Source: Norana najaformis (Eukaryota; Annelida; Clitellata; Crassiclitellata; Hormogastridae). Taken from it: 64,000 bases of DNA. The notes under the pieces are model-generated. The model was not told the DNA's origin. It saw only the letters and a program-made list of their open reading frames with translations, and made no database searches. Below are positions 1 through 64,000 of this stretch, piece by piece (positions within the stretch are counted from its first letter, which is position 1; every line of letters begins with the position of its first letter). The position numbers and the translations under genes were made by a program. The DNA lies in assembly GCA_964023275.1 (NCBI GenBank), contig OZ029927.1, forward strand, positions 11,945,226-12,009,225, written 5' to 3'.

Positions 1-1676
1 TCATTTGTAGCAATTAATACAACGCCTGGGATTCAGAGAAAATCTCTGCGAGAAACGTGCACATTTCAGTGGTCTGTAACTGGACCTATATCTGGTTATA
101 CCGTATACAATCAAACACTTGGATACTCCACATCGTTGAATCTGAACGCCAATTATACACTAGACAGCCAAAAGGGGGTGATCACTCTTATCATACAGAA
201 GATCCAGTTGTGGGATGCTGGAAACTACTCGTTATCACTGACCACAGGAATAACAAAAGAATCCAACGCCGGTGCCTTGCTTTTCATGTTCGGTAAGTGT
301 CCTGGTCTATTTTGAATACGGACATTTATAATTAAACCCACACGTGCTGCGAATGAATGAATCGTGTACAAATATTTATGTGCCCGTCCTCATAATTTTC
401 AGCATCATACTACAAAAACTTGTGATAATGTGGCTTCGGTTTCTTATTTGCACTTGTCGTTTTAACCGGCCATTCTCGCAGCTCACTTACTCATTTACCA
501 AACACTGCTCATCTTATGTTCTTTCACTGATCCATTTCCCACACTGCACTTCACCTCTGCAATGATCTTCGGCTTGAATTCAGCGAATTCTCTGCCCTTA
601 AAGCCTTTCTGTCATTCACTCAGCATCACATGCCTCAAGAGCCCTTATATCTCTCATACCTCAGGGGTTACATTTAAAATTAAAGTCCTCTTCTTCTGTA
701 AATCTTCACCACACAACTATATCCATATTACCTCACAACTGATCTCACCGACAAACTAAAACTCATTTTCAAGAAATCTTGCCTTGTTCATCCATTTTCG
801 CAGCCTTCCCAGTTCTGTTAAATGAAAGACAACACACGTAGCAGTAAGATGATGATGGTGATGAAGAGGATGTTAAAACACCAATTCCACCAAGATCATA
901 TTGTAGGCATGTGTTTGACTATATTGGTGTACATAGTTGTTTTTCGAATGGTAAAGAATAGCAAACAAGCGTTACCTAGATTTCAGTAATGAGCTCAATT
1001 TTAAGTGCATGGCCTGCGCCTTTTTAATAAACCCAGAAGACTGAAACGAAAGAAAGCAAAAATAGAAACCAACTGAAAGGGAACAAAAGGTACTCAACAA
1101 GGTGAAAGAAAAATAAATTCTTACTCAACTGGCGGCTCTTTAATAAAATCTTGCAATATGTTTTGCGGTTGAGGCATTATCGGCGACCTTCCAAAGTCGT
1201 CATTTGATCTAGTCTCGAATTGCAAACTCTCCGAATTTGTCGTATATTAGCGTTAACTCCGGAAAAAGACACATAGTGTTTGATTTTCTGACGTATAGTT
1301 AATTAAATGAACAGTTCTTTCACAACAGTATTGAAAATCGCCGACATAAAATCCTCAGTACGCACAAATCTGTAAATTGCTACTGCAAGCTGTAATCAGT
1401 GACCTTTTTTAATTTAATCAACTAAATATACGACAAACTACATAGCCCTTTTCCCGCCGAGTCAGCAGACAAGTCTAAAGAAGAGTATGAGTCACCGCTG
1501 ACTTCATTCCGTGCGCGCGAAAGCCCACCAGTCATAAACAAATCAGCAAACCGATGATTCCTCTACGTTACGTCATGGAAATTTTCTAAACAAACACGCG
1601 CTTAAAACTTGCTAACTCATCAACGGATATATTACATTCTCGGTCATAAAGTTCGGAGAATGTTGGCGTGTAATAT

Positions 1677-2114
1677 TTGCTGCTTTACATAATATGCTAT
1701 TTCGTTATTACAAATGATAAGAAAGACGTTGAAAGAAGGATACTGGCCTTCGGGAGAAAATGCTTTAGGAAGATTATTAAAGTAAGATGGACACAAAAGC
1801 TGAGCAATGCGGAACTATACAGACGGATACATCTCAAAGAGAACTTGATGCAGAGGGTTGTCCAGAGACAAATGGGCTCATTTGGTCACGTATGCAAAAT
1901 GAGCAACGATAGGAAGATCAAGACATTAGTATTCGGAGTGATGGATGGTACAAACAAGAGAGGACGACCTCACAAAGAATGGGTAGACGACATAATCGAA
2001 TGGTGTGAAATATCACTCCAGGAACTGAGCCACGCCACGCTGGAAAGACAACAGTGGAAGAACATAGTGAGAATGGCATCGGACACCTACGGGCGTTGTA
2101 CTCATGGTAAATGA
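1677..2114 (+). mobile_element. C-terminal remnant of a non-LTR (LINE) reverse transcriptase
   Basis: The 145-codon frame has the pattern common at the C-terminus of LINE polyproteins: an ERRILAFGRKCFRKI-like start, then LMQRVVQRQ, KRGRPHKEWVDDIIEWC and a RQQWKNIVRMAS end. No palm-domain motifs lie upstream, so this is the usual 5'-truncated insertion. It ends directly in a GAT/ATG-rich simple repeat (about 2110-2150), as expected for a LINE 3' terminus. It sits in the D1-D2 intron of gene A. The exact clade is not resolved. Confidence 0.75.
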
Positions 2115-2150
2115 TAATGATGATGATGATGATGATTATGATGATAATAT
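2110..2150 (+). repeat. (GAT)n microsatellite, LINE tail
   Basis: Imperfect GAT repeats immediately follow the stop of the LINE fragment and are most simply its 3' tail. Confidence 0.8.
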
Positions 2151-5100
2151 GCTATATTTATTGTGCTGTCGTTAGCAGTCATTCTTAAATTGCAATTTTA
2201 CATCAATTTTACACACAGGCTCATGAAATTCAAAACACGCAGCTCATCTTATTGATGCTTCTTATCTATGTTATATAAGACATTACAAAAGCTGATGAAA
2301 TTACTCATGAAAAATCATATAAATTGCTGACTTGGTGGCTTCTAGAACTTACATGTTGCTGAATGAATGACGTTGCAAAGCATAGACTTAGAATATTTCA
2401 CTTTGTGCTAACAAAACTGGTAATTAATATTTAGGTGATTCCAAGAGTTTCGTGAATCAAACGTACGGAATCAGGCCACCACCAGCAATTGAAGGTGATA
2501 CCATAGAACTGACTTGCACTGTAACATCGACTTCGTTACCGGTGGCTTATAGACCTAAGATGTACTATTTCTGGTATTTATCCTTCTACGGACGCCTCCA
2601 GAACATTTCTAGTGGACCAGCGATGACGGTTGATGGCGATTTACTCCCTGGATACAGCATCAAGAACGACGGCAGGACACTCGTCATCGCTTCGGCTCAG
2701 CATCGTGACGCTCAACGCTTACGTTGCTATGGGCGGGAAGAATGGTCGCCCTACACATCTGACTCTATCAAATCGCAAAGGGAGGCCATACTGCATTGCT
2801 TTCGTGGATTACCTCTTTAAAATAGATAGGCAAGAACAAATCTTAAAAGTTCAGTGTCTATATCCGTGATCTTAAGCCAAAAGCTGATTCGCGCTCAACT
2901 GACAAAGGCACGCTTATTATCAATCGTTCGGATCAATGGTTTCTATCAGGAAAAGGGAAAAATGAAATAAAAGTTGTGAATTGAGCTTAGAAAGCAGGCA
3001 TGCAGGTAGCGATATTTAATCTATTTAAAGTTTTTGAAAAAGGGTATTTCGTAAAACTACGCAAATGTGCATTTTATGTGATGCTTTCCATGCACACTGT
3101 GATTTTGTTTGGTTTAAATATCTCCAATATCTGTCTTTATAGATCACAATTTATAAGAAATTCGATATATTTCCGCAACATCAAAGTGAAAATTTCTAAA
3201 CGCATCTTTAATGTAGGTCTTAACATTTTGATTCAAGACGAAAACATTTTTATGTCGGTATTTTAAAACAATAAATTATTAATTAAGGGCTATATAAATT
3301 AGATCCAATTATAAATGAAGGCCAAATATTGCCACAAGAATAACGTTTTATATGATATATGTACTGTATTTCCAGGGCCGCCTGATACACCATTGAATGT
3401 GAGAGCAGACTTTTTATCACATTATCTCATTGTAATTTCGTGGAACTGTATGTGGTTTAATGGCCGTCCACAAAAGATCTTGTGGCAACTGAAAGTTCCG
3501 GGTAACGATAGCGTAATCGACTCTTCGAATAGTTCTGTATCAAGCGACTGTTATAATTCAAGTTATACCACAAGGTTTCAGAACGGCATTCAGCCTGAGA
3601 CGAACTATGAGATCAGCGTTTGGTAAAACAACGACCTTGGTTCCAGTGATGTTGTCAAATTAACGGTGAAAACTACCAAAACATTCAAATTCGTCGTTTC
3701 TCCTCAGAATATATCATTCAACGAAAATCAAGCGATTGTGAATTTCAGCGCCACTGATGGCAAAATAGCAAGACTTGACGTAACATGTTGTATTGAATTG
3801 ACCGGAGATTGCTACTCTAATTATTACTACAATGTTAATGACACTCAAGTAAAATATGACAATCTGCCAAAAGGGAATGTGTATATATTCGACTTTAGAG
3901 TGTATGGTGGCAGAAATTTATATTACTTGACAATGGTGAAAGGCGTTAGAGTGTCGAGGATTGAAGATCCCGAACCTGTTGGTGAGTTTGAATCTAAAAA
4001 ATAATGAAAATCGATTTTTTAGGATTCAGAATATTCGCTTCCACGGGTACGCAAGTTTTTCAAGTAGAGTGAATTATCTGGTCCTTGTTGCACAAGCTCA
4101 GATAATATCTAGTCAGGGATATCATTGGTGGATAACCTTTTGAGAAATATAGCCTGGGATGTGTAGTCTGTTATTTCCTGAATTTATATTTATTGACGAT
4201 AATTTAGAAACAAGTACTTAAGATACAATGCAGTATCGTCTAGGCATGGATATAGTCATCGCTAATAAGTCACCAAGTTGACCAGCGAACAATAGAAGTT
4301 TGTTGGCATCAATTTTTATGCTACAGAGAAAGGCCCTCGCTTTTCTGCGCGGTCATCAGTAACCAAAAGTGTAATCCTATTGAGCACTTTATGGTAGAGT
4401 CATAAGAGATTTGCTTTGCCTCTTATATATCCACCATTCCCTTGCTCGTAATGTAATGTATTCAAAATGCAGAGAACACCTTTGAATATTCTGTCTAGCC
4501 TTACTTTTTGACTGATCTGAAGCGTCAGATTTGTACTCATTGATAAAATGGATCCAATGCTTCAATATTTTCAAGGAATTAATATCTTTCCTTCACAGAT
4601 GGCGAAAATGTGAATCCTCTGCTCATCCCGGTCATTATTTTGGGGGTTCTTTTTGGAGTCAGTGTCTTAGCGTTGATCGGCTGCTTCATTGCTTTTCTCG
4701 TCTGCAAATGTCATCAGAACATGCAGCCCAACAACTCACAGCAAGCACAGGTAAAAACTGTTAAATAGTCTATAGTGATTTTGTTTTGAGCATAAATCGG
4801 CAACTAGTCCTATTGTGTCTAGTTAATTTCTCAGTTATATCAATAATAACTAAAACGGAATGATTTGTCCCAAATAGCCTAGTAGAACTGTATGATCGTC
4901 TATCCAAGCACCAATCGCAATCGACGTTTGTTAGTTTTATTGTGTTTACTAGCGTCCTATTCACAGCGCCACGCTAAAAGTTATACTTAATACAATTGTA
5001 AGTTTGTATGATGTCATCTTGAGCTTGAAGCAGACCTATACGTTCATGCTTTACATTGTCCGACTAGCTGCATCGATGTCTTCCTTTCTGGTATTTCTAT

Positions 5101-5208
5101 TATACTACAGCACACTTCTTGCTTCGATGTTAACAAGTGCCAAGATGCTGAACATGTGCTGATTCATTTTCCTGCATACATCTTTAAAGATCTCGATTGT
5201 TCCTGTAA

Positions 5209-5797
5209 CTAGCCTCCTTTGTCGATAATCGCTGCGTTTCTGACGTCACTGCACTGCCTTTTGTTTTTTAATGTCCTGTCAACAGACACCTGATGTCTCT
5301 GTCTCATCTCCCACTTCTTCTTAGCCATCTTTGTTGCCTGGTTTCTGTTCTCCATGGCTTGTTTTGCCTGCTCATCACTGATATAGCTTCCATCGCTCCT
5401 AATACTGTTGTATTTAGCTTGACGGCTCTCATACTCGAGTCCTTTTTTCCTACAGTGACATGCTTTCAAGCCTCTTATTTGGCTCTTTCATGTATGTTGC
5501 CATCACGACCGACCTGCTTAGTATCTCAATATCCCGTTTCAAGTCATACGTCTTCCACCTCCAAACTTGTTTCCTGTAGCGGCAGTTCAACTTTGCGCAA
5601 ACCCAGACTGTGACCTGAAGTTTTGTCTGTTCCCTGGAATGTTTTGTAACTGCGAATGTTAATTTCCAATTTGTTTCCACCGACATCTGGTCGATCATGT
5701 TCGAGTGCCATCTATGTCCATTTTCTGCTGTCGTTTTGTTGGAATCTAATCTAATCTTTTGACTTCTATAGCGTTGTAAACAAAATGCACAAGGCAT
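5209..5797 (-). mobile_element. Degenerate LINE fragment, endonuclease-to-RT linker (tentative)
   Basis: Two overlapping minus-strand frames (5797-5450 and 5469-5209) together resemble the region after the endonuclease of RTE-like LINEs. There is a W-H-S-N-M-I-D-Q segment, a basic stretch (KLNCRYRK), YDLKRD followed by NKRLES, then a Lys/Arg-rich helix (KKKWEMRQ). The frame break between the two parts indicates a dead copy. It lies in the transmembrane-to-tail intron of gene A. Similarity is by pattern only and could be wrong. Confidence 0.4.
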
Positions 5798-5880
5798 TAG
5801 TCGATGGTGGCTTCAAGTGATATCGTAGCCAAGAATCATAATCTGTTGAAGCAGCCAGGTCGAATTCCACATCGGAATCT
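5745..5880 (+). repeat. Intronic repeat shared with 62155-62300
   Basis: A block starting with TCTAATCTAATC, then GACTTCTATAGC, a CAAGGCATTAGTC-like stretch and GGTCGAATT recurs in order in the transmembrane-to-tail intron of gene F. The same intron position in both genes suggests inheritance from a common ancestral gene, although separate insertion of a repeat is possible. Confidence 0.6.
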
Positions 5881-6248
5881 TGCGCTGCAAATGAAATACA
5901 AGAGAATTTTAGTATTTACACATTTGGCTGAATTTCAACTGTACAATATTTATCTGAAAATCACAATAACCATGACAGCATTGCTACAGAAAATGAACTT
6001 TTCACAATCTGGCTAATTCCATTTACCTCCCGCCTTGTCAATGTTTTATAGACGTATGCCTTTAATCGTTGTGTATGTATTAGCAGCCACGGACACAGAC
6101 AAACGCCAGAGCTCCGAAATCAACCACACAGCGGCAAAATGAGACGTATGAAGAGGAGGAAGACACATACGAAGCGGTTGAAGATATCCCTTCACAGAAT
6201 TACGCTAATTACACATCACTAAAGGTTCGATATTTTCTCTCTGTCTAG

Positions 6249-8313
6249 GGACAAGTTTGCCTGCTCATTTGATCCATGACTGAATAATATTACCTCACAT
6301 TCCTTTTCCTTATACACAATGCAGCCTCAACCGCGTGGTTTAGTCACATCCCAGGTTTTTTTAAATATCATGTTAATTTACAGACTGAAACATTAACATT
6401 ACATTATATTAGTTTTCTATACATTAAAGAGAAAGCTGTCGTTATAAATTGTTAAATCAATTACTTTAAATGTTGTTTTTCTCTTGCAGCTATTTCAGCT
6501 GCATATTGTACATTCATTTTTATAAAATAACGCTCATCATTAAAATAGGAATGATTATTCTTTCTATGGAAACTGCGAATGATGAACTATAAACCCATTT
6601 TCACTTCGAGATGAACCTATATATAAATATTCAACGACTCTTAAGAAGCTGGCACCGTGACACAGTAGCAGATTGCTAATGACTTTGTCTTTCATACCTG
6701 GCTTCGAATCTCGGTGCGTGATGGGAAACTGGAAATTTATTTTGCATCCGGTAAGGGATCATTTCCGGGTTTGTAAGATTTCTGTTGACGTGTTTTTATT
6801 GCAGAACCATTCACTAAGAATTCGAGAACTGCCGTTGATATAGGTGTATTATAACATTTTGAACTGTTACCTGAATTTACCTTAATTTATATAAAATTAC
6901 TGGAGGTAGTGAGCTTAATGATTTGAAGTGTTTGTTTTTGTGTTATTTAGGAAAACCGTTATACTTGAATGCATGGAGCTCTCGATTTGATGATTGAGAT
7001 TGGCCAAAAGATTGGAGAAGAGATTGGCCAACAAAATATTTTACCTACAGAAGTAGAATAGACAACTCTTATTTGCGTATGCCAGTATAGCCTAGTTGTC
7101 TTATAGTAAACATTAAGACGAAGTCTTCGCTGTCTTAGTATAAAAGACTCAATTGTATTAACTTCGTTGTTTTTCGCTTGCGACATGGCTTAGTTAGAAC
7201 TATTTGATAACTGCACATATTGTTCAAAATAGCTGTACTTAGCATAACAGTCGTTACACTTAGTTAATTGGTTTTTAATCGGCCATGCTTACATATGCAT
7301 ATATTTGCATGTATATATATATCTGTGTGCTAAAATAAAGCACTTTTAAACGGCTCAACAAGAAATTGAGTGTTCCATTCTTAATCAAAGCAAATCTTAG
7401 TTTCATTCACTTTATTCATTCTTGGCTGGACAAACGGGAAAAACCGCATGCCGGAGATTAAGGCCTATTCTTTGAATACCTGTGCAATTTTTATCACTCA
7501 ACTTCTCACACGTTTAACTAACGTACTATAAAACCCGAAGAATATAAATTGATTAACATTAGCGCTACCCAACTTCAAAAATTCTCTTCGTCTATGATAT
7601 CTATAATATACCAGTAGACTTTAGATATTAAAGATTATTTTGTAGTTTATATCGATTGAGGACATTAAAGCACTTATTACGACAGCAAAGTCAGTAAATG
7701 TGAAGTATGCTCTCTATAGGAACAAAGATGGAGTCATGCAAAGGCCAGAGTGAAATGGTGACCCTTGACAAATGATTTAAATTACAGGAGCGAGTTAGCA
7801 AGTCGGGCCTTCTGCAGTAGACGATTAGGCAGATCAGATGACTAAAATAGTGCCCTTACGTACTTCCTGTGCATGATAGAGTTGAAAAAAGGCCATTACA
7901 GCGCTGAGAGCAATAGTAATAATAAGACGATTTACATGGCGCCATAGCACGGCCGAGGCCGAGAAAGGCATAAGTTTAAAAATCAATGACTCTCATATGA
8001 TATGTTAAAACGTAGTCTTCATTCGTGGTCACTATCTTTGCTTAGTCAAGTTCTTGCATAAACAATTATATATATTGTTCGGTTTGGTTACCTAAACGCG
8101 TGACGACACGGTTTTTCTAAGGCAAACTCTTGAATGTAATAATTCAAGAGCCAAGAGCATCTAATGACAATTTAATACTTATCCGCTTGTAAGATGCAAA
8201 TAAATGCCTCTTCCAAGTTAATATAGTGTACATAATTATTCATTCACAAAATATAGTGCATATACAGGTCTAATAAAGTTTAGCATACCGTTTTGAATGA
8301 CATGATTAGGTAA
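6249..8313. other. Intergenic region between genes A and B
   Basis: No coding region is supported. It contains a tRNA-like SINE at 6645-6790 and AT-rich DNA. A short TATATAT run lies near 7313. Confidence 0.6.
6645..6790 (+). mobile_element. tRNA-like SINE fragment
   Basis: An A-box-like stretch (cacagtagcagattgctaat) is followed about 35 bp later by a B-box-like stretch (ggcttcgaatctc), the spacing of a tRNA-type pol III promoter. The downstream unrelated segment is typical of a SINE body. No cloverleaf or anticodon stem could be assembled. Confidence 0.45.
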
Positions 8314-8540
8314 ATGTTTAACTGGATTTTAAAATTTCTTACAAATCGCTCCTTTCAAGTGAAAGTGGGGTCTGAATGTTCAAACGTTTTTCTACAAGAA
8401 AATTGGACACCTCAGGAATCAATAATATCTCCTCTGTTATTTCTAGTAATGATCAATGATATTAACCCTGGTAATGATAATATAGAAATAACACTTTTTG
8501 CAGACGATAGTGCTATCTTTTATGCAAATAAAAATATTAA
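8314..8540 (+). mobile_element. Non-LTR reverse transcriptase fragment abutting gene B
   Basis: The frame carries two reverse-transcriptase palm signatures in order: TPQESIISPLLFLVMINDI (the usual G-x-PQGS-x-LSPLLF motif, degraded at the Gly and the PQGS) and FADDSAIF, the catalytic ADD box. The type resembles jockey/CR1-like LINEs. Homology stops at about 8540, where receptor FN3 sequence begins mid-exon. It is a short piece of an element that replaced or deleted the 5' part of gene B. Confidence 0.8.
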
Positions 8541-10956
8541 GTTAAGTTGGCCATTAGAACTCCAAAAAGACTCATCTTCAACACTTCTTCGCTAACATAT
8601 CAATTATTGGAACCCAGGCTAAAATCAGTTTTCACATAGCTGATTCCACTAAAGCTACAATGTGGCTAAATGTGACTTGCTGTGAGGAATTAACGATACA
8701 GTGCAGTAACAAATTGTACAACATAGCCAACACCGACAATCAAATTGCTTTTAACACATTACCAACTGGAACTGAATATGTATTTGACTTCAATGTGTAC
8801 TATAGTGATGGATACACCTACATGTATACTATGGCGATTGTAAATGGTGTGCGAGTACTATCAAAGATGGAAGGTGTGTCTCCTATTATATAAAGATTAT
8901 TTTAAGAACTTCGGGAAGGTTAGTCATGTAAATAAGAGCTGCTTCGAAGTCATTCGGGATTATGCAATTCTAATCTGAATGGCTGAAACGATGTGGGCTA
9001 ACAACTGTTTAAAATGCGTCAGGAGCAGAGAAGACTTAGCTGAAGCTTAAAATATTAGTTCTGGAAAGGAAACAGTAATAGCTGATTACTAGAGAGAAAG
9101 CAGTACCAAAGGGAAGACTCCTCAATCTAGAACCGAGCTGGACGACCAATACTATAAAAACAAATAGCTGGATTAACCGACAGTGTATTTCAGACCAAAA
9201 AGTTTCAGTGCAATTTATTTTTTATTTAAAGAGGAAAATTTCTATGAATGCTTAAAAACTTTATAGTTTTTACTTGAAAGTTGAAGAAAGAAGTGTGCAT
9301 TTCGTATAAAAATTGCAAACACAAATCGAAAAGCTTAAATAAGAAAGTTCTAGCCTAGCAACAAAATTAATCAAAATTATGTTTTCAAAAATTTCGAAAC
9401 TGACTTTGAACACAGATGCTATTTATATGGAAAATCACCAGCAAGGAACATTTCTCTTACTCTATAATTAAGTTAGACCTTCGCAAAAATGTGTGAATTC
9501 TTGAAACTGTAGAATTTTCTTTTGTACATTTTTGTTCATTTTGTTGTTTAGTTATTTTACGTTGAATTTCATTTCGTTCAATCAATGATTTGTAATGTTT
9601 CCGTGCATCTTGCTAGTAATTTATCGATGCCATTAGGGTCTACCGCTCGCATTTAGGCTATCGTTATTCAGTATATAAGATAATAATTCTGAATTTATGC
9701 AATTTCTACCAAATGCTGAAGCACCAACCCTAATTCCTGGTCTGCTCGTTGCAGTCATTGTTCTGGCAATCCTTTTTGGATTCGCTATCTTAGGACTAAT
9801 CGGCGGCTTTGTAGAGTTTCTTGTCTGCAGATGTCGGCAAAAGCTCCAGCCGAACAACATACACCAGGTATGATTTTTAACAGAAGTTTTTAACACCGAA
9901 CATTTCGGCAATACGTCTAAGCATATTATTCTGGTTCAAATGCAACCTAAGATATCACAGGTGTTACTAACTAATTTCATTTTAAATGTATAATTATTTT
10001 AAGTAATTTTTTTAAACTTTCATAAAAATACAAGGCATATTTACTAAATTTCGAGAAATCAATTTGCAAACATTATCATTCTAAATTAACTGGTCTTTTG
10101 TGATGCTATTATGCAAGTTGTGTGTTGGGAGAAACAAGGAATGTTAATCCTCTCAAAGAGCACGATTGGGAAAAGTAAAATGATCAGAATTAGTGATATA
10201 TATTGCTTCGTTTTTTATTTATTTTATTTGATTTAAAGTGTTGCCTATTTTCATGGTAACTCTTACGTCAAGGTTACGTCAAAACCTTTTGAGAGGATAC
10301 ATATTTATTTACCACCTTTTTAGGTGACATGAGTGTTACTTCTTCTAATACCCATGCTTATCTTCGACAACAACGTATATACTGTATACCTCGTCTAAAT
10401 GTACAGAAAATTTTATAACACCGTGTTAGGTTAACAATTATTGTTGATCGCTTTCAACAGTTACATACATAAATAGTGCCATGAGTAACAGTTGATAACT
10501 TATCCTAGAGTTTATATGCAATGGAATAAAACACATATTTACGGTCGTTGCAAAACAGTAAATATTTACAAAAACTGCTTTCTAAACTATACTGATGCGG
10601 CCCACGAATAGCATACGGCTTGGAAAGCACTGATGTTGAACTTCTGCTGTTTTATACATGAATTTCTATTGTATTGCAGCTAACAATCGTTATTTTGTGC
10701 TTACGATCATTCTGCGCATAATGCACTGTTTGTGCTGTTCGATGACTAAAGAATGATGACCAATTTAAAGACTGTATTGTGTTTTCTGTGCTGGCAGCCA
10801 CCAACAGCTGGCATAACTCGTCTCTCGAATGCAACAGGACTCCACACGACAACAAATGAATATGAAGGAGACAGCAACTGTGAACAAGCACCAGATTCGT
10901 CAAGCTGTTATAAACCCCTGGATCTTCTTCCTCTGCAGCCTAAACTTGGATACTGA
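8541..10956 (+). pseudogene. Receptor gene B: 3' remnant (half FN3 exon, transmembrane, tail)
   Basis: Receptor homology starts in the middle of the FN3 exon (8541-8873) right after the RT fragment. A one-base deletion near 8590 (TTCTTCGC where gene C has TTCTTCCGC) breaks the frame. The transmembrane segment (about 9701-9867) encodes VAVIVLAILFGFAILGLIGG, but no CAG acceptor lies where E has GCAG|ATCC; B reads GCAATTTC. The tail exon 10798-10956 ends in TGA. The tail tyrosine that is YEQI in E is CEQA here, while YKPL survives. No signal peptide or Ig exon was found upstream. It groups with C and E by tail and intron sequence. Confidence 0.8.
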
Positions 10957-12410
<1,454 letters not shown>

Positions 12411-13442
12411 TTCATGCGTTAGTCATCTGCGAAGTAAGGTTTAGTACTCTGTACAAGATAGTTCAAAGATTCTCACAACTAAAGTAAGTATTTTGCGGTA
12501 AATTATTTCTTTGCTGCTAGCCATTAATTGAATGAAGACAAATAAAAGTATAAATAATTATTTTAAGAAACTGTGCCCTGGAGCATGTTCGTTGAACATT
12601 AAAACCTATTTAGTGCTATGTTCTCAAAGAAAAACAATTACTCATTGATCTATTGTTGTATGGGTCCGAGACGATGCATAGTTGTTAGTGCAAGACTGTC
12701 AACTCAGGTGTTTTTCGTTCAAAACTCCTAAAGGGCAGAAAGACATAAGAGATTCCTTCTCCATTTGCGTCCAAGAGCGAGCTCAGCCATGAAATGAATA
12801 CATTGAGCACACGTTGTCAGTGGGAAGATGAGACGGCGAGAAAGTGAACTGGTCACACGCACTCACATGCTGAGGCTAAGAAAATGAAATTGCTAAAACT
12901 TCATACCCATAGCTGCCTCTTCTTTTTATTGTCAGTGCTGATAGAAAAAGGTTTATAGGCAAATCACCCAAAGTCTACTATGCATTTACTGCAGCAATCT
13001 TATAGGCCTAAAGTTAAACACAACGATTAAAAGTCAGTTTCAAACTTTCAGGTAAACGCTTGAGAGCTCACGAACGTCCACACAAAAAATGGCTCATATA
13101 ATTATAACAGCTTAGTATTTATCATGATATTGAAAATTGAAATGATAGTATATTAGCCAATAATCAGCATTATTCTAAAACTTTTTAAAACGGTTTTACC
13201 ATTCGTTTCCAATTTTAACATAGGAAACTTTTGAGGTTATTTTACTGAATACAGTTATAGCTACAAATTTGGGTCAAAAACTGTGTGCCGACATCTGCAT
13301 TTAGCATTTAGAATAGGTCGCTGATCTAGAATTCTGGTATTATACGACAGATCAGTTTCACTTTGAAAAGAAAAACGATGCTTATTCGCCTTTTTGATGC
13401 GGTCAGTTTTCGATCTTTCATTGGAAGTTGTATGTTCATTAC
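12411..13442. other. Region upstream of gene C
   Basis: No coding sequence is supported. It is presumably the proximal upstream region of gene C. No TATA box or other core promoter element could be assigned with confidence. Confidence 0.5.
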
Positions 13443-13450
13443 CAGGTGAC
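13443..13450 (+). promoter_or_regulatory. Conserved CAGGTGAC element upstream of gene C ATG
   Basis: CAGGTGAC lies 26 bases before the ATG. The same element lies 24 and 26 bases before the ATGs of D (29076) and F (55960, as CAGGCGAC). The conserved position suggests a 5'UTR or transcription-start element, though shared ancestry of the copies could also explain it. Confidence 0.35.
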
Positions 13451-13468
13451 AGTAAACGATTTTTCAGA

Positions 13469-16400
13469 ATGAAGTTTTTGCTATCGTGTTGTTTTTTGGC
13501 CCTGCACATCACCAGGACCTTTTCAGGTGAGGTATATATTTTGTCGAGTATTCTTCGCGTTATCATCAGACTCTTACTTTCTACATATTCTATTGGCGGT
13601 CTTTGATAACGTTTGAGCATAGAAAATCAGGTCAAATTTACGCGCCGACATGCCTAACTCAATGGTCGTTTATATTTAAAATCGATATGCATGCAAAGTC
13701 TTATATGAGTCTGGTAGAAACTTAGAGAGCCAATTAACTGATACAGAGAAACAGCCTATGAAAAATTCGGTCTGAAATAAGAGTTTTATTCGGTGTCTAA
13801 AGGTCGAAACAGAGCCCGAATACGGAGAACCAGTCGCTTAAGGTGTGTCCTAGGACTGAATAATACTTCGCTTATAAGACTTAACAACGTTTAATGAAGC
13901 GGGATTCAAGCCACGAATGCAGAGGTTCAAACAACATTTTGCAATCTACCAAAGTGCCATCCAATAAATGTTTCATTGGATCTAATCTATTCTACTTTGA
14001 TCTGATCTGATCTGTTCTTATATAATCCGAATTTTGTATCATCTGTTATGAACACATGATCTGATCTAACCTAATATGACCTAAACGGTTCTAATCGAAT
14101 CTAGTCTAATCCATTTCAGTCTAACCCCATCTAATCTAGTCTAACATAATCCTAAGATTCCTGTAGCGCAATAATCAGAATTCACACTTATTATCGATTG
14201 GTATGAAATCATAATCAGTATAGCAATCCTTTGAAGAATTTAAGTAAATATTAAACGCAGAATATGGATAAACTTTTGCAAAGTAAATAATGAGCAGAAT
14301 TGATCATCTATTTTTGATCCATAGACAAATCTATTTCTTTGCATCTAAAATTCGTAAGGCCTGTAAACAGTCGAAGCTGCCGATTATATTCAAATTTTCT
14401 AATTTTAGCTAACAATATTTAGGCCTACAGAGACATACGCTATTCAACAGTAAGTAAAAAATAAATGAAATTATTCAGAAAACTTTTGAAGTATAAAGTG
14501 CTTACATTTACTAAGAAGAATATTTAAACTTTGCTCTGAGTCATGTAAATGGAAGCGTCGTTGCGAGTTTTGATATTGACTCCAGTTCCAAGGTTAGGCT
14601 ATTTGAAAATGTTTGAATGACGTTTCAATAGAGTGCATGTCATACTAACATGCACTGTTGAGTTATTCTCTTTTACATAATCCAGTAATGAACACATAGA
14701 TGCGTATACAGACATCTCTAAATGAAGTGTTCAAGCGGGCGATAATTATGAAACATTATGAAAAAGTTATTTTTAATTTGTTTTCAATTCATTAGTTACA
14801 ATATCATCACCTGGGATGCAAAGAAAAAGCCAAGGGGAAAGCTGCGTGTTTCAGTGGAATGTAAATGGAAATTTTACAAATTACACTATCCACAGCCTTT
14901 CAACTGGAAGTCCAACAGTTTTACGTCTGAACACCAATCATACATTCGATAGCAGGAAAAGCGTGATCAAACTGTGGATATGGAATATTCAGCTGGTTGA
15001 TGCCGGAAATTATTCCTTGTCAGTCAACACAGGAACCTCGACTAAAGTGAACTCGGCTGCCTTGCTTTTTGTACACGGTAAGTGTTCATTTAGTACTGTC
15101 TAATACATTGTTTGAAATTGATTCAAAACTCGTTAACTTAACTGCTTTATAATTTCGTCGGAACAATACCGCTATTACAAAATTTGTATTTCGAAGAAAT
15201 TATGAAGTAATATTTTATTCAGCGCAGGCTCAAAGAGATCTCTGGTAAAATCCACTGTGGTTCGAGCTTATCTTTTAATAGCCCTACCTATCCCTCCTAT
15301 CAGTACGGGCCATGAAAGAATTCATCATAAATGTTCCCATTTTTTTCCAACAGACGGCGCCACAGCAGGACCACGTACGCATGTGTCTAACCGTATTATT
15401 TAAGTAGATTATTTATTTCAAGCAGAGACTCGTATATAGTAGGCCTATTTCCAAAATAATATCAGGTTGATGTGACTTAGGTTGATCTAAATAGTAAGTA
15501 CAAAAATTTCATCAGTTAACGTTTACATGTCTTCGCTGGCAGATGCTCACTAGTTATGTTTCTTTTAAAATCTTTTTTACATGGTATTTGTAAAAAAATA
15601 TATGAATCTTCTCATCAAACAACTACGGAGGCGCGTCTCAATATCAGAATCTAGACGATATCGGCTAGTTTTAAGGCACAGTGTTGTAACAGTTAGGGTC
15701 GCAGCTACCTAATACGAATAAAGTGGAAGACTGTTCCAAAGGAAACGGACGCACACACCTCCACGAAGGCGTTATGCTGCTTCATGAGAGTCCTAGCCAA
15801 GGATAGGTCAGCCTGGTTAAATGAGAAGAGAAATATAATTGACAAACGTAGCAAGCGCGCATAGGAGATCACAAAAAACATGAACTTTTGACCTCAGTGT
15901 TCTTGCCAATAGAAGAAGAACCTTAAACTGAAACTGGGACGATATGTGCAGCCAATGAAACGAATCCTAACATCATTTGGTACCTATTATTGCACATATG
16001 ATCTACTTTGAAGGATACATTATAAAAGTAGGCTGTGATTTATTGAAACCGGGTGTGTGCTCAATTTGTATCCTATCAGCACACAGTAGAATTTTTTATC
16101 TGCCCTTAAATCAAACTTTATCAAACAGCATTAAAGTCATTTACCGTTTCATGTAAATCTTTAAAATGATGAATCCATGATTAACTAACTATTTCAGCTT
16201 ATTTCTACGCTTTGGTAACCGTCACAGTCGGACGAAATCCAGCTTTTGAGGGCGATACCATTGAATTAAATTGCTCAGCTGTTTCTGAGTCATTGCCGGC
16301 AGCGTTTCGATCTAAAATTTACTACTACTGGTACAATAGTTGGTATGGCTATCTCCGGAACATATCCAGTGGACCTGCTTTGTTACAAAATGGAGACGTT

Positions 16401-19400
16401 CTTCCTGGATACAGTATAAAAAATGAGGGAAAGTCTCTGGCTATTGCCTCAGCTCAATTTACAGATAATAATTTTCTATGCTACTGTCAAGAAGAAGGGT
16501 CGCCTTACAAACCTGGTTTTTCGCCCTACTTACAGATTTACAGTGAGTATGTTGCCTAATTATTGAATTGTTATGCTTTGACCTCGATATAATTATATGG
16601 CATATGTAAATACCACAAGTTTAAAGTCTAAAAGTCCTAAAGGGTCAATATTTCTAATGAGAAACATAGCCTACGTAGGCTGATTGGAAGTCCATTATCC
16701 ATTGGAAGCGATTATGCGAAGGCTGTTTGGGCAGAACACCTCCGAAGTTACCAAGTAGCATAAACCTTAAAAGTGTCTGTTCTAGCTCAGTGAATCATGC
16801 ATTCCGTAAACTCTGTGACATCTGAGAGGCTATTCAGAACGCAGTAAAAATGCTTTCTAATAACACAATGCAATACAATATGCCACAATAGAAAACACTG
16901 CAATACAGTTCAATGCAACAAAATGCGGTACAGTATCGAGTTATCGTCGGTGCACTGAGCTTTACCTTTGTGCAAGCGCTTGATCGGATCATTTTTCAAA
17001 ATTAACGGGTTGTATTGTGTATGTTCTTAGCATGTCTTCCTGTCTGAAGCTTTTCTCCATTAACTGTTTAGCTCACAGCCAACTTTTTTTCCTTGTCCTT
17101 TTTCACAACTATGGTCCGTGCGGTTGCCTCGGGGCGTCTTCCAACCTTTATTTGCTTTACCCACATTGACCCATACGTTGTTACATTACGTCATGGACAC
17201 TGCATTGCAATTTACATAGCGCCACAAATAGAGCGAACTACTCAAGGCGATCAAAGTACGAGGGCCCCGGAGAAATAGATGAGTTAAAAGCAACATGTTG
17301 CAACATCATATTGAATCATATTGCATTGTGCTGAATCAAAAGAGCAAAACCAAAGAAATAAACCAGTCTATATGTATTTATCTGTTTATTTGCAAGGTTT
17401 TGTGGCGTCCTTTCGGTCAATGATCTAGAATTTCAGAAACTGTGCGCCTTTTTACTTGCTATTTGCTTAAAGCCTATACATATTTTTAAATTTTAGGTAA
17501 ACCCTACACGTATTCCTTCAATCCCGCAAGCAGAATATTCAATGCAGCTCTTTTCAGCTATATCTATTGCTATTTCAATTACATCGCAAATCCTCCGCTG
17601 ACATCCTATACCAACTGGATTTTCATCAGTGAGTCAGGACCCACAACCGAATTGCCTCTGACTATAAGTTCCAATAAATCTGGTTCAGTATCTCTTTCCT
17701 TTCAACTCTCCTCGTCGAACTCTTATGGAAATTACTCTGTCACCTTGACGAATAGGAACGGTTCAAGCACAGAAACATTCCGAGTTCTTCCGCCAGGTAG
17801 GCCTAGATATGTTTTCTCTAACAATTCATAACATTATTTTGGATTTCAGTTACACATCCATGCTTTTGTCACATATCTTTATTATTGCGTTGTTTAAAGA
17901 CCTGAATTACTAGACATGACCACTGGAAGGACGTCAAACACACTGAAGCTCTGCCTTAATTTAACTTCTGTAGTCCATCTTACAGTCTAATGGGTATCGT
18001 GGATCTCGACCGGTTCTGTATAGTGGATCATGATTTTGGAATAAAGTTTTGCTTAGAAGCCACCATTGACTGATGTCAAGTGCGTTACGATAACGGCGCT
18101 GTGCAATATATTGAATTACATTTTAATCGTTTGAGATAAAATATAATATGCTTGTAGTCTATAATTAAGTGACAACAGTTACAAGTGTTAAAGGGATATA
18201 CTGTTTATAGGACCACCTGATGTGCCATCGAATTTCAAGGTACAATACGTGACAGACAGTCTCGTCTCGCTTCAGTGGCGGTGCATGTGGTTTAACGGCG
18301 ACCAACAAACAGTCTTTGTACGACTGATGGATGTTTCAAACAACGTAGAAGCTGAAGCTCAAATTGTGACTCTTGCAACAAATTGTTACAATTCAGCTTA
18401 TAGCACACTGTTTCAAAACAACATTCAATCCGAGACCGACTACGAGGCGAGCATCTGGTCAACCAATACACTTGGATCCAGTAATGTCGTCAAGTTGGCC
18501 CTCAGAACTCCAAGAAAACTCATCTTTGAGACTTCTTCCGCTAATATATCAATTACTGGAACTCAAGCTACAATCAATTTTCTCATAGCAGGTTCCACCA
18601 AATATACAATGTGGTTAAATGTGACTTGCTGTGTTGAGTTAACAATTCAGTGCAGCAACAAATCGTATATTATAGCCACCACAGACAACCAAATTGTTTA
18701 TGACATATTGCCAAATGGAACTGAGTATGTTTTCGACTTCAATGTGTATGATACTGATGGTTACAACTACATGTATACTATGGCGATTGTGAAGGGCGTT
18801 CGAGTCTCAAGGACAAAAGGTGAGTATACTGCTATAAACATCACAATAGCTGTATAGCTTTGAAATAGTTTAGTTATTGGAGAGGTGAAGACACTCCAGT
18901 ACAAAATCACTTCAGTACACACGGTTCTGAGCTGTAAAGAAAGGCTGAAATTGTATGGAATAATAACTTTGAAAAGGGGATGTAACAGAGTAGACTTGAT
19001 TGAAGCTTGCAAGATTATTACTGAAAGAAGCTGTGCCTAACAAGACAACCTAGCATCGAACAACACAACCGGATGTCACTGACATAAATGGTTAGAGGAA
19101 CCGACAGTATATTTATAACAGAAATTCTACAATGCAATTTATGTTATGCTCAACCCAGAAAACTTACGTAGGTGTGTATAAGCCTTAGGTAGAAGTGCGT
19201 TTTTTAATTAAAATCTTTACTAAGTTTTCCAAAAGGTCGAGTGTAAAAGCTGTAGTCTAGCAGAAATGTTTTTGTCACAATAATCTTCAAACAGTGTTAA
19301 ACTTGGTTTTAAACAAAATATTTCTGATACGAAATATAATAATAATAGTGAGCAATTCTGACACTTTGTCTCCAAAGAAACCTAAAATATTGGAGCAATT

Positions 19401-20408
19401 CTTGAAAGGGAAGGATTGAGTTTTGTAAAATTTAATTCTCTTTGATATTTATTTACTTTACGTTGGATTTTATTTTGTTCTTAAGTGTTCAAAAATTGAA
19501 AAAATAGCTACCCAAGCATCGTGTTATTTCGCATAATTATTTCTAGGAGTTTTTTATGCCAAATAACCCACTTAAGCCTTCGTTATGTTCAGTGTGCACT
19601 TTAATAATTTCTAATTTTTACAGATCCTGACGGCGACTCACCCACCCTAAATACTAAGAAAGCAAATCCCCTGTTCGTTGCAGTCATTGTTCTAGCCATC
19701 CTTTTGGGACTTGCTGTCTTAGGACTTATCGGATGCTTGATAGCTTTTATTGTCTGCAAAAGGCGTCAAAAGCACCGACCAAACGACTTACACCAGGTAC
19801 AACTTATTCATAGAAACATCGGATTGCAAGGCTAAGCATTTGGACAATACATATAAGCCTATTCTACATCAAATGCAAACTAAATGCAATGTGAAAACGA
19901 TAGCACCCAGTCAGCTTGATAATTATTGTTGAAATGGCATCAACATAGTGACATTGGAATGATGCACACGCATACTGTGGCAGTAAAACAGAAAATCTTA
20001 GATCTAATGTCTAAACTGCTTTTAAACCTCACTGCTGGGCATATGTTCAGCATAATGTTTGCTTTACACTGGCGTTTAATTTTAATTGGCTGCTTTACAA
20101 GTGTCACTTATATTGTTTTGCCGCTAACACTCATTAATTAATTGGTATCTGTGAACATTCTGAGCACAGCACATTATATGTGCTGTTCTAAAAACTAGAA
20201 CTTGATGACCACTTTTATGACTGTATTCTGTTTTATGTGATAGCAGCAACCGCCAACAGCTCGGCCTTCTAACCCAAAAGGAATCGACTTACAAACAACC
20301 GAACACGATACAAATAATCACTATGAAGCAACGATGAATCCCTCAACCGATAACGGCTATTACACATCACTCAAGGAACTTCCTCCACAGACTGAGGTTA
20401 GACATTAA
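13469..20408 (+). CDS. Receptor gene C: intact Ig/FN3 single-pass receptor with YxxL tail (Alr-like)
   Basis: Seven exons, all GT-AG and in frame: 13469-13526, 14796-15077, 16198-16542, 17497-17796, 18211-18819, 19624-19796, 20247-20408 (TAA), giving 642 residues. Residues 1-19 are a signal peptide (MKFLLSCCFLALHITRTFS). D1 (20-113) has ESCVFQW and DAGNYSL but no F-strand Cys. D2 (114-228) is a normal Ig (ELNC, FLCYC). D3 (229-328) has TNWIF and YGNYSV. FN3 pair (329-531) has WRCMWFNG and NVTCC. The helix is about 548-576, followed by KRRQKHR. The tail has YEAT (Y615) and YYTSL (Y627, Y628). Extracellular exons are all phase 1-1 and rich in N-glycosylation sites. Likely a plasma-membrane recognition receptor; the Alr-type allorecognition role is inferred from architecture and clustering only. 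Confidence 0.85.
13978..14155 (+). repeat. Degenerate TCTAA/GATCT pentamer-like repeat
   Basis: Imperfect repeats built on TCTAATC and GATCTGATCT in the first intron of gene C. Similar short runs occur near 30055, 5748 and 62158. Confidence 0.7.
15640..15790 (+). repeat. Dispersed repeat, related to 40770-40910
   Basis: GATATCGG, TTGTAACAGT and AAGTGGAAGACTGYTCCA occur in the same order and spacing here and at 40777-40870. This is a non-coding mobile-element family copy in the D1-D2 intron of gene C. Confidence 0.6.
16868..16935 (+). repeat. Short CAATACAATGC-type imperfect repeat
   Basis: Interspersed CAATRCA units in the D2-D3 intron of gene C. No other feature is seen in this intron. Confidence 0.6.
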
Positions 20409-21599
20409 ATCATTGTTTACAGACTATAGTGGTAGCATGCTATCAGACATCCTCTATTTTGCTATACTATTCGACCGTAAGCGTTTGTTGTATTTTTGAA
20501 AGTTTTCTTTTAGTAGGGCTATTTATATGTACAGTTGCGAGATTACGATTCTGAAACGTTTGCCTTCTTAAGGTAGGAACTGTCTTATATACCAAGCAGA
20601 TGACCCTTTGAGGTGGACCAGGAGGGAAAGTCTGCTATTCATTGCTAAGAGTAGTCTTCTGGCTAGATGCACGTTGTATGGTGTAACTGCAACGGAAAAG
20701 CTAAAGATAGAGGAAGGCGAATATTGTTTACTCACATACGACTGAGGTTCTAGAATGACATGTTTTGTGCTAATGTTTGCTACTAGAGCTCTAAAGTCAG
20801 TATGAATGTGTAAATAGTCACACACATGAACCGAGCTGTATGCGTTTATGGTTAACATAAGAAGCCCAATGTAATAGATCTGCATCATTTAAAGATTTAA
20901 TCAATGGTCACTGTATATGATACCTGGCATCATTGATGTCGTCATAAAACATATGTAAACACTGACTGTTATTAAATGAATACGGACAAACATGTAGCTG
21001 GGACACGAACCTAATATTAAGCGTAGCAAAATTCAACGTAAGTGGTCTTGGACTATTTATTGCTTTTATAATCGATATGCTCTGTATTTGATAACGTGGC
21101 ATTCATTGATGCGATTGCTTTAGTTTCTGGTGGCTTAAGAGCTTCTGATATAGAGCCACAATTCATGCACCGATGAGCTGATTGTTCGTTATGTTGTTTA
21201 TGTTAAATCAGGAAAATCGTTACTGATAAAAAATGTGACATCACAATTTGAAAGAAGACTGAGAAATGTACCAGGAACAAGATGGAGAAGAAAGTTGTTT
21301 TTGAAATGGCTTTTCTTGTGCATGTTTTTATTATATATCTGTAGGCGATTACAGATTACTTTTACAACAAAAACTACCTAGAACAATTGGATAAATTAGC
21401 TTCATAGTACGATGATTATTCCGAAGCAGAAAATGTGACTTAATTATACGCCTAGTCTAGCTTGGTTTTGCAGTTAAAAAACCGACGTAGAAAACTGATA
21501 TGAGTCTACTTATTATTTATCGTATTATCGATATTATTCACCCCTCAGATTTGCACTTCTTTGTGACCTTACTCGTTAAAAATTATCGTAAAATAATAC

Positions 21600-21672
21600 A
21601 ATAATGATGATGATGATGATGGTGATGATGACGATAATGATGACGATAATGATAATGATAATAATGATAATT
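21600..21672. repeat. (GAT)n/(AAT)n microsatellite
   Basis: GATGATGATGGTGATGATG grading into GATAATGATAATG. The His-rich minus-strand frame over it is an artefact. Confidence 0.9.
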
Positions 21673-21904
21673 ATAATGAAAATGATAACATATTGTTATT
21701 GGCAAAAAAATTGAACAAAATTGCACTTGAAATGTTGTGGCAGTCTGGAGTTGAAAGTTTACAGTTGAAAGTTTATAATAATTACATGTTCTAAGTACCA
21801 CTTAACTTTAGCGCATAGCATTAAAGTAGCAGAAGATCTAGTTCTATTTGATAAAACCCCTTAGGTTAAAAACATTATGCTTGTAGTAAGCCAAGCACAA
21901 TTTC

Positions 21905-21950
21905 GGAAAACTACTCATATACTGCGACTGCAGTATATGAGTAGTTTTCC
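21905..21950. repeat. Perfect 21-bp inverted repeat (hairpin, 4-nt loop)
   Basis: The arm at 21905-21925 (ggaaaactactcatatactg plus c) and the arm at 21930-21950 are exact reverse complements separated by GACT. The related E flank near 47720 has only a single arm-like stretch (AATGAGTAGTTT), so the palindrome is specific to this copy. Confidence 0.95.
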
Positions 21951-22845
21951 ATCTGTACCCCAGACTGTTGCTGGGTCTATTACGACACAATTGGATCAAC
22001 CAGCTATCCAGGACTCGAAGAGTAAGATGTCCACTGCGATGATGCTATGATGAACCGACCATTACGTAATCACTTTTCCAGCGTATCGCTTCAGCATACC
22101 TGAACTAAGCATAACCGAACCTGCAGGTGATCAACAATATCAGCTGGGCTCTCAGGTTTGTATAGTTTGTATACAAGCACACCCTAGTGACCCTACCTCA
22201 GTCGTTAGAAGGAAGTGGGTATATTTAGCATAGCAAAAACAGACGTATTACTTCAGTATTTCCCCCGTTGGGCGTAAAATAGCTTTGCCATGTTCAACCT
22301 AGCTTTGCCATGTTCAACCCTAGATATGTATTCATTTCATGTAGGATGAGGTATACATAAGATCGAAATCAGCTGTACTGGCAGCCAAAATGAGTGATAA
22401 AATAGTCGACGTTAAACCTGGTGCATATGAATGTGTGCATCTAGCCGTGGCAGCTTTACGCCATATCTCTGACAGGTAGCAGAAGCACGTACACAATATG
22501 CACACACACAACAACACACACATATTTTGCCGCGAGCTGATATTCATGTAAATTCATGTAAAGAAAGACATCCAACTAGGCCTATATGTAACTGTGCTAC
22601 ATAATCTCTGAAACGACAGCGTGGACGTTATTTGGCTATTTATATAGCGCCACTCCGCATCTCATAAAGGTTGTATTTGTGCTTTGTTTAAGATGATGTG
22701 CCTAAAGACAATCTAGATGACTAGGATTATTTTGTGTTGTTTGTATAAATTATAATATTTAACGATGCATGTTTTATTTGTCCTGTATGACGTATTATGA
22801 CTGGTATGACAGATGTATTCCGAATACCAGCAACAACATTAGCTC

Positions 22846-24195
22846 TTTCGGAACCCGGACCAAGTTCTCAGAATGCAATTCCTGAATGTGTATATTCCGT
22901 TAATTGGCTGGCATTCCAGATCTCGGGACCTAAACCAAGTACTCAGAACACAATTCCTGAATGTGTATATTCCGTTAATTGGCTGGCATTCCAGATCTCG
23001 GGACCTAAACCAAGTACTCAGAACACAATTCCTGAATGTGTATATTCCGTTAATTGGCTGGCATTCCAGATCTCGGGACCTAAACCAAGTTCTCAGAACA
23101 CAATTCCTGAATGTGTATATTCCGTTAATTGGCTGGCATTCCAGATCTCGGGACCTAAACCAAGTACTCAGAACACAATTCCTGAATGTGTATATTCCGT
23201 TAATTGGCTGGCATTCCAGATCTCGGGACCTAAACCAAGTACTCAGAACACAATTCCTGAATGTGTATATTCCGTTAATTGGCTGGCATTCCAGATCTCG
23301 GGACCTAAACCAAGTACTCAGAACACAATTCCTGAATGTGTATATTCCGTTAATTGGCTGGCATTCCAGATCTCGGGACCTAAACCAAGTTCTCAGAACA
23401 CAATTCCTGAATGTGTATATTCCGTTAATTGGCTGGCATTCCAGATCTCGGGACCTAAACCAAGTACTCAGAACACAATTCCTGAATGTGTATATTCCGT
23501 TAATTGGCTGGCATTCCAGATCTCGGGACCTAAACCAAGTACTCAGAACACAATTCCTGAATGTGTATATTCCGTTAATTGGCTGGCATTCCAGATCTCG
23601 GGACCTAAACCAAGTACTCAGAACACAATTCCTGAATGTGTATATTCCGTTAATTGGCTGGCATTCCAGATCTCGGGACCTAAACCAAGTACTCAGAACA
23701 CAATTCCTGAATGTGTATATTCCGTTAATTGTCTGGCATTCCAGATCTCGGGACCTAAACCAAGTTCTCAGAACACAATTCCTGAATGTGTATATTCCGT
23801 TAATTGGCTGGCATTCCAGATCTCGGGACCTAAACCAAGTACTCAGAACACAATTCCTGAATGAGTATATTCCGTTAATTGTCTGGCATTCCAGATCTCG
23901 GGACCTAAACCAAGTTCTCAGAACACAATTCCTGAATGTGTATATTCCGTTAATTGTCTGGCATTCCAGATCTCGGGACCTAAACCAAGTTCTCAGAACA
24001 CAATTCCTGAATGTGTATATTCCGTTAATTGGTTGGCATTCCAGATCTCGGGACCTAAACCAAGTACTCAGAACACAATTCCTGAATGAGTATATTCCGT
24101 TAATTGTCTGGCATTCCAGATCTCGGGACCAGGGCCAAGTTCTCAGAATGCAATTCCTGAATGTCTCTGTCTGTGTTTGCCTGGCATCTCTTCTC
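22846..24195. repeat. 75-bp minisatellite, 18 units
   Basis: TCTCGGGACC (or its variant TTTCGGAACC in the first unit) recurs every 75 bp exactly, from 22846 to 24121, giving 18 units over 1,350 bp. The outer units are most diverged and the inner ones nearly identical. Recurring variants are AGTACTC/AGTTCTC, GGCTGGC/GTCTGGC and GAATGTG/GAATGAG. Because 75 is a multiple of three and the unit lacks stops in several frames, long overlapping frames (355-473 codons, both strands) arise; these are not genes. Single or near-single units occur in the related flank at about 49030-49170 and 52860-52940. Confidence 0.97.
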
Positions 24196-26264
24196 TTTCG
24201 GGTTAAAGATTCCATTTTCTATTTGGTACACACTGTATCCTTTGGCTTTCTGTTTTACAAACAAGGACTTGACCTGATTATAGGTAGATGTTAATTAGCC
24301 AACGATTGATGTTGCCTTTTGTAATATTATTATAATGGCGCTACAGAAGTTTCAAAATTATATTAGAAAGCAAGCAGTTTCTTCTCACTCTGTATTTATA
24401 TATTGCGTCTTAAGAAACTGGCAAAGGCACGTTTTATATACCTGTACCTCTAACTTTGTCAGCTATTCATATCGCATATCGGTTAAAGTGAATCATAACA
24501 GAAAAATCATAGACATAAACCCTTTTATGAGTCTTTAGTCATGCCTTTGTGTAAGTCGTTATATTTCAAGAAAGTCTGAAGACGCACGTGAATGATGTTG
24601 GAAAATCTCGACACCTCCCTTACGGCTGAATAGGAAGGAATAAACTGAAATTGAGCCACATATCTACAAAATGCTAGGCGTACAACTCAGCGCTTTCAGA
24701 CAGGTTGTCCAGTGCATGAATTGTGCCCGCATTTAACCATCATTCAATAATTCATTTTTTCCACAACCTATAGGAAGCTCACGTTTCAGATTACTGTTGT
24801 TTTAATTATATCTCCTTGGCACAGATTTAGTATCTATGTGTAATTTAAAGGTACAGTAAAGCTGTTAGGCTTTTTACTGTAATTTACTCTAAATCAGATA
24901 TATGGAAATAAAGGCAACTAACTTATATGTAATTTACATCTTTTCATCAGTGGGGTTTGGAATAACAATTCTTATTTCTTCTAACTGTTGCATAATTATT
25001 TCATTTCTTGATTAAAATCTAAATTTAGGGACATATTTTATCAGTACACATGATGGAAAGATAGGGTGGTTTCACATAACTTTGGTAACTTCTTTCAGAG
25101 GAACGACTGATGCCTTATGATATTAGACACATTCGTTAATGAGAGGTCTGACACAGAAGAACTAGCGATATTTTATTGGTTTTTCTCTCAGCTTCTGCAT
25201 TAAAATTTTTAATCTTTTGCATGATGAAGACTGTGGAGTTTGTCTCTTTATCCTTATGGTCTCTGAGATTAAACCATGAACTGAGATTGCTGCCAAGTGG
25301 ATCTATCATTTCTGCTCGCTGAGGTTATCTCAAAAGCAAAGTTAGAAAAGAGATTCAACAAGGATGACGACCATTTTCAGACTAATATGTCTTTATGAAT
25401 GCTGGTGCACGATGCAACCTATATGCTAAGACGTTGAACACATGCTAAAGATAACATAACATAACATAACAAGTGCTAAGGGGTTCAGTGTTAGAACCAT
25501 CAAAATATGTAGTTCCTATTATGCTGTCAATATAGCAATAGCAAATCATACACCGCAGCTTATTCACAAGCTCTACGGCAGGTAATACACAGCCAACTCA
25601 CTCACAATCCAGAACATAATTTATAAAAGGGTAGACGTTAGCATATAATAGAACCATGGGCGGATAAGGCATGTGCAGTCAAGCATTATAAATTTGCCCA
25701 CACTTTAAAATTAGCTGTACAACGACCAATTCGCTGAGACTTCATGAATAGCCTTATTATGCCCAAAATGTTTGAAATCGTACAGGTATAGGTTAACAGG
25801 TTTGAGGGTGTGTGCCTCATTGCTATTACGCTTTATCAGTCGAAATATTTGGACATATACTTCTCAAGTAGCCTTATTAAGTTAGTTACACTTGAAATGT
25901 AAAAATATTTTTGCGAGCTCTTTGTGTGGCTCACTCGTAGCTTAGTACAGATTTAGAAGTTGAGAATCTTTTTGGTCAGGGAAACCAATCAGTAATTATA
26001 AAATCAGCCTGATCTTGTAAGTGTAACTTATAAAACTTAAGGGGTTAACCACAGCTTTGGCTTTGTCATATATTCTTAAGATGTGTCTTCTAGATCAAAC
26101 GCTTGTAATGTACCGTTCCAATCAGATTTAGATTTCTTTTTTAACGTTGAAGCTCTACCAGAAAGCTCAAGCAATGACCTCGCATTACTGGGATGTATAA
26201 GAAGTGCTCATATGAGCACAAATATAGGCTTGCTATTCATAGATTGACAACCCGCCCGCGCCTC

Positions 26265-26440
26265 TATTGTGTAGCAAGATGGTAGATTCGCTAGAATTCT
26301 GCGTCTGTAATCCAAAGATTGCGAGTTCGATCCTACGGTGCGGTCTTCCTGTAACAACCCTGGACAAGTTGCTCGTGCTAACGTGTTTCGCGCCTCATGA
26401 ATAATGATCTTGCGTTCATTCTAAGCGCAATTAATTTCGT
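26265..26440 (+). mobile_element. tRNA-like SINE (copy also at 51295)
   Basis: An A-box-like stretch (gatggtagattcg), CTGTAATCCAAAGATTGCGAG and a B box (GAGTTCGATCC), followed by a conserved body with ACAAGTTG and CGCCTCAT. The same order occurs at 51295-51480. The third copy (about 38095-38220) keeps only the body, so the insertion predates the block duplications. Confidence 0.65.
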
Positions 26441-26466
26441 CCTCTGCCAAAAGCGCTACAAGTGTC

Positions 26467-27257
26467 TGTCACGAATTGCCCTGATTTACAGGTGAACTAT
26501 CTATGGATAAGAATACCTAGGGCCTACTGTGTAAGTGACTATAGGCTATAAAGATACATGTCGATGCTCGGTTGATGGCCGTGGGGTCCAAGGGGTCATG
26601 GGATGGGCATGACGTCGACCGACGAAGAGAGGAGGATAAAAGACGAGGTGTGCGAACAAAGGAGGGGAGTTGAGTTCAGTCTCCGGAGAAGAACGAAACG
26701 TCGTGGAACGAAAGAGTCTTCTAGAGGAACGAGTCGTCCGGTTGGGGAACGAAGGAGTCGTCCGTCAAGAACGGACTAAAGAGACGCAGAAGAAAGAGAC
26801 GTTGCAGAACGAACGAAACTTCGTAGAAGAACGGGGTCAGTTGTCGCTGAAGGACGTTTGGTCGCTCGCTTCAGGACGCCGTCGGTGGAAAGGACGTGTC
26901 AAGAACAGGCCGCTTCTTTCACCCGTCTACGTGGAAAGAGTCACGAAACGGTTGGTGCAAACGCAGGACCAAGAAACGTCGCCTCGCTCCGCTCAGGACT
27001 CACCCCCACCACGGAACAGTGAGTTTTCACCAGTTGGGTTTGGGGGGACCTGGGAAGGGCACGGCCATCGACGGGGTGCTAGAAAACGTAGACGTACTGT
27101 AAATATATCTCTAGTGTGTGTATATATGTTGTGGGTTAATATAAGAGTAAACGTCGGTATTGTGTTCATTGACATGTTTCTTATCTCGCCACCGCTCACA
27201 ACCTCCCTGGCTACTTAGGCCTAGGGTATAACTCGCCATCTCACGTAAACCGTGACA
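26467..27257 (+). mobile_element. Solo LTR of a retrotransposon, 791 bp
   Basis: The element begins TGTCACG and ends CGTGACA, a 7-bp terminal inverted repeat with the canonical TG...CA ends. It is bounded by GTGTC (26462-26466) and ATGTC (27258-27262), a target duplication with one mismatch. The two related flanks (near 38220 and 51490) lack it at the same point, so it is an insertion. A TATA-like GGATAAAAG lies at 26633-26641. GC content and base composition differ from the surroundings. A 182-codon frame inside (26670-27218) is Arg/Glu-rich low-complexity sequence and probably not a protein. Confidence 0.85.
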
Positions 27258-27944
27258 ATGTCATTGCGCTAGTAAAATCTGAATAATTAACAAAAAGAAA
27301 TTATTTGGCCAATTATTTGTCTTAAATGCTTCGGTTTATAAGTGTTATGGAAAATCTGTGTGTCTGCCAGCATGCATTCAATAATACAGCTAGAATTTAA
27401 AGAACTAGGTCAAGAGGAAAGAGCCTTTTTATGCTTTGTGGAAAGTGTTGAAATGCATATTTTGTAATAATAATAATATGTTAAATACGTACGTTTTTCA
27501 TATATTTATGCTAACTGAACAATTATAAAGGCTGATTCATAGTTTGCTTCACATTCATATGCAATCTTTGGGATGTCATAACTGCTCGAGTAAGAAGAAC
27601 CAGAAAGAAACTTTTCATATTGCGCGTCTGCTGTCAGTTAAGCTTCAGTGCCCAACAAAGCCAAGGTTAATAATAACTCATTCTGGGTGCACCTATATTA
27701 TGAACAGTTCTCAAAGGCGTGGACCGGCAGTTGATAAATCTGATGACTTTCCCAAAGTAGTACAGTAGGACAGTCATATTTGATTCATTGCAGACGGATC
27801 TTGAAAGACATTTTAACCAAAGTAAGTAGTCAGACATTAATATAAATTTTTATTTCTTATTCATATCTTAACATAACTTAGGGCAGTCAGAGATTTTTCG
27901 AGAAGTTTTTAGAGGTTTCTGTGTAAATACATGTATTTAATTTC

Positions 27945-28115
27945 TTGCATTACGATATATTACTATTACTATTACTATCAATAATATTATTATCAATATT
28001 ATTATTTATTTATTTACATTATTATCATCATTATAATAATAATAATTTTTATTATTTTTATCAATGTTATTATCAAAATAATTATCATTTTTTATTTTTT
28101 ATTATTATTAGTAGT
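27945..28115. repeat. (ATT)n-rich simple repeat
   Basis: Long runs of ATTATTATTAT with interruptions between the flank block and the upstream region of gene D. Confidence 0.9.
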
Positions 28116-29075
28116 ATCATTAACATTATTCTTTTGCCCGAGGTACCTATGATCTCTCAGGACTAACAACGGAAAAGCCCCGGAGATATAAAATGCCTGG
28201 CTTGGCTTAATCTTGTCAAGCTATTATTTACAATTCTTCTATTATGGTATTTAGTTTATGGTCTGATGCTATTAAAATACACATCTATACAGCGTATAGT
28301 TAGTTACTAAGATTTAAAGTAATTTACAATAGTTAAGTTAATAGCGATCATATTTTAAGGTGTGATATGTTGTACATAGATTCTATCTCAGCTAGCAATC
28401 AATATTAAGGAATTATATAGTCCTATAATTGTTAGATTTTTTATGAATGCTGGATAACTGCAGTAGCAAAGTTTGAAGTGGTTCATCGTCTTATGTTCCA
28501 CTGTGTCGGGCTGTATTTAATTAATAATCATTGTTAAACTGTTAACTTTATTACATTAACACACTTCAATGGTTTAGTGTTAGGCTGCGACATGCTAATG
28601 TCATTGTACACTAAAATATGGATCATGGAACTCTAACAATTAAATTTGTCAATAATTAATTTTAAAAAATCAGCATCATGTAACAAATAAGATTTAGATA
28701 TTTCAATGCTATACGTCCATCGACCAATGTTCGCATAGAAGAAGTATTTTTGGAAGAAGATCCAAGTGTTGCAAAGCAAACTGTTAATAACATAAAATAA
28801 GCAGCAAAACTCTGATTTAAATGTGTGTCAATATTCTAGCAACTAAACGACAAGAAAACTTAAAGTCACCCATTGCAACACTTGTTTACAAGTCTCTGTG
28901 GAGCTTTCTCAAAGCGTCTTTCTGAGGGTCTTTCGGATGACGCGCAAAAGCAACCACTGCATTCCAACACCACTGATGAAAATGTTTTTACTGTCAGAAT
29001 TCTCTAAAACCGCTTTCTTATAAGCTCGTATTGATTCATCGTCATCACTGCTTATTAACACTGCTTGTTTATTAT
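28116..29075. other. Region upstream of gene D
   Basis: No gene is supported. The last 200 bp align with the sequence upstream of gene F (GTTTTACTGTCAG at 28986 and 55879), so it is likely the conserved promoter-proximal region of this gene type. Confidence 0.5.
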
Positions 29076-29083
29076 CAGGTGAC
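29076..29083 (+). promoter_or_regulatory. Conserved CAGGTGAC element upstream of gene D ATG
   Basis: CAGGTGAC lies 24 bases before the ATG, equivalent to the elements before genes C and F. Upstream similarity to gene F extends about 90 bp further. Confidence 0.35.
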
Positions 29084-29099
29084 AGTTTATTCATTCAAA

Positions 29100-32000
29100 A
29101 TGAATTATGTGATCCTTTGTTCCATTCTGGTCCTATGTGTGACCCGTGTTTTTTCAGGTGAGTTCACAGCGTTGAATATTTCTCTATACCCTCTTAGGTT
29201 TTCGTGAATAACAGTGTGGCCTAACATGCATTGCATCTTTAAGAATTACCAGTCGACGCAACTGAATGTGTTTTAAAAATTCATCGGCACGAAAGACAAA
29301 TGTAACTTAAAGCAATCTATAATATGATTTAACTAATTTAACTCTTAGCTTGCATCATTTCAATCAATAATCCAATTCGAAAGACTAATTCTGGAAATTT
29401 AACACAGTTTGAGAGGTCAAGAGGTTCAACACAAAGGGCGTAGGTAACCAGCTTTCTGTCAACAGTTACAACACACTGTATAAACTTATAAGTTATTATC
29501 GAAAATTTGGTATTTCAAGTGTGTCTAAAAAGATGCATTTTCTATATGGTAGTAACAATATCGACACCTGCCATGCAACGAAAGAGTACAGGAGAAAGCT
29601 GCACATTTCGGTGGAATGTCACAGGAAGGTTTACAAATTACACTATCAAAATTCTTTCAACCGGAAGTCCTACAACCTTGGGTCCAAACACCAACCATTC
29701 GTTCAACAGCAATAGAGGCGTTATCACACTTTTCATATGGAATATACAGACCTCAAATGCTGGATATTACTCTTTGTCAATCAGCACAGGACCCTCGACT
29801 GAAGAGAACTCGGTTGCCGTGCTTTTTGTATACGGTCAGTATATGTTCAGTAATAAACTACAAGAATAATCAAACTGATTTCTCAAAGCCTTTGTTTTAA
29901 GTATTTCCGCATTTGTGCGCAAAGTGGGGTAAGTTCAAATGATGGTTTTTATGAAACAGAAAGACATATGATAGACTCTGATTCAAAATTTAATATAAAC
30001 TTTTTGATCTTAGCCGATTTCACTGATCGAGTATGAACTATCTATTTTAATTTAACCTAATCTTATCTTGCTTCATCTAAACGAATCTTATATGGTCTAA
30101 CCGTACATAAAAAGATATTTTATGTTTGGAATATTTGACGACACTATGATTTGACGACACTGATTATGTAATTAGAAACCAACATTATTCGATTTAAAAT
30201 TAGCAAATAATAAATTTGCGAAAATTGCGTTCTTACATTATTTTCAGCGGCTCCTTACACTTACACAGTTCTTGGTGTTGGACGAAACCCAGGTTTTGAG
30301 GGTGATAAAATCGAATTAAATTGTTCAGTCACTTCTAATTCGTTACCTGTGGCGTATCAAAATAAGCTGTACTATTACTGGAACAATATCCGGTATGGCT
30401 CTCTTCGGAACATTTCCAATGGACTTGCATTGCTGCAAAATGGCGACGTTCTTCCTGGATACAGTTATAAGAATGATGGAAAAACTCTAGTTATTGCTTC
30501 AGCTCAGAGCCCAGATGCCAACTTCTATTGTTCAGTCCAAGAAGAAGGATCGCCTTACAAGTCTACCAGTTTTCAGTCGAACTTACAGATCTATAGTAAG
30601 TATCTGTGCTTTATGATAGACTGGTTAAAGTGAGATTGTTACAAAAAATTGCCGATGTTGATGAGTAGCTTTAACTTAGGTGACAAGCCTACCGTTCCGT
30701 GGAATTTGTCACTTGACACAGGCCGTGCACGAAACTTTTTATGCATGGGCCATATACGTATCTAGGTGAGTGATTTTCCGAGCCTATTTCGATGTTCTAG
30801 ACAGCCATGTTGACGGCGTTTTCAAGATACCCAATAGGCGCTATGTAAATTTTGCATATGAATAGAAACACCTGCGCAAATAGACATATGTAAGAGTAAG
30901 TGCAACGCTAATGTATTTTGTGCATGAGCATGACGCCAAACGTATACGTTATTTGTTATATAGACCTACTTATATTCGCTCTTAAACATAGACTTAAACT
31001 TAAACTAAGGCATTGATACGTTCCGGTAAGCCTTCCTTTCCGTACTTGGGACATATATATTGATCATCCTGTCTGATTATTACTCTATAAGTATGTCTGA
31101 GGCTTTCTGACTTTTGATTATTTCGTTTAAAATGGATTTGTTTGTGTTTTAGGTAAACCCTTTACATATTCCTTTATTCCAGCCAGCAGAAAATCCAACA
31201 TAGCGCTTTATTCCTACTTATATTTTAACTTCAAATACGAGGCAAATCCTCCGTTATTATCCTATACCAACTGGAGCTTCGTAAATGCTTCAGGAAGTAC
31301 AACGGAATATCCCGTGGTGTCCAATCCTTTGACCTCTAAAGAATTTTATCTCTCATTGAGAATTGGCTCAGCAAACTCATATGGAAATTACTCTGTCACC
31401 ATAACCAACAGTAACGGATCGAGAACAGAAATTTTCCAAGTTCTTCCTCCAGGTAACTCTAACTGAATTTCTTAAGTACCTTGCTATAACTCTGCTGTAA
31501 CGCATAACTCATCATTTGATGGTCGTTTCTAAGCAAACCTGCATTCCGAAATCATAACCCGCCGAGGAGTATGAAGCCTGCGATCTAGCTAATTAAATAT
31601 GCTGATGGATGTAGAGAACAGTATTTAACAGGATTGCAAACATGTTGTGGGTTAGATAGTAGTCCAGGCAAATTACAGTCATATTATTGTTGGTGTGACA
31701 AGCAAGTAATTAAAATCAGTACTAGCCGACAGCACCAACGTAGATCAACACTGATCTTTAGTCAAATCTCGGTTTTTCCGTAGTGCTGCCTACCCGATTA
31801 AGCTGTAAAATGCATTTCGGCAACACTGCATAGCGAGTTAAACTTGAAAAAAGTTACCCATCAAATTTCTTATTCCAATTAATTTGCCCTGGTATGAGAA
31901 TGACGACAGCACCAAGCGACTTCAGTGCCCTCTTAAACAGCACTACAGCTAACTGTAATGAGCATTCTTGGCTTGTGCTTTTTAATGCTGTACTGAATAT

Positions 32001-34337
32001 TTACAGGACCTCCTGACACTCCGTCGAATTTCAGTGTACAATACATGACACACAGTCTCGTCTCGCTTCAGTGGCGCTGCATGTGGTTTAACGGCGTGCA
32101 ACAAACAGTCTTTGTACGACTAATGGATGTTGCAAACAACGAGGAAGTAGAAACTCAAACTGTTTCTCTTGCAACAGATTGTTACAATTTGGCTTATAGT
32201 ACATTGTTTCAAAACAACATTCAACCAGAGACAGATTACGAGGCCAGCATCTGGTCAACCAATACACTTGGCTCCAGTGATGTCGTCAAGTTGGTGGGTG
32301 TCAGAACTCCTAAAAGGCTCATCTTTGATACTTCTTCCGCTAACATAGCACTTATGGAAACCCAAGCTATAATCAATTTTCACATAGCGGATTCCACTAA
32401 AGCTATAATACGGTTAAATGTAACTTGTTGCGTTGAGATAACGACTCAATGCAATAATAAATCGTACATCATAGCCAACACAGACAACCAAATTGTATAT
32501 AACAATTTACCAACTGGAAATGAATATGTTTTCGACTTCACCGTGTATGACACTGACGGCTACACCTACATATACATTATGGCGATTGAGAAAGGCGTGC
32601 AAGTGTCAAGAGCAGGTGGTAAGTCTACTACCATAAAAAACATGGTTAATAACTATCAAACGTTCAGTAATCATTGACATAAGCTAAATATAAATTTTTG
32701 AAAGAAATAAATTAAGCATACGTTAAGTAAAAGTAGCCTAGCATTAAGAATTAAATTATATAGAAAAATAAATAACTTCTTAGTCTCTCTTCCTGCTTTC
32801 CCTTAGCGCCGGCAAAACATTCTTTCGTCATGTTTTGTGTTGTTATGTCGGAAGAGATTAGGTCGGAAAAGTCTCTCCGGATGTGGTGCCATATAATTTT
32901 GTGATTACAATTACATATTACAACAGAAATTGTATGGAAACGTAAGAGGAATTACCAATTTATAAGCTTTTTATGAATATATTGTCATCGCTTTTTGACA
33001 TAATTATGTTGATGCACATCACCTGAATTATTGATTGGGTGGGCTGGGTAGATCCGACGAAGAACAATGCATGTGAGAGAAACACCGAGAAAGGAAATTC
33101 TCTGCTCGTCGCAGTCATTGTTCTGGCCGTCCTTTTTGGAATCGCTGTCCTGGCCTTGATCGGTTGTCTAATCGCTTTTCTTGCCTTCAGATGTCGTCAG
33201 GATTCACCTCAGGTTGGTCTATAGCTTTTTGATAGGTTAGAACTCTAAGCAGAGGTGGGAACGTAAAAATGACTAAGTCGTCATTTTAATTAATACTCGC
33301 AAAAATTAATGTCAAAACATACTCTTTACTCTTAGCCATACCTATGACCTCTTGCCCCTAAACTAGTGTAATAAACAACATTGTATATTATATATATATC
33401 ACCAAACACTCATAGCTGAAGCACAGTGTGACAGTAGCAATCCAACAACCAGGTATTTACTGTGAAGGTCAAGTACAGTCATATATGGAGGTTTGGGCGC
33501 TCGCTTTGGGGCATTGAGTATGCGAGTTCAAGCCTCCTTGAGACGGTTACTGTGTAGGGATCATGAGCAAATCTTTCACCTACACAAATATTGTTTAGGA
33601 CCATCAGTTGATGCTTTGTCATTAGATAGTCGCTCTGTGAATAGAGAAATAATAATAATAATAATAAATGTAATGATAACGACGACAACAACAACTACAG
33701 TAATAATAATATTAATAATAATAAAAATAACGATAGTGATAACAATAATAATGTGGAAGAAAATTACGCTGATGAGGATGTGGAGGACGAAGAGCCGCAG
33801 AAGACGATGTTGGTGGGGTGCGCGGTTAGCGGTAAAGAAAAAATTTAAGTGTAAAACATTTATTTTGTTCACATGCCTCCATATAAGCAACTGGAAAAAT
33901 GTGGTCCCGATGTCGAAAGACTGTTTGGCTAATGCGCAAACAACGACGCTAACAATCCAACGACAGGACACCTTTTATACCCTTCCAAATTTCGTTGGTG
34001 CTCATTTCCCGGCCAATAAATAAACAATTACTGTCTGAGCGGCTACCAAGATGCGTGGTACCCCATTAGTAACCAGGTTCAATATCTAACAACTAACAAT
34101 AAAACTTCTAGTAATGGTGGTGTTGTTGGTGGTGATAGCTTTGTGCGTACAATGGTTTCTCTGTTTCAATAGCAATCCTTAGGATCTCCGCATAAGAACC
34201 AATCACCTAAAGCAAGAAAAGAAGAGACATCCTTTGATCAAGAAGATAACTATGAGCAAATGAACATGGATTCGCCGAGGGATGACAATTTCTACTCACC
34301 GCTGGATGGAACGGTGGACAGACCTGGAACATTTTGA
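29100..34337 (+). CDS. Receptor gene D: intact Ig/FN3 single-pass receptor with ITAM-like tail (Alr-like)
   Basis: Exons 29100-29157, 29553-29834, 30248-30595, 31153-31452, 32007-32618, 33052-33212, 34173-34337 (TGA) join in frame to 641 residues. Signal peptide MNYVILCSILVLCVTRVFS. D1 (20-113) has ESCTFRW and NAGYYSL without the F-strand Cys. D2 (114-229) has ELNC and FYCSVQEEGS. D3 (230-329) has TNWSF and YGNYSV. FN3 pair 330-533. The helix is about 551-579 (VAVIVLAVLFGIAVLALIGC). The tail carries YEQM (Y614), ten residues, then YSPL (Y628), close to the ITAM spacing rule but with Met at the first hydrophobic site. The FN3 donor could be three bases earlier. The transmembrane exon acceptor (GGGCTGGGTAG) has a poor pyrimidine tract. 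A polyadenylation-type AATAAA lies at 34549. Closest paralog here is F. Confidence 0.85.
33485..33655 (+). mobile_element. tRNA-like SINE with (AAT)n tail
   Basis: Related to 55645-55800. Both have CCTTGAGACGGTTACTG / CCCTGAGACGGTTGCTG, AGGGATCATGAGCAA and TTGATGCTTWGTCATTAGAT in order. A B-box-like GAGTTCAAGCC lies at 33528. It ends in the AAT repeat as a SINE tail. It lies in the transmembrane-to-tail intron of gene D. Confidence 0.7.
33646..33755. repeat. (AAT)n-rich simple repeat
   Basis: AATAATAATAAT runs with ACGACGACAAC interruptions, the likely expanded tail of the SINE. The long frames across it on both strands are low-complexity. Confidence 0.85.
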
Positions 34338-34424
34338 AATATCGTCACCTAGACATTCGCGATGAAGGTGAAATAAGAGACAATAAGGTGAAACAGAAAA
34401 AGGAGTTGGTGATGGCGTTCTTGA

Positions 34425-34449
34425 CAACGATGATGATGATGATGATGAT
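34425..34449. repeat. (GAT)n microsatellite
   Basis: Eight or so GAT units about 90 bp after the gene D stop codon, probably in its 3'UTR. Confidence 0.85.
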
Positions 34450-34689
34450 TTTTGCATTGGTGTTGATGTTCATGGTGTTAGGGCAGCGGTGTTAAAAGGG
34501 AAGAAGAATGCCATGTTGATGAAGTAGAAGACGATGACGATGATGATAAATAAAAGAAGGAAATCGAGATGAAAGAGCAAGAAGGGGGAGATGGAAGGCT
34601 GTGACAAAACAGGGTGAAAAAAAGAGCAGAAGAGGATTATAAAGAATAAAGAAGCGGTGGAACAGGACAAGAAAAGAGGAAAGCATTTT

Positions 34690-35112
34690 AGACGGTATTC
34701 ATAATAGAATACCGTCAGCTTCAGTAGGTCTTCAACTCTGCCCCGACTTCTTGCCAATCTGCAGAAGCTCCATCATATATCGCATTATTCGAGGGAAACA
34801 TTTCACTGGGTTTCTGTCGAGAAGCGAATAAAGCTCAAGACTCTCCTCGGACTGGCCTCGTTGGTCGTTCGCACAGTACTGACATACATTAGGGCGCTCT
34901 GTGGTCTAGTCTCGAGTCAGCCGAGTCGGCGATCGTTGCCCTCTGCTGTCCGTCGAGATATGCAGGCGCCGCCCTTCCGCATATCACCTCGAGCCCACCC
35001 GACCCTCTCCAGTGTGAAAACCTTTCACTGGAACGCTGCACAACCGTGGTTAACATTTGACTCTGTTCAGCAAACATTTTCAAACTGCCTTGAAACGCAT
35101 TTATTTAGATAA
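34690..35112 (+). mobile_element. Degenerate CR1/L2-type LINE, 3' end of reverse transcriptase
   Basis: In shifting frames the sequence follows the C-terminus of CR1/L2 polymerases: an HW-x-x-V-E-KR-x-K-L-K-like stretch, VRTVLTYIRALCG-like linker, PSAVRRDMQAP, SVKTFHWNAAQPWLTF and a final CLETHLFR. Several stops and frameshifts make it a dead copy. It is followed by a CATA-type microsatellite, perhaps its tail. Clade assignment is by pattern only. Confidence 0.6.
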
Positions 35113-35164
35113 GTCTTTTTTGCGGTATTTCGTAAGGTACTTAAAAGGCACTGTATTTAGTGTC

Positions 35165-35350
35165 TTCATACATCTATTCATACATATATACATGCATACA
35201 TGCATGCATACATACACACGTACATAAACACATGCAAATATGCATATATACATACATGCATTCGTAGATCCATACATTCATACATACAGTCATACATGAA
35301 TGTGTACATATATTCATTCAAACATACATACTTACATACATACATACATT
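35165..35350. repeat. (CATA)n-type microsatellite
   Basis: Imperfect CATACATACATA and CATGCATGCATA runs. Confidence 0.95.
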
Positions 35351-35934
35351 TTGTTTTATTTTCTACTTACCAGAGAAATCATTACCATTGAGACTCCAAC
35401 TGATTCGACGAGGAACAGGAAACAATTCCATTCCGAAGAGAATAACAAAGAGGAGAGGCTGACAGAGGACAAACAAATTTTGCTGTGCTTTAGTTTTAAC
35501 TCAAATTGAGTTTTATAAGATTTTATTTTGTGGGTTTAATTGAGCTCGAAGAATTAAATGATATAAATATTCCGTAACAATTAACTTATTGGTGGCTATT
35601 ATGTCAGTGACTCTTATCTTAGAAAGCCGCATGTTGATCGGATTTTGTTGCTTATATTGTGCTTATGTCACTCTCGATTTTCATCCATGACATTGAAATG
35701 GGAACATACTTTAATTTAAAATTATTTTAACACATAAGTTTTAAGTTGCGGGTTAAAATCTACCGAATAATTTGCAATATTTAGGCGAAATTTACTTCCT
35801 GTGCGTATGATGTATTGCTATGCTACAGGCGGATTTGATAAAATCAGCATGCGAACTTTATGCAACGTGACTATTAAGATGCTTACCATTGTGTCTAGTT
35901 ATTATTTCTGCATTTATTAAGCGACACTGTCTGA

Positions 35935-36010
35935 TGACTAAGCATCAATCGATGGCTCAAAGCAACTGTGAGCGAAGGTTTTGCCCAAGATCCCTACCCC
36001 AGTTACGGGA
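35935..36010 (-). mobile_element. 3' part of the same SINE family, reversed
   Basis: The reverse complement reads AGGGATCTTGGGCAAAACCTTCGCTCACAGTTGCT then TTGATGCTTAGTCATCAGA, matching the body of the SINE at 55645-55800. The tRNA-like head is missing. Confidence 0.6.
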
Positions 36011-37417
36011 ATGAGTAACAGTCTTCAGTTAATACTAATAATATTACAATGGATATAAATAGAACTTTGGTCACAAGTGGAGAGATAGCGTGAGTTTTCT
36101 GGTTCTTTTGCAGTTTTTCATATGTGTTTCTATAGTTTTTATTTGTTTTTAGTTTTAATTGTGTTATCTGTCCGCTTTTTGTGAAATAAAGTATCTATAT
36201 TATTTAAAATGAGTTAAAAGGTGGCTAAAGTAATGAGTCAAGACAATCAGCTCATGGCTCTGTTCTGATCTTTTACCATTTAACCAATGGTTATTGGGTA
36301 TTGTTTCAAACAACGTAAAAGTTATGATTATTTATAATATGTAATTCATTACACAAAATGACTATATATATGTTTGAAATGAATGTATGTTTGTACATAT
36401 ATATGTATGTATCAAGACACTTAATATAGCGCCTTTTAAATGCCTTTCAAAAGCGCTTCAAGGATGATTGATCCAAGAGAGTGCCCTTGAAATAAGCTTG
36501 AAAAAAGGCAAATGCCACATTACGTGAAACAATGCAAGATTGCATGAAGGTAATATGTCATGTGTGAGTTTCATTAAATGCATAATTTATACAGTATAAG
36601 TCGACATCAATCCCTATTCTTTCGTCTCCTCTATAGAATCCTTCACCTTCCCAAATGCATCACAGCCTTTACAAACATCTAATGAACTTTTATTGCCTTT
36701 TAACGAATTAAACTTAGGCAAATGCCCTAATATTCAGTAAACTTAGCCACTAGGCCTATTACACCTTTGTCGAAAAGTTTTCGATGGCGTGCCAGACCAC
36801 ATGCCATCGTAACAATTTATTCACGGAAGCATTATATCTACGACAAATACTGAAGACATAGGTCTACTTAACATAGTAGTTCCAGCTAAAAGCGATACAA
36901 CTTTGAGGACTAATATTGTTACAGGCGTATAACGATTCAAAAATTACTATATCTTACCTCTTCGACATAAATTTTGTCGAGTTTACATTAGATTAAATAG
37001 CAGTGTTGCTTTTACACTGCTGGGTAGGTGGAACTTCTTTTTATAATAACTGTTTGGAAAGATGGGATGTTAGAAGAGTCGCCAGGTGAGTGCACCCTTC
37101 AGTGAGAATGAACATTTTAGGGGTGCCCTGTTGGTAAAGCAATTGGACAGTTCGGTTAACATTGCAACATCGAAGCAAGTAGAACTTGAATAAATTAAAT
37201 AATATCAAAACTTCGTCTGTATTGTTGTCTCTTTGACCGTTGGTGCATTTTGCATCATATATCTATATGTAAAGATGTTCTACTCTTCTAAAACAACTCT
37301 TCAACATATTCAACAACTCGTTATTAAAACGCGACACTATCAGAAGGCACACTTTGCACACAGTGTCAATATGTTTCCAATTTACTTTAACCTAAAATAA
37401 CTAATCGAAATTGTAAT
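36011..37417. other. Gene-free stretch
   Basis: No gene is supported. It contains a copy of the dispersed ATAGCGCCTTTT...AAAGCGCTTCAAGG repeat at 36425-36470 and AT-rich DNA. Confidence 0.55.
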
Positions 37418-37490
37418 CGTAGACTGCGGATTTTTACAGCGCCCAACGAAAGCTAAGTCGCGGGAACCAGCTTATTCACAGGCGCTCATG
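37418..37490 (+). repeat. Inverted-repeat partner of 40700-40775
   Basis: GTAATCGTA, TTACAGCGCC, AAAGC, then ACCAGCTTATTCACAGGCGC is the reverse complement of the segment at about 40700-40775, with gaps. The two lie about 3.3 kb apart in opposite orientation. They may be two copies of one short element or the ends of a larger one. Confidence 0.65.
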
Positions 37491-37679
37491 AAAACAAAAT
37501 CTATGGGCAAGAATGGTTTGGTTCCAGGTCAAAATCCAACTGTCAGGCAGGCAGGTGGTCAGACGGCTACAGTAGGTGTGTTTGGAATTGTATCTGGGGT
37601 TTACGTGGCGCAGAACACAATTAATCTGTGTTTGAACCACTAAAATATGCATCCAGTTTTGATATCAACTTAACGAATC

Positions 37680-39100
37680 ATTAACTGAGCCTTAGCTTAT
37701 TCATGGCCTCTACCGCATACAATGCACAGCCCGTGCACTCACGATCCAGAACATAAATTCTGCTGCAGGTCAACATTCGCATAAACTAGGACTATGGGCG
37801 GAGAAGATAAAATTATATGCTGTCTGGCCATAAAAATTCGCCGAAACTTTATAATCAGTTTTATAACGTTTTATTTGCAAATGTGCATGTATAGCTTTAC
37901 AGGCCTAAGGGTGTGTGCCTCGTTGCTATTACCATTTGCCTGTCGAATAACTTGAACATAAACTTCTCAACTAGCCTCACGTTAGCTACACTTAGTATGC
38001 AACCATTTTTGTTGGCAATTTTGTGACTCACTCGTGGCTTAATACAGTTTTAAAGGGGCAGAGAAAACCATTCAGTAAGTTTGAAATCAACCTGGGGTAA
38101 ATTACGAATCCTACGGGGTAATAACCATGGACAAGTTGTTTGACACACTTGTTTGGCGCCTCATACATAATGAACTTGCGAGCGTTATAAAATCAATTGA
38201 TTTTGCCCTATGCTAAAAATGTCCTAGATTTCATTTCACTAGTAAAATCTGAATAATAGTAAACAACGACCGGAGCTTCTCGCCCACTCCCCCTCCCTCT
38301 TCCGTAAGCACTTGAAGACCGTATTATTCCCCAGTTCTGGGACGGTGAGCCGGGACCGCCTCTGATGAGGTCACCTTGAAGCGGTGCTTTACAAGTTTAC
38401 GATTATTATCACGATTACGATTACGAAAAACAAATTGTTTGGTCAAGTATATTTAAGACTCACTGCTTGAATTAAATGCTTCGGTTGTTATAAATGTTAG
38501 GGGAAATCTGCTTGTCTGCTAGCTTGCATTGAATGATGCTGCTAGAATTCAAAGGACTAGGTCAAGAGGAACGAGACTTTTTGATACTTGATGAAGTGTT
38601 GCCATGCGTAGATAGTAATAAAATACATTAAATACGTACGTTTCACATAACTTTATGCTTTTTACACAAGTTCACTGGAATTAAAATAGTGCGTAAAGAA
38701 GTTCGCCGCACATTCAAATGCAATCTTTTGGATGTCATAACTGCTCCGATAAGAAGAGCAAGGAAGAGACTTTATATAGCGCTTCTACTATCAGTTAAGC
38801 TTCAGTGCCCAACAAATTGATGGTTAATGATCGCTCATTTTGTGTACACCCATATCATCAACAGTCCTCATAGGCGTTGGCCTGCGGTTGATAATTCTTC
38901 TGGCTTTCTTAAAGCAGTGCAGAAGGACAGCCTTGTTGGATGAATTACAGAGAGTACTTTAAAGACATTTTAACCAAAGTAAGTAATCAGACATTAATAC
39001 CATTGCCATTTCTTAACCAATTTTTAGCGTAGTTTAGTCTAGTGAGAGGGTCTTCGAGAAATAAATATTTGATTACATTACAATACATTACAATATAAAT
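37680..39100 (+). repeat. Partial third copy of the flank block
   Basis: Matches about 25550-27880 and 50640-52090 in order: CACTCACGATCCAGAACATAA, GGACTATGGGCGGA, GTGTGTGCCTCRTTGCTATTA, CTAGTAAAATCTGAATAA and GGATGTCATAACTGCTC. It lacks the solo LTR and the tRNA-like head of the SINE. It lies upstream of gene E. Confidence 0.7.
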
Positions 39101-41721
39101 TACAATGTTATTTTTAATGCTATTATTATTAGTTTTACCCAAGGTATGTAATATCCCTCAAGGAACAAATAATTTAGCAATAGAGCAAGAAATGCAGCTC
39201 TAAGTCTTGTACCTCACTGAGGTCGACAAACTTCCCTGTGATTGCAACGGCATATTTACGCTGCGTGCAAATTGCGTGGGGCTGAAAAGATGGATTGTTT
39301 CACCTGGATCATCAAAAAACAGTTATACAGCAACCTATTCAAAAAAGAAGTCATATCTAATCGAGCTGTTCGATCCAAATGAATTAAAATGCACTTAAAA
39401 CCTGAATATTTTGCGTATTTAGGAAGCGCAACTTGTTCAGCTGCGCCTTATGGTGAAACCGATGGCAGAAGTATGGACATTGATAACATCACAAGCAAAA
39501 TATTTGCCAGATGACATGGCACCAGCGTTGCTCCAAGAGGTCGTTTTCCGACATCAAGAAGAGGGCCAGCTGACTATTAGAGCTAGGAATATCTCCCTTT
39601 TGAAGAACTCTTGAGGTGATCCCGTTCAGGATATAGTATACTGTCTGCTGGAACGTCCACTTGCCAATTTGCATACCAGTCCATGATGTCATCCTGTTAA
39701 GGCCAAGCCGAAGGTCTAATGAGTAAGGAAAAACCACTCTGTTGAGTCACAGGCCACATAATGAAAATAAGCAGGGTCATGAGCCAGTCACCAGAATAAA
39801 GTGATGACACCGCGGCCTTCCTTGCATGGCTGCGTAGATCGTTGAATGAGGCCCAGAAGTTCGGTCGAACTTTCCTGTTCTTACCTTTTTTCATTTTCTT
39901 TCTTACTTGCTTCTTCGATCCTTTGCCCCCTCTTTGCTTCCTTCCTTACTTTCTACTTCCTATTGTTTTGTATTCTTTCTTCTTTCTTCTTTACTTTCAT
40001 TCCAACTTCCACACTCAATCCATTTCTTATTCCGTGTCTTACGGGAAGTATTTACCGTATATGACGGGTATCATTGCAATAATGCCTGGGCTGAGTAAGA
40101 TCTTGTTTTTTTTCAAGTATGATCTTTTTCCTTTTGTTCCATCTTCCATACTCCTTATCTCATTTTTTATTACGCCTCCACTTCCTTACATTTCTACTTT
40201 TTAAAGTCCAATTAGGTCTGGATTTAAGGCACAGCGGTTCAAAACTATTCAATGCGCTAAATAATATTCATAAAGTGTGTCCACCTGTGGCATTTGCTTA
40301 GTATACCAATCAATGCGTTTAGGCTTTCTATTCGGTTGTGCATGACATGGTTAGCATTGCAAGAGCGACTGGGCTGAGTAAGACCTTGTTTGCCTCAAGA
40401 AGGATGTAAACTGTAGCTAAAAGATAGTTTACTGTATGGACAAAGTCGAGCTTATCAGATCTGGCATAGCTGAAAAGCTAATTGTGTCTGATAATTTTTC
40501 GTTAGGTGATTCCTTGGTAAGTTTAAGAAACGATATAAAATAGCAAAATCGGATTTGATTGTAGCGATCGATTAGCCTTATAAATTCAAAACTGAATGTC
40601 TTACTGTTAATGCTACAGTAAGAAAATTCAACAATTATGTGGCGTTTCTTACTAAACGAACTACTGAGGAGCGACCCGACATGAGAACCTCGAGGATATG
40701 CGCCTGTGAATAAGCTGGTCCTCGCGGCGCGGCTTTCTTTGGCGCTGTAGAAATCTCGGAATTACGATTACGATTACGATATCGGAGAGTCTTAAAGCAA
40801 TTAGTTGTAACAGTCATGTCCCGCTTCTACCTTAAGACCAATACTAAGTGGAAGACTGCTCCACAGGACCGTCTCACCACCGCGAAAGTACTTCGCTGCT
40901 GGGTAAAATGTACATGTTTTCTATAGCGACCGTAACACTGGTCTCGACACTGCTTGTTTTTCTATTAAATGATCGGGTGAGATGCTTCACCACTGTTGGC
41001 AGTTTGAATGTAATATAACTGCAATCATTCTGCTGACTTCCCATTGAACAAAGAATCCAGCATATTCTAAAAGGTATTAGGATTGTCCAGCTAACGCATA
41101 TTTTGTCTTTAAATACTCCCGACCGCATAAAAAGCTCACAAATATTGCATTCGTTCATCTGACTCTTGTTTTGCCCAGAGCAAGAGCGGTACTGAGTTCC
41201 CGATCTTTCACCGTCGATGATCCCAGGCGATGATCCCAGGCTTGGTGTAACCCCCTTCTCTCTCTCTGTGATATGTGTGTGTGTCTGTGATCCTCTTTGC
41301 TTAGTCAACGCGTTAGTGAACACAAATCTTAAAGCATCATTAATAAATACTGATAATGCAGTAGAAATTACAACTAAAATTACTACAACATGGGAGGGTA
41401 TCTCATTAGACTTAGTCTACACTTGGGATATCGCTGCATGTTTTTGTCCATTCTGTAAGTTCTATAATTTCTTTTTATCCTTCGTAGCCAATCTTTCGGT
41501 GTCAGATGATTCTCACTTATCTCGATATCTTCTATCATGCAGATTGTGAATCCGGAACGCTTACAGTAGAAGCGACCTTCAATTGATGCCATGTGCATTA
41601 TGATAGCGACGCTATAAGTTATATTAGAATAGATTCTAATTGATTAGAGAAAATATAACCGGCCGATTTAAGCATGAACAGTTGTCAAAGGTATAGCGCT
41701 TCACGGATTTAATATTTCCAG
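39101..41721. other. Gene-free stretch upstream of the gene E remnant
   Basis: No signal-peptide, D1, D2 or D3 exon of gene E was found here. It includes a pyrimidine-rich low-complexity tract at about 39870-40200, which creates hydrophobic Phe/Leu/Ser frames, and the repeat at 40700-40910. Short frames at 39207 and 41217 match nothing recognisable. Confidence 0.55.
40700..40910. repeat. Dispersed element with ATTACGATTACG motif
   Basis: Contains GCGCCTGTGAATAAGCTGGT, GGCGCTGTAGAAATC, ATTACGATTACGATTACG, then TTGTAACAGTCATG and AGTGGAAGACTGCTCCA. The first half is inverted at 37418 and the second half recurs at 15640-15790. An isolated ACGATTACGATTACG also occurs at about 38415. Probably one non-autonomous transposon family. 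Confidence 0.6.
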
Positions 41722-44391
41722 GACCACCTGATGCGCCGTCCAATTTTAACGTACAATACGCGACACAGTCTCGTCTAGCTTCAATGGCGCTGCATGTGGT
41801 ATAACGGCGACCAACAAGCAGTCCTCGTACAACTAAAGGATGTTTCAAACGACACCGAAGTAGAAACTCAAATTGTTACTCTTCTACCCGATTGTTACAA
41901 TTCATCTTATAGTACGCTGTTTAAAAACAACATTCAACCAGAGACTGACTACGAGGCCAGCACCTGGTCAATTAGCACGCTTGGTTTCAGTAACGTCGTC
42001 AAGTTGGCTGTCAGAACTCCTAAAAGACTCACCTTTGCTACTTCCTCCGCTAGCATATTAATCATGGAAAGTCAGGCTACAATCAATTTCCGCATAGCAG
42101 ATTCTACTAAAGCCATAATGTGGCTAAATGTAACTTGTTGTGTTGAGTTAACGACTGAGTGCAGTAATAAATTGTACAACATAGCCAACACAGACAACCA
42201 AATTGCATTTGACATTTTACCAACTGAAAATGAATATGTATTCGACTTCACCGTGTATGATAATGATGGCTACAGCTACATGTACACAACGGCAATTGTG
42301 GTAGGGCGTGGGAGTGTCAAGAATACAAGGTGGGTTTCCTGCAGTAGAAAGATCATAAAAATTGGATGACTTTCACATAGGTCACTTATGTAGAGGAGAA
42401 AAGAGGAAAGCTTCGAAATAAGTTAAGGCTGAAATGAAGTGCGCTAACAATTTTGAAAATAAGAAGGAGCAGAGATAATGTTGAAAGCTTAACCGAAGCT
42501 TATAACGTTATCACTTGAAGGAAGCAGTGCTAACTAATTACTTGAAAGGATGCAGTACTAAGGGAAAATTCTTTAATCTGGCATCGAACTAGGCAACTCA
42601 ACATCACACAAACAAGCAGAGAAATCGAAGGTATATTTAAGGTAGAAATTCTTCAGTGCAATTTATTTTTACGTGGATAAGCTTCAGTTAGAAAGTCGAG
42701 GAAACAAGGATGTGTTTGAAGTACGAGAAGCTTAAATGTAATAGCTGTAACCTGGCACTTATATATTTCTCAAAACTATTTGCAAAAATGTGAAATCTGA
42801 CTTTGTACACAGATCTTAGTCTTACAAAAAAATCTCTAACAATAAAAAATTAATTTAAAATTTAGTTGGCCCTGTGTTAAAATGGGTGAATTCTTTAAAT
42901 TTATAATTGTGGTTTGAGCATTTTTGGTCACTTGTTTGTTAGTTATTTACATTGAATTTTATTTCGCTCAACCCGTGAATTGTAAATATTTCCCGTACAT
43001 CTTGCTAGCAATTTATTGATGGCAAGAGGACCTTAAAGCACTTTTTAAAGCTATCGTTAGGCTTTGTGTACTCGATGATAATTTTGATTTTATGCAGATC
43101 CTACAACAGATAAACCAATCGCCGTGACAACTAGTGTTTCAAACGGCACCGATATCGTGACAAGTATAGAGAACGCGAATGTTCTGCTAATTGCGGTCAT
43201 TGTTCTAGCAAACCTCTTGAGATTTGCTATCTTAGGACTAATCGGAGGCTTGATAGCTTTTCTTGTCTACAAAAGGCGTCAAAAGCACCAGCCAAGCAAC
43301 TTACACCAGGTATACCTTTCTAATAGACTAATCGGATTGCAAGGCGAAGGATTTCGGCAATACATCCAAACAAGACATATTACCTCGAGACATGTTATTC
43401 TGCTTCTAATGCAACTTAAAATATGACAAATGGGACTTATTTTATGCTAGATATTTAACTTTTAAGTAATTTTTAAACTTTCATCAAAATCTAAACTATA
43501 GGGCCTATTGGAGACATGAGAGTGGAAATATTATCGGTTTATAATGCTATCATATAAGCTACGTGATGAGAGAAACAAAGAAAACTAATCTTCACAAAGC
43601 GCACGATTGTGAAGAGTAGTTTAATCACTTAGTGATGAATATTGCTTCAGCTTTTCTTGATTTTGACTGTTGCCTATTTCCCTGATGTCACTGCTACGTC
43701 ATAACTTCTGAGGAGATTACATATTGTTTTTGGAATTTAATAATACCATCTTGTTGGGTGACGTGAGTGATACATGCTTTAATAGGCGTGTATAGACATG
43801 TAGATGATGTATCTCGTCTGAACATACAGACAATTGTATAGCACCAGTTTAGGTTGATAATTAATATTGGTCGGTTTTAGCAGAGTTACAAATGGCAATA
43901 GCGCAATGAGGAACAATTGTTATCTCATCTAATAGCCTGCATGCATTGGAATTATACGCACATCTATGATCATAATGAAATAGCAAATATTAATATGAAA
44001 CTGCTTTTTAACCATGATAATTGGGTGAATAATCAGAATAAAGTTTGAAAAGCATTGAGGTTGAACTTATGCTGCTTTGTATATTGCATTTATATTGTGT
44101 TGCCGCTAGTACTCGTTAATTTGTGTCTACGGACATTCTGCGCAAGGCACATTGTCTGTACAATTCGTAAACTTAAGCGTGATGACCACTTTAAAGACTG
44201 CATTATGTTTCCTGTGTTGGCAGCAACCTCCAACAAGCATCACTCGGCCCTCTAATGCGAAAGGACTCGACACGACAACACACGAGTATCAAAGAGAGAG
44301 CAACTATGAACAAATACCGAATCCGTCAGCCTACAGTCACAATTACACACCGCTCCATGTTCTTCCTAAGCGGGCTGAGGTTAGATACTGA
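41722..44391 (+). pseudogene. Receptor gene E: 3' remnant (FN3, transmembrane, tail) with frameshifts
   Basis: FN3 exon 41722-42329, transmembrane exon 43098-43309 and tail exon 44224-44391 (TGA) are recognisable and mostly open. Defects: a 2-bp deletion near 41763 (GCGACACAGT versus ATGACACACAGT in D), an in-register TAG at 41776-41778 where paralogs have TCG, and an extra base near the end of the exon. No signal peptide or Ig exons lie in the 2.6 kb upstream. The helix carries Asn and Arg (VLANLLRFAILG), unlike the intact copies. The tail is the best ITAM match in the window: YEQI, nine residues, YTPL. Introns and tail group it with C and B. The good 3' exons suggest recent loss, or possible use as spare sequence for gene conversion. 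Confidence 0.8.
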
Positions 44392-45299
44392 AATGTTGTT
44401 CACCGGCTATATGGGCATCATGCTAGTAGACATTATTTTGCCCTACAATTCAACCGTGGTCTTACATTGTCATATCGGAAGTTTATTTCTAAAGTGACGT
44501 TATATAAATGTTCAGTTGCGGTTACGAACTTAAAACGTTTTGAATTTAAGTTAAGGGCAGTATTACGTGCTCCATAGATGACTAATTCAGTTGGACTAAA
44601 AAAGAATTGAATAATAGTCGTTACTTTAATGTGCAATACGTCGTTACAAAAATGCTTCAAGTTTAACAGCATCTAATTGTGGCTAATAATCAGCCTCATT
44701 TTTATAGATCCTGTAGGACCTTTTGTTTCTATAAAGCACGGAAATAGCTGCCAATTTAGCAGCTATTGCTATTCATGGCTTCTACAGACAAGGAAGAAAT
44801 GATAACTCGCATATGCAAAATTGATGTTGCATGGTCCAAGGCTATGTATAGATTCTACTGTCAATGCACAGATACATACCCATATGCAAAATTGTTAGGC
44901 CTATTAGATAGTCCAAGGCTCAAGGCGCACCTGAACTGCTTTAGGAAAGTTGTCACAGCCCTTTGTGAGGTTCTCAGCAGCTTTGCTAAGTTAAAAAATT
45001 CGCTGTATAAATATTCGTACATATATATATATATATATCGGTTTATATACTATTTTATAGATATTGAGGTTTTGCAGAAAATATCATTATGTGTGTCAAC
45101 GTAGAGGTTTTTGCTTTCAAGTGTATGTGGACGAATAACAGGCTGGCACAGAAACCTAACTATGTTCATTTTTAATTAACATAAAACTCCAATATGATAG
45201 ACTTCTCGCCATTCAAGGGTATGTGCATTAGATATGCACCCGGCATTTAATGATTTTCCCATTAAACGTATGTGTTGGCTGTAAAGTCAATGTATGTAT

Positions 45300-45430
45300 G
45301 CATGTATATGGCTATTTATATAGCGCCTTTAAGAACCTCACAAACGCTCCAAAACATGGGCATCTACAAGTTCTAAAATGGTGCGATTTAATATGAGGTG
45401 AAAATATCTCCTGAACTGTGAATATAAACA
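45300..45430 (+). repeat. Dispersed GGCTATTTATATAGCGCC repeat
   Basis: GGCTATTTATATAGCGCCTTTAAGAACCTCACAAACGC and the following TCTAAAAKGGTGYGATTTAATA recur at 57640-57740. Shorter or diverged copies lie at 22637, 36425, 48836 and 52665. It is a short interspersed family with no coding content. Confidence 0.75.
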
Positions 45431-45479
45431 AATAGCCTGACATATGAACCTAATTTTAGGCGTAATGTGAAAACACACA

Positions 45480-46859
45480 AAAGTTGTCAACCGGTCGGTG
45501 TGTAGCTGCAGAGGTGTGTCGGCACAGAAACAAAGCATTTTGGATTGCCACATCCAATAGATAATCAAAGATAGCCCACCACCAGTTTCTGGATCTGAGA
45601 GATATGTGGTATGTGCCATCTTATCGGCTCCGCCCATATGTCTGTTGTAGCGGTCGATAGCATATTGCATGGAGATGTCCACAAATTTCTTTCGGATCAT
45701 GACCACCTCTTAGCCGTGTCCAGTGGCTCGATGTCATGACAATTGGAAGCAAGTGTAACCACAATGTTGTCGTGCCAGTGCGTCGCAATTATTACAGATG
45801 CTGTATCTAGTCTGCAGTCAAAGGCGACCCAATCTGAATTCTTGACCTTGTCCACAGACAACACCCGGACAGTGTCAACTCAGTTGGTTCAAACTGTTAC
45901 GGTTGCCTGGATGTTCTTGATGCTCAAAAAGTCAAGCAGATTCAGGCTGGTGGAAAAATTGTGAAAATACAGTGTGTATCTGTCATCAGCTGGAGGCAGA
46001 CAGTCTGCAAGCTTGACAACGGCAGAGCCCGCAAGACCAAGCTGGCTGTCGGTCATTACAGCTCCTTGATATGGATCCATCTGAATTCAATATCCAAGTG
46101 TCGTGTTGATGCTCTATACCTTGAAGCCAAATCGTATAGGTTTGCCACAAATAAATTGTTTTGCACTGTGTCTGCCATAGTACGGTACCAATGATTCGTC
46201 ATTTGACAACTGTGTTTGGGACCGCAGAAATTCCGCCAAGAACCGTCGATTCAGAGCGTCTAATAACAGCTGAACTGTGGCCATTCTCTCATTTGGTGGC
46301 AAGTGTTCATTGTCCGCAATGTGTAGACACATCATTAGTTCGTCAAATCTGTTTCCTCTCATTGCACAACTGCTGGCCGAGTTCTTTACATCTTCTGCTG
46401 CCTCCCAGTAGAGAGAACGGCGATGCAGTGGAGCAAATTACTGTTCAGAAGTTGATGGGGCCACTTGTGCCTAGCGTCCCCAGAATGGGGACGGTATATT
46501 CCGGTATACTAAAAAATTAACTAAGCATCACTCAACACTACAAAAATAGATGCAGATAGCTAAGAGACAAAATAGCATAGGCTTATGCTCACATGTTTTA
46601 TTGTAATGTGTTATTGAAGGATAATTCAAGGTTATATGGATAACTTTATTGAAATTCTAGATTTACCATAATCGTCACAACAAAGCCATCTGATTACGAA
46701 CAAACAAATAATTTTCTGCCCATTTATAGCCTAGATGAAAGATAATTCAGTAGACTGTCGGCAGAAATAGTTGGTTACACTCAAGATTGCTTTATAGAAA
46801 AAATAACTCTTTCCATATAGGGGTCCCCATTTTGGGGGCGCTAGGCATTAATGGGTTAA
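45480..46859 (-). pseudogene. Dead piggyBac transposase and element remnant
   Basis: Minus-strand frames read in order like the DDE domain of piggyBac transposases: HRRSLYWEAAEDV, MRGNRFDELMMCLHIADN, QLSNDESLVPYYGRHS, KQFICGKPIRFGFKV, DPYQGAVM, LYFHNFSTSLNLLDFL, and DRYNRHMGGADKM near the C-terminus. At least two stops separate GFKV from DPYQG, and there are further frame breaks, so it is inactive. The right end is TTAA at 46856-46859 after CATTAATGGG. A 23-bp inverted repeat (46470-46492 and 46823-46845, 21 matches) lies inside it. No left terminal repeat was found. The related flanks of B and C lack it, so it arrived after duplication. Confidence 0.85.
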
Positions 46860-48295
46860 GAGGCCTTGGGCTACTCATGGCTTCAGGCCTATATAATCGA
46901 TGGCCCAATGTGTGTGATAACTTGACATCAATTGTTGTTGGCTCGTTGCTTTAGTTTCTGGCGGGAAACGAGTTCCTGACATAGAACCACAATCCATGTT
47001 GAGGTGCATAAATCGATGATTGTCTTGTTTATGTTGAATCAGGGAAATCGTTACGGAAAGAGATGCGACATAACTGTTTGCAATATGAATGAGGAGTCCT
47101 CCTGAGATGGGGAATACAGTTATTTGAAAGACTATTCGTCAGGGGTGTTTGTCTTCTGTATTTTTCAGTGATGAAGGATTAATTTTATGATGGCAGACTT
47201 CATAGAACAATTGATTACTCATAATATTAAACAGATGATTATTGCTAAACAACAACTTGACCTATAGGCCTAGTGTAACTTGACACAGATTTAACCTCGA
47301 TTAACAGAAACTGACGTGAAACACTTCTTTTTGTGTCTCGTACTTATTTACATTTTTCAACTGCTTGTTTTTTTAAATCAAAATTAGGTAGGCCTACCTA
47401 GATTGTGATTTCTATTGCAAAAGTTATATTTAATAAGTTATAGTCGTTTGGTAAAAATTCATTCTTGTTCAAACATTTGCTTAGCATGAATTGAGTAGGA
47501 TTTATAACTACATAATAATTCTCTGTAACATTTAGCTAAAGTACCATTATCTAAGTTGTAGTAAATCTAGCACAAATTGATAAGCACCAATTGGTTACAG
47601 ACAGTATAGTAGCCATAGAACAAACACCATTCTAAGCAGAGTTTGACTAAGATCAATACACTGGCCGTTGATCATGATCTAGCACCATTACACTACAGTA
47701 CCGTTGTCGTCACAGTAAATGAGTAGTTTACGGCCCGTTTCCCAGAGTGTTGCTGGTTCTGTTAAGCAAACAAATGGATCGATCAACTAGGCAGGTATCG
47801 GCGAGTAAGCTGTCATGCTTCGATCGTGTGAGGATTAACTGGCCAATGTTAAATCATTTTCTCAGCTTATTGCCTTAGCTTACCTGGACTAAACATGACT
47901 TATTTAAAACAGCAGGTGGAACCAATTGGCGATCACCAGTATCAGTTAAGGCTTTCAGGTTTGTATAGCTTATGACATGTACACCCTACATTAGTCATTA
48001 GTAGGAAGTGGCTATATTTAGTAGAGCAAAAAAGAGACGTAATATTGCTCACGTTGGGCAGCTCAGTGGCTGTATAAATATCATTGCCATGATCAACGCT
48101 GTGCATAGATATATTCACTTCATGTATGATGAGGTATACAGGAGATCGACATCAACGACACTGGCAGCCAAAATAAGTCGTTGAACAGTCTAAACTAACC
48201 CTGATGTATATGATTATACGCGCAACTGGGTCGAATCTCAGGCAGATGGCAGAAGCTCATTCGACATACACATAAAGTTATATAGAAACGTATAT
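46860..48295 (+). repeat. Duplicated flank block downstream of gene E, proximal part
   Basis: Matches 11150-12260 and 21040-22490 in order. Landmarks: GAGGCCTTGGGCTA, GTTTATGTTGAATCAGGGAAATCGTTAC and GTATACAGGAGATCGA. A tRNA-like SINE remnant with a B-box-like GGGTCGAATCTC lies near 48228. No gene is supported. Confidence 0.7.
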
Positions 48296-48713
48296 TGTTA
48301 TGTGCTAGTCCTAAGAAAAGGAAATAAAATCCCTTGGGTTGAGATAAAATGTATATTTACACTTGCAAGAGGTTATAGCACATAAACACAAAATACCTGA
48401 CATCAGACAGAACGTCGACGGCTGTTTTGAAGCCAAAAGTCGAAGTTTTCACATCAGCGAACAACTTGGACACAAAAACCTCTCAGGTTCCTCCAACAGA
48501 CGGAGGACCTTTACATCTGCTCGTAAAACGGAGTCTTGGCGACTAACAGGAACCAGAACCACGTATGACTCAGCCTATCTTAACTAGCCAAGCTCAGTCA
48601 ACTGAAAGAAACTTCCCCTTTTATAAGGATTCTGGGGTTACGCCCCCTAAAGAGACGGCTCATCCTTCAGTCACTCCTTACATCCGGGTCTTCCATGTGG
48701 GCCGACTCTAACA
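48296..48713. mobile_element. Candidate solo LTR, 418 bp
   Basis: Begins TGTTATG and ends CTCTAACA, with TGTTA/TAACA as inverted ends, flanked by ATAT on both sides (48292-48295 and 48714-48717). A TATA-like TTTTATAAGG lies near 48617. The equivalent positions in the B and C flanks have nothing inserted. Orientation is unclear. The flanking ATAT is low-complexity, so the target duplication alone is weak evidence. A 74-codon frame inside (48363-48587) is not supported as a gene. Confidence 0.65.
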
Positions 48714-48829
48714 ATATATATGAATGTGAACTATAAATTTCTTACATGTTAATATCATATGTTTTAAACGATAATGTCACATTACATCATTTATGTAATT
48801 TAAGTATGTTTATTTCCTATGTATTTATG

Positions 48830-51800
48830 TATCTGGCTATTTATACAGAATCTCACAAAGGCGTTTTATATATCTTGTTATATATATAATGTGCGTGAAG
48901 ACAATCTAGTTGACTATGTTATATCGTGTCGTTTGTATGAATTGTAATATGTAACGATGGATGTTTTATTTGTTGTGCATGGCATGTAGTGATAAATGTG
49001 TATTGCGAATGCCTGCAACAGCATTAGCGCTCTCAGAACATGGACCAAGTAGGCCTACCTAGAATGCAGTTCCAGAATTGTTCTGTTCCGTTAATATTTG
49101 TCTGGCATTCCAGATTTTGGAACCTGGGCCAAGTACCCAGAATGCAGTTCCTGAACGCATCTCTTCCGGTGTCTGTTCCGGTGAAACTGGATTAACTATC
49201 ACTCTGTTAGCACGTTCTCAACGTATTGCTTTAACCTACCTGAACTAGACATGACATCTTTTTAGTCTGGTATCTGTTCTATCACGGGCTAAAACTTCTA
49301 TGTTTCTAATTGCTACACACTTACTGTATCCTTAGGCTTTCTGTTCTACTAACAAAGGAATCGACCTGATTATGGATAGATGCTAATCAGACACCGACTG
49401 ATGTTGTCGTTTGCATTATCATAACGGCGCTGCAGAAGTTATAAAATTATATTAGAAAACTAACCGTTTCTTCTCACTCTGCATTTATATATCGCGTGGT
49501 TTAAGAAACTATCAAAGGCGCTTTTTAAGTATCTCTTTCTTTGTCATCTATTCATATCGCATATTGGTAAAAGTGAGCCATAACGGAGAAATCAGCCAGA
49601 AGCCTGTTTCAGTGCTTAGTCACGCCTTTTTGTCTTAAGTCTTTGAAGACGCTCTTGAATAATGTTGGACAATCTAAAAACCTCCCTTACGGATGACTAG
49701 GTACTGGCAGGAATAAACTTTTGGGCTGCAGGCTGAAATTGAGCCACGAATCCATGAAAAGCCAGGCATGTAACTCAACGCTTTCATAAAGGTTGTTCAA
49801 TGTACGAGTTGTGTCCGCATTTAATCAGGAATATCACGTCATTCAATAATTGCATTTTTCTCACAACCTACGTTTCAGATTACCACTGTCGAAATTGTTT
49901 CTTCTTGGCATAGACATTGTATAAGCGTGCAAGTTAAGGGCAAAGCCTTTAAATTTTTATTGTAATTTCCTTCAAATCTGATGGTCACATGCAAATAAAA
50001 ACAAGTAATTTAAATGTAATAGAAATCTTTTCGCAATTGGTATGTAGATTGGTAAATTCTTATTTCTTCTAGATTTTGTATAATTATTTTATTTCTTGAT
50101 CAACAACTCAATTTAATAACGTCTTGTCTCAGTACACATGGTGAAAAGGTAGGGTAATTTTGACATGATTTTGGTATCTTTTTCACAAGTACGACTGATG
50201 GCTTATGGCATTAGAGACATTCGTTAGTAAGAGGCTTGACGCAGGAAATTAGCTATATTTTATTGCTTTTTTCTCAGTTTCTGTACTGAAAATTTTCAAT
50301 TTCTGCATGATGAAGACTATGGAGTTTGTCTGTTTATCCTTACGGTCTCTGAGATTAAACCTTGGAGGACTTGGATAGCTGCCAAGTGGGTATCTTCTTT
50401 TCGCTCGCTCAGGCTATCACAAAACTAAATTTGGAAGAGATTCAACAAAGAAAACGACCACGTCTCTCTTTTTTGTCTTTATGAATACTGATGCAAGACG
50501 CACGATATATGTAAAAATGTTTAACCCCTGCTAAAGATAACATAACAAGTGCCAAGTGGTTCTTGAGACATTTAATCAGTGTTAGAACCACTACATTATG
50601 TATACGTGTTACATAGCAAATCATACATTAAGCCGTAGCATATTCACAAGCTCTACGGCATGTAGTACATAGCCAATGCACTCACGATAAAGAACATGAC
50701 TTACAAAAGAGGCAAACGTTCGCATATAGTAGGACCATGGGCGGATAAGACATGTGCAGTCAAGCATTATAAATTCGCCCTGATTTCATAATTAGCTTTA
50801 CAGCGACCAATTCGCTGATACCACATGATTAGCCTTATGATGCCCAATATGTTTGCAATCGTGCATGTACAGTTATAGGCCTACAGGTCTGATGGTGTGG
50901 CTAATTGCTATCACCCTTTACCAGTCGAATAACTTGAATACAAACTTCTCAAGTAACCTTATGTTAGCTACAAATGGAATGCAAAAATATATTTGTTAGC
51001 TCTTTTATGACTCACTCGTAGCTTAATACATATATACAAGTTAAGGATCTTTCTGGGTAGAGAAAACCGATCAGTAATTTTAAAAGCAACCTGATATTAT
51101 AAGGGTAAAATTAATTATAAATCTTAAGGGGTAAACTACAGTTTTGGTTTCGTTAAATGTTATTAAGGTATAACGTAAAGCTCTACTAGAAAGCACCAGA
51201 AAGGACCTCAGGTCACGCCTCGCATGACTTGCTTCGCTAATGAATGCTCATATTAGCACAAATATAAGCTGACAATGCACAAACTGACAAGACGCCGGGC
51301 CACAAATGTGCAGCACAGTGGTAGATTCGATAGCTCATTGGGTCTGCAATCCAAAGATTGCGGGTTCGAGCCTGCTGAGTGGACTCCGGGTAACAACCAT
51401 GGACAAGGTAAGGTGTTCGTGCATACTTGTTTCTCGCCTCATTTTTTAAGTGCAGTTGATTTCGCTCTGTGCTAAAAACGCCCTAGAGGTCATTGCCCTA
51501 GTAAGATCTGAATAAGAAACAAATGTTTGGCCAAGTATATGTATGATTCACTGCATGAATTAGATGCTTCGCTTTATAAGTGCTATGGAAAATCTGTTTA
51601 CTAGCATGCATTCAATAATACTGCTGGAGTTTAAAGAATGGGGTAAAGAGAAAAGAGCCTTTTTGATGCTCGGTGAAAAGTGTTGAAACGCCTACATTGT
51701 AATAATACATTATATACGTAAACTTTGCACATATTCGTGCAAATTGAACAAGTTAAATAGGTTAAGTGCATAAACAACGATATACAATCTTTGGGATGTC

Positions 51801-52110
51801 ACAACTGTTTGAGTAAGAAGAACCAGGAAGAAAGTTTTCATAGTGCGCTTCTACTGTCAGTTAAGCTTCAGTGCCCAACAAAGCCATGGTTAATAATCGC
51901 TCATTCTGGGTATACCCATATTATCAGCAGTTCTCAAAGACGTTGCTCGGCAGTTGATAAATCTTCTGACTTTCTTAAAGCAGTACAGCAGGACAGTCTT
52001 CTTTGATTACCTGCAGACGAATCTTGAAAGACATTTTAACCAAAGTAAGTAGTCAGACATTAATACCATTGTTATTTCTTAAGCAACTCTTAACATAATT
52101 TAGACCAGTG
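48830..52110 (+). repeat. Duplicated flank block downstream of gene E, distal part
   Basis: Matches about 22630-27860 downstream of gene C, with roughly 1.5 units of the 75-bp repeat in place of 18 and without the 791-bp LTR. No coding region is supported. Confidence 0.75.
51295..51480 (+). mobile_element. tRNA-like SINE (copy also at 26265)
   Basis: An A-box-like stretch (cacagtggtagattcg) and a good B box (GGGTTCGAGCC) 45 bp apart, with TCTGCAATCCAAAGATTGC between. The body (ACAACCATGGACAAGG, CGCCTCAT) follows. This copy has the better tRNA-like head, but no proper acceptor stem is seen, so it is not called as a tRNA. Confidence 0.65.
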
Positions 52111-52639
52111 AGAGCGCTTTCTTAGTATTGTTTTGGAACGGCAAACACTATATATGAAGCAGTAAATGTGACAGCCGTCGACAAAACCAGAAAGGCATAC
52201 TAACAAACTGTTAACGCTGCACTTATTGTTAAAAGGCTGTAAAACATATGTGCATGTGTATGTATATTTGCTTGAGTATGTTTGCAAAGCCTACAGTGTG
52301 TATATCGCAGTTGCCTAAGCCACAAGGGACTAGGAAGCGAGAATTGAGGTTTGATATCAATACCTCATATAAGGACATAAATAAATACAGATACAGATGT
52401 ACAGTGTAACTGGCAGAACCAAGGCTATAATTTACCCTAGCGCTAGTTCTCTGTCAATCAAGGGTCTCTAGGCTGTCCAAAATATATTTAAAGTTTCTTA
52501 TAAAGTAAGCATTTGTCATGTTAGTTTTTGCAATAATACGGTAGAGTAGATCTTGGACCTAATCTACGATCTCGTAAAGAATATAAATTCTAAATAAGAG
52601 CGTGAGATTAGTCTTTTATGCATCTACAGTCTTTTAAAA

Positions 52640-53370
52640 TCTCATGTTTGCATATTTCTGGCTGTTCACATAACGCCCTTCTGAATCTCACAAAGGCTTT
52701 ATATACAGGTTGTTTTCAGTGATGTGCGTAAATGCAATCTAGGTCATAGGATATATTAGGACAATTCTGCGAGTTTAATCCTGAATGCTGTATGTTTTTG
52801 CCCGGCTTATTATGAATGGACAATGCGCGTATTCTGGATGCCAGAAACAACAGTAACAGCTTTCGATGCCTGGGCCAAGATCTTTGAATGCAGTTCCTGA
52901 ATGTGTCTGTTCCGTTAACTCTCTTTGTCTGACATTCCGATTAATTTTCAGGTTAAAGCCTAACATGTTTCAAAAAGTTCTAGCCTCCTTACTGAGTCCT
53001 TATGCTTTATATTTTACTAACCATGGATTTGACCAGATTATGGATAGACATTAATCAGCTACTGGTAGAAACTGCCTTTTGAATTAGTATAGCGGCGTTA
53101 TAGAAGTTATAAGATTAGATTATAAAACAAGTCTTTTCTTCTCTCCCTGTGGTTATATGTATATAGATTTCTAAATATATATATTTATATGACATCTTTG
53201 ATAAAACCTCTCGAAGCTTTCTCTTAAGAACCTGAACATTAATCATAAATAAAAAATTGTAACCAGAAGCCTTTTATCAGTCCCTAGTCATTTTTGGTGT
53301 AAGTCGTTATAATGTGACTTGAAATTCTTTGGAGACGCACATGAACTATTTATAGGCCTAGATAACTCTC
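52640..53370 (+). repeat. Additional diverged copy of the minisatellite-locus segment
   Basis: Matches 22640-24560 and 48830-49640 in order: CTCACAAAGGCTTTATATACAGG, GCCAGAAACAACAGTAACAGC, CCTGGGCCAAG, CCTGAATGTGTCTGTTCCGTTAA, AACCATGGATTTGACC. It has a single 75-bp unit. Three ages of the same locus therefore sit in one window. Confidence 0.7.
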
Positions 53371-55644
53371 TTAGGGCTGGCTGATCACGAGCAGAAATTT
53401 ACATCAGGATTGGTGGTAAATGTTTTAGAAGTGAGGCTTGCAACCCATATCGCTCTCAAAAGGTTTCCTAGTATAGATTTGTGTCTGCGTTTTATCATGA
53501 AGATCGCATCAAGAAATAATGGCATTTTAATGACAATTTTGAACATCCCGAAATATGTCTTACAACAGCTACTCCCACCAGTCAAAACCCTCTATTACTG
53601 TTAACCGCCCCTCGCCCATGACCGTATGATCCCTCCTGCTGATACTGTAGTTTAACGTGTAAATCTTCAATAATTAGGATGTTGTACGCTTGATAAGTTT
53701 TTTCTTTAATTTTGTTCTTTAGCTTTTTAAATTAAATACTTGTACAACGATGTGCGATTAGCTATTGGTTAAAAAAGAATATACTGACTGACTTACTTTA
53801 AAATGCTTACAGTCGTGTAAGTCGTCCTTCGTGTACAGGTCGACAGGCCCGAGCTATACATCACCTCCAATGCTATGCCAGTCGGATAATTTAAACAGGA
53901 ACTTCCCAAGTAATTAAGTATTAAGGAACAGATACACTTGGAATGCTAAAATATTTTTGTTAGTCAGCTACTTTTAGAGACTCCTGGATTACAACAGATT
54001 CAGAAGTCAGTGATCTGTCTGAACATAAAAGCGATCAGAACATTTGAAATCGATTTGAATTCTACAAGGGTAAATTATAGCCTTGGTTTTGTCAGATACA
54101 CTATATATTTGTATCTGTATTTATTTATTAAAGCATGTTTTCCATACCAACAGCTTGTATGTGCCTTTTTCAATCAGTTGCCATTGGCACCTTTAGTTTT
54201 CTATATGTCTTTGTGAGTTTCAACATTACCAGAAAGCCCAGACACAACACCTTAAATCATACCTCGAAGGACTTGCATAGCTAAAGAGGGCTCGATGAGT
54301 AAATTTACAATGCAAAAATTTACTATTAGGCCTCTATCTTCTCTTACTTTACTTCATTTCAAATGATTGAGCTAATTACGCTAAAATGCCAGAGATGTTT
54401 TTGCGCTTGTAAAACCTGAATATTAATAAACGATAAACGATAAATTGTTTATCCAAGCATATTCAATACTACATCCATCAATGAGGCGCATCGGTTCATA
54501 AGTGTTATGAAACGTCTATCTTTCTGCTACGCTGCTTAGTTAAAAAGCCTTCGGTAATATTGTTCAGTCTATCACGTTAACGAATCTACGTTTCCCGCCG
54601 TTTACCCGCGAAAACACAACCAGCAAAAGCAATATTCGTGGATTTATTGTCTACATCAGTCATTCATCCTGCGATGAGTTACCGTCTCGCAACAGGACTG
54701 CACTTTTACGATACGCTTAACTGATTTCTTCCGAGGAGCTATAAAGTAATATGCGTACCTTAACCTACTTCCTTGGCTGGAATGTATTAAGGAAATTTTT
54801 TACTAACACAGTGAGATGGACGCTGAGCAGTTGCAAACGAACAATGTTCTTGCATTGAAAGCCTCCACAAATACACACATTTTACAACAGCTACTTCCAC
54901 ACATTTTACGTCACATTTGAGCCATTATTTGTCGTTTTTAGGAGTAATAACATGTTCAGCAGGTATGCTTCACATTTTCTGCTATCTGGCAGGTTCATAT
55001 GTCCCGTGGCGCCACTCCCCATGATGTTGTGCCTCCTCCTTCAACGTGATATATCCGTCCGTTATCTACCAGTTCAACAATATTTGTCTAGATCTTTCTC
55101 TTGTTTTCTTGCTCTCCAGGTTTTCTTCGGTGATAATTATTAGGAAGTCAATGTACATAGAACAAAATCATTGAATGCATACGTTTAGCATAACTTCATA
55201 CTTTTTCACACGATTGTCTTAATACTAATAATAGTCCTATTCTTAGTGGTTAATATAAATTGATTTTTAATAATAACAATTCTGGATGCAATTTTTAATA
55301 TATCACAATTTTTATATCTTTTTGTATATTTTTTTTAGCATATTACAACTTTTAATAAACGATGTATTTTATTATCTCACTGATGTGTTAGTGTTTATAC
55401 TATATTATACGTTTGTTACAAGCGTAAACTACTGAGAGTAATAACTGGTAGCCATTATGCCGATAGATCAACAAAGAATTCTCTTTTATGTCAGTTAATC
55501 CATGTTCTGATGCTAATAAAACAACTAGCGTACAGTTACTAAGCACGAAGAAATTCAATATTTTACATAGGCATACGTTTAAAAAGTCTAGTTAAAAGCG
55601 AAAGAATTCTCAGCCAGCAACCGACATGAAGGCAAAATACGTTT
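53371..55644. other. Gene-free stretch upstream of gene F
   Basis: AT-rich, with only short frames that match nothing recognisable. The SINE at 55645 lies between it and gene F. Confidence 0.55.
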
Positions 55645-55800
55645 GCTGATTGGATAGAGCTCTCGGCTTGTAACGCAGAGTACGGGTCCGAGCCCCCTGA
55701 GACGGTTGCTGTGGAGGGATCATGAGCAAGTCCTTCACTCGCAGTTGCTCAGTGCCATTAATTGATGCTTAGTCATTAGATGGTGGCGCTTAATAAATGC
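55645..55800 (+). mobile_element. tRNA-derived SINE
   Basis: A-box-like TTGGATAGAGCTCTCGGC and B-box GGGTCCGAGCCCC about 45 bp apart, followed by the family body (GAGACGGTTGCTG, AGGGATCATGAGCAA, TTGATGCTTAGTCATTAGAT). This is the most complete of the three copies in the window (others at 33485 and, reversed, 35935). Confidence 0.75.
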
Positions 55801-55959
55801 AGAAAAAATACATGGTGTAACAGTAAAATTTAACTTTTTATCGTTATTTTCTGTTTTGCACTTATGTGAAAGTAATTGTTTTACTGTCAGCGCCCCTAGA
55901 AAATCGCCTTCTCATTTGAGGCGTCTTCAGTGCTTAATCAAACATTGTGCTTTTATTAT

Positions 55960-55967
55960 CAGGCGAC
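55960..55967 (+). promoter_or_regulatory. Conserved CAGGCGAC element upstream of gene F ATG
   Basis: Lies 26 bases before the ATG. It is the counterpart of CAGGTGAC before C and D with one difference. About 90 bp upstream of it is also alignable with gene D. Confidence 0.35.
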
Positions 55968-55985
55968 TCTGTTCAGTCATTCAGG

Positions 55986-58900
55986 ATGAATATTGCGATC
56001 CTGTGTTGCTTTCTTCTCCTTTGTGCGACCCATGTTTTTTTAGGTGAGTTCACAGGTGTTCTTTCAGATTAGAGTAGGGCTTATATTACAGGTTTTCAGT
56101 TTTCAGACTTTGATATACTTTGTGAATTACCACTTGCGATAAATGAATGAGATCAAATAACTCAAGTCGATAAAAATTTTGTTTTAAACAGTTCACTGTG
56201 TAACTTGTATAATTTAAGTCTTAATTTGGATGATTTCAATCATTAACCTTTTTTAAAATCAGGCTAATTCTAAAATTTTAAACTAATCTGCGAAGTCGAT
56301 TATGGAAACACGGCGAAGCAGTATAGGCTGCCATTTATCTGCCAACAGTTACACGCCGCTGTTTATCTTTTCTGAGTTGTGACAAATCTAGTATGAAACA
56401 CATACGCACTTTATACTGCCCAAAAGGTGGTTAACGCCTTCGTTTAGATGTAAAAAAATGCAGGACAATATTGAAACCTGGCTATTACTATTTCAAGCGT
56501 GTTTAAAATATAATATTCTCTATGGTAGTAACCATATCGACACCTCCTATGCAAAGAAAAAGCATAGGAGAAAGCTGCACATTTCGTTGGAACGTCACAG
56601 GAAATTTTACAACTTACACGATCAAAATTCTTTCAACCGAAAGTCCGACAGCTTTGGGTCCAAACACCAATCACACGTTCAGTAGCATTAAAGGCGTGAT
56701 CACTCTTTTCATATGGAACATACAGACTTCAAATGCTGGACATTACTCTTTATCAATCAGCACAGGACCTTCGACTGAAGAGAACTCTGTTGCCGTGCTT
56801 TTTGTATACGGTCAGTCTATGTTTAGCAATAAACTACAAGAATAATCAACTTGATTTCTCAACGCCTTTGTTTTAAGTAATGCCACAGGCACATAATTAC
56901 TTGCCTAAGTATTATTTTCTGTGATATGCAAAGGTAAAAGAGAGAATCGCTTTCAATTTTATTAATGTTTTTCTTATCTTAGTCGATTTTCCTGATTTAT
57001 TATTTGATTTAAGTTCAAAAGATAAAAGATTTGCAAACGTTAGGTTCTTACATTGTTTTCAGCCATGCCTAGCTCTGACACAATTCTTGCTGTTGGACGG
57101 AATCCAGGTTTGGAAGGTGATAAAGTCGAATTAAATTGTTCAGCCTATTCTTATTCGTTACCAGCAGCGTATCGAACAAAAATGTACTACTTCTGGTACA
57201 ATAGCTGGTATGGTTATCTTCGGAACATGTCCAGTGAACCTGCAGTGCTGCAAAATGGCGACGTTCTTCCTAGATGCAGTATCAAGAATGATGGGAAAAC
57301 TCTTGTTATTGCTTCAGCTCAGTATACGGATACTGATTTTCGATGCGCGGCTCAAGAAGAAGGATCGCCTTACAAATCTAGCTATTACAGTTTTCTCAAT
57401 TTAAAAATCTATAGTGAGTATTAATGTTTTTGTATTAGAAATGATAGTCTAAAATACAAAAAAATCCATTGCTGATAAATACTGTAGCCTTTACATTTGA
57501 GCCATTAGCCTACCTTTCCCCATAGATTCGTCCTTTCGCATAGCCCTTCACCTTAGGCCCATGCTAATTCATTCTCAGATCATTCCTGTTTCTTCTCGAG
57601 TGGATTTATATATGATCCTTTTATACGTATGTATTTATTTACATGCTATTTATATAGTGTCTTTAAAGAACCTCACAAACGCGCTAAACGTGGCTAACTA
57701 ACAGTTCTAAAAGGTGTGATTTAATAGTAGTCAAAAATGTTTATTGAGCTGTATCTTTGGAAAAAGTAGGTATTTTAAGAGAAAGATTGCTCAGAAAGGT
57801 CGGTCCAGTTCACAGGAAAGCACGATATGTTCGCATCATCGAACTGGAAAGCGAGAATAACAAGTCCTTACGGGTCGCTGAAAGCAATGATCGTCGACCC
57901 GGCTGGATAGAGACAGATACATAGGGCTCAAATAAAAAAATTTCCAAAAGTTCGAACAACCCCGGCAGAAATTTCCTCTAACATAATCTTTTGTAAATCC
58001 AAGTTAAATAAAGTGCCACTAGTCTCAACGAAACGAGTACAATGTTTCTCAATTATCCAAAGTGGGCTAAAGCAGGTCGAGAGCTGCCATGTATAATTCC
58101 GAGATTAAGTTGTGGCTCAGTTAAAGAAACAATTACAGCGCCTTTTTATATTATGGCAGACAGCTACATTACGGGCGATTTCGCTAGACTTGAAAAGTGT
58201 TATTACAAACGGTCTAAACATCTAAATGTTGAGATTCATACATATATACACAAACACCTATTTTAGATAAACATATGTAAGTGAAACGGTGGTTAGAGTT
58301 GGTACATTGCTAAGGCAATTTGTGAGCATGGTAGGTAGAATTTACTTTGCAGTTACCACGCTAAACTATTCAGTCTAAGAGTTAATCCGCCTTTTTTCAC
58401 ACCTATACTCACACAAACAGAATGTATTGCAAGACCTTGCAAATATCCTGACCTTGCCAAATTCATGCATGTCTGGAACACACAATATTCTTAGGACTCT
58501 CGTTTGGAATAGACCTCATTATATTTCGTTGATCTATTAATGTTCAGCTGTTCACGGAACAACTAGTGTATAATCATATCCTAGGCAATAACATGCTTCT
58601 TAGCCCTGTCATTTTTATTCTCAACTTAAAACTTGCCTTTCTCAAATAACTTATTCACTATAGACTGCCTCTCTGTCTTAGTGGACTGGATACTGAACTG
58701 ATTGTAGCTTGGTTTTGGTGCGCCATCGGTTGCCGCCTTGTGCATTAAACGTCGGTGCCATAGAAGCTACTATCGGATCTTATTAAAATCTACCACTGTG
58801 AGCAGTATAGACTATAGACGATTTTCTTAATTTCTAAAATTGTCTTGCACAATAAAGGCCTGCATTGTTTTTATCGACTTTCAGCTTTCCTGTGCCTTTG

Positions 58901-61900
58901 CACTAATGTTCCTAGCTGCATTTCGCCAATTTTAGAAACTTAGTATTATGGTATATTTTAAGCTTTCTGATTTCTTGTTTGTTTCCCTTAACAGTGAATT
59001 TATTTATGTTTTAGGTAAACCCTATACATATTCCTTTACTCCAGCCAGCAGAAAATTCAACGCAGCGATTTCTTCCTATGTATATTTTTACTTCTATTAC
59101 CAGGCAAATCCTCCATTAATATCATATACCAATTGGAGTTTCGTAAATGCTTCAGGAAGTACAACGGAATATCCCGTGATGTCCAATCCTTGGACCTATA
59201 GTGAATTTTTTCTTTCATTCACACTTGGCTTAGCGGGTTCATACGGAAATTACTCCGTCACCTTGACCAATAATTACGGTTCAGTAACAGAAACTTTCCA
59301 AGTTCTTCCTCCAGGTAAATGTAATCGAATGAAATATGCAAATTCATATAATGCCGTTATCGTAACGCCAAAGACATCAATTGATGGGGCTTCTAAGGCA
59401 AACTGGATTCTGATTATTATGTATCTTTGAATCGAAATAGTCAAGATCAATGTAGCCCAAGAGATCTGGGCTTGGAACTCAGCTTCAAATATTTCTTACA
59501 AAGCGCATGAGAACACATCAGTTCCCACGATTTAACCTTTTAGGTGCTGACAAATTCCAGAAATTACAATAACGTTTAAAGTCAGAGAAAACTATTGGCC
59601 AGGACTGCCAACATGAGAGCTATGGATTAATTTAGCCGCACAGTACTGCCGGAGTAGTGTTGGTGCTCCCGGCCAGACCGGTAACACCAACGTATATTTA
59701 GATCACCGCTGATATCCAGTTAAACCTTGGGTTTTTCCATCTAATCTCGACCCGATTAAGTCGTCAAATGCATTGCACCAACAGCGCACTGCGAGTGAGT
59801 CTCGGAATAAATTCACCCATCAAGTTTCTAACTTCAAGTAAATTCACCCAAAAGCTTCGAATGACGATGCTGAGTAGCCTGAATCTTACAGCTAAAAATC
59901 AACAACATTACTAGCTTATGTGTTAATGCTACATTAAATATCTGTCGACTTTTACAAACTGTATTTCAATATTTACAGGACCTCCTGACAGCCCCTCGAA
60001 TTTCAGTGTACAATACGTGACACACAGTGTCGTCTCGCTTCAGTGGCGCTGCATGTGGTTCAACGGCGTGCAACAAACAGTCTTTGTGCGGCTAATGGAT
60101 GTTGCAAACAACGAGGAAGTAGAAACTCAAAATATTCCTCTGGACACGTATTGCTATAAGTCCCGATACAGCACACTCTTTCAAAACAACATTCAACCTG
60201 AGACAAACTACGAGGCGAGCATCTGGTCAATCAACACACTTGGCTCAAGTAATGTCGTCAAGTTGGTGGGTGTCAGAACTCCTAAAAGACTCATTTTCGT
60301 TACTTCTTCCGCTAACATATCAATTATTGGAATCCAGGCTACAATCAATTTTCACATAGAGGATTCCACTAAAACTATATTACGGTTAAATGTGACGTGC
60401 TGCGTTGAGATAACGACTCAATGCAGCAACAAATCGTACATCGTAACCAATACAGACAACCAAATTGTTTATGACATTTTACCAAGTGGAAATGAATATG
60501 TATTCGACTTCAATGTGTATGATACTGACGGCTACATCTACATGTCTACGTTGGCGATTGTGAAGGGTTTGCGAGTGTCAAGAACAAGAAGTGAGTCTAC
60601 TGCTATAAGCCATAGTGTTTATTATTATTATTATTAATTATTATTATTTATTATTATTATTAGTCTGTAAATGCTTCTATTACGCTAATTTATAAATTCA
60701 CCTAAAAATGTGGGTAGCTGGAAAAAGATAAGTCTTCAAATAGTTCGCGAAATGAAATAAGTGAAACAGAAGGGTTCTTCAAAGCTGCTGGTTATAAATT
60801 CGATAGATGTGGACCAACTCGTGAAAAGGCATCGATAGCAAACGTCTTTTAAATGGATAAATTGTGGGCCAGAGGAAGCAGATCTAAAGTTTTTCCTGGT
60901 GGGAATCGGTGCGAGTGGAATGCAAAAGTCAGCGAGGTAACTCGAAGCTAAATCATGAAGCGCCTTGTATGAAAGTACAGTTACTTTAAACTTAATCTCA
61001 GCTGGAAATGATTACCAGTATAAATAAGACATTAAACCTGTAACCGGAGATCTTGAAGGAAGCTGAAGAACAAGGCAAACGGCTATCATAACGTTCAGTA
61101 GTCATTGACTTAAGCCATCCATAAGTATTTATTATTCAAATTAAATTACATCACATTAGTAGTTTAGAATTAAACAATCAGATTCTTAGAAACTGTATAA
61201 CTTTAACAGCATATCAAAAAGAATGACATATTCTGAACTTAAATAGACTTGACAGTTGGCTCAAATGATGCAGGTTTTGGTTAATAATCAATAGCCTTAT
61301 GTTTTTAGAAAAATTTCCAACTTCATTTTTATGTACAAAATTACCAACCTTTTCTTACATATTTTCAGCATATTCAAAATGTGTGGGTTAAGCGGATCAT
61401 TTTTACACTTAGCGCTACTGATTTTTCTTGTGCTATTTTACGTTTCAATAAAATTGGATAAATGATCATTTGGAAAATTCTTCAAAACACTAATTGGATT
61501 TTGTTTAAAGTTTAATTATGCGTTAATTGTGTCATTCTGGTTGACTTGCGTAAACTCAGTTACTGTAGATGTGGGCTATACAGATCCGACGACATACACT
61601 CCATGTGACACAAAACCCTTTCCATATAACACAACCGCCCTTCCATATGGCGAGAAAGAGAATCCACTACCCGTCGCAATCATTGTTCTTGCCGTTCTTT
61701 TGGGAGTTGCTGTCTTGGCGTTGATCGGCTGTTTGATCGGTTTTCTTGTCTTCAAATGTCGTCAGAACAACTCATATCCGGTAAATAGCTTTTTGATAGT
61801 CATGGCTCTCTTACTCGTTAGTTTAATACTCGCTAAAATGAAATCGTGTTGAAACATGGGCCCTACCCTTAACCTGAAATCCATGTTACAAAGTATAGTA

Positions 61901-62878
61901 CGCTAGAATTCCCAACATTTGAAACAATTGTATTTCAGTCAAATAATGCAGAACCTAATATATATTTATTTATTTATATTTCACCATACAAACATAGCTG
62001 AAGTGCAAATATCACATTTGGAATCCAAAAACCGTGCATAGATTATAAAGATTTATAAAGATCAAGTACAATGATAACTGTTTGCATTTCAAATTAGAAG
62101 CAATGTGAAACCGGTTATAGATTAAGCCCCGTTGTAACCGTATGTCTCCCTTGCTATATCTAATTTAATCTAATCTAAAGACTTCTATAGCTCCTTTATC
62201 ATAATGCCCAAGGCATCAGTCATTGGTCGCTTCAAGCCGAAATCACTATCAAAATCATAATCCATTAGGGAAGCCGGGTCGAATTATGATATGTGACGAT
62301 TGAAGCGAAACACTTAATAATAATCTATAAAAATCACAGCTTATTGCATACACGTGTAAGGCATTACAACAGATATCGTTGAAGAAACTTAAGCTAAAAT
62401 GTTTCCGATTCTTCATGGGTGGTAATGTAACTTGTTTTCAAAACGAATGTTCATCATATATATTCTCCAACTTAATCATAATTGCACGCTGATAGATGAA
62501 CCGGAAACAAGGAACATAGATTATCGTTATTTGCCAGATTGTATATAATTACTAATCAACTATTTGTACAGCTCCAGACTACACAGACTGTGCTACATTT
62601 GCGTACAAATTCTTTTACTCATGGCCACATTGATGTCTGCCGTTAGAATCTCTTTTTAAGATGGATGTTATTTTCTGTTCTGGTTGCAGTCAGCAACAGC
62701 TAAGCCCCAAGTGCCTAAAAGAAGTAAAGTAGACGACAGAGAGTCATCGGACTACGCCAATGCAAGGGATTTGTTTAAACCAGCGGTGGACTTGAATCCG
62801 TCGAAGGGGAATGCTTATTATAAATCGCTCGAAGAATCTTCTGAGAGAGCTAAGGTATTATTAGATATTGAAACGTAG
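55986..62878 (+). CDS. Receptor gene F: intact Ig/FN3 single-pass receptor with tyrosine tail (Alr-like)
   Basis: Exons 55986-56043, 56529-56810, 57063-57413, 59015-59314, 59979-60590, 61584-61780, 62690-62878 (TAG) join in frame to 662 residues. Signal peptide MNIAILCCFLLLCATHVFL. D1 (20-113) has ESCTFRW and NAGHYSL and lacks the F-strand Cys. D2 (114-230) has ELNC and FRCAAQEEGS. D3 (231-330) has TNWSF and YGNYSV. FN3 pair 331-534. The extracellular stalk is longer than in the paralogs. The helix is about 563-591. The tail has YANA (Y622) and YYKSL (Y643, Y644), eighteen residues between the two motifs, too far apart for a canonical ITAM. D1 and the following intron are nearly identical to gene D, while the tail differs. 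A splice at AAG|GTATTA before the stop, leading to a further exon, cannot be excluded. Confidence 0.85.
57640..57745 (+). repeat. Dispersed TATTTATATAG(C/T)G repeat in gene F intron
   Basis: GCTATTTATATAGTGTCTTTAAAGAACCTCACAAACGC and AGTTCTAAAAGGTGTGATTTAATA match 45305-45400. It lies in the D2-D3 intron, which is longer here than in C or D. Confidence 0.75.
60617..60662. repeat. (ATT)n microsatellite
   Basis: TTATTATTATTATTAATTATTATT directly after the FN3 exon of gene F. Confidence 0.9.
62155..62300 (+). repeat. Intronic repeat shared with 5745-5880
   Basis: TAATCTAATCTAA, GACTTCTATAGC, CAAGGCATCAGTC, CGCTTCAAGC, and GGGTCGAATT occur in the same order as in the transmembrane-to-tail intron of gene A. 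Confidence 0.6.
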
Positions 62879-64000
62879 TATGAAGCCCTCATTTAATATT
62901 TCTTAGAGTTATAAAACGTTTATGATCTTCTAAAATAAGGAGGATCACGACAATGAACATGATGACGGTAATATAAAGTTTTGTTTTCACTGCAGTGAAA
63001 AACTATGTCTGCAAATAAGCATTCATGTGACAGGCAAAGCTGTTCTTTATTATCGTTTTTAAACAGTTTTGTAAAATGTAAACCGGTTACAACTATCGGG
63101 AGATTTACGGAAGACTTCTGCTATCCAATACAACATGACGCCTATTATGGAAATTTGCTAATCGGTGATTTCACCCTTTGCGATTTGTGTTCGCTCCAGA
63201 GAAATCGGTAAAAATTACGAAATCAAGACTTCTGAAGAAGAAAAAATGTACAAACTGAGAACAATCGAAAAATAGATAAAAAAGCAGTTATTACACATAA
63301 TTCAGTTCTTCGCGATATTATTCTCAATTTACTCTCAATTTAAAACTAAACAATTAAAATGTAGATGATTATGCTTTTCTAGTTTTCTGAGCAATATTTG
63401 TTCATTGAATTTTCTGTAGATAATGAACTTTAACTTCATTTAGACTATCGTGCACAGCGCCTGTGATTAGTTTCCTGTTATTATTACAATCGTAATTACT
63501 TTGGTTCTTTTTACGTGTTATTTCTATCTTAGTGCCGTTAAACTGATTATTGAACTTCAAAGTTTCATATTGTTCATTACTATGCTATTAGAAAACTGAT
63601 AAGAAGCCAAAAAAATTCGCAAAGCAGAAGCTACTGAGATATATATATATATATAATTATTTGGTATCCGTAAACCCTTCTGAAAGAAGTCGTATGTTTT
63701 ATTAGTGTATATGCTGACCAGCGATTGCAATGTAGTTTATTAAATATCAGTGAGGAATTGCTTGAGTAATTAGCGCATTCTCTAGCTATTTCGTTATCGA
63801 AAAGTCAATTCCACGTTTTCCATTTTGCAGGTTGCTACCCTTTCGTAATTTTCAATTATTTCAAAGTACAAGGCATTATGGTTTCCACATTCCGAAAAAT
63901 GGCCCGCAACACACTTCCATAGCACACCAACGAAGACACTGATTAACCTCCCAAGCATATATACTCGTAATATACAACTGTATTTGATATTCCCAACTTC
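62879..64000. other. Region downstream of gene F
   Basis: AT-rich with a short TATATAT run at about 63640. Nothing coding is supported and no further receptor exon is seen before the window ends. Confidence 0.6.

Follow-up and report, generated by a model that had tools for sequence, protein, structure and literature searches.

Many single-pass IgSF receptor genes, together with pseudogenes of the same family, share one interval of a genome whose host probably is an annelid. The window, which is the whole 64,000-nucleotide stretch of DNA that was analyzed, is a slice of this interval (C15:11945226-12009225) from a 25 Mb contig in a genome of 608,420,607 bases and 17 contigs. On balance, the interval probably holds a lineage-expanded, single-locus array of Ig/FN3 receptors for immune or self/non-self sensing. 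A role in immunity or recognition is reasonable because the receptors form a tandem array and some of the copies have ITAM-like tails.

A Single Array of Receptor Copies

The genome was searched with the FN exon of unit D, which is one of the intact units in the window, and yielded at least 56 matches that correspond to at least 54 places; three of the matches are pieces of one broken copy (12,417,049-12,417,685). At least 53 distinct FN-exon copies, all on the + strand, are located between 11,716,809 and 12,549,231, a distance of about 0.84 Mb. The sole outsider among the matches found was a degenerate copy of the FN exon on the - strand (11,416,385), which is 0.3 Mb away from the array. When a divergent FN exon was used as the query, at least 52 matches were recovered, of which 43 are free of stops and span 190 or more of the 207 positions. 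The Ig1 and Ig2 queries produced at least 48 and at least 49 matches, respectively, all on the + strand and in the same interval as the FN copies. None of the matches found in the genome searches with the two FN queries, Ig1 and Ig2 was on another contig, and the single-locus nature of the array thereby is established. A scan of viral contigs for relatives of the FN exon found none. By sequence, at least three groups of FN exons can be distinguished, and these are interspersed along the array. Sequence was read directly for the window, for 200 kb on its left side and for three short stretches on its right side, and the remaining array is described from match tables. A HECT-type gene was suspected in the right flank, but was not borne out by Pfam. 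The proposal in the earlier note of a tandem complex of IgSF/FN3 receptors, many of its copies partial, thus stands, with the array reaching far beyond the window.

Structure of the Six Units in the Window

Searching the window by tblastn with the exons of unit D identified six FN-type, six TM, four Ig1, four Ig2 and three Ig3 exons, each of them on the + strand. The best pieces of the FN-type exons matched at E values of 1e-36 to 1e-155. Signal-peptide exon matches were found in units C, D and F. These results bear out the previous description of six same-strand paralogs in 63 kb, three intact (C, D and F, which are open) and three broken (A, B and E). The bounds that had been assigned to the cluster, positions 11 and 62878, coincide with the start of the Ig1 exon of unit A and the stop of unit F. 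The exon order is established as signal peptide followed by Ig1, Ig2 and Ig3, a single FN exon that specifies one FN3 domain and a second, weaker half that is FN3-like, a TM helix and a short tail. When joined, the exons form single open frames of 643 (C), 641 (D) and 662 amino acids (F).

In unit C, the signal-peptide exon (13469..13526) is followed by Ig1 (14796..15077), Ig2 (16198..16542), Ig3 (17497..17796), FN (18211..18819) and TM (19624..19796) exons. The corresponding exons of unit D are located at 29100..29157 (signal peptide), 29553..29834 (Ig1), 30248..30595 (Ig2), 31153..31452 (Ig3), 32007..32618 (FN, with the FN3 and weaker FN3-like halves) and 33052..33212 (TM), and those of unit F are at 55986..56043, 56529..56810, 57063..57413, 59015..59314, 59979..60590 and 61584..61780 in the same order. 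For C and F, a script took the nearest in-frame AG and GT as the splice sites, such that the GT-AG boundaries and phase 1 follow in part from the procedure itself. Therefore, the evidence for these sites is their homologous position, and not GT-AG or phase: the sites lie at homologous places across the paralogs of the window and flank, and mostly exactly as the D model predicts.

Unit A possesses an Ig1 exon detected by tblastn (11..291), an Ig2 exon whose 3′ end is uncertain (2435..2803), an FN exon (3376..3981) and a TM exon (4599..4750). The FN exon is interrupted by an in-frame TAA (3624-3626) and an Ig3 match is absent upstream of it; the region upstream of the Ig1 exon lies outside the window. 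Unit B is a pseudogene remnant that consists of the 3′ half of an FN exon in two frames (8546..8873, from tblastn), a TM exon with an uncertain 5′ end (9680..9867) and a decayed tail. A reverse-transcriptase fragment (RVT_1, under the Pfam cut-off) adjoins this unit. Unit E is a further pseudogene in which the FN exon detected by tblastn is frame-shifted and occupies two frames (41722..42313), Ig matches are absent, and the 5′ end of the TM exon is uncertain (43110..43309). Scans of the whole window with Rfam at gathering cut-offs and for tRNAs returned no matches.

Identity of the Extracellular Domains

Profiles were built for each domain from 10 to 13 paralogous exons and were compared with PDB chains. 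Exons that contain stops or that fell outside length limits were dropped before alignment. The Ig1 alignment (A1) includes 13 of 14 exons and the FN alignment (A4) includes 10 of 11, with the missing exon in each case spanning a block edge. The Ig1 profile matched titin (E 4e-12) and Robo, the Ig2 profile matched FcR-like 5, CEA and antibody light chains (E 5e-6 to 1e-2), and the Ig3 profile matched titin (E 7e-12). Robo, contactin and Dscam were among the profile matches beside titin. The profile of the first half of the FN exon matched the FN3 domain of Tie2 (E 2e-5), and the sole match of the second half was fibronectin at an E value of 0.17. Thus, recognizable Ig domains and a membrane-proximal first FN3 domain are present, whereas the second half of the FN exon appears FN3-like at best. 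The architecture that had been proposed from the sequence alone accordingly is retained for the signal peptide, three Ig domains, first FN3 domain, TM helix and short tail, but the second FN3 domain is reduced to this weak likeness.

Single exons all scored under the cut-offs when compared with Pfam; joined D passed the I-set cut-off, and joined C was just under it. When the exons were compared member by member at relaxed E values, I-set was matched by 13 of 13 Ig1 exons and Ig_3 by 10 of 12 Ig2 exons. For Ig3, I-set was matched by three of 13 exons (best E 0.033, up to 0.5) and MG2 by two of 13 (best E 6e-5). The best single-member Pfam match for Ig3 therefore is MG2 and not an Ig family. Six of 10 FN exons matched fn3 at relaxed E values; the FN exon of unit D alone gave no fn3 match. 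Ig1 exons include the B-strand cysteine in 10 of 14 cases and have no second conserved cysteine, two cysteines are present in 12 of 12 Ig2 exons, none is conserved in Ig3, and four are found in 11 of 11 FN exons.

Tyrosine Motifs in the Tails

Tail exons were collected at E values up to 0.01, which produced a set of 14 from the six units in the window and eight units in the left flank. The strict ITAM pattern was defined as Y..[LI], a spacer of 6-12 residues and Y..[LI], and the relaxed pattern as Y..[LIVM].{6,12}Y..[LI]. Tails were compared with composition shuffles that ignore relatedness, although related tails are not independent. The relaxed double-tyrosine motif, whose pattern was drawn up with knowledge of the tails, occurred in 10 of 14 tails, compared to an average of 0.09 in the shuffles (maximum 2). 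The strict ITAM form occurred in three of 14 (mean 0.06, maximum 2) and Y..[LI] as the second box in 13 of 14 (mean 3.0, maximum 9). The inhibitory-type motif [SIVL].Y..[ILV] occurred in four of 14 (mean 0.96, maximum 5), which is inside the shuffle range, and inhibitory-type tails thus are possible. Recurrence of the tail motif, mostly in its relaxed form, is shown by these counts.

Within the window, the strict ITAM form is found in the tail exon of unit E (44221..44391; YEQIPNPSAYSHNYTPL) and relaxed ITAM-like sequences in those of units A (6084..6226; YEAVEDIPSQNYANYTSL) and D (34173..34337; YEQMNMDSPRDDNFYSPL). The tail exon of unit C (20244..20408; YEATMNPSTDNGYYTSL) and that of unit F (62690..62878), which includes the tyrosine boxes YANA and YKSL, have no ITAM by the patterns applied. 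The tail exon of unit B is decayed and its end is approximate (10795..10956).

Duplication, Exon Exchange and Selection

A copy of the C gene is located 340 kb away and the two are 96.6% identical across 7.2 kb. Introns and flanks of the pair diverge by 3.27% compared to 0.33% for the FN exon and 2.84% for Ig1. The compared codons contain nine amino acid changes, with four in Ig1, two in Ig2, one in the TM exon and two in the tail, and the first tail tyrosine is replaced by cysteine in the distant copy. The overall values are dN 0.0067 and dS 0.040. The pair fits purifying selection, on few changes, and coding constraint in this one pair is established.

The nearest relative differs exon by exon in several units, including u11817 and u11797. 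The former is a mosaic in which Ig3 is nearest to that of C (90%), the FN exon is nearest to those of F and D (89 and 88%, respectively), and the TM exon is nearest to that of u11782 (96%). Mosaicism of the exons is established and, as nearest relatives change from exon to exon, exons have been exchanged between copies. In seven close unit pairs that provided 25 exon comparisons, dN/dS ranged from 0.12 to 2.09 and was highest in Ig3 and Ig2. Significant dN>dS was observed in none of the 25 comparisons among these author-chosen pairs from one haplotype, with a lowest p value of 0.11. Diversifying selection is therefore unsupported, even though dN/dS is near or above 1 in Ig2 or Ig3 of some close pairs.

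Proposed Function and Alternative Explanations

We infer the surface location, ligand binding, signaling, cell type and immune purpose of the receptors as follows. The three Ig domains, of which Ig2 has the canonical disulfide and Ig1 and Ig3 do not, would together build a variable head for binding a ligand carried by microbes or by other cells, and the more conserved FN exon would provide a stalk. Clustering of the receptors may allow Src-type kinases to phosphorylate the two spaced tyrosine boxes of the tail, and the phosphorylated tail then could recruit tandem-SH2 kinases in ITAM-type activation. The most likely sites of action would be coelomocytes or epithelia. Duplication in tandem or of whole blocks probably generates the copies, exons are swapped between them, and some copies decay.

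The receptors might instead be allorecognition determinants like those of the hydrozoan Alr system, either by convergence or by distant descent. As polymorphic receptors for homophilic adhesion, they would determine by match or mismatch whether tissue that is in contact or grafted is accepted or rejected. The host probably is an annelid, however, and most annelids are non-colonial. The locus is similar in that tens of IgSF receptors lie in one interval together with many partial copies, Ig1 and Ig3 are without the canonical cysteine pair, and annelids reject allografts according to one account (PMC2248247). As the coding region of the 7.2 kb copy pair is almost unchanged and dN>dS is significant in none of the 25 comparisons, we consider this explanation possible but rather unlikely. 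True orthology to the Hydractinia Alr family, which would make the family older than the cnidarian-bilaterian split, is the least probable proposal: the domain content is alike and the Ig domains are non-canonical in both cases, but Ig expansions are frequent within lineages and V-set groups are present elsewhere in the genome. These V-set groups emerged from the scoring of 150 of 910 V-set candidates.

The profile matches to Robo, contactin and Dscam would agree with adhesion or neural-wiring receptors of these types that were expanded for cell identity and not for immunity. Titin and Robo matches nevertheless are generic for Ig domains, and a tandem expansion at one locus, many pseudogenes and recurrent two-tyrosine tails would be unusual for such receptors, which renders this option improbable. 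Receptors for recognition on gametes or in the reproductive tract, the evolution of which is driven by duplication, would share duplication and exon mosaics with the array as these features are known in reproductive proteins too. Nonetheless, the tails indicate signaling and no sequence feature indicates gametes, and a reproductive role is very improbable. The reading that we favor remains an immune or recognition array. A bolder version, which is doubtful at present, would make the locus the annelid equivalent of a histocompatibility complex. In this version, ~50 Ig/FN3 genes in a polymorphic array would signal via their own tails and, along with separate V-set clusters elsewhere in the genome, would constitute an extensive germ-line repertoire for recognition that underlies the graft rejection and short-term memory long known from earthworms and leeches.

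Relation to Known Receptor Systems

Among the systems considered, the closest precedent at the level of the locus is the hydrozoan allorecognition complex (Alr) of Hydractinia symbiolongicarpus and Podocoryna americana. The likeness is by description and not by sequence, and the present array differs in its host, probably an annelid, and in being compact (0.84 Mb) with three Ig exons and one FN exon of two halves. Several Alr proteins reportedly carry ITAM or ITIM tails. The vertebrate KIR, LILR, FcRL and CEACAM families also are tandem IgSF arrays with tyrosine-motif tails. To our knowledge, an FN3 stalk is absent from these families, the matches of the present Ig2 profile to FcR-like 5 and CEA represent generic Ig similarity, and the expansion is a separate one. 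Dscam, contactin and Robo share an Ig and FN3 ectodomain with the array, with weak sequence or profile matches, but are encoded by few genes and have long ectodomains without an ITAM-like tail.

The oyster protein CgIgIT2 is an IgSF transmembrane receptor with a cytoplasmic ITAM that reportedly binds microbes and signals through ERK, according to a review (PMC11999971). Among the systems considered, it is the closest spiralian precedent, with an IgSF ectodomain and TM segment like those of the present receptors and an ITAM where part of their tails are ITAM-like, and again is likened by description. In contrast to the present receptors, CgIgIT2 has five Ig domains, and the passages cited mention neither FN3 nor a tandem array (PMC11999971). 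A comparable annelid receptor family was unreported in the titles and abstract openings of the literature searched, a search outside which most subscription papers fall. We know of no receptor gene that has been assigned to graft rejection in annelids. Earthworms and leeches reportedly reject grafts with specificity and short memory (PMC2248247), and the array offers a short list of mappable candidates for this process. Beside cnidarians, it may supply another phylum in which tens of IgSF receptors, some with ITAM-like tails, share one interval, a case relevant to the question of a convergent origin for such complexes. The array also could help to explain how worms discriminate self from foreign tissue.

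Host of the Array

Two features of the genome background, the Eryth_link_C domains and COX1 inserts, indicate that the host probably is an annelid. Eryth_link_C, which we take to be the annelid erythrocruorin linker family, was matched 29 times with Pfam on six contigs (best E 8e-32); the controls for this search were 14 prokaryote genomes, which are uninformative on annelid specificity. The COX1 inserts speak for the invertebrate mitochondrial code over the cnidarian code, to judge by their codons. A cnidarian (hydrozoan) origin is disfavored by the inserts. The suggestion in the earlier note of an Alr-like complex or a comparable one thus divides: together with the Eryth_link_C matches, the code of the inserts argues against the Hydractinia complex itself, whereas a comparable complex in another invertebrate fits. 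The clearest COX1-like insert (C15, 412 kb) has ~120 readable codons with four TGA codons and frame breaks, and is a decayed copy in which single codons are not to be pressed. By our assumption of the expected residues, three TGA codons in this copy occupy Trp sites and one a Gly site, ATA is at an expected Met, one AGA is at an expected Ser rather than Arg, and one AAA is at an expected Asn. The encoded peptide presumably is close to lumbricid COX1.

Mobile element remnants and repeats in the window

The pseudogene unit B, one of the six receptor paralogs in the window, is directly adjoined at its truncated FN exon by a reverse-transcriptase fragment (window 8314-8595), which matched the Pfam RVT_1 profile below the cut-off. 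The unit B gene may have been disrupted by insertion. A transposase fragment on the minus strand at window 46114-46437 matched Pfam DDE_Tnp_1_7 with an E-value of 1e-18, and is presumably of piggyBac type. The nearby open frame at 45338-45709, also on the minus strand, produced no Pfam match, but when judged by eye looks like a continuation of this fragment. Separately, a minisatellite spans window 22859-24164 with 17.4 copies of a 75-base unit (97% matches), within which several frames are open on both strands.

Domain matches beyond the window

Pfam profile searches of the host genome assembly gave 910 first-look V-set candidates. The 150 that were scored all passed the cut-off, and none of these 150 is located on C15, the contig bearing the window. 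The main share lies at 0.5-5.5 and 34.7-50.5 Mb of contig C2 and at 28.64-29.07 Mb of C4, with further matches on C11 (2.15-2.36 Mb), C12 (14.68-14.94 Mb) and C16 (12.72-12.78 Mb). At L036, one V-set locus that was sampled, the V-set exon had an E-value of 2e-11 in Pfam, and the two adjoining open frames elicited no Pfam match. Fifteen weaker matches to Eryth_link_C (best E-value 6e-9) are located at 34.4-36.9 Mb of contig C5, most of them on one strand at 36.7-36.9 Mb, and perhaps represent another expanded family. Nuclear inserts of mitochondrial COX1 occur on C15 at ~412 kb and 570-571 kb. A minus-strand open frame with a CARD domain (G000:C15:11707308; L017:2083-2559; E-value 3e-6) lies on this contig as well, a short way beyond the left boundary of the receptor array.
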